Shown here one piece after another: positions 1-64,000 of a stretch of 64,000 nt of DNA. Both the position numbers and the translations under genes were made by a program. This DNA is from Sabellastarte sp. h YS-2021 (Eukaryota; Annelida; Polychaeta; Sabellida; Sabellidae), in assembly GCA_964017235.1 (NCBI GenBank), contig OZ024928.1:84625566-84689565 (forward strand), in the 5' to 3' direction. Numbering within the stretch: the first letter of the stretch is position 1; each line of letters starts with the position of its first letter. Below the pieces are notes generated by a model. That model ran no database searches. It saw only the letters and a program-made list of their open reading frames with translations, and was not told the DNA's origin.

Positions 1-156
1 ATAAGCTACAAGCTTACCATGTGGGACTTAATGCTGTTCTCGGGTTGCCACACCCGGGGCCAACGTCTTAGAAAAAAAGATCGTTCTTGTTAGCCACCGG
101 ATATACTGGTAGTTGTCGTCACGTGATAACTTTTGACCAATCGCCCTACTTTCTCG
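1..156 (-). repeat. DIRS 3' inverted terminal repeat (runs off window)
   Basis: Positions 11-156 are the inverse complement of 6187-6332 with a single T/C difference. Positions 1-10 differ from the 5' copy but match the left arm of the internal complementary region at 219-248. This shows they are the start of the 3'-specific extension, which continues left of the window. Confidence 0.92.
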
Positions 157-218
157 CTGAAATTTTTTAAAACCTACCCCTCAGCTGTAAACAGCGGGGA
201 GGCAGGGTGGGACTCTCC

Positions 219-323
219 TAAGTCCCACATGGTAAGCTTGTAGCTTATAAAAGCTACATTTAAGTAATTAAAATTTTCAATTTTATTGCGCTACAATAGC
301 TTACCATGTGGGACTTAATGCTG
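219..323 (-). repeat. DIRS internal complementary region
   Basis: Positions 219-248 are the exact inverse complement of 1-30 (3' end). Positions 291-323 are the exact inverse complement of 6307-6339 (5' end). Between them, 249-290 should be complementary to the extreme tips of both termini. In the DIRS-1 model this region acts as a splint that aligns the two ends for circularisation of the cDNA. Partial similarity of 281-290 to the inverse of 6340-6350 fixes the 5' tip near 6350. Confidence 0.88.
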
Positions 324-710
324 AATTCAACCGCCTGGTGGCGGGATTACAGCTGAGACTGAAAGAAATGTGATTTTTTTTAAAGATTTGAATTAATATG
401 TATAGAATGGTGCCAGAAATACCAGTCTGAGTCCCATTTACAGTGCCCCGATCCCGAAGACCGGGCCTGTAACGAGCCAAAAACCTAAGTAAAATGAGAG
501 ACAGTGCTAAAACTGTCTAGATGTTTGATTGTAGGACGGAAGTGTAGCAGTGCTCATTTCGAGGTCTAAGGGTCCCTGAGGGCCTTTCACGTGTGACTGA
601 CCAACCCAGTGGTTGGGCATCTCATAAATTTTTAACCCTGAATATGAGATTAATGACAACTGAATAAGTCCTTAATAGAAATTACTTGGTAACTAAAATA
701 TAAAATGACC

Positions 711-1904
711 TTACCCATAACATCTTGAAGGTAAAGGAATACCTAGATCCTGGGAGAGGCTCCTGAAGACTTGGTTGTAGCGGATGTGCCCCCCCCCCCT
801 TTTTTCTTTCCGAGGACAACTGGTCTGAGGGGAAGGATCTAGGACTTGTTGTGCCGCCACCATGGGTCCCAGATACATATTGTTGTCGGTGTCCGACCAA
901 GTAAGGTCTTTTAGGTAAAAATTTGTAAATGTGTTGTGAGCTTTCCAGTGACAGGCTTGCATGATTTGGTCCACCGATACCCCACCGTAAAAGGCCTTAG
1001 AGGCCGCGAAGGCCCGGATGTCATGCGCTTTGACTTGGACCAAGTCCAAGGCTTGTTGATCTGCTTGTTTGTAACAAAGTAGAATGGTTTGTTTCAACCA
1101 TGAAGAGAGTGTAGCGGGTCTGATGTCTGAGGTATGTCCTTTCTTAAAGGAGATGAAAAGGAGAGAACGAGACCCTCTCAGGTCTTTTGTTCGGTCCAAA
1201 TAAAACCTCAGGGCCCGCACGGGACACAGGGTCCTGTCTTCTTTAAACTGTCTATCTACAATGGTAGTCAAAGCAGGAATAGTCACCGGAGACACACTTT
1301 GAGAACCTTCTCTTGCTAGTTGGTTTTTGGCTATGAAATCAGAAGAAGGGAACAAGGCAACCTTTTCCCATTGGCCTAGATTAGATACTTTGTTTGCGAC
1401 CCAGGCATGGATTTCGCTGCGGCGCTTGCCGGAGGCCAAAGCTAGCAAGAAAGCAGTTTTGAGAGTAAGATGTTTGAGGTCTGTGTCTTTCATGGGCTCA
1501 AATGGTGCTTTACTGAGCTCGTTGAGGACAACAGAAAGGTTCCACTTAGGTAAGTTTCTGGAACTTTTTGGACGATCCCTGTGAAAACTGGAGAGTAACC
1601 TATGAAGGTCTGCGTTATGTGCAATATGGTGGGCCGTGGGGCCCAAAGTGTCAACGATTGCAGTCCTGTAACCATCAATGGTCGAGGGGCGCCTGTTTAG
1701 GTCTTGGTACAGGTACATGAAAAAATCTGAGATTTGTTTCACAGATGGAGTGGAGAAATCCACCGAATTTTCTCTGCACCATTTTTCAAATAGGGCCCAC
1801 TTTGACTTATAGATGGTCCTTGTTGATGACCGTTGAGGGGCAGCAATTCTCTCTGCCACCTCCACAGAGAAGCCTTGTTCTTGGAGTTGTCCGCTCCTAG
1901 ACAC
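711..1904 (-). CDS. DIRS tyrosine recombinase (integrase)
   Basis: A 397-residue ORF encoding the recombinase that inserts the circular DIRS cDNA without target-site duplication. The N-terminal half (about residues 20-110) has the helical core-binding look of YR proteins. Catalytic candidates are visible: Arg161/162 in SGKRRSEIHA, the H-x-x-R pair His294/Arg297 in AHDIRAFAAS, His319-Trp320 in the CHWKAHNTF block, and the nucleophile Tyr330 in NFYLKDL. The start region overlaps the end of the RT/RNase H frame by about 165 bp, which is normal for DIRS. The last 60 residues, rich in basic and proline residues, lie beyond the catalytic tyrosine. No stop or frameshift is seen inside the domain. 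Confidence 0.92.
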   Translation of the reverse strand: MSRSGQLQEQGFSVEVAERIAAPQRSSTRTIYKSKWALFEKWCRENSVDFSTPSVKQISDFFMYLYQDLNRRPSTIDGYRTAIVDTLGPTAHHIAHNADLHRLLSSFHRDRPKSSRNLPKWNLSVVLNELSKAPFEPMKDTDLKHLTLKTAFLLALASGKRRSEIHAWVANKVSNLGQWEKVALFPSSDFIAKNQLAREGSQSVSPVTIPALTTIVDRQFKEDRTLCPVRALRFYLDRTKDLRGSRSLLFISFKKGHTSDIRPATLSSWLKQTILLCYKQADQQALDLVQVKAHDIRAFAASKAFYGGVSVDQIMQACHWKAHNTFTNFYLKDLTWSDTDNNMYLGPMVAAQQVLDPSPQTSCPRKEKRGGGHIRYNQVFRSLSQDLGIPLPSRCYG

Positions 1905-3217
1905 CAGGCGTGGAGGTTCAGGTGCTGGGGGTTATTGTGGAACACATACTTGTGGGACTGTTTGAGTAGGGTCGTTGACACTGGGAGTTGTAGTGGGATC
2001 TCTGTTGAGAGCTGCACTAGGTCCCAAAACCAGGGCATCCCTGGCCAGCCTGGGGCTATTACGATGATCAGGCAATGACATTGCCTGATCTTTTGGATCA
2101 CCTTGTGAAGGAGAGCCGTAGGAGGGTACGCATAGGCCGTGAGGTTGGTCCAGTTTATGTTTAGAGCATCTATGTCCCAGGCCCTTGGGTCTGGGATAGG
2201 AGACACGTACAGTGGGAGCTTGTGGTTCAGGTGAGTGGCAAATAAGTCTACATGAGGAGTGAACCACTTCTGGCAGATCTGTTTGAACACCTGTGGGTGC
2301 AGAGACCATTCTGTTGACTGCACTTGGTTGGACCTGGACAGTAGGTCGGCCATCACATTCAGGCACCCTGGAATGTGCCTGGCTTTCAATGTTATGTGGT
2401 AGTGATGGCACCAGGTCATGATCTTCCACAGGAGAGCGCACATCTCTGCTGAGTGTGTTCCTCCTTGTTTGTTGATGTAGGCTACCACTGTTGAGTTGTC
2501 CGTCGCCACTAACACTGTTTGATTCTGGCACTGGTCCTTGAAGTCTCGAAGGGCCAGGGAGACCGCCTTCAATTCTAGGACATTTATGTGTAGCCTTTTT
2601 TCCCGATCTGACCACAGACCCTTTGTAGAATTTTGGTCTAAGTGAGCGCCCCAACCTTCGTTTGAGGCATCGGTAAAGAGTTGGATACTGTGGTCTTTGG
2701 GATGAAGGTCTGCACCTTTCATCACGTTTGAGGGATTTTGCCACCAATCTAGGTGGGTTGCAATGGCTTCTGTCCAAGGAAGGAGGTTGTCCAGCGACTG
2801 AGGATATCTCCAATGCTCCTTGAGATGAAACTGAAAGGGCCTCATGTGAAGGCGTCCCTCCGGGACCATTTTCTCCGTTGAGGCTAGCAACCAAATTAGA
2901 GACATCAAACATCTTGCAGTCAAAACACGTTTTGACTTGAGTCGTAGGATCAAATCCTGAAGTTTGAGCCATCTCTCTTGAGTGGGTTTTACAAGGGCTG
3001 AATCTAGGTGGTATTCATAGCCCACAAACGAGAACACCTGAGTAGGTTTCAGTTCTGATTTTTCCTGATTTATTATCCACCCCAAGGACTGAGTTAGGTC
3101 TACCACTGCCTGTGTGTTCACTTGGGCTTCCTCCTGAGACTGGGACCTGATCAGCCAGTCGTCCAGGTATTGGTGAATTCTGAGTCCTCTTGAGAGGGCC
3201 ATTAGTTTCACTTTACG
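1739..3217 (-). CDS. DIRS reverse transcriptase C-terminal half, RNase H and conserved C-terminal domain
   Basis: This frame carries the RT active-site box (HQYLDDWL, YLDD at 3158-3169), RT thumb, and RNase H with the acidic residues in LFTDASNEGWGA, VLELKAV, VATDNSTVV and VMADLLSR. Next comes the DIRS-typical domain after RNase H, with the signatures VDLFAT, SPIPDPRAWDIDAL, AYAYPP and IVIAPGWPGMPWF; in many DIRS elements this region is described as methyltransferase-like. The open frame extends upstream to 3715, but the part above about 3217 is out of register with the RT family and is not RT. The true upstream half is in the neighbouring frame (3208-4041). The C-terminus overlaps the recombinase start. 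Confidence 0.9.
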   Translation of the reverse strand, partial: RKVKLMALSRGLRIHQYLDDWLIRSQSQEEAQVNTQAVVDLTQSLGWIINQEKSELKPTQVFSFVGYEYHLDSALVKPTQERWLKLQDLILRLKSKRVLTARCLMSLIWLLASTEKMVPEGRLHMRPFQFHLKEHWRYPQSLDNLLPWTEAIATHLDWWQNPSNVMKGADLHPKDHSIQLFTDASNEGWGAHLDQNSTKGLWSDREKRLHINVLELKAVSLALRDFKDQCQNQTVLVATDNSTVVAYINKQGGTHSAEMCALLWKIMTWCHHYHITLKARHIPGCLNVMADLLSRSNQVQSTEWSLHPQVFKQICQKWFTPHVDLFATHLNHKLPLYVSPIPDPRAWDIDALNINWTNLTAYAYPPTALLHKVIQKIRQCHCLIIVIAPGWPGMPWFWDLVQLSTEIPLQLPVSTTLLKQSHKYVFHNNPQHLNLHAWCLGADNSKNKASLWRWQRELLPLNGHQQGPSISQSGPYLKNGAEKIRWISPLHL

Positions 3218-4041
3218 ATCATTGTAAAGACCTGGGGGGCTGTGGCCAGCCCGAACGGGAGGGAGGTGAACTGGAACACCTGAGCCTTGTAGCAAAACCT
3301 TAGGTATTTCCTTGAGTTTGGGTGGATGGGGATGTGTAGGTAAGCGTCTGACAGATCTATCGACGATACCCACTCCCCTGGAATCAGGGAAGTCCTGATG
3401 GACTCTTGAGTTTCCATTTTGAACTTTTCTACGTGTAGAAAAGTGTTGAGCCTGCTTAAGTCTATGACTGGCCTCCACCTTTGGTGAGGCTTGGGTACTA
3501 GAAACAGGCGACTGTAAAACCCGAGAGATTTTACATTTTCCACCCTTTCGATAGCGTTCTTTGACAGGAGAGACTGGATACAAGCGGCCAAAGCTTGGTC
3601 TTTTTGTTGAGCCTTGTACTCTGACAGAATCAGAGGAAATCTGATCAAGTTTGGCTTTGAACGGAATGGCAGAACGTAGCCATTGGTGATAATGTTTAAC
3701 ACGTTTTGAGAACATTTGTTTGTTAGCCAGTCTCTCCTGAAAGAACGGAGGCGACCTCCTACTGGTGGACTGAGTGAGGCTTTGGAGGAGTCATTGGGAA
3801 GGGGGGTTTCCACGCTCCCTTCCCCTATTGTGGGGTCGAAAACGACCCCTGGAGCCTCTGAAGTTGGGTTTTCCTCTTCCCGAGGGAAAGGATTGGTTAC
3901 TGCTTTGAGAGGTATTGCCCCCATAGGGGCGTTTCCTGTAGGAGCCTCTTTTCTTGTGGGGACCACGAAAGGGCTTATTCTGGTAGGGTGCGAAACCCTG
4001 AGAATCTTTTGAGGTGCCTTTTTTGAGAAGGAAGTCCTCAC
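3208..4041 (-). CDS. DIRS reverse transcriptase N-terminal half
   Basis: A 277-residue frame that begins inside the gag 3' end (251-bp overlap) and carries the VGGRLRSFRRDW lead-in and early RT motifs: FYSRLFLVPKP, WRPVIDLSRLN, SSIDLSDAYLHIPI with the first catalytic Asp, and SLPFGLATAPQVFT. It stops at 3208 just before the YLDD box, which continues in another frame. A one-base length change in a short run around 3208-3217 accounts for the break. I see no classical slippery heptamer there, so an inactivating indel or a read error is more likely than programmed frameshifting. Confidence 0.88.
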   Translation of the reverse strand: MRTSFSKKAPQKILRVSHPTRISPFVVPTRKEAPTGNAPMGAIPLKAVTNPFPREEENPTSEAPGVVFDPTIGEGSVETPLPNDSSKASLSPPVGGRLRSFRRDWLTNKCSQNVLNIITNGYVLPFRSKPNLIRFPLILSEYKAQQKDQALAACIQSLLSKNAIERVENVKSLGFYSRLFLVPKPHQRWRPVIDLSRLNTFLHVEKFKMETQESIRTSLIPGEWVSSIDLSDAYLHIPIHPNSRKYLRFCYKAQVFQFTSLPFGLATAPQVFTMIVK

Positions 4042-5959
4042 CTTCCTTCATGAGTTGAGACTCGAACAAGGAAGAGCCCCAAAAGGACGAGTTCCTAAGT
4101 TCTTGATGTCTCGTTTCTCCTAACTGTGGATGTAATAGAGTCATCTCGGCTTCGCGCCTAAGCAAGCCGGTATTAGCCATAGAGTATAGCTCCCTTTGGA
4201 GAATATGGGCTAGAGACTTGCTGAGACAGGTGAGGGCCCTATGTTGAACAAGAACTGTCTTGTTCCAAAAATCCATGTACTCAGCGACTTCCTCATATCC
4301 GCGCTTTGCTGCTTTCTCAGGATTGGCACCTTTCTGAATCTGAGATTTAATCTTCTTGCAAGTTGACTTAATGCTATGTTGGCATTTTTCCAAGGAAGCA
4401 TTGCAAGAAGAGGAGGTTTTGGCAAATGCAGCGGTGAAGTTGAGGGTTGAGATATTTTGTCTAGCCTGGTGTTCCAGCTCCTTGAGAACTGGCAGGGGAA
4501 CTTTGGCTACTGGGGCCCCAGGAGGTCTAAGAGTAATACAGATCTTAGCAAAGTCTGTATTCAACTCCTGAATTTTATCCTGAAATGTGGGCTGTCCCAC
4601 CTTGTACCACTTAGAAGTGGAAGGAGGAGGCTTGACATATTTGCCCTCAGATAAATTGGCAGCCTTAAAGTCATGTTGAAATTTATCAAAGGCGTCCTTG
4701 ATAACTGAGCTAAGGGGTAGAATAGAGGAAGGACCTCTAGGTCTGAGCTCTTGACGGCCTTTTTCATCATCTAGACCCAATACTGAAGTAGAAGACCTAG
4801 GCATAGATTCCCTGGGGTCAGGGAGGGAGAGAATACGCCTGAAGGTGTCTACTTCTTCAGAGTATTGTGAGGGTATGTCAGACAGAGCTACTTCCCTATA
4901 ATAAGGTGGGTCTGGATCATGTTGTGGGAGGTCTTGATCAGAAGCTACTCCTGAGGGCTGAGCCCTAGAGGGCTTAGAAGACCTGTGTCTAGCTACAGGG
5001 GACTGATCTTCCTCTGAAGAAAAGGACACATATCTAGACCTTGATTTGTGCTTGCTTTTGTCAGAGTGTTTCTTAGGTCTAGAAGAAGGGATCCGAGGTT
5101 GGTCGGAATCCTCATGTAGTTGGTCCGAGGCAGAGCTCGGATCAACTGGCTGCCTGTGGCTTTGCTTTTTGTGAGAGTACGAGGTCTCTTCGGGATGACC
5201 TTCAGAGGGGGCAACGTACTGATCCGAGGTGTCTTGGTTGAGTACTAGGCGAGGAGGGAGGGCTGGACCGTAGTCCACATCCATAGCCTTGCTCTGAATG
5301 TTAGTACTAGATCTCGGAGGGGGCAAATCCAGAGAGGCAGCATTGTTACTGGACGAGCCAGGTTTGGAAGCAGGAAGCGAGGATTCTACCTCGACTTTCT
5401 TTTGTGTAGCCAACTCCTCTCGGAGTGACTGAAACGCTTCCAACATGGATGCCTGGAAGGTACCCATTTGCTGCTGCAAGTGTATATTTAAGGAATCACC
5501 CAGGGATTTCTCAAGATTTTTCTGGATTTTATTTTGCAAAGCTGTACCTGGGGTGGGTGGAACAGACTTGGCTGGGGTCTTTAAAGACAATGAACTGAAG
5601 GCGAGAGGTTGAGGACGGGGGGGTGAGGTAAAAAGATTATCAGCAGCACTCTCGAGGTCTGCATTAGAACCAGTGAAGGAATCCCCATCGCCTTCACCCA
5701 AAAGATCTAGTTCATCATCTTTGGAGCTAGTTTCCGCTTTTTGCTTTTTTAGGTAACGTTTCCTATTCTGAATTTTTTTCAATTGCTCATCAGAGAAAGA
5801 CGTACACACTTGACAGGGAGTTTCGAAGGTGACACAGGGGTCATCTCCCTTGCCAGCCTCCCTACAGGTAGGGCAGTAGTTGTGTACATTGAAACTGAAG
5901 CAAAAGTGGCGGCATTTGAGGGCTCTCGGTTTGTCTTTATTTGCTAGATGGAGAGACAT
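3791..5959 (-). CDS. DIRS gag-like ORF1 protein
   Basis: A 722-residue ORF at the 5' side of the element, in the position of DIRS gag. The N-terminus has a cysteine cluster (Cys16, 20, 29, 32, 42, 49, 52, with CPTC and CQVC pairs) that could bind zinc. The middle (about 80-400) is low-complexity, acidic and Ser/Pro-rich, with an Arg/Ser/Lys-rich stretch near 290-340. A helical, more conserved part follows (about 420-600). The C-terminus is an Arg/Gly/Asn-rich tail typical of nucleic-acid binding. I chose the Met at 5959 because it lies just upstream of the cysteine cluster and just downstream of the 5' repeat. Function as RNA-packaging protein is by analogy. Confidence 0.85.
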   Translation of the reverse strand: MSLHLANKDKPRALKCRHFCFSFNVHNYCPTCREAGKGDDPCVTFETPCQVCTSFSDEQLKKIQNRKRYLKKQKAETSSKDDELDLLGEGDGDSFTGSNADLESAADNLFTSPPRPQPLAFSSLSLKTPAKSVPPTPGTALQNKIQKNLEKSLGDSLNIHLQQQMGTFQASMLEAFQSLREELATQKKVEVESSLPASKPGSSSNNAASLDLPPPRSSTNIQSKAMDVDYGPALPPRLVLNQDTSDQYVAPSEGHPEETSYSHKKQSHRQPVDPSSASDQLHEDSDQPRIPSSRPKKHSDKSKHKSRSRYVSFSSEEDQSPVARHRSSKPSRAQPSGVASDQDLPQHDPDPPYYREVALSDIPSQYSEEVDTFRRILSLPDPRESMPRSSTSVLGLDDEKGRQELRPRGPSSILPLSSVIKDAFDKFQHDFKAANLSEGKYVKPPPSTSKWYKVGQPTFQDKIQELNTDFAKICITLRPPGAPVAKVPLPVLKELEHQARQNISTLNFTAAFAKTSSSCNASLEKCQHSIKSTCKKIKSQIQKGANPEKAAKRGYEEVAEYMDFWNKTVLVQHRALTCLSKSLAHILQRELYSMANTGLLRREAEMTLLHPQLGETRHQELRNSSFWGSSLFESQLMKEGEDFLLKKGTSKDSQGFAPYQNKPFRGPHKKRGSYRKRPYGGNTSQSSNQSFPSGRGKPNFRGSRGRFRPHNRGRERGNPPSQ

Positions 5960-6186
5960 TTTATACGCAATAAAAAGACGTTGTGTAATTGGGAAAACCG
6001 AGGAAAGCTCAAAACACGTGAAAGCAAGAAAATTACTTATCCTGTGAAAATTAAAATTTTACAGAATGATCTATGATATATATTACAAGAAATATGCAAA
6101 TATTAGCCTCCAACAATAAGTAAAGTCTGAGAAATAAAAGAAAATGTCTGTATATTTACAAACTGCTACCAGTCAATCGTGGCCAA

Positions 6187-6350
6187 CGAGAAAGTAGGGC
6201 GATTGGTCAGAAGTTATCACGTGACGACAACTACCAGTATATCCGGTGGCTAACAAGAACGATCTTTTTTTCTAAGACGTTGGCCCCGGGTGTGGCAACC
6301 CGAGAACAGCATTAAGTCCCACATGGTAAGCTATTGTAGTGTAATAAAAG
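6187..6350 (-). repeat. DIRS 5' inverted terminal repeat
   Basis: The inverse complement of 11-156 for 146 bp with one mismatch. The outer 33 bases, 6307-6339, are copied in inverse in the internal complementary region. The outer limit near 6350 is inferred from where that similarity fades. No target-site duplication is expected for this class. Confidence 0.88.
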
Positions 6351-6408
6351 TGACCTTGTACATTTGTGTGAACATTTAAGTCCTTTCCCATTTTAATATT
6401 TGTTTTGT

Positions 6409-7075
6409 ATGGTTGAATTACAGTTTGAATGTTTTGAATATTACTCATACATACAGATGTGGGAATACATGCCTGTGTGTAGTGTTGGGGCAAAACCTGT
6501 GGCTCACTTGATGAAATACTATCTGTTACAATGGGAAGTGGCAAAAGTAAAACCCTTAATGAATTCTAATATGACTTTAACAGTGCTTAATCTACATCAA
6601 AAGATACCCAAAGGTGCAACAACCAAGATTCGAGTAAAAAGATATAAGATATAAGAGAGATAAAATAGTATCAGATATCCCCGTAGAGAGATAAAATAGC
6701 ATCAGATATGCAAGATCAAAGGTCAAATGCAGGTCACACCAGGATGTTGCACACCTATAACCACCAACCAATGTCCCTACTAAATATCAACTTCCTACAC
6801 GCTATGGTATCCGAGATATAGCCCGGACAAGGCATTTTAGGTCAAGGTCACTACGGCAAGGTCAAAGGTCAAATCAAGGTCACACCATGATGTTTTACAT
6901 CTACACACCCAAGCCAATGTCCCTACCCAGTATCAAATTGTTACACCTTACGGTTGCGGAGATACAGCCTGGACAAGATTTTATAGGTCAAGGTCACTGC
7001 GGCAAGGTCAAATCAAGGTCATGCCATGATATTGCACACCTACACTGCCTAACCAAAACAACTCACAATCGTTCC
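6409..7075 (+). repeat. Family A fragment with about two satellite monomers
   Basis: The stretch from 6409 matches the 5' body of the family A copies near 21.0 and 32.15 kb (same GAATGTTTTGAATATTAC block and the 'reminder' around GTGCAACAA). It is followed by about two 143-bp monomers with the AAGGTCAAAGGTCAAATC core. Both terminal hairpins are missing, so this is a decayed or truncated copy. An 84-codon open frame here is accidental. Confidence 0.75.
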
Positions 7076-8043
7076 CCGACTAAGAAGTGATTAAACCACG
7101 ATTGTGATAGGATTAAACACCGATCCTGTCTGGGACATACCCATTAGGTCTCAGTCTGGTCCGAGACCTTCTCAGACTTCCTGGGACTAATAACAGATTT
7201 CTTCAGACAGCTATGGCCGATTTCTGTTTTTTTTTCTTTTCAATGATGGGCAGGGGATAGATCTGGGGTTAAGTCCAAACCTGGTGGAATTAAAACCAAG
7301 CCAACCTGCCATTTACAGTTTCAGAAAGTCTCAGGCAACATAAGATTGTGTAAATTGGGGTCTGAGGAGGTCTCAGGGTGGACGCAAAAGTGGATCGGTA
7401 ACAGTTATGAAAAATATCAAACATGTTTGATTTTTAAACAGACCCCAACAGATCCAAACAGTCTCAAGCAGACTCTCTGAGACTCTACATTTTTGGAAAA
7501 CAGATCCCCAAAATACCTTAATCGGGAGCCTTAGACGTGTGGTGGAACAGGGGCATAAGACATTCCCTGCCGGACATAAATTCTTTAAAAATATTTACTG
7601 AAAATCTACATACACCATCTGATAAACTAAATTTCAAGAGACCACGAAACACTCTTCCATTTGTCAAGATTTCCAATTTATAAGATTATTCACATAAAGA
7701 TGGCTAAAAGTATTACTAATTGTCCTTTAAGAAATACTTTTGTGCTAATAACCTCTCAAATTATCAGTTACCAGTTCAATGTATTTGCCAGATGCGCTAT
7801 TTTTCAGTTGACACTCTGACAATTTCATAGTTACAAGTACACATCATACAATGTTTTGAGTGTTTTTAAAACATTAACTATTTTTCTCCCAAGAAGCTAA
7901 ATGACTGCAGACAATATTTTCATAATTCCACTAATGTGCTAGTTTTGTAGTTATACCTCATCTACTATCTTGAAATGCGTTACCTCATTCAAGGAACAGG
8001 TAAGGAATAAAATAATATGGTTGTCCTAATCAACAGTAGTCAC
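7076..8043. other. Unassigned, likely intronic DNA
   Basis: No gene recognised. At 7130-7480 there are several scattered copies of a GTCTCAG / CTGAGAC-type motif in both orientations, possibly an old element. The rest is AT-rich. If the fumarase exons are real, this lies in the intron after exon 3. Confidence 0.5.
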
Positions 8044-8154
8044 CTCATCAGCAGCCTTCTGAATGTGCAGAGAAATATTCCTGTCCAGACCAAACTCTGT
8101 GTTGACTATAGCACATGCCTTCTTCAGAATGGCCAATCCATGAATCACTTCAAT
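8044..8154 (-). CDS. FH: Fumarate hydratase, internal exon (human exon 3 equivalent)
   Basis: The minus strand encodes 37 codons beginning [13 protein letters not shown] and ending QKAADE, which I recognise as the fumarase N-terminal domain segment that precedes the substrate-binding loop. The exon is preceded by a TTTGACTGTAG acceptor and followed by a GAG|GTGACT donor. Its 111-bp length and both borders agree with the human exon as I remember it. Fumarase interconverts fumarate and malate in the TCA cycle (mitochondria) and in the cytosol. The frame is open and the residues look conserved, so it reads as a live exon rather than a retro-copy. The catalytic loops are encoded by later exons, not found in this window and presumably left of base 1. 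Confidence 0.85.
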
Positions 8155-8459
8155 CTACAGTCAAACCAATACACTCAACAAGTGTGTGCTGATTTTTGGT
8201 AAGAAATGTGTTCAAAAATTATGTACAGAAATTCATAAAATAAAACTTAAACAATGTGTAATTTAAAAATTCAAAGAAAAAGTATGATCCAGATGGACAT
8301 TCACATGGATTGCAGTAAGGTAACTGGGATTTTAATCAATATGGATAATACGAGTTTGAATGTAAAGGCATCACATTTAAACCACACATTGTATCACCAT
8401 ACTCATTTATTGACTTTCAGTAAGTGGCTAAGTCTTATGAATGTGGTCAGAAAACTTAC

Positions 8460-8579
8460 TGGCATCCTTTCCCTTGCTGATCCGATGTCAAAGTTCTTTA
8501 ATGATCTGGCTGTCATTGCACCATAGTATTTGTCTGAAGGCACAGGGATTTCCCCAAAGCTGTCATATTCTACACGATA
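8460..8579 (-). CDS. FH: Fumarate hydratase, internal exon (human exon 2 equivalent)
   Basis: Forty codons (120 bp) on the minus strand with the fumarase signature FGEIPVPSDKYYGAMTARS followed by a segment ending ARERMP. The acceptor is TGTCATTGTAG just upstream at 8580 and the donor is CCA|GTAAGT. It joins in phase to the exon at 8044-8154 across a 305-bp intron. This region forms the start of the fumarase/aspartase fold. The upstream first exon with the mitochondrial targeting peptide was not found; it may lie anywhere to the right. The intact splice sites and frame argue for a functional gene. The intron downstream of the next exon must be more than 8 kb if the gene continues, and would contain the DIRS element. 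Confidence 0.87.
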
Positions 8580-9382
8580 CTACAATGACACATGGGTGTA
8601 TAAACTACATGTACTTTTTAAATAGTGTGTCACCATAGGACCTGACCATAGGCAAATTGCTCATGCCATTCATTCAGTTCCACCTAGATATGCATTTTAT
8701 CAAGATCAGTACCTCATAACCATACAATTTCAACAATGTCAACAGTTCAAAACAGTTTAACAATACTTCTTTCATGATGCTCCAAAGCATTTGTGTGAGT
8801 TTCCTCACAATATGCCATTGACTTTGTCAAGTATTCTCTAAATATAGGCTAAATGTAAGTTAAAAATACCTCAAAGACTCGATATTGTGGATTTGTGGAA
8901 TCTTTTGATTAATTCTTTAATTGTGGGAAGAGATCATGCTACATGTAGCTCAAGAATAAGTTGGGAAAACAAGGTATGAAGGCTAAAATAAGGCAAAGGT
9001 TTAGCAGTACAATCAGTAGTAATTATTAGCTAAAATTAATTTTTGTTATAAATAAATATACATCTATATGGAACATTGCAATGGTTGGATCACATAGTTC
9101 TGTGCAGTTAAAACAACTTTTATCTGAATTTTGGTTTACAACCTGTATAACAATTACCCACCCTCACCTAACCACCCCCACTTCTCCAGTGCATACATTT
9201 CAGTTAAAGCATTTAAAGTTAAGTATTTATGTAGCTTGTGAGGCAAGCGCAGAACTGTTTGAACTATGTGTTGTAAGAATTGACAACCCCGCTACACTAT
9301 TTGTTCCGACACACTAAAGTAGAAAATAGCAATTTATAACTACTTCGGCAAGTTCTTAGTTTCATGGATAAATTATAATAAA
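8580..9382. other. Unassigned AT-rich DNA
   Basis: Likely fumarase intron 1. I see no exon, repeat array or RNA gene here. The 78-codon open frame at 9081-9317 has no recognisable motif. Confidence 0.5.
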
Positions 9383-9546
9383 ACAAGACTACTGCCACAG
9401 TGGTTATCTCCTGCCTTAGGATAAGTAATAATGGAGAACTAGAGGAATGCTTTTGCTAACAAAAGCGAAGTGTCCCTTAAAGTTTAAAATGCTTTGTGGT
9501 TTTAATAAGCATGCTGTAAAGCTAAGAATGCAAAAAGCTGCACCGT

Positions 9547-11760
9547 ATGCTTTCCCAATACCTCTTAATACATTCTGAAGCTATAAAAGCAACAATAAAG
9601 GAGATATAAGGCAAAAACTCCAAAGCAGCTATTTATGACCCCAGTTTGGCCCATAAGGGAGGGTCGGGGAGTAAAACTGACCGGCTATTTAGACTCTCCA
9701 CATATGCTTTCCCAATACCTCTTAATACATTCTGAAGGTCTAAAAGCAACAATAAAGGAGATATAAGGCAAAACTCCAAAGCAACTATTTTATGACCCCA
9801 GTTTGACCCATAAAGGGGGGTCGGGGGATAAAACTGACCGGCTATTTAGATTCTCCACATATGCTTTCCCAATACCTCTTAATACATTCTGAAGCTATAC
9901 AAGCAACAATAAAGGAGATATAAGGCAAAAACTCCAAAGCAGCTATTTATGACCCCAGTTTGGCCCATAAGGGGGGTTCGGGGGGTAAAACTGACCGGCT
10001 ATTTAGACTCTCCACATATGCTTTCCCAATACCTCTTAATATATTCTGAAGCTATAAAAGCAACAATAAAGGAGATAAAGGCAAAAACTCAAAATCGGCT
10101 ATTTTATGACCCCACTTTGACCCATAAGGGGGGGTTGGGGGGTAAAACTGACCAGCCATTTAGACTCTCCATATGTGCTTTCCCAATACCTCTTAATACA
10201 TTCTGAAGCTATAAAAGCAACAATAAAGGAGTTATAAGGCAAAAGCTCGAAAACAGCTATTTTATGACCCCAGTTTGACCCATAAGGGGGGGCCAGGGGG
10301 TAAAACTGACCGGCTATTTAGACTCTCCACATATGCTTTCCCAATACCTCTTAATATATTCTGAAGCTATAAAAGCAACAATAAAGGAGATAAAGGCAAA
10401 AACTCAAAATCGGCTATTTTATGACCCCACTTTTACCCATAAGGGGGGTCGGGGGTAAAACTGACCGGCTATTTAGACTCTCCATATATGCTTTCCCAAT
10501 ACCTCTTAATACATTCTGAAGCTATAAAAGCAACGATAAAGGAGATAAAGGCAAAAACTCAAAATCGGCTATTTTATGACCCCACTTTGACCCATAGGGG
10601 GGGTCGGGGGGTAAAACTGACTGGCTATTTAGACTCTCCATCTATGCTTTCCCAATACCTCTTAATACATTCTGAAGCTATAAAAGCAACAATAAAGGCG
10701 ATATAAGGCAAAAACTCAAAAACAGCTATTTTATGACCCCAGTTTGACCCATAAGGGGGGGCCAGGGGGTAAAACTGACCGGCTATTTAGACTCTCCACA
10801 TACGCTTTCCCAATACCTCTAAATATATTCTGAAGCTATAAAAGCAATAATAAAGGAGATAAAGGCAAAAACTCAAAATCGGCTATTTTATTACCCCACT
10901 TTGACCCATAAGGGGGGGTCGGGGGGTAAAACTGACCGGGTATTTAGACTCTCCATCTATGCTTTCCCAATACCTCTTAATACATTCTGAAGCTATAAAA
11001 GCAACAATAAAGGAGATATAAGGCAAAAACTCAAAATCGGCTATTTTATGACCCCAGTTTGACCCATAAGGGGCGGGTCGGGGGGTAAAACTGACCGGCT
11101 ATTTAGACTCTCCATATATGCTTTCCCAATACCTCTTAATACATTCTGAAGCTATAAAAGCAACAATAAAGGAGATAAAGGCAAAAACTCAAAATCGGCT
11201 ATTTTATGACCCCACTTTGACCCATAAGGGGGGGTCGGGGGGGTAAAACTGACCGGCTATTTAGACTCTCCACATATGCTTCCCCAATACCTCTTAATAT
11301 ATTCTGAAGCTATAAAAGCAATAATAAAGGAGATAAAGGCAAAAACTCAAAATCGGCTATTTTATGACCCCACTTTGATCCATAAGGGGGGGTCAGGGGT
11401 AAAACTGACCGGCTATTTAGACTCTCCATATATGCTTTCCCAATACCTCTTAATACATTCTGAAGCTATAAAAGCAACAATAAAGGTGATATAAGGCAAA
11501 AACTCAAAATCGGCTATTTTATGACCCCAGTTTGACCCATAAGGGGGGGGGGGTCGGGGGTAAAACTGACCGGCTATTTAGACTCTCCACATATGCTTTC
11601 CCGATACCTCTTAATACATTCTGAAGCTATTAAAGCAACAATAAAGGAGATATAAGGCAAAAACTCAAAATCAGCTATTTTATGACCCCAGTTTGACCCA
11701 TAAGGGGGGGCCGTGGGGTAAAACTGACCGGCTATTTAGACTCTCCACATATGGTTTCCT
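9547..11760 (+). repeat. 157-bp tandem satellite, about 14 copies
   Basis: The marker ATGCTTTCCCAATACCTC recurs at 9547, 9704, 9861 and 10018 and onward every 156-159 bp. Copies are very similar and differ mainly in a G-run (five to nine G, near the TAAGGGGG position) and a few substitutions. Because 157 is not a multiple of three, the open frames of 72-85 codons that run through it stop and restart and are not genes. Confidence 0.95.
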
Positions 11761-13140
11761 ATTACCTCCCAGTACATTTTATAGCTCTAAATGCAATACT
11801 TAAGAAGATAATAGGGGGGTTGGCCTAAATTTAAGGCTTTCAGATTGGAAGGTGTCAGAAAATCACTCATAAATGAGACATTTTTCAAGGGATTGCTCCC
11901 AAAATCTAATCAGCTCGCGTTTTCGATAGTATGAACAGGTGTGTCAAATTATAAGGCTCTGTAGCAAGTAGTTTTTCCTGAACTGTGATGACGGGGGGTG
12001 TACTTCAAAAAATAGTTTTTGATCATGTGACCTTCATAAAGGTCAAAGGTCAAATCTAAGCATGCAGAAAAATTTTCCCACGCCTAAGGTATATAACTGC
12101 CAAATATGGTTTGAAACCTTCTAATAATAAGGGAGATATTCAAGGGAGACCATAATGCGGCGGAGGCGGCGAGGAAACTGAGGCGATAACAAATAAGCGC
12201 CCTTTCAGGGACGCTTAATTATGAGAGTTGCAGTAAGAAGACCCTACTTGACACTAAAGAAGGGGTCAAAGGTCAAAGTCAGCAATTGGAAAAGATTCCC
12301 AGGCCATGGCTTCCTATGAGTTGTTTTCACATTCTGAACCCCTAGTAGCAATGATAAGGGAGATACAAAGCCTTTTTAATAGGATAACCCCATTCAACAT
12401 TAAACATGTGATATGGTGGCTATTTTGTTTTCGAAACAGGCCCAAATTACTATAAGGCTAACTTTCCTAGCCATAAATTTTTTGTGCAAATTTGATGAAC
12501 CTAGCTGCAATATCTCAAGTTTTAGAGCATCTTGATGATTTTGAAAAACTGACTATGGCGACCATATTGTTTTTCAAAATGAGGCCAACACTGTTCACAG
12601 GTAAAACATTTGCAGGCTAGTATTTCCCATGGGCCGTTTTACATTCTAAAGCCCTAGCACCAATAATAAGGGAGATAGAAGGGTGTTTTGGTATGATGAC
12701 CCTCATTTAACTTTGAAGCAGGGGTCAAAGGTCAAATTCAACACCTGGGAAAGATTTTCAGGCCATGATTTGTTACAAGTTGTTTTCACATTCTGAACCC
12801 ATAGGAGCAATGGTAAGGAAGATATAAGGCCTTTATAATCGGATAACCCCACTCGACATTTAACATGTGATATGGCAGCCATTTTGTTTTTGAAACTAGG
12901 CCAAAAAACTATCAGGCTTGCTTTCCTAGCCATATATCTTTTGTGCAAATCTGATGAAGCTAGCTGCAATACTTCAAGATTTTGAGCATCTTTATGATTT
13001 TCGAATAACTGGCTATGGCGGCCATTTTGTTAGTCAAAATGAGGCCAAAATTTTGCTCAGACATGTTTTCATAGAAGATACCTGTATAAACGAATGAGAT
13101 ATTAAGGTTTCTGTAAAAACGTGAAGAACGGACACACGCA
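11761..13140 (+). repeat. Diverged tandem duplication (about 460 bp) inside family B
   Basis: The block from about 12245 repeats from about 12705: GGGGTCAAAGGTCAAA, then GGCCATG, CACATTCTGAACCC, ACATGTGATATGG and the TTTTGTTTTTCAAAATGAGGCC end. A perfect AGGTCAAAGGTCA also lies near 12052. A related single copy is at 22381-22760. Confidence 0.75.
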
Positions 13141-13217
13141 CAGATACACGCATGCACGGACTGAAGGAGGAAAATAATCTCCCGAACATGGCCTTTGGCC
13201 ACTGGCAGGAGATAATA

Positions 13218-15164
13218 AAGACTTCAAATCATTTTGGTCTGATTCCACTATGCCACTGGTATCAGAAACTGTTTGAACTGGTACAGTTTACTTACAGACT
13301 GAAAATTTAAAAGTGTAATTTACTGAATACATAATCTCAGCTATGAAAACATTATAGTTTGAGGCTGAAAAATTACTTCATACCAATTTGCCTAATTTAT
13401 ATATTTTTTCTGATTGAAAATATTTTCAACAAGTGATTTTTACACACAAATCTAATAAATCTATAAATAACAACTGTCAAAGTAACCTTGAAAGTATGTA
13501 AGAAACATATTAATCAAAGTACCATTTTTTTCTCTTTTGTATTATAATTTACAAACTTATAAATATATTCTGAAAGGACTCACCATATCTGGTTTTGTAA
13601 CACAGGTTTCTATTTAACAGTGTCTGTTAATGCATTTACACAGATAGTTTCAAGAAAATGTAGCATTTATTAACATTCTTAATGAATTGTCCTTGTGTAC
13701 AGATTTCTCACTAGACAGTTATGTGTATCACAAGGCATATTCAATCATCTAATCGTCCTTGTGTGGCTGCCAAATGGGGACACAAAATATTGATTTATAC
13801 GGTACTTGCTTATAAGGTTTTTGAATTGAGCTCACTTTGTTTTCATGTAAACTCTGTTTTTGCAAACACCTGTTAAAATGTGATGTCATTTGGACTTTTT
13901 TGAACAAATCTGTTTGAGCTTGTTTCACATTGGAAAATTTTTTTTTTAAAACACAGTTGCTGCAAAAATACATAATTTGAAAAACAAACATCTGCATAAC
14001 GTTGTACCTTCAGGTTTACTATAATCTGTAATGAATGCACACAAACAATGGTGTTTTACAGTGCACCTTTGTTACAAAAATATGTGGAAATCATGCCTGA
14101 ATATGGGTGAAGTGTATTGAATTTGTAGCATTCTAAATATAGAGATCTTGATAACTAAGATGTTATGAATAGCTGAATCTTTGAAATGTTTTTAAAACAT
14201 TGGATTTATTTGACTTCATGTAGACCGAAACTGTTCTAAACAGACTAAAAATATTGGTAATTTATCTAAAATTGGAAATTTAAAAACAAAACAACCTTGG
14301 TGAAATATATTCAGAATTTATCATTTGAAATTTAAAACACACCATTCTATTTCTACAGACTAGGGAAGTTCAAAGTTGCCTGTACTTGGGATAAAAATTT
14401 AACATATATCTCATACAGTAATTTATTTTTTTATATATTGTATCACATGCACCTTGTAAACTCTTACTATTTTGTGAAAAGATTAATCATGCATCATTCA
14501 TAATCATGCGGCCACTTATTTTACTGTAACAAAGGATATTTACATGCAAACAAACTTCACTCATTGTAACTTTACATCAAACAAAGCTGCAAATGAAAGT
14601 TGCAGTTATAAAAATATCTACAAGGTATAAATATCCAGAAATGCTTTACAATACACTACGGAATTAAAATTATCTGGAAATATATCAAACATACTAACAA
14701 TTTTACATACAAGTAGAGATGGGGCAGGGTTGAAACAACAGAGATAAATAAAAGATGTTAAAAATGCTACACAACCAGAAATACATGGGTATAGAAGGCA
14801 CTTTGAATTGCTTAATTTAATAGAAATATACCATTTGTATTTAAATACTGGAAAATTGTGTTAATTATTAACTTGATCATGTTGGGGATTCCAAATGCAA
14901 GACATAAAACCACTGCATGTCAAATTCCAATTAAAAAAAAAAAAATTAATTAATTAATTAAAAAAATTAAAAAAAGATAAACATGGGTTAATTTGAACCT
15001 TTTGGTTCAAAATTTCTTTAAATGTGCATCATCTTCTGCACTATATTTGAAAATATTGCACATTTTGTCCTTACTGGTGGTTGGTTGAGTGGCACTTATG
15101 GCGGGGGAAGAAAAAAACGAGAAAAGGATTTAGCCAAGGCAAAAACGTGCGTCCCACACCAAAA
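13218..15164. other. Unassigned AT-rich DNA
   Basis: About 70% AT with runs such as the A/T tract at 14933-14978. No exon, tandem array or RNA gene could be supported. The minus-strand open frame at 13749-13997 shows no domain. Confidence 0.5.
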
Positions 15165-15560
15165 AAGGTGGACTAGACCAAGGACGCATCTGGCCACAGA
15201 TGCAAGATGTATCCACCGGAAAAGGACAACAAACATAGTTTCAAAGCTACAAAGCATTTTCAATAATATGCAAGTTGTAGGCTCTTTTAAGTTTGACTCT
15301 CCTCATTTGACCTTGAAACAGGGGCCCAAGGTCAAATCTGACCACATCAGAAGATTCCTAGCTCATGGTTTCCCATAGGTTGGTTTCATATTGTAAACCT
15401 CTAGGACCAATAATAAGCGAGTTATCAGCACTTTTAACTTTTTTATCTTGTTTGACCTTGAAGGAGGGGCCCATGGTCAAATCTGACCACATCAGGAGAT
15501 TTCCAGCCCATGATTTCCTATAGGTTGGTTTGACATTGCAAACCTCTAGGACCAATAACA
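15165..15560 (+). repeat. Family C left-end fragment with two monomers
   Basis: It carries the family C left hairpin, here GCATCTG-gcca-CAGATGC (15186-15203), then TGTATCCACCGG (15208-15219). Two monomers follow at about 15283 and 15440 with the GACCTTGAAxxAGGGGCCCAAGGTCAAAT core and the CCATAGGTTGGTTT block. The right end is missing. Confidence 0.8.
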
Positions 15561-16544
15561 AGGGTGTAGTGGCTGGCTTTCTGCCAACCATGCAGTCGAA
15601 TCTTAGGACAGCAATGGGCGTTGAAATCTGTAAATCGTTCGCCCGCATATTGAAACTGTTTGCAAAGACGTTTACAGATCTGTGTAGTGAGATGTGTTGG
15701 GTATCTGTAGTGACCAGAAACGTGATGTGAAAGGTTTACAAATATAAGGGGTCGTCTGTGGGGTAACTGTGCCATTTGGATATTAATTTCGAAGGACGAA
15801 GACGTAGTATTTATGTCTGAAGCATACACAAAAAATAAGATTAGTGAACTGGTAAAATAAGATTAGCAAAATATAAAACAATCTGGAAGATATAAATTAA
15901 AGTGTTATATGGATATTTTACACAAGAAAACTGTAAGTATTTTTTATAAAATATTCAACAATTTCATTTAAAAGAAGAAAATATATTGCCTTCAGTTCAA
16001 ATGTTTGTGATCTGTGTACATGTAGCAGTCGGTACTTTTCATGTAACATCTTGTGCAGTCTTCGTCCATACATTTTTTGTGGCCATATATAGTATTAACA
16101 TTTATAAATATTTAAAAGTGAAATAAAATTACCTTTTTCAAAAGAAATATATTGCCTTTTCAGGTCTTTGTAGTAGTTATATTCCCTGATGAAAGCCATT
16201 TTGTCACATTTTCGAAAATTCAGCTCCTGAATATTAATGAGATGTACAAGTCCACAAATAGATCTTCAGTTTTACTCCGAGGCCAAGCTAGTGCGTTTTG
16301 TCTTCTTTTATATAAGCTGTTGATGATCAGTATTTTAATATCAGATATGACATATGTGCACCTTATTTTTTAACAAATTGATTTCTTTGAAACTTTTGTA
16401 AATCCATCAGCATTTGATCTGGAAGCAAATATGTAGACCTTTGTCGTTAATGAGTGCATATAAACTGCAAATTTGTAATATTTTCACTCTCAAGCAAAAC
16501 TTAAGCAACACTTTGAAACAGCTGACAGAAAAATAACTAGAGAT
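15561..16544. other. Unassigned; less AT-rich patch at 15570-15800
   Basis: 15570-15800 has more CpG than its surroundings and an open frame on the minus strand (about 70 codons), but I recognise no protein and no clear splice sites. 15960-16170 holds two similar ATATTGCCTT blocks. The remainder is AT-rich. Confidence 0.4.
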
Positions 16545-16699
16545 TGCGTCTCGACGCAGTGTATCCCCGGACGGGACATAGTTAAGGCGTGAATATGTCG
16601 GTCTTGAGCCTGTTTCCTGGAGCACCCGGTCAGGATTCTCCATAGTACCAGGTTACTCCCAAAAGCTAATCACTAGTTCTTTCACTTATATCTGTCTTT

Positions 16700-18975
16700 A
16701 AAAAGTTACATTTCATGGATCCAGAAGATCCATATAGTGATCCGGATCACTTCCAAAATTCAATTATTGCATCCTTTCACCTTTTCAGACATATTCTAAA
16801 AGTTTCATCAAAATCCGTAAATAAGTTTTTGATTTATCTTGTACACAAACACATCTGGCAGCCTGGATCCACATGATCCAGACAGTGATCCAGATTACTC
16901 CCAAAAACTAATCACTTGTTCTTTGTCCCATTTAAGACATTTCCTAAAAATTTCATAATAATCCATGCATGATTTTTGAGGCATTTGTCTTTAAAAATTA
17001 CATTTCTTGGATCCAGAAGATCCAGATAGTGGTCCAGATCACTTGCAAAATTGAATCATTTCTTCCTTTTACCACTTCTTCCTTTTACCATTTGTAACAT
17101 ATCCTAAATATATGAAAGTCCATCCTAAGATTATGTGGCAGCCTGGATCCAGATGATCCAGACAGTGATCCAGATCACTCCAAAAATTTAATCACTTGTT
17201 CCTTGTACCATTTAGGCCATTTGCTGAAACAATCCATCCATAACTATTTGCGGTATCTGTCTTTAAAAATTACATTTCATGGATCCAGAAGATCCATATA
17301 GTGATCCGGATCACTTCAAAAATTCAATCATTTCATCCTTTTACCTTTTCAGATATATATCCTGAAAATTTCATCAAAATCCGTCAAAACTTTTTGAGCT
17401 ATTTGTCTTTAAAATTATATTTCATGGATCCAGAAGATCCAGATAGTGGTCCAGATCACTCGCAAAATTGAATCATTTTTTCCTTTTTACCACTTCTTCC
17501 TTTTACCTTTTCTAACATATCCTAAAAATATCATCAAAATTCATCCTAAAATTCTGTTGCAGCCTGGATCCAGATGATCCAGATCACTCCAAAAATGTAA
17601 TCACTTGTTCCTTGTACCATTTAGGTCATTTGTTGAAAATATCATCACAATCCATCCATAACTTTTTGATGTATCTGTCTTTGAAAATTACATTTCATGG
17701 ATCCAGAAGATCCATATAGTGATCCGGATCACTTCCAAAATTCAGCATTTATCCTTTTACCTTTTCAGACATATCCCGAAAATTTCATCAAAATGCGTCC
17801 ATAAGTTTTTCAGCTACATTGTACACAAACACATCTGGGAGCCTGGATCGAGATGATCCAGACAGTGATCCAGATCACTCCCAAAATTTAATCACTTGTT
17901 CCTCGCACCATTTAGGTCATTTGCTGAAAATGTCATCACAATCCATCCATAGCTTTTTGAGGTATCTGTCTTTAAAAATTACATTTCATGGATCCAGAAG
18001 ATCCATATAGTGATCCGGATCACTTCCAAAATTCAATCATTTTATCCTTTTACCTTTTCAGATATATCCGGAAAATTTCATCAAAATCCGTCCATAAGTT
18101 TTTGATTTATCTTGTACACAAACACATCTGGCAGCCTGGATCCAGATGATCCAGATCACTCCCAAAATCTAATCACTCGTTCCTTGTCCCATTTAGGACA
18201 TTTCCTGAAAATTTCATCTAAATCCACCCATGACTTTTTGAGCTATTTGTCTTTAAAAATTATATTTCATGGATCCAGAAGATCCAGATAGTGGTCCAGA
18301 TCACTCGCAAAATTGAACCATTCTTCCTTTTACCACTTCTTCCTTTTACCATTTGTAACATATCCTAAAAATATCATCAAAATTCATCCTAAAATTATGC
18401 TGCATCCTGGATCCAGATGATCCAGACAGTGATCCAAATCACTCCAAAAATGTAATCACTTGATCCTTGTACCATTTAGGTCATTTGCTGAAAATGTCAT
18501 CACAATCCATCCATAACTTTTTGAGGTATCTGTCTTTAAAAAATTACATTTCATGGATCCAGAAGATCCATATAGTGATCCAGATCACTTCCAAAATTCA
18601 TCCATTTCATCCTTTTACCTTTTCAGACATATCCTGAAAATTTCATCAAAATCCATCCATAAGTTTTTGAGCTATATTGTACACAAACACATCTGGCAGC
18701 CTGGATCCGGATGATACAGACAGTGATCCAGATCACTCCCAAAATCCAATCACTTCTTCCTCGTCCCATTAAGGACATTTCCTGAAAATTTTATAAAAAT
18801 GCACCCATAAGTTTTTGAGTTATTTGTCTTTAAAAATTAAATTTCATGGATCCAGAAGATCCAGACAGTGATCCGGATCACTCCCAAAATTTAATCATAT
18901 CTTCCTTTTACCATTTTGGACATATCCTGAAAATTTTATCAAAATCCATCTGTCAGTTTTTGAGTTATCTTGTTC
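16700..18975 (+). repeat. GATC-rich dimeric satellite of D1
   Basis: Two alternating half-units of about 140 bp, one with CATGGATCCAGAAGATCCA and one with GCCTGGATCCAGATGATCC, give a dimer of roughly 280-290 bp. About eight dimers are present with one register slip near 17276-17429, where two units of the first type are adjacent. GATC occurs several times per half-unit, mostly as GGATCC, TGATCC and GATCAC. Confidence 0.92.
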
Positions 18976-18994
18976 ACAAACAAACAAACAAATA

Positions 18995-19430
18995 GAGGGC
19001 CAAAAATGACCCTCGGTCAGGTACTTTGGCGGTCAGTGGATGACCTCAAATGAAGATCTGTAACCGGTAAGCCTGGATGCTGGTACTCCATTATGTACTC
19101 AACCTCCAAAGCCATTTTCCATAGTTTCCATGCAATGTAGTCAGCATTAAGTGTGAAAATATCTCCAAATTTGCCAAAAATGACCCTTGGTCAGGTACTT
19201 TGGCGGTCAGTGGATGACCTTACATGAAGATCTGTACCCAGTAAGCCTGGATGGTAGAAGTCCATCATGTACTCAACCTCCAAAGCCATTTTCAATAGTT
19301 TCCATGCAATATAGTCAGCATTAAGTGTGAAAATATCTCCAAAAAGGCCAAAAATGACCCTCGGTCAGGTACTTTGGCGGTAAGTGGATGACCTTCAATG
19401 AAGAGCTTCAAGGTTAATTTTCTGCATGCT
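18995..19430 (+). repeat. 165-bp tandem repeat, about 2.5 copies
   Basis: GGTCAGGTACTTTGGCGGTMAGTGGATGACC recurs at about 19013, 19190 and 19365, each with the AAGCCTGGATG and CAAAGCCATTTTC blocks between. It lies between the GATC satellite and the right end of D1. Confidence 0.85.
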
Positions 19431-19746
19431 TACAGAGGACATATATATGTATTATATATACCAGCCATAGGATGATCTGACTTTCTGTATAGGAGAACTG
19501 GGCCAAAAAGTGAAAAAATGGCCAAAAACTGACCTTTAAGAGGTCACCAGTGACCTTGAGATTGAAGGTCAAGGTCACAAAACAATAGCGTTCGTGGCAT
19601 TGCCCATATATACCCACATACCAAATTTGAAAGTTCTAACTAAAATATTTTTTAAGTTATCGCGTCCAAAAGGAAATCTCTGCGACGGCAGCGGCGGCGT
19701 GACCGCACTGAATCCTAAGTATCCCCGACTTTCGTCCGGGGATACA

Positions 19747-20090
19747 ATAAAACATTTGAGAACTTCAAGGAAATGGGAACCCCAATAGCATCTTACAGTG
19801 GTTGAATGTAGAACTATGGAGTTGTACATACTTTTATTAAAGGCTGTCGTCACGGATAAGTAAAATAATATCCATTCATTTTTCTCTCTATCGTAGGCCA
19901 ATATTAGAAGATTTTACAACAAACAGTTTCTGAAATTGGAGGGGCACTGTACATGGAATATATTTGCAATTATTCAAGTCATCTTTGTGAGAAATGCAAA
20001 TAAATAGCGATAAACATGTAGAAAGCAAATTAACTCGGGAATTTCATTCTCGTAAATGATTCTTATATAACCCTCAAGTGTTGCACAGTC
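19747..20090. other. Unassigned
   Basis: No repeat or exon recognised between D1 and the foldback sequence at 20.09 kb. Confidence 0.5.
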
Positions 20091-20440
20091 ACTGTTAGTG
20101 TAAAACCATTGTCTGCGCATCCTCCCATATTTTTATTGGCCAATGTCTAGTACTACCGTGACGTCACTTTATTCATTAATTTCTCTGCGGTTTACTTGTT
20201 TGACAAACGAGTAAGGCTGCAACTACGTATTTTAAACTAAAATATCTGTCAAGCTATGTGATTGATGCATAATAAACCCTTTGTAAATTAATTGTCATGC
20301 TCCGATGAATGAATGAAGGCGTGAAGATGCGCAAACAACGATTTTACATTAACAGTGATTGCGTGATACACCAGCCGACAAATAAATATGTACTTTAATT
20401 AGGGATGCGCAGATGACTATTTCACATTTATACTGACTGC
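20091..20440. repeat. Foldback sequence enclosing CCAAT and CRE motifs
   Basis: An arm at 20092-20128 (CACTGTTAGTGTAAAACC...GCGCATC) is the imperfect inverse of 20326-20368, and a third, direct-oriented related arm follows at 20404-20445. The loop contains ATTGGCCAAT (20138-20147) and a full palindromic CRE, TGACGTCA (20159-20166). This looks like a MITE or composite foldback element. A promoter reading is possible but unproven. Confidence 0.5.
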
Positions 20441-20621
20441 GCACACATTTTCAGTTCTAGAAACTAGCAGACAAAACCGTTAACAAAGACTCACTCGAGT
20501 ATGCAAAGACAATGGGGAAAACAATAGTTTCTAGGACATACGGGACCTTACACAAAGGCAGACATAGTTCCAGACAAGCTTTTTACCTTATAAAATATAC
20601 TTTAAAAACATTTTAAAAAAA

Positions 20622-21862
20622 TATTTTTCAACACCATGAGATATTGAAGTAGTGTAACAGTACAAAGTTCAAGATACTTTCACAGCAGTGTCAGTTATAT
20701 TAAGGTCCAAATACAGTAGAACCTCTATTATCCGACACCTCTTGGGAGAGTAAAAATTAGGTCGGATAATAGAAAGGTTGGATAATAGGAAGGCTAAAAT
20801 AACAGGCTTAAATGGAGTTGGGAGAGTGGGTCTTAGTTCGGATAATAGAGGGTCGGATAATAGAGGTTATACTGTAATGCTTAAGTAGAGAAAATAATAT
20901 CTAAGGAAAATAAATGGATGTAAAGGTGAAGTATTAAAACAAGATAATTCAACAATAAAATGACAGCATTTATCAGTAAACCAAAAATAGCCGAATTATG
21001 GTTTGGATGTTTTGAATATTACCCATGCATACAGAAGTGGCAATACATTCAATGAATGCTTATGTGTGGTGTTGGAGAAAAGCCTCTGGCTCACTTGATG
21101 AAATTCAATCTCTTACAACGGGAACTTACAAAAGGAAATTCTTAACGAATTCTAATATGACTTTTAACAGTGCTTAATCTGCATCAACAGACAGACCCAA
21201 AGGTGCAACAAGATTTTAAAGGTCAATACAGCAAGGTCAAAGGTCAATCAGTGTCACACCATGATGTGGCACACCTAAAACCCTCAAGCAATGTCCCTAC
21301 CAAGTATAAACTTCCTACACCTTACAGTCTCTGAGATATAGCCCGGACAACATTTTATAGGTCAAGTTCACTATGGCAAGGTCAAAGGTCAAATCAAGGT
21401 CACATCATGACATTGCACACCTACTACCCCCAACCAATGTCCTCACCAAGTATCGGCTTCCTACACCTTACAGTTTCCGAAATATAGCCCGGGCAAGATT
21501 TTACAGGTCAAAGTCACTACGGCAAAGGTCAAATCAAGGTCACACCATGACGTTGCACAACCCCCAACCAATGTCCCTACCAAGTATCAACTTCCTACAC
21601 CTCAGGGTTTCCAAGATATAGCCCTGACAGGATTTTATAGGTCAAGGTCACTACGGCAAGGTCAAAGGTCAAATCAAGGTCAGACCATGACGTTGCACAC
21701 CTACACCCCCCCAACCAATGTCCCTGCCAAGTATGAACTTCCTACACCTTACGGTTTCTGAGTTACGGCCCGGACAAACTATTTCCGCCCGCCCGACCGC
21801 CCATCCGGACACCATGGGTGAAAACAATACCCCGACAGCCCTTCAGGGGCTGTGGGGTAAAA
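20622..21862 (+). mobile_element. Family A copy A2 (left end lost)
   Basis: Body matching A3 and A4 from the CAACACCATGAGATA block, about four 143-bp monomers (21230-21760) with AAGGTCAAAGGTCAAATCAAGG cores, a GC-rich CCGCCCGCCCG tract, and the right-end palindrome at 21829-21858 (arms ACCCC..ACAGCCC / GGGCTGT.GGGGT). The left hairpin and TACCCCACAGCC motif are absent. A pogo-like MITE is inserted at 20714-20874. Confidence 0.82.
20714..20874. mobile_element. pogo/Tigger-like MITE
   Basis: 161 bp, with terminal inverted repeats CAGTAGAACCTCTATTATCC and the inverse of CAGTATAACCTCTATTATCC, flanked by TA on both sides (20712-20713 and 20875-20876). TA duplication and this terminal sequence are typical of the pogo branch of Tc1/mariner. 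Family A copy A3 has the empty site (around 22938, GGTCCAAATAAT). No coding capacity. Confidence 0.9.
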
Positions 21863-21979
21863 ATGGCAGAGTGTATAATATACACCTTAATGTACAGATA
21901 TGTGTACAAATATTATAAAGAATTTTGATATTTAAGGGCTTAAAAAGCCGATTTAAAATCGCGGCCACAACTCAGTACA

Positions 21980-22380
21980 TAACTTGAATCAAAGATTCAA
22001 CTAATAAGGGAGATATAAGCACTTTTCATGACTGAAAAGAAACGTTCCTGGTGGCCATCTTGTTTTTAAAAGTGAGGCACAAAAATATTTCCATTCAAGA
22101 TTTTGTAATGATTAACATATCCTGCGAATTTGAGATCTCTACCTATAACACCATTTGTTCTAGAGCACTAGAGGGCCAACAAAACTCCTTGCTGTAAGTC
22201 GAAAAACATCCCTGTTTTTTCAAAATGAGGCCAAAAATATTTCCAGGTAAGATTTTATGGTTATGAATATATCCTGCAAATTTAAGAAGTCTAACTATAA
22301 TATCCTGGCCTCTAGAGGGGTAAAAAGATTCTCTACACACTGTGGCGGCGGCGTACTCATGCGTAATCTGTCGTATCCAC
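21980..22380 (+). repeat. Family C right-end fragment
   Basis: Matches 37500-37880 and 41270-41655: GGGAGATATAAGCACTTTTCATGACTG, the GGTGGCCATCTTG block twice, CTCTAGAGGGGTAA, and a GGCGGCGG tract before GTATCCACC (22371-22379). The palindrome is cut in half, so the copy is truncated at its tip. Confidence 0.82.
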
Positions 22381-22760
22381 CAATAGTATTCACATTTCGA
22401 AGCCCTCTTGGACTAATAATAAGGGACATGTAAATACTTTTTTAAATGACGACCCCATTTGCACGTTGTGCAAATTTGATAAAGCTAGTGTAAAAATTTT
22501 AACTTTTAGAACATGTTAATGATTTTCAAACAATCGGCTATGGCAACCTTTTGTTTTTCAAAATGGGGCCAAAATTTGGTGGCAAATTTGATGGGATTTT
22601 TAGATTTACAGGCCTTGGTTTCCTATTACCTCTCAGTAAATTCCAACGCTCTAATTACAATATAATAAAAGAGACATTGACCAATAAGTGAAAATCTGAC
22701 TCATTTAGGTTCAGAGAACTGACCCTACAAGAATGGGCAAAAGCCAAATTACTAGGTCTG
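22381..22760 (+). repeat. Fragment related to family B interior
   Basis: Similar to 12340-12640 and 11745-11830, sharing the CTAATAATAAGGGA, GTTTTTCAAAATGGGGCC and GGTTTCCTATTACCTC blocks. No ends are visible. Confidence 0.65.
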
Positions 22761-22816
22761 AGTAATCTTGAGAAATAATTCAATTAAGTTTGACAGGATT
22801 TTAGGCAATACTTTTG

Positions 22817-24445
22817 TAGAAAATAGCATCAGAGATGCCTGTACCCCACAGCCTCGGGAAATAGTTTTCAACACCATGAAATATAGAAATAGTGAAACAG
22901 TACAAAGATCAGGATACTTTCAGAGTTATATAAAGGTCCAAATAATAAATATTTAAGTAGAGAAAATAATGTCGAAGAGAAAGAAAATGTGTGTAAAGAT
23001 AAAGAAGTAAAACAAGAGAATTCAACAGCAAGATGACAGCATTAATCAGTAAACTAAAAATAAAGAAGCTGTAAAATTTATTAATTGGAGAATAGCTGTC
23101 AATGAAAATTTAATAGCACAATTATGTAAAAGTAAAGTACATATAATAATAAGTTGCAGTAATCCATATGTCTTTGTCATAAGAGAAACATGTCTCAAAT
23201 ACGACAGGTGAACAAACTTTGGCAGAGCTAAAGTTAAAGGTCACACCATGATGCACACCTACATCTCGTAAACCAATGTTCCTACCAAGTGTCAAACTTC
23301 TACACCTTACATAATCCAAGAAATAGCCTGGACAAAACTTTGAAACTCATGGTCACTACAACAAGGTCATAGGTCAAATCAAGATCACACCATGATTTGC
23401 ATACCTATAACCCCTAAGCAATGTCCCTACCAACTATCAACTTCCTCCCCCTTATGGTTGCCAAGATATAGCCCGGACAACACATTATACAGCAAGGTCA
23501 CTACAACAAGGTCAAATCAAGGTCACACCATGATATTGCATACCTGCAATCCCCAACCAATGTTACTACCGCGTTACTACAACTTCCTACACATTATGGT
23601 TTCTGACATATAGCCCAGACAATATTATATAGGTTAAGGTCACTACAACAAGGTCAAAGGTCAAATCAAGGTCACACCATGATGTTGCACACCTACAACC
23701 CCTAATGAATGTCCCTATCAAGTATCAACTTCTTACACCTTACAGTTTCCGAAATATATTCCAGACAAGATTTTATAGGTTAAGGTCACTATGACAAGGT
23801 CAAAGGTCAAATCAAGGTCACACCATGACATTGCACAACCCCCAATCAATGTCCCTACCACGTATCAACTTGCTAAATGTTACGGTTTCCGAGATACAGC
23901 CCGGACAAGATTCAATAGGTCAAGGTCACTATGGCAAGGTCAAAGGTCAAATCAAGGTCACACCATGACATTGCACAACCCCCAACCAATGTCCCTACCA
24001 AGTATCAACTTCCTACACCTCAGGGTTTCCAAGATATAGCCCTGACAGGATTTTATAGGTCAAGGTCACTACGACAATGTTAAAGGTCAAATCAGGGTCA
24101 CACTATGACGTTACACACCTACACCCCCTAACCAATGTCCCTACCAAGTATCAACTTCCTACTACACCTTATGGTTTCTGACATAGCCCGGACAAGAAAT
24201 TATATGACAAGGTCAAAGGTCAAATCTAGGTCGCACCATGATGTTGCACACCCACAACCAATGTCCCTACCAAGTATCAACTTTCTTAACCTTACGGTTT
24301 CCGGAATATAGCCTGGACAAGATTTTATAGGTCAAGGTCACTAAGGCAAGGTCAAAGGTCAAATCAAGGTAACACCATTACTTTGCAGCAAGTATCAACT
24401 TCCTACACCTAAAGGTTTCTGAGATACAACCCGGACAAACTTTGA
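22817..24445 (+). mobile_element. Family A copy A3 (right end lost)
   Basis: Left end intact: hairpin GCATC-aga-GATGC (22826-22838) then TACCCCACAGCC (22842-22853). The body is followed by about eight 143-bp monomers (23230-24440) with repeated AGGTCAAAGGTCA cores. The copy stops in ACCCGGACAAACTTTG, just before the GC-rich tract and palindrome seen in A2 and A4. Confidence 0.87.
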
Positions 24446-25850
24446 TGTTATTTTTGTGATACCACACCATGGTTTCCTATTACCTCCCACTACATTCCAC
24501 AGTTTTAAATTCAAAAATAAAAGATGTTGGACATTTTACAAATCCTCAATGTGAGTAGATATACATAATAAGTGCACAAAAGGGTCAATTTCAGCACGTT
24601 TTTAACAAACAATAATCAGCTCTCAATTGGTCAATTATGGCCTAATTGATCTGAAATTTGCCTGGCACCTAGATTTTGATGTGAAGCTGGATATTAGAAA
24701 CAACACAACAATTAGGAACATTCATATCAAACAAATTGGAACATTCAAGACTTTTTAGGAAAATCAATGAGTAGTGTTGGCTAATGGTTATTTCACTGTC
24801 ATCATCTAAAATGTCAAAATTAAATTCAAATGCTTAAAAACACACAAGAAAATTTTTTTGTATTCAGTGAAAAAGTGACAAAGTGAATCTTCACAATATA
24901 TTATATTCAACTCTTACTGCATTGAAAATTCCATGTAAAACTTCATGCAATGTAAAATTACAAATTTATTGCAGTTTTTTTTTCAATTTCAATAACCAGT
25001 GACTTAAAATCTACACAAAAGAATATTTGTAAAAATTTACATTTTGCTTTTGAAAACAAGATCTGTGGATGCATCTATGGAACAATCCTGTGGAACTACC
25101 ACATCTTACAATGACCTTACTTGATGAGAGGCAAATACTCTTCATAAGCAACACCATCTATTGATAAAAATACAATAGAGGAAAACAATATGTTAAATCT
25201 ATCCCAAAAATATAGTTGTAGTTACAGTTTAATATATTGCATATTTTTGTTTTGAAAAAAAATTCAGCGTGCCTCCTGAGTACTATATCAAGTTGATATT
25301 TTCAGTAAACAGCTTGAACAAATTGCTTTTGAAAAATAGCAAAAACAAATAGGCAAAAATGCATAATAGAAATCAATTTTTTTAGAAAAACAAATATTTT
25401 TATTCTGTTCTGGGACTCCAAAAATGCTGAAAACACTAATCACTTGTACAGTTGTACTTTCGAGAATTTTTGGATTTTAGAAAAATTTATCTTAAAAGAA
25501 AATTCTTAAATGGCTACTAAACAGATGTTTTTAATATACCAGAAGTATGCCAAGTTTATCCTATAATACTTGACTCTTCTGACATGTAAAAAAATTATCT
25601 TGATATTACTTGTCTAATTGATTTTGAGTTAATCACATGGAGTAACTCTTTTGCATTAACGCCAAGTTACCTTTGAGAGGCCAAGGAAACCAAGGATAAT
25701 AAAGGCGAAAAATGTTGACTAGATTTTAACCCTTTTCCTGAAATACTGGCGGTAGCTGTCTGATTGGTCAAGTGAGAGTTCCACCAGTCCCAACATCACA
25801 GTTTTGTTGGATTAGACTGCAACTTTGAGAAAACAGATTTTTGGACTACC
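24446..25850. other. Unassigned AT-rich DNA with one exon-like motif
   Basis: No supported gene. On the minus strand at 25117-25157 there is a pyrimidine-rich tract, a CAATAG acceptor, thirteen open codons and a stop, then possible 3' UTR with AATAAA near 24966; see findings. A scrap resembling the family B interior lies at 24465-24540. Confidence 0.4.
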
Positions 25851-27690
25851 CTGAGCTAAGTGAGCCTGGGATGTGCCTTGCTCTGAGTGTAATCTTTTGT
25901 TTCTGGGCCCATGTTAAATGTTTCCACATGAAAGTGCACCCTTCTGCTGAATAAGTCCCACCCTGCCTGTTATGGGCTACGACTGTGGTTCTGTCTTATC
26001 TCTGCCTTTAACACCCTTCAGTTCTAGAAGATTTATGTGTAACTGCTTTTTTTTGTGCTGAAACCATAAAACACCTCTGGAGTCTTGATTCAAGTGAGTG
26101 CCCCAAACAGCATTTGTGGCACCAGTAAAGATTAATATGTTTTCTTTTTGGGGTGTTTTGTGGGTATAACCACCATTACCTATGTTGTTTTATCTTCTGA
26201 GTTCAGGCGATGGGAGAATTCAAAGGTATTGGGTAATTCCAGTGAATCTGGATATGCCATTGAAAAGGTCTCTTGTATTCTGTGCACCTTGACCATCTTC
26301 TCTGTGGACACTAGTAACCCAATGGTGGACATAACAGTCCTTGCACTTCTAACAGACTTCTTGGAGATATTGTGAAAAGTCTCCTGAAGTTTTATCCATT
26401 TGGTTTGCTAGGGTCTGACAAGAACCAGATCTCCTAAGAAGTAGTATCCTATGAAGTCACAGTGGGAGTGAGTTTTGATCTGACTGTTGGGGAATTGGGA
26501 GATCTAAATAAGAGTCTGTCAGATCTGGGGAACTTCCTGTCAGTTGCTGGGGGTGCTGATTGCCAGAGCATTTGCCACGACCCTTGTGACCACCCCTTTT
26601 GGAGTTGGAGCCCCCAAAACCACCCCACTGCTGGTATAAAATGGTTGTGGACCAAGTACTGCGAAGCTGTTACTTGTACTTGGTAGTATCCTCCTTGGAG
26701 GTTAGGTTACCTACCTCTGCTACAAAACTACCCCTACCCCTCCTTTACGGTTTTAGGGTGCTGATGGAAACAAGTTCCCCTGTTGGTTCCCAGTTTTCAT
26801 CCCCAAGCCACTGAAATTCATATTCTTGTATAATAGAACATACCAATAGGTCTGGACCTGAGATGGGAGCTACTCTTAAGGTACATAAGGAGATAGGCAT
26901 CCAGACTAATATATGCATTTCTAAGCTGTGCATTGGTGCAAGAGAACCACGTTGGTCAACATGTGGATAAATTTCTCGAATAAGTGCTGGTAAGTACTGC
27001 TATGCTTTTGCTGATGGCCAGCATAAAATGCATCTTGGGGTGTCTTCCACCATGCTATTTAGGATAAGTTGAAAGTAACAGTCTCTAGCCCCTGGATCTG
27101 TGGCTACACATTCAAAATTCCTCTCCCTCTCATCCCTGGACACTCAAAGATTGTTGAGAGTGGATTCACTCATGGTGGAGAGGGTGGAAAGAAAATTGGA
27201 AGTTGCAATGCACTTCCCTGGCTTTGCTATGTTAGAGAATGTCTGACTTTGACAAAAAAATTTTGGTTTTCTGGTTCAGTATCCTCTGCCTGTAAAGAGG
27301 AGGAATAGGTCCATTCTAGAGGTCCTTTCTGCACCATAGTCTCCGTTCTTGAGTCTTTGGAGGGGAGACAAAGATTGAGGCTGAGGCCTTCATGGTGGAG
27401 GTCTAAATGGACGCCGAGACTTCAATCTCTTTAAGACCCTTTTAAGTTGGGGAACCATTTGGGATCCACACCTGGCCATAGGTTCAGGTACTGGACCTTG
27501 AGGTGTCGACATAGTATGCTGTTTTTTGTGCCTCTTGAGCCATAAAAGATGCTTGAGAGGCTGGAACAACAGCAGGAGTAGATGAGTCAGGGTGGAGAGC
27601 CCTTGAAACATTTGTTCCATGGAAAACTAGGTTGGGGCAACTCAGCACCAACATATCTCCAGAGATGTCATCACTTGCACCACAGGTTTT
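25850..27690 (-). pseudogene. Decayed second DIRS element (RNase H/RT region, probable gag remains)
   Basis: 25900-26455 aligns by eye with the first DIRS at 2370-3050 on the same strand. Examples are TTCTAGAAGATTTATGTGTAAC against TTCTAGGACATTTATGTGTAGC, the AAGTGAGTGCCCCAA block, and GTCTCCTGAAGTTTTATCCATTTG against AATCCTGAAGTTTGAGCCAT. Stops and indels break every frame. The section matching DIRS 3050-3790 seems deleted. 26460-27690 reads on the minus strand as a Gly/Arg-rich then low-complexity sequence, as a gag tail would, but direct similarity is not clear there. Confidence 0.7.
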
Positions 27691-27797
27691 GATTGGGTAT
27701 TTTGCAATGGAACACATCCTTTGTACGCCATAAATATGAGGAAAACATGATCACCCACTATTATATGAAATTCAGCTATTCATTCAACAATGTATTT

Positions 27798-28612
27798 ATT
27801 TTCTTCAACATGAGTGCTGCTTCAAAATCAAATAGCCAGACCATCTTTGTTGATGCTTCATCCAAAATTGACATCAATATTACCTCTCCATCTGGTTGTG
27901 ATACACCAATCCCTACCTCATACAGACTGTCAGATGAGACTTTAGCCAACCTCATGGAAGCCAGCATGAGACTGGAAAACCTGCCCAACCAACCCAGAAA
28001 AAGGAAGAGAAGTACTTCCCCTGGAGCCTCTAGCAGCAAAAGAGCTACTGAGCAAAACCATTACCCAGCTGAAGCTAAGCCCATTTACCTCATGCTCAAA
28101 ACCCTGTACAGGAAGAAACTCTCCTTCTGGCTTCTAACATCAAAACTATCGAGTCCAGACTGGGAAGTAACAAATTTCCTACCTCAGTGGACTTCAGCTT
28201 TAACACTAATAACACCAGGGATCTAAAACTGAGAAAATCATGGGAAACAATAATTCTGAAATGCAAGCAAAATGTAACAAAGGTCTTAATTGAAGACATG
28301 CACTCCAAGTATGGCCAGATTAAAGGCCAAATTGATAAAGAAAAGTCCAAACTACTGATCTCTTTAAATAAGGATCAATTAGCTGAAATCAAACATCACC
28401 TATTGGACAAGTTTAAACAAATGGCCCCTATTGGCCTACAGAAAAAAATAAAGACAATTTAAACCCAAAGTCAACCAACAGGATAGAAACCCAAGACAAC
28501 CACTCAAAAGAAGTCCACCCACCACGAGGAAAAAACAGAACCAAAGGAGACGCACCAACAACGACAAACTCAGCTCCCTCAGCAACAGTCTCAGGGACTT
28601 TTTGAACTAAAG
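27798..28612 (+). pseudogene. Unrecognised protein-coding relic with one frameshift
   Basis: Coding-like sequence: an ATG at 27810 opens a frame with a Ser/Thr-rich start and a basic patch (RKRKRS near 28000). A frameshift near 28110-28160 follows, then a helical Lys/Glu-rich segment (28187-28462) and a basic Arg/Pro/Gln tail ending in a stop near 28607. Codon-scale order over 800 bp in such AT-rich DNA suggests a former ORF. A retrotransposon ORF1 (coiled-coil plus basic tail) is my best guess, possibly of the Penelope-like class found at 34.8 kb, but I cannot match a family. Confidence 0.4.
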
Positions 28613-28639
28613 TGGACACTTAAAAACCCTTTATCTATA

Positions 28640-29958
28640 AAAAAACAAGACCACTGCCGCGGAGTTATCTCCCGCCGAGTATTAAAGGGGAAGAAATGGC
28701 ATTTCCGAGATATTCACATTTTTCTTTTTCTGCTAAAATCCAAGATGGCCGCCAAAAGTGGTGAAAAATGAAAGTTTTCTCCTAGGTACAGGATACTCCT
28801 GTACTTCCCTACGGATGAAAAATTTGCTTGAAATCGCTCTATCTCTTACCTTTTTCTAGATATTTTCAATGTTTTATTTTCCGCTAAAATCCAAGATGGC
28901 CGCCAAAAGTGGTGTAAATAGAAATTTTTTCCCTAGGCACAGGATACTCCTGTATTACTCTGCAGGTCAAAAATTCGCTTGAAATCGCTCCATCTCTTAA
29001 CGTTTCCGAGATATTTTCAATGTTTTATTTTCCACTAAAATCCAAGATGACTGTCAAAAGTGGTGAAAAATTGAAATTTTTCCCCTTTGCATTGGATACT
29101 CTTATACTACCTTGTGGGTCAAAAACTTGCTCGAAATCGCTCTACCTCTTACAGTTTTCACTTATTCATTTCCCGCTAAAATCCAAGATGGCTGCCAAAA
29201 GTGGCGAAAATTTTTTCCCCTAGGCACAGGACACTCTTGTACTACCCTGTGGGTCAAAAATTTGCTCGAAATCGGTCTATCTCTTACGGTTTTCAAGATA
29301 TTCACACTTTTTCATTTTCCGCTAAAATCCAAGATGGCCACCAAAAGTGAAATTTTTCCCCCAGGCACAGGACACTCCTGTACTACCGTGTGGGTCAAAA
29401 ATTTGCTCGAAATCACTCTATCGCTTACGGTTTGCGAGATATTTGTGATTTTTCACATTTTCACTAAAACTAGGAATAAAGTAGCCATTACTCACTTGTA
29501 CATTGAGCAACAGTTGTGAAACTTAAATGTGTTACAGTTCACCAAAAAGTAGATGAACAACATATTTGAGAGAAATTGTGTTGCTGCAATACTTTTGAAG
29601 ATATAAGCCATTTACTCATTATGGTTACTATTAAAAATCGACAAAGTAGCTATTACTCACTTAGCTATGGAGATACACTTCCAAACTACTGACCATGTTG
29701 TAGCTGTGGAGAAAATAGCTGAACAACATATTGGAACAAAATACTCTAAACGCAATAGTTTGAGAGTTATAAGTCATATAATTATATTAGGTAAAAGTGC
29801 TATTACTCACTCAAAAGTAGGCCAAAGTTCACCAAACCCCAAAAATATTGAACAGCGTAAAAAATTCATTAGGACAAGTAATTTTCAAAAAATGTCTAAC
29901 TGTAGTAGTTTCAGAGAAAGCTGCGTGACACACGCACGCACGCGTGCACACATGCAAA
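28640..29958 (+). repeat. Family B copy B2 with five 145-bp monomers
   Basis: The left end matches B1: AAAACAAGACCACTGCC, a CCGCGG mini-palindrome where B1 has CCAC-A-GTGG, then TTATCTCCCGCC (28665-28676). Monomers begin with GCTAAAATCCAAGATGGCC at about 28732, 28883, 29034, 29173 and 29318. The tail (29925-29955) has the ACACACGCACGCACGCG segment that precedes the right palindrome in B1, but the palindrome itself is missing. The 135-codon open frame at 29112-29519 lies across monomers and is not a gene. Confidence 0.8.
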
Positions 29959-30364
29959 CTAGTGTTAGGAATCGGTCTGAAAAATCAGAATCGATTAATC
30001 GGTAATTCTTAGCGATCGATTATCGATTATAATCGTTTTTCTGCTTGTTTGTAAAAAAAAAGGAAAATTCTTTACTTTTTGCCATAAACCACAAATTAGT
30101 AGATTCGGTTATAGTGGGTTTCAGTGGGGGTGGGGTATGTAGGAAACCAGTAAATTGAAAGACTCAGCAAGTATGTTTATGAGCAATAATAATCTATGAT
30201 GCTAACCTTAACAGCTACATATATTTATTTGTGTCTTTTCAGCTCCTAAGATCATTTATGGTATAAAAATGTTAACCACCATATTACCAACCAATCAACT
30301 GAAAAATAATCATTATTTCAACCAGTTTAGTTCAACATCCCTGTGTACACCAGTTTTTATGTAT
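29959..30364. other. ATCGAT-rich sequence, possible hAT-type end
   Basis: 29960-30050 carries TAGTGTTAGGAATCGG and repeated ATCGATTA, mirrored at 34640-34726 by ATCGATT and the inverse CCACTAA. These may be the ends of an older element that now contains everything between. Nothing else is seen up to 30364. Confidence 0.35.
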
Positions 30365-30485
30365 AGGTTAATGGCCAAGTAAGTGTCCAATATTGGAAAA
30401 TAATAAACTGTTGACTCGGTCCCTGCGGGACCGAGTAAACAGTCCATTATTTTCCAATATTGGACACTTATGAGGCTATTAACCT
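30365..30485. repeat. 121-bp near-perfect palindrome
   Basis: Arms 30365-30423 and 30427-30485 match in inverse at 52 of 59 positions, with a three-base centre (TGC). The central 19 bases of each arm include ACTCGGTCCC/GGGACCGAGT. A related AAGTGTCCAATATTGG-type motif recurs inverted at about 30670-30702, so the palindrome may be one end of a longer element. Confidence 0.9.
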
Positions 30486-30768
30486 ATTTAAATTACACTT
30501 CTTCCTTAATTTATAATGTTATAGATATTGTTTAACATTATTACTTTTTATTTCTGTATTCCTGGTGTGTATTTTTTTGGTTTTATGATCATTTTAGTTG
30601 AAATAAATGTGAAAGGTTTTCTTTTAAAATGTACTAAAATGACTTCTATATATGGTCAAAATCACAAAGTGGCCAATAGTGAAAGATATTGGACACTTTT
30701 AACAAAAGAAAAACTCGCAGGTGTAATTTAAAATACATGACCACACTTTACTTCTTATAATTTGTGGG

Positions 30769-30974
30769 CACTCTCGCCTCCCACCTCTGCGGCCGGGGTT
30801 CGATCCCCGTCATTGCCGTAAGTGGGAAAGCTGGTAGTTGCTTGCCGTTGGTCGGCAGTTTACAGTACAGAACCCTAGCGAACTATATGTACTGGTTTCC
30901 TCTGCCCTTCCAACTACCCGTCGTGATATGACCTGTACAGTGTTGAAAGCGACGTAAAACCCCAAATAAATAAA
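30769..30974 (+). mobile_element. tRNA-derived SINE, 5' truncated
   Basis: 206 bp bracketed by a perfect 13-bp target-site duplication TATAATTTGTGGG (30756-30768 and 30975-30987). A canonical Pol III B box, GGTTCGATCC, is at 30797-30806. The sequence starts at the tRNA anticodon-arm region, so the A box is lost. The 3' tail GCGACGTAAAACCCC followed by AAATAAATAAAT is the kind shared by mollusc SINEs and their partner LINEs. It is not a functional tRNA gene because the 5' half is missing. Confidence 0.92.
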
Positions 30975-30987
30975 TATAATTTGTGGG

Positions 30988-31875
30988 GTTAACTTTACCT
31001 CAGACTGCAAATATCTAAGTTACAAGAGAGCTTTATAAATTATGTTAGCTTCAAAGTTAGCCTGGCTTTCCAGGCTGTCTGAATCATAATGCAAATGTGA
31101 AATATTTTCACCATAATGCACACTGTATCAGAGGCCTTTCTCCTGGGAGTCTCTTCAGCTAGCTAAGCTAAATAAATATATGAGAAAATGATGAAAAATA
31201 CATATTGAGCAATTAAACAGTTGTGTCCATACTATACATATAAATGCCTGTGACAAGGCTACTTCAAAGTCCCCTGTACTCTTTCTTTTTCTTGCTCCAT
31301 GTGTGAATCATTTGGCTGTAAAGTAAGTGCCAATTATTCTAAAAAATTTCTCTCACCCCCCAAAAATATTTCATGAATATCCTTTTTTTCAACAGGTCTA
31401 CATGATCTATTCAATTCATATAATTATAGTCTGTTAAATGAGGCACAATTCAATGCATGATGAAATAGTAAACTTTTGATTTCTATAATTTAACAATATT
31501 TGTCAAAAACATTCATGGCAAATTGGTGAAGTGTTACAGTAAATACAGTGTGGTCTATTGACCCTTTGACCCTTTCTACGTCAATGTTACCTGTCATCAT
31601 TTGGACAGCAAAACATCACGCTTGAACGCATATGTCTGTGTAAAACAGACTGGATATATGGGAAGAGATACCTTATTTTAAAAATGAATTATAAAATAAA
31701 TATGCATCTTATTGACTTTAAAATTGCACACATAAATGTACAAGCACTAGTCTATCTGGTACTGTTTCAAAAATAACATTAGGATGCAGAATTGTTGAGG
31801 TATAGAGTATTAAACTTGTAGTAAAATGCAAAATATCCATTTTTCTGTAATGCGTGTCCTAAGTACAGGCAAATA
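30988..31875. other. Unassigned AT-rich DNA
   Basis: No supported feature. A short hairpin AGCCTGG-cttt-CCAGGCT lies at 31059-31076. Confidence 0.5.
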
Positions 31876-33897
31876 AAAAAATAGCATCACAGATGCCCGT
31901 ACCCCACAGCCTAGGGAAATATTTTCAACACCATGAGATACAGAAGCACTGTACCAGTACAAAGTTCAGGATACTTTCAGAGCACTGTCAGTTATATAAA
32001 GTTCCAAAAAATGTTTAAATGCAGAAAATAATGTTTAAAAGAAAGATAATGCATGTAAAGATGAAGTATTAAAACAAGTCAATTCAATACCAAGATGACA
32101 GCATTAATCAGTAAACTAAAATTCAATATTCTTTATCTACATCTGCATGGCCGAATTATGGTTTAGATGTTTTGAATATTACCATGCATACAGAAGTGGT
32201 AATACATTTAATGAACGCTTATGTGTGGTGTTAGAGCAAAATCTGTGGCTCACTTGATGAAATTCTATCTCTTACAATGGGAAGTTATGAAAGTAAAATT
32301 CTTAATAAATTCTAATATGAATTAACAGTGCTTAATCTGCATCAAAAGACAGACCCAAAGGTGCAACAAGATTTTAAAGGTCAAGGTCACTACGACAAGG
32401 TCAAAGGTCAAATTAAGGTCACACCATGCTAATACACACCTATGGCCCCTGACCAATGTCCCTACCAAGTATCAACTTCCTACACCTTACGGTTTCCGAG
32501 ATATAGCCCGGACAAGATTTTATAGGTCAAGGTCACTACAGCAAGGTCAAATCAAGGTCAGATCATGACGTTGCACAACTACACCCCCTAACCAATGTCT
32601 CTACTAAGTATCAACTTCCTACACCTTACAGTTTCTGAGATATAGCCTGGACAAGATTTTATAGGTCAAGGTCACTACAGCAAGGTCAAAGGTCAAATCC
32701 TGATCAGACCATGACATTTCACACCTACACCCTCTAACCAATGTCCCTGCCAAATATCAACTTCCTACACCTTACAGTTTCCGAGATATAGTCCGGACAA
32801 GATTTTATAGGTCAAGGTCACTACGGCAAGGTCAAATCAAGGTCATACCATGACGTTGCACACCTACACCTCCTAACCAATGTCCCTACTCAGTATCAAC
32901 TTCCTACACCTTACGGTTTCTGAGATATAGCCCGGACAAGATTTATAGGTCAAGGTCACTACGGCAAGGTCAAAGGTCAAATCAAGGTCACACCATGACG
33001 TTGCACAACTACACCCCCTAACCAATATCCCTACCAAGTATCAACTTCCTACACCTTACAGTTTCCGAGATATAGCCCGGACAAGATTTTATAGGTCAAG
33101 GTCACTACGGAAAGGTCAAAGGTCAAATCAAGGTCACACCATGACGTTGCACAACTACACCCCCTAACCAATGTCCCTACCAAGTATCAACTTCCTACAC
33201 CTTACGGTTTCCGAGATACAGCCCGGACAAGATTTTCAAACTCAAGGTCACTACGACAAGGTCAAATCAAGGTCAGACCATGACGTTGCACAACTACACC
33301 CCCTAACCAATGTCCCTACCAAATATCCACTTCCTACACCTTACAGTTTCTGAGATATAGCCCGGACAAGATTTTATAGGTCAACGTCACTACGGCAAGG
33401 TCAAAGGTCAAATCAAGGTCACTCCATGACGTTGCACACCTACACCCCCTAACCAATATCCCTACCAAGTATCAACTTCCTACACCTTACAGTTTCCGAG
33501 ATATAGCCCGGACAAGATTTTATAGGTCAAGGTCACTACGGAAAGGTCAAAGGTCAAATCAAGGTCACACCATGACGTTGCACAACTACACCCCCTAACC
33601 AATGTCCCTACCAAGTATCAACTTCCTACACCTTACGGTTTCCGAGATATAGCCCGGACAAGATTTTCAAACTCAAGGTGACTACGGCAAGGTCAAAGGT
33701 CAAATCAAGGTCAGACCATGACGTTGCACACCTACACCCCCTAACCAATGTCCCTACCAAGTATCAACTTCCTACAACTTACGGTTTCTGAGATACAGCC
33801 CGGACAAACTTTTTCCCGCAGCCCGCCCGCCCGCCCATCCGGACACCATGGGTGAAAACAATACCCCGACAGCCCTTAAGGGCTGTGGGGTAAAAAT
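31876..33897 (+). mobile_element. Family A copy A4, full length
   Basis: The best family A copy, about 2.0 kb. Left: hairpin GCATC-aca-GATGC (31884-31896) and TACCCCACAGCC (31900-31911). Middle: about 450 bp of unique body, then about ten 143-bp monomers (32360-33790). Right: GC-rich CCCGCCCGCCCGCCC tract and a palindrome at 33863-33891 with central CCCTTAAGGG. Its outer arm GGCTGTGGGGTA (33881-33892) is the exact 12/12 inverse of the left motif. It has no coding capacity. The 60-codon frames in the array are accidental. Confidence 0.88.
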
Positions 33898-34819
33898 GTT
33901 AGAATATAAAAGAATTCCTTATTTGCATTTTTTTCTTCACATCAATATAGTTTTTACAGAACAAAAAATAACAAATAACAAAAAAATAACAAGAGAAATA
34001 ATAATTTAAAAGTTGTGTATTTTTGATAAAATTGTTTAGTGTAAGTGTTTCTCGTTCGCAAGTAAAAACTGACAAAAGTTCCTATAAATATCAAAATAAT
34101 AATTAAAGACAAAATAATATATTTTTAAAAGCTGTGCCTTCATTAAGGAAATATATTTAGAATTATTTCCCTTTTTACTGAATTCAAATATATGATTTTA
34201 AAAGGCGTAAGTCTAATTTTTTATCAAAGTACAGCACTTATAATCCGTGTTTTGCCGTCCAAAATGGACGTTGTTCAATAAAAACGTCATCCTGATGTCA
34301 TATAGTGACGTTGATGCAAAAGGTCAATATTACTTGACGGTCTGTTCTCTCCACTTGATTGATGGCCAAGGTCGTTAGTCCCTATTTACAGGGAGTATGT
34401 ATGTTGTGTATGAACCAGTGGAAGTTAAAATTTAATCTAAGTTGAACTTAGAATATTATGTTAAAAGATCTAAAAACATTCAGAATTCTCGAGTTTTAGT
34501 TGTAACCAACAGGAAGTTCCTGAATCCAATCAAATAAATATAGCCGATTATGTAAACAAATATTACAAAAATAAATGTTAAATATCTGTCAAAATAAGGA
34601 AAATAAGCTAACCTTTATATCTCATTTTCGATTCACAATCGATTCTTAACATGAGAATTGATTTTTTACATCGAAAGTTGTAAAAAGACGTCGAATCGAT
34701 TTTCCGTTGAATCGTAGGACCACTAACACACACACACATGATGCAAATGATAAATAATTTTTTTACGATTATAACCACCTCAATTTGGATCAATAAATTA
34801 TTTGTAACTGCAACTACAT
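33898..34819. other. Unassigned; ATCGATT-rich at 34620-34726
   Basis: AT-rich with no exon recognised. The stretch 34620-34726 mirrors 29960-30050. A (CA)n run lies at 34726-34738. Confidence 0.45.
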
Positions 34820-36865
34820 TGTTTAAACAACCACAGACCGGTTCAAAGCCGTTTCACAGCCGGTTGATATCATCATCACAAAAGACACTTATACATAGGT
34901 TTCAACACAGTCATTCCTCATCCATCAACAAAGAGACTATGAACCACCGCCAAGTAGATATAGACCTACTTAGGCTGCAAGCACAATCTCCAAACCCTGG
35001 TATTCTCCCCCCACATATCAAATTTGAGAGCTATATTGGATATACTGCCATAAACATCTCAAATGTTAACTTAACTGAACCTTAAGTCAGAGCCCTAGAA
35101 AAAGGCCTGGGGCCGATTTCACTAAAGGACTTAAACTAAGTCCCTTTATTGGCTAAGTCAGGGACTTAAATCTAAGACTTTGGTCTTAACTACTTCTGGG
35201 ACTTAAAATGGATTTCACAAAGGTGACTTAGCTAAGTCCAAGCTTATCAAATAGCCACAGTGGTTTTCTGTGTCATATGACCTTTTATATCCTTCATTTG
35301 ATGCATTTTATCTGAGGATAAGTGCTGTTTTGAAATAGAAAACCGTGTTACATCATATAAACTTCCAAAAGACTACTTCAGTAAGGTGTTCTGTATAATT
35401 ATACTTTATTTACAGCCATTTCAAATTTTGAAGTGGAGAAAAGGTTATGGCGGCCATATTTAAGTCCTCTTTACAAAATTTAAGCCCACTACCTCCCAGA
35501 CTTAAAGTTAAGTCCAATGACTTAGCAAATCCATGGACTTAGCCCCTTTGTGAAATCCACTAAGTCTAGGCCCGCTGACTTAGCACATTTTTGCCAGAAT
35601 TTAAGACCAAAGTCTTAAACTTAAGCCCAAAATCAGGCTTAAGTCCCTTAGTGAAATCGGCCCCTGACTTTTTACCCAACACCTGGCCTCCCTGACAAAT
35701 CACAGAAATGGCTAGACCTTAAAGAGTTCCACAGATGACTGGAACTAACCCAACACTTCAGCACATTAAACCTCATCTCCACAAACTTGGAGATCAATCA
35801 CAGAATCATTGATTTTATAAATCAAAATGCTCAAAATGATGACCAAAATAGCAATTCTGACATTGATACTGAAAACATTATCAAAATCAAATTTGTTCCA
35901 AAATCAGGTTGGAGGCCATCCCCACCTAACAAACTTGGAAACATTCTAAAGATCATTTAAACATGACTTACTCAAATGTAAAATCCCCAAACACAAATAT
36001 AATAGCCTAACTGATGAAGAAATAGTTGGGTTACAAGTTACAACTTACAAGAACTAAAAAAGAATAATAACATTGTCATTAAAAAGCTGACAAAGGTTCT
36101 GCTTAAGTATTCATGAACACTACTGATTCCCTCAGAGGATATAGACAACTTAGTGACCCCAACTTCTACCAACTTAAAACAGAGGATGAGACCCACCTGT
36201 ACTCTCAAAGGATAGCAGAAATATTACTACAAACGAGATCACTTAATCTTATTACAGAAAAAAACATTGAATATCTCAACATCAATAAACCAAAGGAAGC
36301 GACTTTCTATCTACTCCCTACAATGCACAAAAAGAACATACCAGGGAGACCCATATGCAGCTCTATCAACCACCCCACCTCAAAAATCAGCAAGTTTGTA
36401 GATAAACACATAAAAAATATGTATCTAGAATAGACTCATACATAAGAGACACACAACATTCATAAACAGACTTAAAGGACTAGGACAGATCCCAGAAGGA
36501 GCACTCCTAGTAACATTAGATGTAAGCTCACTTTACACTAACATTCCCAACCAAGAAGGAATCTTAGAAGTAACCGACCAGTTCAGAAGAGACAAAACCA
36601 AAACAGAAATAGGACCATTTATCCTAAAACTGTTGAAACTAGTTCTGCACTCAATGAACTTTAGATTCAACACCCACCAGTACTTACAAATAGGTGGCAC
36701 CGTGGCACAGCAATGAACACAAGTACAGCCCCAAACTACACCAACATATTTATAGATAGATATGAGACCAAAGCATTAAGAAATTACCATTTAAAACCAA
36801 TGTTTTGGTTTAGGTTTATTGATGACATATTTATGATCTGGACCCACGGCCAAGAGCAACTAGAC
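34820..36865 (+). pseudogene. Penelope-like element reverse transcriptase, broken and truncated
   Basis: Fragments in order match Penelope-like RTs: an N-terminal segment with NLT...LEKGL, interrupted by a MITE (35110-35663), then TFYPTPG, a KSGWRPSPPN segment, NNNIVIKKLTK, YRQLSDPNFYQL, the RPICSSINHPTSKISKFVD block (36342-36399), VTLDVSSLYTNIP (36511-36549) and the active-site FIDDIFMIW (36815-36841). Stops and frame changes occur throughout. The sequence ends just after the active site where family C copy C1 begins, so the thumb, linker and GIY-YIG endonuclease are missing. No function remains. Confidence 0.88.
35110..35663. mobile_element. 554-bp MITE inside the Penelope-like element
   Basis: Terminal inverted repeats begin GGGCCGATTTCACTAA on both ends and extend imperfectly over about 130 bp, with shared blocks AAGACTTTGGTCTTAA and GGATTTCACAAAGG. 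It is flanked by CTG on both sides (35107-35109 and 35664-35666). Removing it restores an uninterrupted Penelope reading frame across the site. A 3-bp duplication and GGG-type ends suggest the PIF/Harbinger group; CACTA is the alternative. Confidence 0.9.
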
Positions 36866-37905
36866 CTACGCATCGGAGGACCGATGCAAATTTGTATCCA
36901 CCGAAAGACAACTCATCAAGCCAGTGAACCACTGTGTGACCTTGAAGGAGAGGCCAAAGATCAAAGCTAACAACATCAGAAGATTCCCAGCCCATGATAT
37001 ACTACAAGTTAGTTTCACTTTGCAAACCTCCGGGATCAATAATAAGCGAGTTATAAGCACTTTTAAACTTGGCTATCCTTGTTTGACCTTGAAGAAAGGG
37101 CTCAAGGTCAAATCTGACCACAAGTTGATCCTAGTTGATCCCGAGAAGATTCCCAGCCCATGATTTCCTATAAGTTGGTTTCACATTGCAAACCTGTAAC
37201 ACCAATAATAAGTGAGTTATAAGCTCTTTAAGCTTGGCTATCCTTGTTCGACCTTGAAGGAGGGGTCCAAGATCATATCTAACTACATCAAAAGATTCCC
37301 AGTCCATGATTTCCTATAGGTTGGTTTCACATTGCAAACCTGTAACACCAATAATAAGTGAGTTATAAGCTTTTAAGTTTGGGTATCCTCATTTGACCTT
37401 GAAGGAGGAGTCCAAGGTCATCCCGAACAAAATCAAAAGATTCGCAGCCCATGATTTCCTATAGGTTGGTTTCACATTGCAAACCTCTAGGACCAATAAT
37501 AAGGCAGTTATAAGCACTTTTCATGACTGAAAAGAAACACTCTTGGTGGCCATCTTGTTTTTCAAAATGAGGCCAAAAATATTTTCAGTCAAGAATTTGT
37601 AATGATGAACATATCCTGCGAATTTGAGATCTCTACTTACAATACCCTTTGTTCTAGAGGGCCAACAAAACTCCTTGCTGAAAGTCGAAAAACGTCTGTG
37701 GCAGCCATCTTGTTCTTCAAAATGAGGCCAAAAATATTCCCAGGCAAGATTTTATGGTTATGAATATATCCTGCAAATTTGAGAAGTCTACCTATAATAC
37801 CCTGGCCTCTAGAGGGGTAACTAAAAAATCTCTTACACACTGCTGTGGCGGCGTACTCATGCGTAATCCATAGTATCCACTGGATGCTATCTGGTGGATA
37901 CAATG
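36862..37905 (+). mobile_element. Family C copy C1
   Basis: Left: ACTAGACC, hairpin GCATCGG-agga-CCGATGC (36870-36887), TTGTATCCACC (36892-36902). Interior: about four 147-bp monomers, then the TGGCCATCTTG blocks and a GGCGGCG tract. Right: palindrome 37873-37901 with outer arm GGTGGATACAA (37893-37903), the exact inverse of the left motif. It truncates the Penelope-like element. Confidence 0.85.
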
Positions 37906-38146
37906 ATACTAAGCTCGTCAAGGGCTGAAAATCTCCCCCCTTTTTGGTGTAAGGCCATAGTTTCATTAACAATGGGACTTTTGGTTCACCAGAAAATAAG
38001 AGTGTTTGCAAACATTTGAAAGGAAACATACGGCAAAGGTTAAAAAATGATGGGTATGAAAACCATTTACAATAGAATGTTTTAAAAATGTTTTATGTAC
38101 ACTGTTTAATAAACTTTTAATGATAAATGTTAGAAAAACGTTACAA

Positions 38147-41100
38147 ACTAGACCTATCACATCGGAGAACCGATGCAAATTGTATCCACCAGAAGAAAAC
38201 TGACCAAACTCATTCTAACATCGCTTAACCTTGAAGGAGAAGCCCAAGGTGAAATCTGACCCTATCAAAAGATTCTTAGCCCATGATTTCCTATAGGTTG
38301 GTGTGACACTGCAAACCTCTAGGAATACGAATAAGCAAGATATTAACACTAATTTTGGCAATCCTCATTTGACCCTGAAAGGGGGCCAAAGGTCAAATCC
38401 GATCACACCAAAAGATTCCCAGCCCATGATTTCCTAGATTTTGGTTTACCATTACAAAGCTCTAGGACCAATAATAAGCAAGTTACAAGCACTTTTAAGT
38501 TTGGCTATCCTCGTTTGACCTTGATGGAGGGTCCAAGGTCAAATCCGACCACAGCAATAGATTCCCAGCACATGATTTTGTGTACTATCCTCGTTTGACC
38601 TTGAAGGAGGGGTCCAAGGTCAAATCCGACCACAGCAATAGATTCCCAGCCCATGATTTCCTATATGTTGGTTTACCATCCCCAACCTCTAGGACCAATA
38701 ATAAGCGAGTTATAAGCACTTTTAAGTTGGGCTATCCTCATTTCACCTTGAAGGAGGGGTCCAAGGTCAAATCCGACCGCAGCAATAGATTCCCAGCCCA
38801 TGATTTCCTATAGTTTGGTTTACCATCCCAAACCTCTAGGACTGATAATAAGCGAGTTATAAGCACTTTTAAGTTTGGCTATGCTCGTTTGACCTTGAAG
38901 GAGGGGTCCAAGGTCAAATCCGATCACACCAAAAGATTCCCAGCCCATGATTTCCTATAGGTTGGTTTACCATCCTAAACCTCTAGGACCAATAATAAGC
39001 GTGCTATAAGCATATTTAAGTTTGGCTGTGCCCGTTTGACCTTGAAGGAGGGGTCCAAGGTCAAATCCGACCACGCCAAAAGACTCCCAGCCCATGATTT
39101 CCTATAGGTTGGTTTACCATCTCAAACCTCTAGGACCAATAATAAGCGAGTTATAAGCACTTTGAAGTTTGGCTATCCTCATTTAACCTTGAAGGAGGAG
39201 TCCAACGCCAAATCCGAACACACCAAAAGATTCCCAGCCCATGATTTCCTATAGTTTGGTTTACCATCCCAAACCTCTAGGACCAATAATAAGCGAGTTA
39301 TAAGCACTTTTAAGTTGGGCTATCCTCATTTCACCTTGAACGAGGGGTCCAAGGTCAAATCCGACCGCAGCAATAGATTCCCAGCCCATGATTTCCTGTA
39401 GGTTGGTTTACCATCCTAAACCTCTAGGACCAATAATAAGCGCGCTATAAGCACATTTAAGTTTGGCTGTGCCCGTTTGACCTTGAAGGAGGGGTCCAAG
39501 GTCAAATCCGACCACGCCAAAAGACTCCCAGCCCATGATTTCCTATAGGTTGGTTTACCATCTCAAACCTCTAGGACCAATAATAAGCGAGTTATAAGCA
39601 CTTTGAAGTTTGGCTATCCTCATTTAACCTTTAAGGAGGAGTCCAACGCCAAATCCGACCACACCAAAAGATTCCCAGCCCATGATTTCCTATAGGTTGG
39701 TTTACCATCCCAAACCTCTAGGACCAATAATAAGCAAGATATAAACACTAATTTTGGCAATCCTCATTTGACCCTGAAAGGGGGCCAAAGGTCAAATCCG
39801 ATCACACCAAAAGATTCCCAGCCCATGATTTCCTAGATTTTGGTTTACCATTACAAAGCTCTAGGACCAATAATAAGCGAGTTACAAGCACTTTTAAGTT
39901 TGGCTATCCTCGTTTGACCTTGATGGAGGGTCCAAAGTCAAATCGGACCACAGCAATAGATTCCCAGCACATGATTTTGTGTACTATCCTCGTTTGACCT
40001 TGAAGGAGGGGTCCAAGGTCAAATCCGACCACAGCAATAGATTCCCAGCCCATGATTTCCTATAGTTTGGTTTACCATCCCAAACCTCTAGGACCAATAA
40101 TAAGCGAGTTATAAGCACTTTTAAGTTGGGCTATCCTCATTTCACCTTGAAGGAGGGGTCCAAGGTCAAATCCGACCGCAGCAATAGATTCCCAGCCCAT
40201 GATTTCCTATAGTTTGGTTTACCATCCCAAACCTCTAGGACTGATAATAAGCGAGTTATAAGCACTTTTAAGTTTGGCTATGCTCGTTTGACCTTGAAGG
40301 AGGGGTCCAAGGTCAAATCCGATCACACCAAAAGATTCCCAGCCCATGATTTCCTATAGGTTGGTTTACCATCCTAAACCTCTAGGACCAATAATAAGCG
40401 TGCTATAAGCATATTTAAGTTTGGCTGTGCCCGTTTGACCTTGAAGGAGGGGTCCAAGGTCAAATCCGACCACGCCAAAAGACTCCCAGCCCATGATTTC
40501 CTATAGGTTGGTTTACCATCTCAAACCTCTAGGACCAATAATAAGCGAGTTATAAGCACTTTGAAGTTTGGCTATCCTCATTTAACCTTGAAGGAGGAGT
40601 CCAACGCCAAATCCGACCACACCAAAAGATTCCCAGCCCATGATTTCCTATAGTTTGGTTTACCATCCCAAACCTCTAGGACCAATAATAAGCGAGTTAT
40701 AAGCACTTTTAAGTTGGGCTATCCTCATTTCACCTTGAACGAGGGGTCCAAGGTCAAATCCGACCGCAGCAATAGATTCCCAGCCCATGATTTCCTATAG
40801 TTTGGTTTACCATCCCAAACCTCTAGGACCGCTAATAAGCGAGTTATAAGCACTTTTAAGTTTGGCTATGCTCGTTTGACCTTGAAGGAGGGGTCCAAGG
40901 TCAAATCCGACCACACCAAAAGATTCCCAGCCCATGATTTCCTGTAGGTTGGTTTACCATCCTAAACCTCTAGGACCAATAATAAGCGCGCTATAAGCAC
41001 ATTTAAGTTTGGCTGTGCCCGTTTGACCTTGAAGGAGGGGTCCAAGGTCAAATCCGACCACGCCAAAAGACTCCCAGCCCATGATTTCCTATAGGTTGGT

Positions 41101-41677
41101 TTACCATCTCAAACCTCTAGGACCAATAATAAGCGAGTTATAAGCACTTTGAAGTTTGGCTATCCTCATTTAACCTTGAAGGAGGAGTCCAACGCCAAAT
41201 CCGACCACACCAAAAGATTCCCAGCCCATGATTTCCTATAGGTTGGTTTACCATCCCAAACCTCTAGGACCAATAATAAGGGAGATATAAGCACTTTTCA
41301 TGACTGCAAAGAAACGCCTGTGGCGGCCATCTTGTTTTTCAAAATGAGGCCAAAATATTCCCAGTCAAGATTTTATAATGAGGAACATATCCTGCGAATT
41401 TGAGATCTCTACCTATAATACCCTTTGCTCTAGAGGGCCACCAAAAGTCCTTGTTTAAAGTCGAAAAACGCCCGTGGCGGCCATCTTGTTTTTCAAAATG
41501 AGGCCAAAAATATTCCCAGGCAAGATTTTATGGCTATGAATATATCCTGCAAATTTGAGAAGGCTAGCTATAATATTTTTTTCGTTAGAGCGGTAACGGT
41601 GAAATCTCTCTACACACTGCGGCGGCGGCGGCGGAACAAAGTCAAATCCATAGTATCCACCTCCGGTGGATACAATG
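38147..41677 (+). mobile_element. Family C copy C2, complete, with a long satellite
   Basis: Left: ACTAGACC, hairpin CATCGG-agaa-CCGATG (38160-38175), TTGTATCCACC (38180-38190). Right: GC-rich (GGC)n tract at 41621-41634 and a perfect palindrome 41653-41673 with 9-bp arms GTATCCACC/GGTGGATAC and loop TCC. GGTGGATACAA (41665-41675) is the 11/11 inverse of the left motif. The interior is a 147-bp satellite of about 20 copies plus a unique 400-bp right body shared with C1 and the 22-kb fragment. Confidence 0.88.
38215..41270 (+). repeat. 147-bp satellite organised as a 1.4-kb higher-order repeat
   Basis: Monomers start at GGCTATCCTCRTTTGACC every 145-148 bp. Nine full monomers plus one truncated 89-bp monomer form a higher-order unit. 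The unit starting at about 38356 recurs at about 39757 (offset 1,399-1,401 bp from several markers, for instance TGTACTATCC at 38581 and 39980). The two units differ at only a few positions, while neighbouring monomers differ much more. Confidence 0.92.
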
Positions 41678-42997
41678 AACATAAAAATGTCTGAATAATA
41701 ATGGATCAGAGATCAAATTCAATATCTTTTTAAGGATGCTCACTAATGAAAATAATATTTTTATGTCTAAAATTTTGAGATAGTGGCTTAGAAATTGTGC
41801 CCCCATTCATTTCTTACATTTAGGGATTGCATGTGGGGCAATTTTGACAGTCATCTAAAGTCCCGTATTATTGCTCACCGCCATCTTTGTTTGGACATGT
41901 TTGAAGGTGAAGGTTTAATAAGCATTCTGAAAATAGGGGTTTACAAACATTTTTGATAGAATGTTTTTAAAACATTTGATCAGAAATGTTGTTTAAACAT
42001 TTTATGTGTACTGTTTATCAACCATTTCATTACGAATGTTTGAAAAGCATTTCCAGCATAACCTGCATTTCTTCAGCTATTTTATAAATGTTTGAAAAAT
42101 GTTTCCAGTCAAACCTAGCTTCTTGAGTTATTTTGTAAAGGTTTAATAAAACGGTTTCAGTATAAACATTTGTATACAGATGTTTATAAAACGTCTTTTA
42201 AACATTACCTGGCGGCAGAACCACCTCCCAGAACACATCATTTCTTCCGAGATTTCATGTACCCGTGGGGTTGGTACTATGCTATCACAGTGGTATCTGC
42301 AGTTTATAGAAGGTTGTGACTAGGTCTTGCTTTGGTAGCAGGTGTTTCTCTGACAGCTCTATAAGGTGAGTAGGGGGTAAATGGAGGTTGTGTCACATTG
42401 ACAGACATTTGCACTATACTCTCATACTACTGCTGACAGTTACACACTGTGTCCTATTAGTGGCCATATGAGTCACTCTTTATTTAACCTTCAGTTAACA
42501 TAGAAATAACAAAAATTTTCCACAGAAGGTCAGTGAAATGGACAGAGATGAAGACACACATGTAAAGGAACAGTAATAGGGTGCAAAAGAGATAGTGGCT
42601 CATGGTGAATGACAGTGAGTAAGTCAAAGGAGGAAATTTTGAACATTTCAATACACATAGACATCAGACAGTACAGCCTGTACTGTACTGCTGTACTGTA
42701 CAGGAGTGGACAGTCTTATAGTTTGTCTTTGGTACTGTCCTGTCTGTTATTGGCCACTCCTGTAATTAAAGGAGAGAGGCATTTTGTTTAGCGCCTATAA
42801 CCTCGGCTTAAACCACCTGTACCATGAAAGGGATGCAAGATTAATCTTGATCTGACTAGTACGGTAGTGCACTACTATACAGTACAGTATCTATACTGAG
42901 TACAGTAGAGGGGACTGCACTGTGTACTAGCACTATTGCCAATACTAAACCAAGTATACCGTAAAACAGGCCATTTAAACTATTCAGAAGGCATATC
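41678..42997. other. Unassigned; ACATTT-rich foldback and an exon-like frame
   Basis: 41890-42210 is rich in AACATTT/AAATGTT in both orientations, and a similar stretch is at 37975-38140. An open frame at 42191-42319 on the plus strand reads like a short membrane-protein tail (see findings). GTACAGTAC-type motifs cluster at 42670-42930. No confirmed gene. Confidence 0.4.
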
Positions 42998-44894
42998 AAT
43001 AAGCCTAATCAGCATTTCGAGTACGCATGCGTGAACATATTGTCGCGACTTCCGTTTCGGGAAAAACAAATCTATGTAGATCGGAAACAGGAAGTGAATT
43101 TTACATGAAGAAATGAGTAAATACTACATAATTTCTTGCATAAAACACATAAAACTTTTTTTTTTATAAAAAATGTACATAACAATCTATAAAGCAAAGA
43201 ATTGTCACCAGGAAAAAATATTTTAAAATATAGTTTTTAGTCTTCTAAGATGAGCGAAAATAGGGTTTACATAACATGTACAGCTATTTCTGAAGATGAT
43301 TTTTCATTGATTATTTAAATTAAATTTATATGTAAAAAAACTATTGTAGTTTCAGATATTTTTTATTTGAAATAAACGTTAAAATATTAGATAATAAATT
43401 TGGAAAATGATTGAGAACACCAGCAATTGGTACGTACATGTTAATTAGTTGAAAATACTTGTGTATTTGCCAAAAAATCAGCAAAAATTTTCAGAAAAAT
43501 TTTAGATAAAATAATGTGTACACTACACATGCTAAGCTTATTTTTTTTATAAAAATATACATATAGATCTACAGAATAGTGTTTTTTCTTTGGCCAAGAA
43601 CAGGTACTTTTAAATATTGTTTTTATTCTTCTAAGGTGTGGGAAATGGGGTTTCTTGACCTGTACAGTTATTTTTCGAGATGATTGTTGATTGATTATTT
43701 AAATTATAAACATATGTTTAAAAATTATTGTGGTTTCAGATATTTTTTTATATGAGGTAAAGTATTAACTCATAAATTTGGAAAATTGTGGAGAACACCA
43801 GCAATTGCATATGTTAATTACTTGAAAATAGTTGTGTACATATTTGCTCAAAATTTTTGGAAAATTTTAGATAAAATGTTGTGCTCACTAGAGATATGCA
43901 GTTGAAAAAAATTTAGTTTCAATAATTTTGTTATTTTTTATTTATGGGCAGATTTTAATGGAATGAATATGAGGAGAACCGATGTTGGGGTGTGTGTAAA
44001 TAAAATATAAAAAAATGTGGGCAAAAGATGGGTTTTTGTGTACATACATAATCCATTTTCTTAAAAATTGCACAAATAATTAAAAATAGGAATTACAATT
44101 CCTTAAAAACGAAATAATTACTCTTATTTTGATATTTATTATAAGTGCAGCTTGTCCTAAGTGAATACGTTCTTAATCTTAAAATTAAAAAAACAACAAG
44201 GAACTAAAGGTCAAATAATGTACTTAAGCTTAATGCATAAAAAAGCTAATAAATGAGGCTGAAAAAAAGAATAACAGGAAAATGGTTCAAAAATATACAA
44301 AATATTAATTAAGAAATAAGAACATAAATATATGAAACAATTTATTGAGTGCTTTATTTACCATCCACCAGTTTTTTTTTAAAATAATAAGTAAAATAAG
44401 TCCATCTATAAAAAAATGGAAAACATTTGGGTTGAAATTTAAAAAAAAATTTTTTTTTTTAAATCAACTTATGATTTCTTCTCCATTTCTCCATGGGTTT
44501 AACGTTATAAATCAAACAGAAGCTGTCTGAAATACCTTTCCAATGATGTATATAACATATTTGTAACTTAAATATTTTTGGAAATATTGAAGAAAAATGA
44601 GGCCTTATTGATGAATTTGTTACACCAGTTAAGCTACAACTGGGCGAAAATGGGGGATTTATGTTAAATCTGCCACAAATATATCGCACAAATTCTATAT
44701 TCTTCACGGAACTTATTTATATTATTTATTACACTATTTCCATCATTTTTTTAAAAAGATAAATGCGTATATATACAGAAATCACATAAATTACATATTC
44801 GCTACTTCCTGGTTCTCTGTCACAGACGTTTTTTGTTTATCCCGATACCTTCCCATAATGCTTTGCAAGAATCGTAATGCTGATTAGGCTTATT
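42998..44894. mobile_element. 1.9-kb AT-rich element with 22-bp terminal inverted repeats
   Basis: The left end AATAAGCCTAATCAGCATT (42998) is matched in inverse at the right end (44876-44894); CGA after one mismatch also agrees. The interior contains a direct duplication of about 390 bp (43135-43500 and 43530-43890, sharing GAGAACACCAGCAATTG and TTTCAGATATTTTTT). No convincing TSD and no coding frame, so probably a non-autonomous DNA transposon of unknown superfamily. Confidence 0.75.
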
Positions 44895-47800
44895 GCTCAA
44901 AATTAACTGCAGAAAGATTACCTTCATATTCTGTGTGATTTTGGCCTTTTGTAGGGGGACACAGGTGTGAGCGATAATGTAACGAACGTGGATTGTTCAA
45001 TCTAAACCTTGGAACATGAGAGAGCCCTGTCATCCCTAAAGCTTTGCTTCAATCTAAACATCCGTGTGTCACAACTTTCATGTTGCGTCACAAAAGTAAA
45101 GTAGCTCCAAGAGGAAATGTATCAAAACATTTTGATAAGAAACATTTTCCACATCATATATGTTCTCAAATGTTACAAAAGATGATTGACATAAAATTCT
45201 ATTCGGCCATTTTATCAAACTTCATTTATATGTTACATTCTAATTAAAAAATCTATATATTAGTCTATGATAATAATATTATAAAAACTTATAAAGCTAT
45301 GGATAGATTAGAAACATCCTCTGAAGCTTCAAGTGCTAAAATGTAAAAATCCTTGTTTTAAAAAAACCCACAAAAACAAACAAACAAAAAAGAAAGCATC
45401 TGGCACTTTAGTGGCTAGAATGAGACATGTTTCTTAAGAAACAAGTTTTCAGATGATTTCTGATGAACTCTGTGATTTACTTATTCTATACAATAGGTAT
45501 TGTGTAACCAAAGAAGCAATGGCCTTTTCCATATGATTGGATTGAGGGAACAGAAATGTGGGTTCAGTCCTTTTAAGGCTGTTGTATTTAATCAGTGGAG
45601 ATCAATATGTGGTAAACGAGTTTTGGTGGTTTTAAACATTGGGAGATTGTATTATAAATGACACTGTTAATTAAGTAGCCAATTAAGTTTTGAGTGATGA
45701 AATATCGATTAAAATGATCTGGGTTGTGCATAATATATATGGCAGAGGGAATTTTAAATTTTTAGCTTTTGTGAGATTTACATTACTGAAACTATACAAT
45801 TATGAACTATAGTTGTCTAACTCACAGTTCACGATAACACTGGGAACCTGGCATGGGCATGTATTCACAAAGAAGAGTTAGGGCTTAGACAAAAATAATC
45901 TCTGATTTAAGATTTGGTTTCATCTGAAACCAAATCTCTTCTTTGAATTCACAATCAAATTTTATGTGAGACAAAATGGAAACCATTCTCAAGACTTTCT
46001 ATTGTAAACAAACCATAAACTTGCAAATAACTCCCACATTATTATAAATATCGAAATTCATTTGTGTGTTATTATTAACAATAAAATTGATAATATTTTT
46101 GCTAATAATAAATTATAAAATTTTGTCAATTAATTTTTATTCTGCATGTGATGTTATATGACAAGCTTCTCTGTTGTTATGCAGTCGGAAAACACTGTTA
46201 AAAAAGTATCTCAAAGTAAGGTGTTTGGGAAACCAAAATTAAAAGCCATTGGATTGTAACAAACACTAAGACCATGGATTCATATAAATGATAAAAAATA
46301 TTTCTACTTTATCTTTAACCATAAAAAGTAGAAATATTTGCATCAGTTATGATAAAATCATGCTTGAGACTTTTGCTAAAATATTTCAGCCAACAATGGA
46401 CCTGACTAAAAATTGTGACCAAATGTGATACTAAATTTGGTCTCAACTATTTCATGAATAGCAAAGTAGTTTGAAATAAAAAAATGGTCTCAGACTTGAG
46501 ATCAAAACTAAAAGACTTGAGACAAAAAAAATCTATGTTTTAACATGTTCCCTTATAAACTGGTTTTCATATCTGTGCTCTTTCCGAGAATGGGCCGAAA
46601 ACCAGTACACAAATGTAAGCAAACAGACTTGTTGACAGGTTTTTGGCAAGGTTTCAGAAATATACAACGTTGGGAGTACATCACAAAGCGGCAAGTTCAA
46701 ACTTTGTATAAAATATGTTTCAAATAGAAGAAATACTAAAATGGTTGGAATCAGTAATTTCAATACTGTATAATTAAAACGTTTTTATTCTTCGCATGAT
46801 GATATTGAGTAAATTAATTCAATCTCATATTGCACCGGCTGTCTGGTGATGAGAATGATTTTGCTTGTTGTTTTATTTGGTTGGAAAGACACCCCCCTCC
46901 CCAGAAGAAAAAGTAAAAAAAAAAATAATAATAATATCACAACTGTTTTGTGTAATTACTAATTATGCAAACATAATTCGAGCAACATAATTTAGTAAAA
47001 TAATTTTTAAAAAAAAATTATAAAATGACATTAGTGTACCCATTTTCAATAGATCGAGTTTTCTGTCCCAAAATATGCCTTTTTAAAACTGATGGATAGC
47101 ATTTTGGGACAGAGTTCCGTCAGTTCCTCGCCACACAAAATACTTCAATATCTGAAAATTACTGTCACTTTAAACTTTACAGAGTGTCTTCGGAACCGAC
47201 AAGGAGGGGTCACAATTCTTTTAATTTCAGAACCGTCACGTTCATATTATAACTATTTGATGTGTGGCTGTTGAATTAAAGCATGCTGCCGATGAAAATA
47301 GATACATAAAACCAGGAAACCAGTCTACTTTTCATCTGCAAACGTGATTGATTTCATTAACCAATGAAATAATTTGTTACTGTTATTTGTTACAGTTTCA
47401 CATTAGGTTTCCCAGCAATATTTTATACAGAGTGAAGGAAATATGAGGTCACGCTGAGTTTCTAGCCCTATTTTACAAACAGAAGATCCAGGTAACCAGT
47501 CTACTTTTCGTCTGCAAACGTGATTAATTTAATTAACCAATGAATAGAAATAGAAATTTTGCGGTTCCGATTTTGTTATGAAAACATTTATAAAATATAT
47601 CAAGGGTAAAGACATTTTTCTTTAAAACGGGTCTTAAAGCAAATGATTTGTGAGCCATTTCCATTGGCGGTTCTGAAAGGGATTGTTTTCCGATCCGTCA
47701 GTGACTGTTCTGAAGCCATAGTGTAAACTTTAAAATATCCACTTAAATGTATTAACAGTATAAAGCATTTAGATGCAGGAACACAATTTTCTGTGTTTGT

Positions 47801-48086
47801 AGTAATATAGACACCTTTTCTTCACTGAAAATGAAAAGTTGAAATTTTGCAACTGAAATAAATTGTGCTAAATATATCCATTAACTATGCAAAAAGTTTA
47901 TTTCTTTTAATGCGGGCACATCCTTGATACTCAAGGTGGTAGCCTAGTACATGTTTAATGTCAGGATGTGTGCCAGTTCTTGCCCTTCAGGACGTTTATG
48001 TTTTTTTGCATACTTATGCCATCTGTCTCTCGCCAATATATCCATCTTTTAAATATTGGCTGAGAGACAAATTAATCAGTCTAATT
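44895..48086. other. Unassigned AT-rich DNA with several short palindromes
   Basis: No gene supported. Notable: a perfect hairpin with 13-bp arms at 45910-45937 (AGATTTGGTTTCA / TGAAACCAAATCT), an inverted pair TCTGTCCCAAAAT / ATTTTGGGACAGA at 47068-47112, and a direct repeat of about 57 bp (47315-47370 and 47490-47547). 45850-46530 has several GAGAC/GTCTC-type blocks and may be an old MITE. Confidence 0.45.
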
Positions 48087-51000
48087 ATATCCCCAGACGA
48101 AAGTCGGGGATATATTGGATTCAGGTCCGTCGCGCCGCCGCCGTAGAAATTTCATTGTGGACGTGATAACTCAAAAACGGATTAATATTTTTTTTTCAAA
48201 CTTGGTACACATGTTAAGGATGCCCAAAGGAAGATCCCTATTTTAAGGTGACCTTAAACTCCCAATAATAAAGAACTTATGGCCACCTTAAGGTCAGAAA
48301 TTGCCACTTAGAGCCCTCTAGGTCACAAACTATGAGGCTTATCTGCCTCAAATTTTACCTGAGAACACATTGATATATTCTTAGTACATGTGCCGAAAAT
48401 CAAGACTTTAAGTTGAGGAGAAAATTGTCTTTGAGGCCCATAAAGACCCCACTTAGGACTTTTTTCTTATATTTTTAACTTATTTTGCCCTATAATTTGG
48501 AAGTGGTAATTCTGATGAGTTTCAAACTGCACTAGATGTAACTCTTATATGTAATCCTTGTCTGTGAAAAATTTAAAGGCTGTAGGTTTCCTGTTAGGCC
48601 GACTTAAGATCTCAAAATTGCCCACAGAGACCCAATTTATGGACTTTTTGCCATCTTCAAGCACTGTAGCTTTCAAACTATGTCTCTCATCTAAGTGAAA
48701 TATCATCTGAGAATATATCAATATGTTTTTCTTGTATGTACTCCAAAATTTAGGCCTTTAATAGACATTTAACCCATGTATGAGGACCATAAATCCCCAC
48801 CCGAGTGACCCTTTTTAGACATTTTTCACATATTTTGCCCTGTAACTTGGAAATGGTAAGTCTGAGAAGTTTCAAACTGTATTAGATACATATTCTATGT
48901 GTAATCTTAGTATGTGACAAATTTTAAGTCTGAAGCTTTAATTTGAAGGCCACATTGAGGTCTCTGACGGGCTCCCAAAGACCCAGTATTTGGACTTTTT
49001 GCCACCTTTAAGCCTTGTGACTGTTAAACTATGTGACTGATAGGACTGAAATCTCATCTGGGAATACATTATTATATCCCCAGACGAAAGTCGGGGATAT
49101 ATTGGATTCAGGTCCGTCGCGCCGCCGCCACCGCCGCCGTAGAAATTTCCTTGTGGACGCGATAACTCAAAAACAAATTAATATTTTTTTTTCAAACTTG
49201 GTACACATGTTAAGGGTGCCCAAAGGAAGATCCCTATTTTAAGGTGACCTTAAACTCCCAGTAAAAAAGAACTTATGGCCACCTTAAGGTCAGAAATTGG
49301 ACTTTTGGCCACTTAGAGCCCTGTAGGTCACAAACTATGATGCTCAGCTGGCTGAAATTTTACCTGACAACACATTAATATGTTCTTAGTACATGTGCCG
49401 AAAATCACGACTTTAAGTTGAGGAGAAAATTGTGTTTGAGGCCCATAAATACCCCCACTTGGGGATTTTTTGCTATACTTTTCACATATTTTGCCCTATA
49501 ATTTGGAAGTGGTAATTCTGATGAGTCTCAAACTGCGCTAGGTATAACTTTGATATGTAATCCTTGTCTGTAGAAAATTTTAGGGCTGTAGGTTTACCCA
49601 AAGGGGTCGACTTAAGGTCTCAAAAGTGCCCACAGAGACCCAATTTATGCACTTTTTGCCACTTTCAAGCACTATAGCTTTCAAACTATGTCTCTCATCT
49701 AAGTTAAATATCATCTGGGAATATATCTATGTGTTTTCTTATATGTGCCCCAACATTTAGGCCTTTAATAGACAGTTAACCTGTGTATCAGGACCATAAA
49801 CACCCACCCGAGTGACCCTTATAAGACATTTTTCACATCTTTTTCCCTGTAACTTGGAAATGGTAAGTCTGAGAAGTTTCAAACTGTATTAGATATATAT
49901 TCTGTGTGTAATCTTAGTATGTAACAGATTTTAAGTCTGAAGCTTTAATTTTGAAGGTCAAATTGAGGTCTCTAAAAGGCTCCCAAAGACCCAATATTTG
50001 GACTTTTTGCTACTTTTAAGCCCTGTGACTGTCAAACTATGTGAGTGATAGAGCTCAAATCCTATCTGGGAAGATATTAGTATGTTATTTATATATGTGC
50101 CAAAAATTAAGGCTTTAAGAAGACATTTAACCTGTGTATGAGGACCATAAATCCCCACCCGAGTGACCATTTTTAGACATTTTTCACATATTTTGCCCTG
50201 TAACTTGGAAATGGTAAGTCTAAGAAGTTTCAAACTGTATTAGATGCATATTCTATGTGTAATCTTAGTATGTGACAAATTTTAAGTCTGAGGCTTTAAT
50301 TTGAAGGCCACATTTAGGTCTCTAGAAGGCCCCATAAAGACCCAGTATTTGGACTTTTTGCCAATTTTAAGGCCTGTGACTGTTAAACTATGTGACTGAT
50401 AGAGCTGAAATCTCATCTGGGAATACATTATTATGTTCTTTTTACATGTGCCAAAAATCAAGGCTTCAAGTAGACATTTAACCTGTGTATGAGGACCTTA
50501 AACACCCACCTGAGTGACCCTTTTAAGACATTTTTCACATATTTTGCTCTGTAACTTGGAAATGGTAAGTCTGAGAAGTTTCAAACTTTATTAGATACAT
50601 ATTCTATGTGTAATCTTAGTATGTAACAAATTTTAAGTCTGAAGCTTTAATTTGAAAGCCACATCGAGATCTCTAAAAGGCCCACAGAGACCCAATATTT
50701 GGACTTTTTAACCACCTTTAAGCCCTGTGACTGTTAAACTATGTGATTGATGGAGCTGAAATCCCATCTGGGAATGCATTATTATGTCCTTTTTACATAT
50801 GCCGAAAATCAAGGTTTTTAGTAGACATTTAACCTGTGTATGAGGGCCATAGACACTCGCCCAAGTGCCTTTTTGGATATTTTTTCCGTATTTTGCCCTG
50901 TTATTTGGAAATGCTTAGTGTGACAAGTCTTAAACTGTATTATATATAATTTTTGTTTGTTATGTATGTCCCCCAAAAAGTTTCAGATCTGTTGTTTAAT

Positions 51001-54000
51001 TGCTAAGGTCTCTTTAACAATTGTAAAATGCCCACAGAAACCCAATTTATGGACATTATGCCACTTTAAAGCCCAGTAACTGTCAAACTATGTGGGCTAT
51101 AGAGCTGAAATCTTTGAATTTTTAAAAGGAAATGCCTGTCTATTTAAATTTTGAATATTAATAATGTTATGGCTATCTTTGTCTTTTAAGAACTTATTTT
51201 TGTGTGTTATACCTCTGCTTGCTGAGTTTTTAACTTTTTAAAATGAAACTGGTTAAACATATTCAAGTAGACAAAATGGACACTTTAAGTGAGCTTTAAG
51301 TCCCAATATTAATGAAATTATATCCTTATGTAGTAAAAGTAGGGGATTTTTAACCCTCAACTAGCCCAGTTTTATTCAACTTGCCTCAGTTAATTTTGAC
51401 ACAGCTCCTACAGTTATGAACTCATTTCAGTTGATAATCACATACTTAAAATTCTCAATTCTTTTTGTATTTGAGTACCCCTTTTATATAGATTGTTTGT
51501 TTACCATTTATGCATCCCCCACCCGGATTCCCCCCACCCACCTCTGGGACCTCCAGCTATATTGAGTGACACTAAATAAACAAAGGTATTTAATGATATC
51601 AGATGAGAAACAAAGAACTCAATGGGGTTGCAGATCTTGTGTAATAGTGAGAGAGGTGTGGAGAAGGGGAGAGGGGTGGGGGTGGGAGGTGGTGGGCTTC
51701 ATTACATATAACACAAAGGGGAGTCAGAACTGAGATTGTGTCACATATTTAGGTTGCATATATATGGACCACATATATAGGTATAGAGGAAATGAATAAC
51801 TGAAAACAATTTGCAAATTCTAAAAATAATATAATAAAATAATAATATAAATAATTTTTTTTTAAATAATATTTTATTTGTGAACAAATATAGAAACAGA
51901 TATGCGCTTTTGGGATTATGAATTTTAGAATGGACATTGAATCATCAATCATTTAAATACTTTGAAGGAAGATTGAAAAGTATGATGAGTTGAGTTAAAA
52001 ATAATATTTTATTTGTCAACAAATATAGAAACAGATATGCTCTTTTGGGATTATTATTTTAGAATGGACATTCAATCATCAATCATTTAAATACTTTGAA
52101 AATAGGTTTAGAGTTATCATTGCAGGAAGATTGAAAATATAATTTGAGTTATGTATTCGGCGTCTGGGGATACACCATCTTCCTTGGAAGATATAAACAG
52201 AGTAGATTGATGTGCTGAAGTTCATATAATAATGGGTAATTATGTTTTAAAAAATTCCCGATCAAAACCTGTGGCGTGAGTGATGACCTGTCTGGGGATA
52301 TGTTGGCGCCGAGTTGGCCCAATCTAGTTATGTTCTTTTTACATGTGCCAAAAATCATGGCTTCAAGTAGACATGTAAACTGTGTATGAGGACCATAAAC
52401 ACCCACCCGAGTGACCTTTTTAAGACATTTTTCACATATTTTGCTCTGTAACTTGGAAATGGTAAGTCTGAGAAGTTTCAAACTTTATTAGATATATATT
52501 CTATGTATAATCTTAGTATGTGACAGATTATAAATCTGAAGCTTTAATTTGAAGGCCACATCGAGATCTCTAAAAGGCCCACAGAGACCCAATATTTGGA
52601 CTTTTGCCACCTTTAAGCCCTGTGACTGTTAAACTATGTGATTGATGGAGCTGAAATCCCATCTGGGAATGCATTATTATGTCCTTTGTACATGTGCCGA
52701 AAATCAAGGCTTTTAGTAGACATTTAACCTGTGTATGAGGGCCATAAACACTCACCCAAGTGACCTTTTTTGACATTTTTTTCCGTATTTTGCCCTGTTA
52801 TTTGGAAATGCTTAGTGTGACAAGTCTTAAACTGTATTATATATAATTTTTGTTTGTTATGTTTGTCCCCCAAAAAGTTTCAGCTCTGTAGTTTAATTGC
52901 TAAGGTCTCTTTAACAATTGTAAAATGCCCACAGAGACCCAGTTTATGGATATTATACCACTTTAAAGCCCTGTAACTGTCGAACTATGTGGGTCATAGA
53001 GCTGAAATCTTTGAATTTTTCAAAGGAAGTGCCTGTCTATTTAAATTTTTATTAATAATGTTATGGCTATCTTAGGCTTTTAAGTACTTATTTTTGTGTG
53101 TTATCTCTCTGCTTGCTGAGTTTTTAACTTTTTAAAATGAAACTGGTTAAACATATTCAAGTAGGCAAAATGGACACTGTTATTTTCTGGTGAGCTATAA
53201 GTCCAATATTAATGAAATTATAGCCTTATGTAGTAAAAATAGGGGATTTTAAACCCTCAACTAGCCCAGTTTTATTCAGTTTGCCTCAGTTAATTTTGAC
53301 ACAGTTCCTACAGTTACTAACTCATTTCAGTTGATAATCACATTCTTAAAATTCTCAATTCTGAATTATTATTATAAATCTGTTCTTGTGGTTTGATAAT
53401 TTATATTTAATTCTGGAGGTATATAATTTTCCTGTTGGACATTCCTTATTTATATATTTGATTTTATTTTAGTGATAAGATTAACTGAGGTTTTTGTATT
53501 TGATTACCCCTTTTGTTTGTTTACCATTTGTGCTGTAGCACTCTATCTCTTTGTAGTCCCACCCCCATCCACCTCTGGGACCTCCAGCTATTGAGTGACA
53601 CTAAATAAACAAAGGTATTGAATGATATCAAATGAGAAACAAAGAACCAGACTTTTCAGTGGGGTTGCAGATCTTCTGTAACAGTGAGAGAGGTGTGGAG
53701 AAGGGGAGAGGGGTGGGGTGGGGTTGGGAGATGGGGTTTGCTTCATTATCGAATAAGACAAAGGGGAGTCAGAACTGAGATTGTGTCACATATTTAGGTT
53801 GCATATATATGGACCACATATATAGGAATTGAGGAAATGAATAACTGAAAAACAATGCAAATTCTAAAAATAATATAATAAAATAATAATATAAATAATA
53901 TATAATTTTTAAATAATATTTTATTTGTGAACAAATATAGAAACAGATATGCGCTTTTGGGATTATGAATCATTTAAATACTTTGAAAATAGGTTCAGAG

Positions 54001-54560
54001 TCACCCTTTGCAGGAAGATTGAAAAGTATGATGAGTTGAGTTAGAAATAATATTTTATTTGTCAACAAATATAGAAACAGATATGCTCTTTTGGGATTAT
54101 TAATTTGGAATGGACATTCAATCATCAATCATTTAAATACTTTGAAAATAGGTTCAGAGTCACCCTTTGCAGGAAGATTGAAAAGTATGATGAGTTGAGT
54201 TAGAAATAATATTTTATTTGTCAACAAATATAGAAACAGATATGCTCTTTTGGGATTATTAATTTGGAATGGACATTCAATCATCAATCATTTAAATACT
54301 TTGAAAATAGGTTCCGAGTTATCACTGCAGGAAGATTGAAAATATGCTCTGTTGAGTTATGTATTCGGCGTCTGGGGATACACCATCTTCCTTGGGAAGA
54401 TATAAACTTAGTAGATTGATGTGCTGAAGTTCATATAACTTTTCCCAAGATTTATGGCATACAACAAATGGCTTACATAAAAAATTCCCGATCAAAACCT
54501 GTGGCATGAGTGATGACCTGTCTGGGGATATGTTGGCGCCGAGTTGGCCCAATCTAGTTT
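48087..54560 (-). mobile_element. Family D element (D2/D3), enlarged by internal duplications
   Basis: Palindromes with arms ATATCCCC/GGGGATAT lie at 48087-48113 and again near 49073, each followed by TGGATTCAGGTCCGTCGCG and a (GCC)n tract; these are right-end structures in minus orientation. The left-end structures are GTCTGGGGATAC plus hairpin ATCTTCC-tt-GGAAGAT at 52162-52192 and again at 54370-54401, with a further GTCTGGGGATAT at 52290 and 54518. The interior is a 349-bp unit, about seven copies at 48.1-50.9 kb and two more at 52.3-52.8 kb. The first about 985 bp are duplicated in tandem. No coding frames. Confidence 0.75.
50425..54560 (-). repeat. Tandem duplication of 1.9 kb within the family D element
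   Basis: 50425-52325 and 52326-54560 are copies of each other: the same order of 349-bp units, unique tail, G-rich tract and left end. The second copy is longer because an AAATAATATTTTATTTGTC sub-repeat expanded from two to three units (53920-54330) and an extra segment lies at 53365-53490. G-runs able to form a quadruplex occur in both (51666-51686 and 53703-53728). Confidence 0.88.
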
Positions 54561-54850
54561 TCAATGTTTTTTGGTACGTAATTTTCCAAAAATATTAAAA
54601 TGTTCTTTGATTGTAAGTTGTATTAAATAGCGTAGACTATACTGTATGTTATATTTTATGTGGTCTTGGCTTAAAATAGCCAGTGATTTGTTTTATGTAT
54701 TTTATTACAGACCACAGCCTGAGCAGTTTACATAACTACAGGGAAACAGAGGGAAAATGTAAAAGTTGAATTAGTTGGTGAGATATTTTTCATATTTTGG
54801 CCTCTTATTGTTTTAACAGACATTTTATTACCTCTGCCAAGAAGGTATTG
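54561..54850. other. Unassigned
   Basis: No gene. ACCTCTGCCAAGAAGGT at 54836-54852 is a hairpin of a type often seen at transposon ends; a related inverted CCTTGGCAGAGG is at 56831-56842. Confidence 0.45.
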
Positions 54851-55920
54851 TTACCCCACAGCCTTTAAAGGCTGTTGGGGTATTGTTTTCACCCATGGTG
54901 TCCTGATGGGCGGGCGTTTGGGCAGGTGGTGGAAAAAAATTTATCCGGGCTATATCACAGAAACCGTAAAGTGTATGAAGTTGATACTTGGTAGGGACAT
55001 TGGTTAGGGGGTGTAGGTGTGCAACATCCTGGTGTGACCTTGATTTGACCTTTGAACTTGCCGCAGTGACTTTGAGTTTGAAAATTTTGTTCGGGCTATA
55101 TCTTGGGAACCGTAAGGTGTAGGAAGTTAATACTTGGTTTGGACATTAGTTAGGGGTTGTAGGTGTGCAACGTCATTGTATGACCTTGATTTGACCTCTG
55201 ACCTTGCCATAGTGACCTTGACCTATAAAATCTTGTCCGGGCTATATCTTGGAAACCGTAAGGTGTAGGAAGTTGATACTTGGTAGGGACATTGGTTAGG
55301 GGTGTAGGTGTGCAACGTCATGGTGTGACCTTGATTTGACCTTGTGTAAGTGACTTGACCTATAAAATCTTGTCAGGGCTATATCTCAGAAACTAAAATC
55401 ATAAGGTGTAGGAAGTTGATACTTGGTAGGGACATTAGTTAGGGGGTGTAGGTGTGCATCGTCATGGACCATGACCTTTGATCTTGCCATAGTGACCTTG
55501 ACCTATAAAATATTTTCTGGGCCATATCTCGGACAAAAGTAAGGTGTAGGAAGTTGATACTTGGTAGGGACATTGGTTAGGGGGTGTAGGTCTTTAACTT
55601 TGGCTCTGTGCGTTCACCTACCATATTTGAGACATTTTTCTGTTATGACAAAGATATATGGATTGCTGCAACTGTTTATTATATACACTTTTACATAATT
55701 GTGCATTTTCCATTGAAAGCTATTTTCCAATTAATAAATTTTACAGCTTAATGAATTTTAAGTTAACTGATTACTGCTGTCATCTTGCTATTGAATTGTC
55801 TTGTTTTAATACTTCATCTGTACATACATTTTCTTCCTCTTAGATGGTAGTACTTCTATATCTCGTGCTGTTAAAAACTATTTCCCCAGGCTGTTGGGTA
55901 CGGGCATCTCTGATGCTATT
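54851..55920 (-). mobile_element. Family A copy A5, both ends present
   Basis: Minus-strand copy. The right-end palindrome is 54853-54881 with TACCCCACAGCC at 54852-54863. The left end at 55889-55916 is a one-mismatch inverse of TACCCCACAGCC followed by hairpin GCATC-tct-GATGC (55904-55916). It has about five monomers, with the GACCTTGATTTGACC core in inverse. It has a shorter array than A4 and a degenerate right part. Confidence 0.87.
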
Positions 55921-55939
55921 TTTTTCATGACTGTATGTT

Positions 55940-56806
55940 TCTCTGTTTGTTAACAAAATTACGCAAATACTATTTCTTGGATCTACCTGAAACAAAAGCA
56001 GAAGATGGGTCTTGGTCCAACTTAGATTCCATTAAATTTTGAGAGTGATCTGGATCACTGTCTGCATACAAAAAAAATATAAATCTTCCAATTACTTATT
56101 ATTATGTGCCTTGTTTTTTTCTTCAGAATTACGCATATATTACTGCTTAGATCTTCCTGACAAAAATCAAAAGATGGGGGTTTGGTCCAACTGAGATCCC
56201 ATTAAATTTTGAGACTGATCTGGATCACTGACTTGATACAAAAAATATAAAAATCCGGATTTTCTCCCTTTATTTATTAGTGAGCCTTTTTCAAAATAAT
56301 CGGACCTTTTAAACTATGCATCTAATTCACTACCGCCAAGGAGGTTTTGTTTTCATTACCATTTGTTTGCTTCTCTGTCTGGTACCCTGTTTGTTAGCAG
56401 GATTACGGAAATAGTACTGCTTGGATCTTCCTGAAAAACAAAAAAAAAAATGAAGATAGGTCTTGGTCCACCTTAGATCTCATTAAATTTTCTTAGAGTG
56501 ATCTGTATCATCGCCTGGATACAGATAAAATAATCCAGATTTCCCATTTACTTATGTGTCTTTTTTAATAATAAATGTCTGACCTGTTGATGGAGGCACA
56601 GTTTCTTTTGTTGATGTATATATGATCCAGCAAAGAACCATTATCTTTTGTGTGTGTTTTAAATTTTTCGATTAACTTATTAGTGAGGGGTATGTTGAAT
56701 CCATGATTGTTTGTCTGATATTTTACATAACTATATATCTCCCATCTTTTTGTTCTAACATTTTGATTGAACTTGATCATGTTCCATCTGGGGATACACT
56801 GCATCA
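55940..56806 (-). repeat. Decayed family D copy with GATC-type monomers
   Basis: Three monomers (about 55960, 56135 and 56395) contain GAGWSTGATCTGGATCACTG, the inverse of the D1 satellite core. A family D left-end motif TCTGGGGATACACTGCATC lies at 56787-56805. The right palindrome was not found. Confidence 0.65.
56565..56770 (-). pseudogene. Possible LINE endonuclease scrap
   Basis: An open minus-strand frame includes GSLLDHIYIN, which resembles the conserved DHI block of APE-type LINE endonucleases. It is short and sits next to a family D end. The identification rests on this one motif. Confidence 0.35.
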
Positions 56807-57263
56807 AACAATTTCAAGTTGTTACATGCCTTGGCAGAGGTATGCTCTCTTTCAGGACTCTTGTTTGTTCTGTTTTTTTGAGAGACATGTCTTAATGATA
56901 AACGGAATTACATTATGTAGATTAATTTCTTCAAGTTTATATTTCTGTAAATTTAATTAATTTCAAGAAATTTATGAAGAATATAGCATTTTGAAATTCT
57001 ATGTACATATTTCTGTGAATTTTATGAGTGGGGTTGCTTTTATGTGTTGCATAAACTATTTTAAAATAATGTGTGTATTTAATGGTTGAATAATCATTAA
57101 AATAATCTATACACTTAAAAGTTGAACACTTATTTAACAACAATCAGATAAATAGACAGATTATTTTCATATGTTGTATTGGTGGTGCAGGCAAATCTAA
57201 TTTAACTTATGTGCATTTACTTTTGGCTCATTATCCTTAACCTGTTGACAATTTAATTACGGT
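56807..57263. other. Unassigned AT-rich DNA
   Basis: No feature recognised. Confidence 0.5.
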
Positions 57264-57345
57264 ATATCCCCAGACAAAAGTCGGGGAAATACTGGATTCA
57301 GCTTTGTCGCTCTGCCGCCACAATTTGGTCAGGGTCAAATAGATC
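57264..57345 (-). repeat. Solo family D right end
   Basis: ATATCCCCAGAC...GTCGGGG palindrome (57264-57287), then CTGGATTCAGC and a degraded GCCGCC tract. No matching left end is found within the window. Confidence 0.75.
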
Positions 57346-57699
57346 CTGGTTAAAGTGGTCCTTATAGTTTATACCTTTGATAAACCTTAAATTAACATTT
57401 GCTGTTGGAGTTGACTTAATCATGCAACCTTCCACGACAAAATCTCAAGAACAGCAGTAACTTCCAGGAAGGTGTATTTTGTCCCATTTAAAATTATGAT
57501 AAATGTATGATGAATGTCAGTTGTCAGCCATACTGAGTCTGTTGAAAATACTTTTTACTTCTGCCTCTGATGAAACTTGCTCACTTATCATTGTGTAATG
57601 AATTTGTAAGGCCACGGATTGTTATGTTTTATTGATAACAAATAAATGAGACAGATTTTGTATTTTATTTGGCGGTTGGATGAAACAAACTCGCCTGTT
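57346..57699. other. Unassigned
   Basis: No feature recognised apart from being adjacent to the solo D end; may be its decayed body. Confidence 0.45.
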
Positions 57700-58620
57700 T
57701 AATTAATGTGTCCGACACCCATCTGTCTGTCAACATTTTGGTTTCCGCAGTCTAACTAGACCACACTTCTACCAATTGATTTGAAACTTAATAGGGTGGT
57801 AGGACACAACCTAGGTTAGGTTGCTTTTGAAATTGGTGTTATCTGGAAAAATAGGATGGCCGCCATGATTGGCATCTTGAAATTTCGTTTCTTGACTCTA
57901 ACTCATTGACGTTTATACCGATCTATTTGACACTTAACAGGATGGTAGGGTATCACATAGGCTAGGCATCTTTCAGAATTTGACATGGCCTCCATCTTGA
58001 AATTCCTTTTCCAGACCCTAAGTCGAAGAGGCTTCTGCCTATTGATTTGAAATGAACAGGGTCATAGGACACCACCAGGGCTTGGTTGCTTTTGAAATTG
58101 GGGGTCCCTCCATTTGCCCGTTTTGGGCATGCACTCATCCAAAATATTCTGGTTTCCGGAATCTAACTCAAAGGCGGTTGTCCTGAACAGGGTGATAGGA
58201 CACCACCAACGCTTAGTTTGTTTTTGAAATTGGGATCGGTCTGAATGCGCATTTTGAGTTTGCGCTCAACCGAAATACTTTTTAGACTATAACTCAAAGA
58301 CGCTTAATCTGATCAATTTCAAACTTAACAAGGTAGTAAGACACCACCTGGGCTGCTTTTGAAATTAGTGTCCGTTCATTTGCCCATGACGTTTTCACTA
58401 ATTAATTTGAAACAAGGGTTGTAGGACACCGCTTGGGCTAGGTTGTTTTTGAAATTGGTGTTTGTCCGCCCATCTGGTCATGCACACATCCGTCCGTCTG
58501 TCAACATTTCCGTTTTCAGACTCTGACTTGAAGACGCTTCCACTGATTGATTTCAAACTTGACAGAGTTGAAGGACAGCACTCCATACTATTTTGAAATT
58601 TTCTAGCACAGCTAACATAT
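57700..58620 (-). repeat. Degenerate tandem repeat, about 120-bp unit
   Basis: GTCTGTCAACATTT (57727, 58497), TTTGAAATTGG (57830, 58090, 58223, 58450) and GGACACCACC-type blocks (58068, 58199, 58341) recur at irregular spacing, giving about seven diverged units. Strand is arbitrary. Confidence 0.75.
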
Positions 58621-61600
58621 AGCATACATCTGGCTCCCTATCCCTAATACTGATTGCCCAATTCACCTGTTGGGGTCTATGGCCCAAATCTCTTGTTATT
58701 GTATTAAAACAATGTTATTCTTTGTATTTTTAATAGCATCATTCCATTTAAGAAAAGCATTCAACAAAATTTATCAAAGTTTAATCCATTGTAAATGGCA
58801 CACTATATAACCCTTCGATACCTCCTTTCATATAAGAGGAAATCTTCTTCTGAATGAACAGTTATTTGTTGTATTGTTGATTCAGTGTATCGAATACAAT
58901 AAATGTGTGTTCAGCTATTTACACACAACAAGTGAATCTTTGTGAACAGAAAAAAAATATAAATGGCATAGCCTTGGTAAATTATTAAAATTTATTTTAG
59001 TTTGGATTACTTAAATTACAAATTTTTGTGTATTTTTCAATTCTTTTTCTTTATCTCAACCAGTCATGATAATAGTTTGATGTTTATCTGGGAATTACCC
59101 TTTACAACTGTACTGTTCTGCTTCATTGGTTTAAACTAACACTTAAAACCTGCTGTATTTTTGTTAACAGTGTTGCGTAGTTTTTACACAAGTGCTATGA
59201 ATTATGGTGTTTTTGTAAATACAAATGGATTAATTTTAGTTCTCTCTTAAAAGTGATCTAATCTTCAGTGTGCATATTTATGGTGCGTTCCTCACATTTT
59301 GTACAAGCTTATTTGGTTTGATTAGTTCAACTGGGCATGCAGATAGTTGAAATGTTATTCACACATGATTTGTTACTCTTAGTTGTTTATTGAATTGTGG
59401 ATAGTGGATACAGTTGGTATATAAGCTGTATCATAAAATTGGAATTATGACCTACTCTCTAGTGAAGTTGCAATATTATGGGATATAGTATTTGTGTATG
59501 GAGGAAAAGTGCAATTATAAACTAAATAATAAAGACTTCGGAGTTATCAAGTTTTGAAAGATGGACATATGAATTCACATAGTTTTAGTATTCTCTGGAA
59601 ATGTGATACATGTTTTATTTTTTCCTGAACAAAGGTATTTATATTTCATAAATGATGACTTATACAGTGTCTAATATCATAAAGTTTGTTTGTGTATTCC
59701 TTTGTCTTGTGAATGTGTTAGAGAAGTAATATTTGAGGGAGCCAACATATTAAAAGGACATTTGACAGAAGTTGACACTCGTCCAATTCTTTTGACTTTC
59801 AAATTGCCTTGCATTTTATTCAGTTAATAGGCTTACTGTTATGAACACATATTCTTCCGATTCTTCCATATATTTGTCACTTAGTTTATGTAACTCTGTT
59901 TTTGCAGCCCCCTTTCTCAAATATGTTTCCTATTCCAGGTGTTCACATATACACAATAACTACATAAAGTATATATCTGATACAGATAGGGGGCCTTTTT
60001 ATGGTGAATTAAACCTCCACAGAGTTAAGACTCTTCATGACCAAAAGTGACTTAGTAGGGTAAATGTAGGTGTCTTGTTCAACCCCCTCTCTGCACTATA
60101 GCAGTAAATATTTTGAAGTTTCTTTGCATGATATATAAGAATAAGTGAATGTACATTATCAGGTTATGTCATGGCTAAGTCCTACTTTGTACAAACACTT
60201 ATTGTAGATCATAAGAATATTCTATATGACTTTAATTAAATATGTGTAGTTTATATACTATATTGTTGAATGTGTATTGGTAACTTTGTCATAAAGTTAC
60301 AGTACAGTACAGTACAGTGAAGACATTTCAAAAGAGTCTTCAATAAAATAAATGCATTTCTGATTGTTTGAATGATTTCAATTTTCTGTGTGGATATTAA
60401 AACTAGATAGTATGAAATATTTTGTGCATGCTTGAGGAAACAAGTTCATGTGCTGTGAATATAGGGAAGTTTATTTTAAATACTTGTATGTTCAAAATAA
60501 ATTGAAAGTGCTATGTTAGTTCTAAAACAGGATAACATTTTTGGGATTGTTCAGACCTTCTCTGATGTTAAATCCTTGTTTTATGAGCATTTAAAATTTA
60601 GCCTATGGTGATTTGTATCATTTTATGACAACTTTATTCCATAATCTGTGATGGATACAACAAATTCTGGATTTAAAAGGTAAATGCATTGTGGCACAGA
60701 TATGTTACCCAATGTAAAGTTAATTTAATAACAGACAAGGCTGTTCTTACACCTTTAATTTCTATAATTCACAAAATCCTATTCAAAGGAATCAATGTAG
60801 GTGAAAGAATATTAAATTCATATCCAGTATATACCTTTTCTATTAACATAGCATACCATAATGATAGTGTTTGTCATCAGTTATCTTTGTGGTATATCTT
60901 GATGTAACATGCTATATAGGATCTGTTATTTATACATATTTGCCTGTATTATGTAAAGATTGTTTAGAAATAAATTTCTTGACTAGTATCAAATCATACC
61001 AGTAGAAATTACCCATGTAACTTTCATTCATATGATCATTGTGACTTGCAATTTTAGTAAGCGCCAAATATACAAAGTGTGTATTTACTGTTGTATCCTT
61101 GTAATTATTTAATTACCTATAGCTTGAACAATATGCAATGATTTGCATTAGACAGAAAGTGTTGTTTCTGACTGTAAAATATATATCAGCATAAATTTTC
61201 CCAAGTAAGTGAGACAGTGAAAATGACAAGTAAACTAACTAGTAACTTTGCTTTGTGTGCAATGGTGCTTAACAAATTAAGAAATGTGAAATTTCAGAAG
61301 ATCAGGGAAGATCAGAGACCTAATGTAGTTACAAAATCACGAATGTTAGAAGCATTAAGGAAACGGAAGCAGTTTTTCCCTTTCTGGCAAATTTCACCTA
61401 CCATGGTGACTGTGGTAAATTGTATATTTCTTACTGCAATTATGTACATGTATAAGAAATTAATTAGGCACCTAGGGCACACCCAACATATAATACAGTA
61501 TTGTATCATTGCGTAAATGTGATAAGTTTTTTTGTGTGGAAATTTTACACTTGACAAAACAGGATTTTACTGGCAAGATAAAATTTGGCTTGATACTGTG

Positions 61601-62640
61601 TGTTTATCAAAAGGAAGTATCTGTTGTGAAAGAAACAAATTACAGTATATAATAAAAATTAGATTATTTTTCAAAGTTTAAGGCAAAAACAAAAGACTTA
61701 AACCCTTGTCAGACATCACTGTTGAAACACTACGGTAGAACAGTGCTTTATAGCATGGTTAGTACATGTAAATGTCCATCTACCACTATGCATAACCCAA
61801 TATCTCCAAACTTTGTAGGCTCAGATCCATTTTGAAAGTTGCTGTGAATAATAAACTGAGTGACCCTCTTTTGGTGGAAACACAAGATTGGCAGTTTTGG
61901 GTTTTGCAAGGTTCACATTTGATCACATTTTGGTGCTTTTGTGCCATATTACTGGCACATTCTCCATATTGTAACTTTTGGTTATTAATGTTGGAACTTG
62001 ATAGAATGTTACTGTTGTTACAATAGAGCTCCACGATTTCACCACATTTTTCTGTAATTGGTACAACATGAACAGAAAAATAGCAGTTTTTGTTTTTTCT
62101 TTGCATTTTTTTTTGTTTAACTGTAACACTGTAAAGGGGTCTTTTCCTTATCAGTTTCTTTAAAAAAAAATTGTCTTGAGATGGGAAAATTATCATAATA
62201 GGTGATACTAACAATCATGCCTAACAGCAATCAGCATTGACTTTTGGCATCTGCTATCACTGACTTTTAAGAAACACAATGAATAATAATGTTGAAAGTT
62301 AACAGTCAGTGGTTGGTAATCCATCAAACAGAAACACAAGCTAAAAGGTTGCTGATTTGGAATTGCTTAAATTTAAAGTTTTTGTCCTTTGTTCAATCAT
62401 AAAAACTCATCAATTAAGCACCCACTAAAATCTAGTACTGTTCATTCTTCCCAAAAAGTATTATGAAGTTGACAAGGTTGCTGGTAGCTATGAAAGTGTG
62501 GTACAATGTATATACTTTTGTTTTGCAACAGAGAACGATTGTCCAGGTTTTTTTTTTAAAAAAAACACAAAAATTTTGTACTGCCTCACTGCCATTAAAC
62601 TGATCACAATTTTCTGACCGCTATGAATATATTTCTTTTT
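58621..62640. other. Unassigned AT-rich DNA
   Basis: No confirmed gene, array or RNA gene. An exon-like stretch at 61298-61414 is described in the findings. The 142-codon minus-strand frame at 61786-62214 has no recognisable domain. A short (CAGTA)n run is at 60299-60318. Confidence 0.45.
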
Positions 62641-62659
62641 CTTTCACAGTGGTCATCCC

Positions 62660-63060
62660 AGTTATTAAGGTTCTCCTTTGTCTACTCATTGTGGAAGATG
62701 TAGTACAAGATATAACCGTCCAGATAAAAGGTTCTTGGAAGTTCCTTAATTATATCCATCTGTACAAAAATAAAAAAACACTTAGGCCACAACTTTGCTT
62801 TTGATGCTCCTACATTTTGGAATGATTTACCTGATGAAGTCTGTTCTGCCCCAACTCTAGCTTGTTTCAGAAAAAAATGCCAAAATCTTATCTCTTCAAA
62901 AGACTGTCTCACCTTATCATATAATCTATGTAACATTGCAGTGGTATTGGACTTGCAATGGTTATGGAATGATGATTTTTTTAATTGGGTTCTGGTGTTG
63001 CACCTTAGAGTCTGCCTTGGCAGAGATTAAGTGGAATAAAAGTACAGGATAGAATAGAAT
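62660..63060 (+). pseudogene. 3' end of a non-LTR retrotransposon (LINE), decayed
   Basis: Two frames carry pieces typical of the C-terminal end of CR1/L2/Jockey-like ORF2 proteins: a CxxCxTRYNxPDKRFLEVP segment (62685-62745) and then GHNFAFDAPTFWNDLPDE (62785-62840) with a trailing FRKKCQ block. A frameshift and stops separate them. It ends in an AT-rich 3' tail with GATAGAATAGAATA (63043-63061). Confidence 0.65.
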
Positions 63061-64000
63061 ATGTGATATTCATTGGTGTGATAATGTGAGATCAACATCA
63101 GAGTTTAGAATATTTGTTTTATTGTTTAAAAGGCTTCTGAATGTCGGAGCTTCAGAGTTTAGAATTTTTTGTTTTATTGTTTGAAATGCCTAATTAGCAT
63201 TCGCAAGAGGTATCAGCATAAATCACCAAAAGCAATTTTGATTGTGGATATGAAGTTTGCTGAAATGTCATGTATGACATAAGAATTGATTGAGGTATTT
63301 TGCCAGTAATTGTTTGGTACGTTTTGATAGGTAACAGATGTGTGATGTATATATGTCTGTATATAGAAGGATAATGCTAATATGGATAAACCAGTGCTAA
63401 TACTTTTACTCGGTATATTTTGTTGGTAATAGCTGTATTACCTCAGCCAAAAAAAGTGATAAAAGTTGGATCCTTGCATACATAATCAACATAAACCTTC
63501 CAACAAAGAGGGCTTCCTCAATTCTGGTGAAGGGTTCAATGTTATATGAGTGTGTATTATATATCTATTCAGAAAATATTTGCTTATAGAATGCAGTCTT
63601 AAAATGGCTTGTGTCATTTCCATATGGAAATTGAGAAAGCGTTTAAAGGTTTATGTGATAAAATCTTTAACAAGAGACAATCTATATACTTGTCTTTTAT
63701 GGTGATAAATCAGCTTGTTTTTTTTCTGAAAACAAACTTATTGTCATGACTTCAAGGATAGTTATTTTTAAAAATGTGTTCTTGAGTGTTGTACATTGTG
63801 AGGATTTACTGTTCTTATTATTAATCTGACATTTAAATAGAATGTTGGATGCATTATGACAGTTTTACGCATAACTCAACAGAACAGCCCATTAGAGAAT
63901 GTAAATGAAATGACTGAGACATGGCATACACTACCTTGTGTATTTGCTTGTTGTATTTGCTTGTTAAAGGAAATGTACACCAGATATTAAATGCAGTGTT
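63061..64000. other. Unassigned AT-rich DNA
   Basis: No gene seen. A direct repeat of about 45 bp (TTCAGAGTTTAGAATATTTG-type, 63105-63150 and 63152-63195) is present. Confidence 0.5.

Follow-up and report, generated by a model that had tools for sequence, protein, structure and literature searches.

The window (the whole 64,000-nucleotide stretch analysed) contains complete and partial copies of four repeat families, A, B, C and D, which are listed here with a slash for an element boundary and, throughout, a caret for a cutting or insertion point.

6406..7056, minus strand: A element fragment with array and flank, no ends
9384..13215, minus strand: B1; 5' end at 13215 (A/TTATCTCCTGCC and hairpin), 157 bp array at 9546-11810, 3' end with ATIR at 9404-9415, a weak hairpin and CTTG/TTTT
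15173..15566, minus strand: C3; 3' end (ATIR 15207-15217 with one mismatch, hairpin, CTAG/TC) and part of the array
16537..19747, minus strand: D1, complete; A/TTGTATCCCCGGAC hairpin at 19747, 145 bp array, 3' end with ATIR (13/13), hairpin GCGTC..GACGC and CTCTAG/TT
20600..21859, minus strand: A1; 5' end and hairpin at 21859, 3' end degenerate or lost
22002..22380, minus strand: C0; only the 5' part, without the outer ATIR arm
22820..24443, minus strand: A2; 3' end (ATIR 22842-22853 and hairpin) and array, 5' end missing
27618..27803, minus strand: degenerate D 3' end, CCTAG/TTTT
28646..29455, minus strand: B2; 3' end (ATIR 28665-28676 with one mismatch, CTTG/TTTT) and 151 bp array, no 5' end identified
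31882..33892, minus strand: A3, complete; 5' end at 33892 (TACCCCACAGCC and hairpin, GGGC tract), 146 bp array at 32366-33807, 3' end with ATIR at 31900-31911, hairpin GCATC..GATGC and TATTTT
36860..37903, minus strand: C1, complete; A/TTGTATCCACC hairpin at 37903, 3' ATIR at 36892-36902, hairpin, GGTCTAG/TT
38148..41675, minus strand: C2, complete; 5' hairpin and CCG tract at 41675, 147 bp array, 3' end with ATIR at 38180-38190, hairpin and GGTCTAG/TT
48085..54557, plus strand: outer D element, split by the inner one
49072..52327, plus strand: inner D element of 3,256 bp, nested in the 351 bp array of the outer one; A/TTATATCCCC ... AATCTAG/TT
54852..55918, plus strand: A4, complete; 5' end at 54852, array at 54936-55591, 3' ATIR at 55889-55900 (11/12) and hairpin
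57262..57321, plus strand: degenerate D 5' end without the A/TT context

The original prediction described four families with one terminal plan, and the motifs, hairpins and inverted pairs that it named are present in the window, with a short hairpin outside one motif copy and a palindrome enclosing the other. The predicted orientation, however, was reversed in all four families: what it called the right end is 5', and what it called the left end is 3'. Motif pairs were exact inverses in A3 and B1 (12/12 each), C1 and C2 (11/11) and D1 (13/13), but A4 in our numbering scored 11/12 and not the predicted 12/12. As foreseen, A, C and D have a CGG/CCG-rich tract just inside the palindrome, and the elements enclose satellite arrays, with monomers of about 145-351 bp (A about 146, B1 157, C about 147, D1 145 and D2 351 bp), besides the 151 bp of B2. 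One of the two terminal hairpins predicted for D, ATCTTCC..GGAAGAT beside 52166 and 54374, turned out to be internal, the true outer D 3' ends (GTCTGGGGATAT, hairpin, AATCTAG) being located at 52327 and 54557, about 150-175 bp beyond it.

In Helitron2 elements, the 5' ATIR pairs with downstream bases as a hairpin and the 3' ATIR lies just upstream of a 3' hairpin (PMC3627910), and in oyster HINEs a subTIR, an inverted repeat and a microsatellite precede an array that is followed by a subTIR and a palindrome (PMC7492417). We found the same arrangement in A-D. The 5' ATIR forms a 5' hairpin with downstream bases in the four families and in an autonomous Helentron of the same genome (z -3.4 to -9.5), and the 3' ATIR of A-D is placed just upstream of a 3' hairpin; in B, D1 and the Helentron, the 3' hairpin was no stabler than shuffled sequence. 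The inverted repeats are placed asymmetrically, one being terminal and the other 20-35 bp inside. A tract after the 5' inverted repeat, least clear in B, and central tandem repeats are present as in HINEs, and none of the families has the canonical Helitron1 structure, in which the element begins with TC and lacks both ATIR and 5' hairpin. Between D1 and D2, the ATIR has changed at two positions, each accompanied by the corresponding change in the 3' ATIR.

The families had been called sequence-unrelated, which is too strong. B, C and D start with TT and share an A/TT start and a CT(A or T)G/TT end, B terminating in CTTG, C and D in CTAG and A in neither. Additionally, 5 of 15 pairs compared have subterminal sequence in common to an extent that was reached by 0 of 200 shuffles, the compared stretch including the GC tract. 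Since several family pairs share such sequence, the plan looks inherited, although pairs A-C, B-D and L033-C (L033 being a Rep place, see below) share none; this, and the published HLE2 end structure, argue against the repeated independent use of the plan that had been proposed.

We also scanned the window mechanically for the grammar of an n-mer with an unbroken stem, in comparison with 40 shuffles. The scan returned 22 rows for a 9-mer with a 7 bp stem (shuffle mean 2.4, maximum 5), 5 for a 9-mer with an 8 bp stem (mean 0.575, maximum 2) and 7 for a 10-mer with an 8 bp stem (mean 0.225, maximum 1). It recovered C1, C2, D1 and, joined to the internal D motif, D 5' ends; it also returned AT-rich and satellite pairs outside any element, and several rows per element; A and B were missed because unbroken stems were demanded.

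In the 1.79 Gb genome from which the window comes, we counted each exact pattern and the same pattern reversed. The A motif, carried by both ends, occurred 33,027 times against 78 reversed, while the reversed pattern was absent in every other case: A 3' end with hairpin (12,146 copies), D 5' hairpin (7,208), D 3' end (7,053), C 5' hairpin (4,850) and B 5' hairpin (934). The last figure is too high for 5' ends, because 17 places among the B matches listed look like backwards B 3' ends. A D 3' end was found downstream within 12 kb for 25 of the first 32 D 5' ends listed and for none of the other 7; 20 of these 25 distances were 2.8-4.5 kb, and their median was 3,272 bp. Viral contigs searched with two patterns gave no matches. 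The tandem arrays in all four families could suggest satellites that are bordered by palindromes through chance and were spread by recombination, not transposition. We consider this extremely unlikely, given that exact ends occur hundreds to thousands of times, with zero counts for reversed patterns, and that the flanks beyond those ends are unrelated to one another; for C and D, it is refuted by precise empty sites.

Two nested insertions provided such sites. A D element in a Helentron Rep gene converted CATTGTTTA^TTTTGGATAG into CATTGTTTA/TTATATCCCC...AATCTAG/TTTTGGATAG, and a C element inside a D element converted CCCAGTTTTA^TTCAACTTGCC into A/TTGTATCC...GGTCTAG/TTCAACTT. In the D element nested in a D array, the insertion point is ambiguous by four bases, TTAT. 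The joined flanks of nine window elements revealed no empty site inside the window, and those of 20 A copies revealed one (70% identity) which, like the 76-77% paralogue of the Helentron insertion site, is consistent with no duplication. Nested insertions yield exact empty sites from a single genome.

Insertion between T and T without duplication had been put forward for testing. T-runs fit A, with T at positions -4, -3, -2 and -1 in 20, 19, 17 and 20 of 20 5' flanks (18 fetched and 2 window copies), but B, C and D mostly enter TNA^TT. The D 5' flanks before TATCCCC (n = 20) had T at -6 in 20, A at -4 in 16 and TT at -3/-2 in 20, and CTAG/TT was found in 10 of 10 D 3' flanks. The A of TNA/TT was missing in one of four fetched B copies, in 4 of 20 D copies and in the degenerate D 5' end at 57262. 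For C and D, the two empty sites rule out any target duplication beyond a fixed TT. Such a 2 bp duplication is compatible with the data, because every intact junction of B, C and D that was observed has TT on either side, and chromosomal junctions do not separate the TT of the element from a duplicated target TT. This would suit cut-and-paste TIR transposons (MITEs) with satellites and a fixed TT duplication, as would the short inverted repeats at both ends and the original description of pearl as a MITE (PMC7492417). We nevertheless regard such transposons as highly improbable here: the two best empty sites lack any longer or variable duplication, the inverted repeats are asymmetric and a Rep-helicase gene has the same end plan.

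That gene belongs to a 12.3 kb Helentron with an open Rep-helicase-endonuclease frame of 2,245 aa without stops, scoring 91 bits for Helitron_like_N, 100 bits for PIF1 and 24.2 bits for Exo_endo_phos, just under the 24.5 cut-off. The fusion of Rep-helicase to an AP-type endonuclease that characterizes Helentrons was thus seen in the autonomous element only, with the endonuclease just under the cut-off. Its ends follow the plan of A-D with a fifth motif: the 3' ATIR matches the inner 5' ATIR at 12/12 and the outer one at 11/12, and each 5' ATIR has a 5' hairpin. As with A, insertion was into a T-run. The Helentron 5' hairpin occurs 1,550 times in the genome and 0 times reversed, and 3 of 5 fetched 5'-hairpin loci end in the Helentron's 3' sequence (99-100% over 129-182 bp), indicating that this fifth family has, as in HINEs, short non-coding derivatives.

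Several replicase lineages had also been predicted. Rep domains from 15 of 24 Rep places formed seven clusters at a 65% cut-off, with no between-cluster pair above 63%, and the genome therefore contains several replicases. Besides three Rep loci that were read over a longer stretch, other large Rep frames exist, such as L034 (1,783 aa). Neither the three extended loci nor the 1.5 kb on both sides of all 24 Rep places revealed a Rep gene enclosed by A, B, C or D ends. The extended loci, L041 (15.6 kb), L036 and L029 (14.6 kb each), had no A-D ends of their own, only nested or neighbouring elements. An A-D motif occurred within 1.5 kb of three of the 24 places (L032, D; L033, D-like; L045, A), and we read these as probably nested or neighbouring elements, as was shown for L032 only. 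Proteins of three Rep lineages gave three matches to the window; these span only 14-32 aligned positions (E 0.13-0.74), and no Rep remnant was therefore seen there. The search for a Rep/helicase gene within the same ends thus succeeded for the plan, but not for the A-D motifs.

Together, our results indicate that A, B, C and D are very likely families of non-autonomous Helentron-type rolling-circle transposons (HLE2: Helitron2/Helentron, HINE/pearl-like), the group that had been named as nearest. The plan equals published HLE2 ends (PMC3627910, PMC4067079, PMC7492417) read backwards, and an open Helentron has the same plan; this is therefore a known kind, in a rich example, and not the undescribed group that had been suggested. 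Different motifs on one plan are expected, because a published rule defines a family by identical subTIRs of at least 11 bp (PMC4067079). A new rolling-circle group outside Helitron2/Helentron, arisen several times, could account for the mixture in B, C and D of Helitron-like TT...CTAG/CTTG and TNA^TT with a Helitron2-like ATIR and 5' hairpin. It seems very unlikely, since Helentron domain order was found in the one autonomous element whose ends are known, and a proto-Helentron with TT...CTAG inserted between A and T is already on record (PMC4067079).

For these HLE2 families, a mechanism may be proposed by analogy with Helraiser (PMC4778049) and Helitron2 (PMC3627910). An HUH Rep would nick before the 5' end, at TNA^TT in B, C and D; a helicase would then peel off one strand and might pause at the 3' hairpin; a second nick, at CTAG^TT (CTTG^TT in B, a T-run in A), would release a circle, and this would be joined to a corresponding nick in the target DNA. 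Probably, the two ATIRs of an element pair with each other or are recognized by one and the same Rep domain, which would hold them identical inside a family while allowing each family its own sequence. As for the satellite array, it would be passenger DNA typical of HINEs.

It is evenly balanced whether two HLE2 classes with different cutting rules coexist in this animal genome, one using T-runs (A and the Helentron) and the other TNA^TT (B, C and D), the latter joining Helitron1-type cutting (at CTAG^T or CTTG^T, with an A^T target) to the ATIR and 5' hairpin of Helitron2. If so, one nick rule, T-N-purine^TT, would account for the targets, the C/D circle junction and the majority of 5' junctions, and the second class, driven by a Rep lineage of its own, would correspond in animals to the proto-Helentron. 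An apparently new grammar becomes a well-anchored known case, with exact ends and target rules for what may be two classes in one genome, and the open Helentron frame and hundreds to thousands of copies offer material for examining co-evolution of ATIR, hairpin and Rep lineage.

Of six motif strings searched against published text, one or another occurred in 32 papers, and the 20 of these that were listed are unrelated by title; known systems were compared by structure. By description, Cg_HINE of Crassostrea gigas and pearl resemble A-D in a 5' subTIR of 11-12 bp with a complementary inverted repeat 1-12 bp away, a microsatellite, a satellite-like array, a 3' subTIR followed by a palindrome, several families per genome and no TSD reported in that account, but their published preference is TT, whereas B, C and D mostly use TNA^TT and end in CTAG or CTTG (PMC7492417). 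Helitron2 shares the terminal 5' hairpin with ATIR, the 3' ATIR before a 3' hairpin and compensatory changes; conversely, its algal example inserts between TTTT and T/C, and satellite arrays are absent from the description consulted (PMC3627910). Helentron, HINE and DINE-1 elements are alike in the Rep-helicase-endonuclease protein (here in the autonomous element only), subTIRs, 3' stem loop, T-run insertion (here A and the Helentron) and deletion derivatives with repeats, but B, C and D do not use their plain T-runs (PMC4067079). C and D, and only these, agree with the Phytophthora proto-Helentron in 5' TT, 3' CTAG and insertion between A and T; that element is structurally Helitron-like and without endonuclease, whereas C and D add an ATIR and a 5' hairpin (PMC4067079). 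FoHeli1/2 of Fusarium have hairpins at both ends, a 12 bp ATIR, a target between TNAT and A and, according to a section heading, multiple 5' termini, but start with TCAG or similar and end in ATTTT (PMC5148889). Helraiser, a canonical Helitron1, shares the CTAG^T 3' end (CTTG in some insertions), a hairpin 11 nt upstream and the A^T target, but begins with TC (PMC4778049), the ATIR and 5' hairpin being Helitron2 features (PMC3627910). The least familiar feature of the families described here is the occurrence of HLE2 ends together with TT...CTAG and TNA^TT.

Copies of repeat families A, B, C and D, with the ends given in the original prediction, are present in the window, which lies on contig 2 at 84,625,566-84,689,565. 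The genome amounts to 1.786 Gb in 647 contigs, of which probably 14 are chromosome-sized (numbering seems to follow size, with a drop from 99.7 Mb for the fourteenth to 1.3 Mb for the fifteenth). The complete copies are A3, A4, B1, C1, C2, D1 and two D elements, one within the other.

Elements located in the window
48085-54557, outer D element, split by the inner D
49072-52327, inner D element, nested within the outer D
6-6339, minus strand, DIRS-type retrotransposon with a recombinase-like frame, reverse transcriptase, RNase H and inverted repeats

In the DIRS-type element, the recombinase-like frame, whose Phage_integrase match falls short of the cut-off, spans 711-1904; reverse transcriptase and RNase H occupy 1739-4041, and the inverted repeats (6-159 and 6184-6339) are 97% identical. 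A short repeat at 30769-30976 was found three more times beside a Rep fragment elsewhere in the genome (L048), at 94-96% identity.

The predicted end structures held, with the orientation reversed: the former "right end" is the 5' end of the element. In family A, the 5' end consists of TACCCCACAGCC, a loop, GGCTGTCGGGGTA and a GGGC-rich tract, and the 3' end of GGCTGTGGGGTA, CGG, GCATC-TCT-GATGC and TATTTTT. The 5' hairpin passed a script test in 19 of 20 fetched copies (the exception, L016, differs at one place in the inner arm), and 19 of the same copies carry the hairpin after the 3' repeat, which L017 lacks. These ends match the Helitron2 plan described in PMC3627910, in which the 5' copy of the ATIR, a short inverted repeat near both ends, folds back as a 5' hairpin by pairing with bases further downstream, and the 3' copy directly precedes a 3' hairpin. 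Oyster HINEs, non-autonomous derivatives, add a microsatellite and a satellite array to this plan, according to the available part of PMC7492417.

As a control for chance, each end pattern was reversed and counted in the same genome. The A motif gave 33,027 matches against 78 reversed; no reversed matches were obtained for the A 3' end (12,146 matches), the 5' hairpins of B (934, partly 3' ends), C (4,850) and the Helentron described below (1,550), or the D 5' (7,208) and 3' (7,053) ends. In single-strand DNA folding, the 5' hairpins of every family tested (five in all) were more stable than shuffles, with z from -3.4 to -9.5, as were the 3' hairpins of A (z -3.5), C (z -2.8) and, weakly, D (-1.5); those of D1 (z -0.85), the Helentron (-0.2) and B (+0.96) were no better than shuffles. 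Among genomic matches to the B 5' hairpin pattern, the 12-base repeat TTATCTCCTGCC is combined with hairpin interiors of several very dissimilar kinds, which frequently contain a second small hairpin (e.g. GGCC-GAA-GGCC).

The same end plan occurs on an autonomous element. Rep family PF14214 was found at 24 places in the genome, and contig 3 contains a 2,245-aa frame, without stops, matching Helitron_like_N (91 bits), PIF1 (100 bits) and, slightly below the 24.5 cut-off, Exo_endo_phos (24.2 bits, E 3.3e-5). Its limits were read from where identity to a 99% copy on contig 4 stops. The 3' end is CGCAACCCGCCT, TTT, a weak stem and CTCTTG|TT; at the inner 5' end, AGGCGGGTTGCG pairs with AACCCGCCT. 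An outer 5' end, differing at one position (AGGTGGG), comes 600 bp before it, so that the element has two 5' termini and is about 12.3 kb long. It is inserted in a B-type array, and comparison with the four paralogous sites shown (76-77% identity) revealed no duplication beyond the T-run. Of five fetched loci with its 5' hairpin, three (L108-L110) end in its 3' sequence (99-100% over 129-182 bp), and a 168 bp array occurs in L108 and L110, the two checked for tandem repeats; within the fetched stretches of L107 and L111 no such 3' end was found. L107-L109 carry two or three successive Helentron-type 5' ends at a spacing of 744-764 bp, each inner one preceded by the same sequence, as in multiple 5' termini. 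The contig 3 element is a Helentron, with non-coding derivatives, that carries the very end plan of families A-D.

For family D, the motif with the ATCTTCC hairpin, originally taken as an end, proved internal; the real 3' end lies about 150-175 bp beyond, and both nested elements terminate in GTCTGGGGATAT, a hairpin and AATCTAG. The internal motif could be a bypassed older 3' end, although this is a guess. For 25 of the first 32 D 5' ends listed, the distal 3' end follows within 12 kb, at a distance of 2.8-4.5 kb in 20 cases; for the other seven it was not found within 12 kb. Approximately 128 bp of the outer copy (53363-53490) are missing at the matching place of the inner one (51462).

A D copy on contig 11 that matches the inner D of the window at 99.3% identity along 1,506 bp lies inside the Rep domain of a Helentron. 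The intact contig 3 Helentron provides the empty site, CATTGTTTA^TTTTGGATAG, filled on contig 11 as CATTGTTTA|TTATATCCCC...AATCTAG|TTTTGGATAG. Likewise, for a C element within a D element, the empty site CCCAGTTTTA^TTCAACTTGCC corresponds to A|TTGTATCCACC...GGTCTAG|TTCAACTTGCC. Compared with other monomers of its host array, the nested D of the window shows four bases, TTAT, on both sides; a 4 bp target duplication for D was nevertheless ruled out, because left and right flanks differ in the outer D (TTAT/TTTT) and D1 (TTGT/TTAT). The target in all three cases is T-N-A followed by TT. Insertion of C and D thus shows no duplication beyond the TT, which is present on both sides and may be the element's own or a fixed 2 bp duplication. 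Published Helentron work met similar difficulty with flanking Ts (PMC4067079, accessible text). Inside the window, no empty site was found for the nine elements tested.

Upstream of TATCCCC, 20 of 20 D copies have TT at -3/-2 and T at -6, with A (16), T (3) or G (1) at -4; the 3' side was fetched for ten of them, and in all ten TT follows CTAG. TNA precedes TT in six of six C copies (five independent, since two share one flank) and three of four B copies (the remaining one has TTT); TT was already the start of the patterns used to search for C and B. Among the window elements, B1, C1, C2, D1 and both nested D elements follow this rule, against which stands a degenerate D 5' end at 57262. Family A has T at -4/-3/-2/-1 in 20/19/17/20 of 20 copies, and no A (18 fetched and two window copies, leaving out L016 and L017, which failed the script test). 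Junctions fit A^TT and AT^T equally, an ambiguity also noted for FoHeli (PMC5148889).

Several replicase lineages coexist in this genome, as predicted, since the 15 of 24 Rep domains compared (three with stops) formed seven clusters when cut at 65%, with no between-cluster pair above 63%.

Rep-domain clusters (loci and percentage within the cluster)
L032, L034, L035, L037: 97-98%, including the contig 3 Helentron
L041, L042: 92%
L030, L036: 99%
L031, L039, L040: 73-78%
L038, L043: 89%
L029; L033: clusters of one

For the frames around L029 and L036, the alignment with the Helentron extends through the endonuclease region of the latter. The L036 Rep-helicase locus, with L103 and L104, shows by eye a reverse-transcriptase-like frame between two endonuclease-region pieces, possibly a nested LINE. 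Three of the 24 Rep places have D or A motifs within 1.5 kb on either side: L032, where a D is inserted in the Helentron Rep domain, and L033 and L045, where we read them as neighbouring elements.

Relatedness was examined over the stretch after the 5' hairpin, GC tract included, in 15 pairs with 200 shuffles each. No shuffle reached the score of C2-D1, C2-D, B1-C2, D1-Helentron or L033-D, one did so for A-Helentron and A-D1, and five to seven for A-D, D-Helentron, C2-Helentron, B1-A and B1-Helentron; A-C2 (100), B1-D (42) and L033-C2 (123) showed no subterminal likeness. The GC tract may raise the C-D scores, and an array-like stretch common to both may account for that of B1-C2. D1 and D2 differ at two ATIR positions; the 3' ATIR mirrors both changes, and the 5' hairpin arm mirrors one of them.

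The suggestion of an undescribed group falls, the plan being that of Helitron2 and HINEs and occurring also on the Helentron of the same genome; the four families are ordinary in kind and unusually well anchored. Least familiar is the combination, in an animal, of HLE2 (Helitron2/Helentron-type) ends, TT...CTAG and TNA^TT, which was not found in the literature searched, covering few subscription journals and no repeat database. Each piece of this combination has already been published separately, for proto-Helentron, FoHeli and Helraiser.
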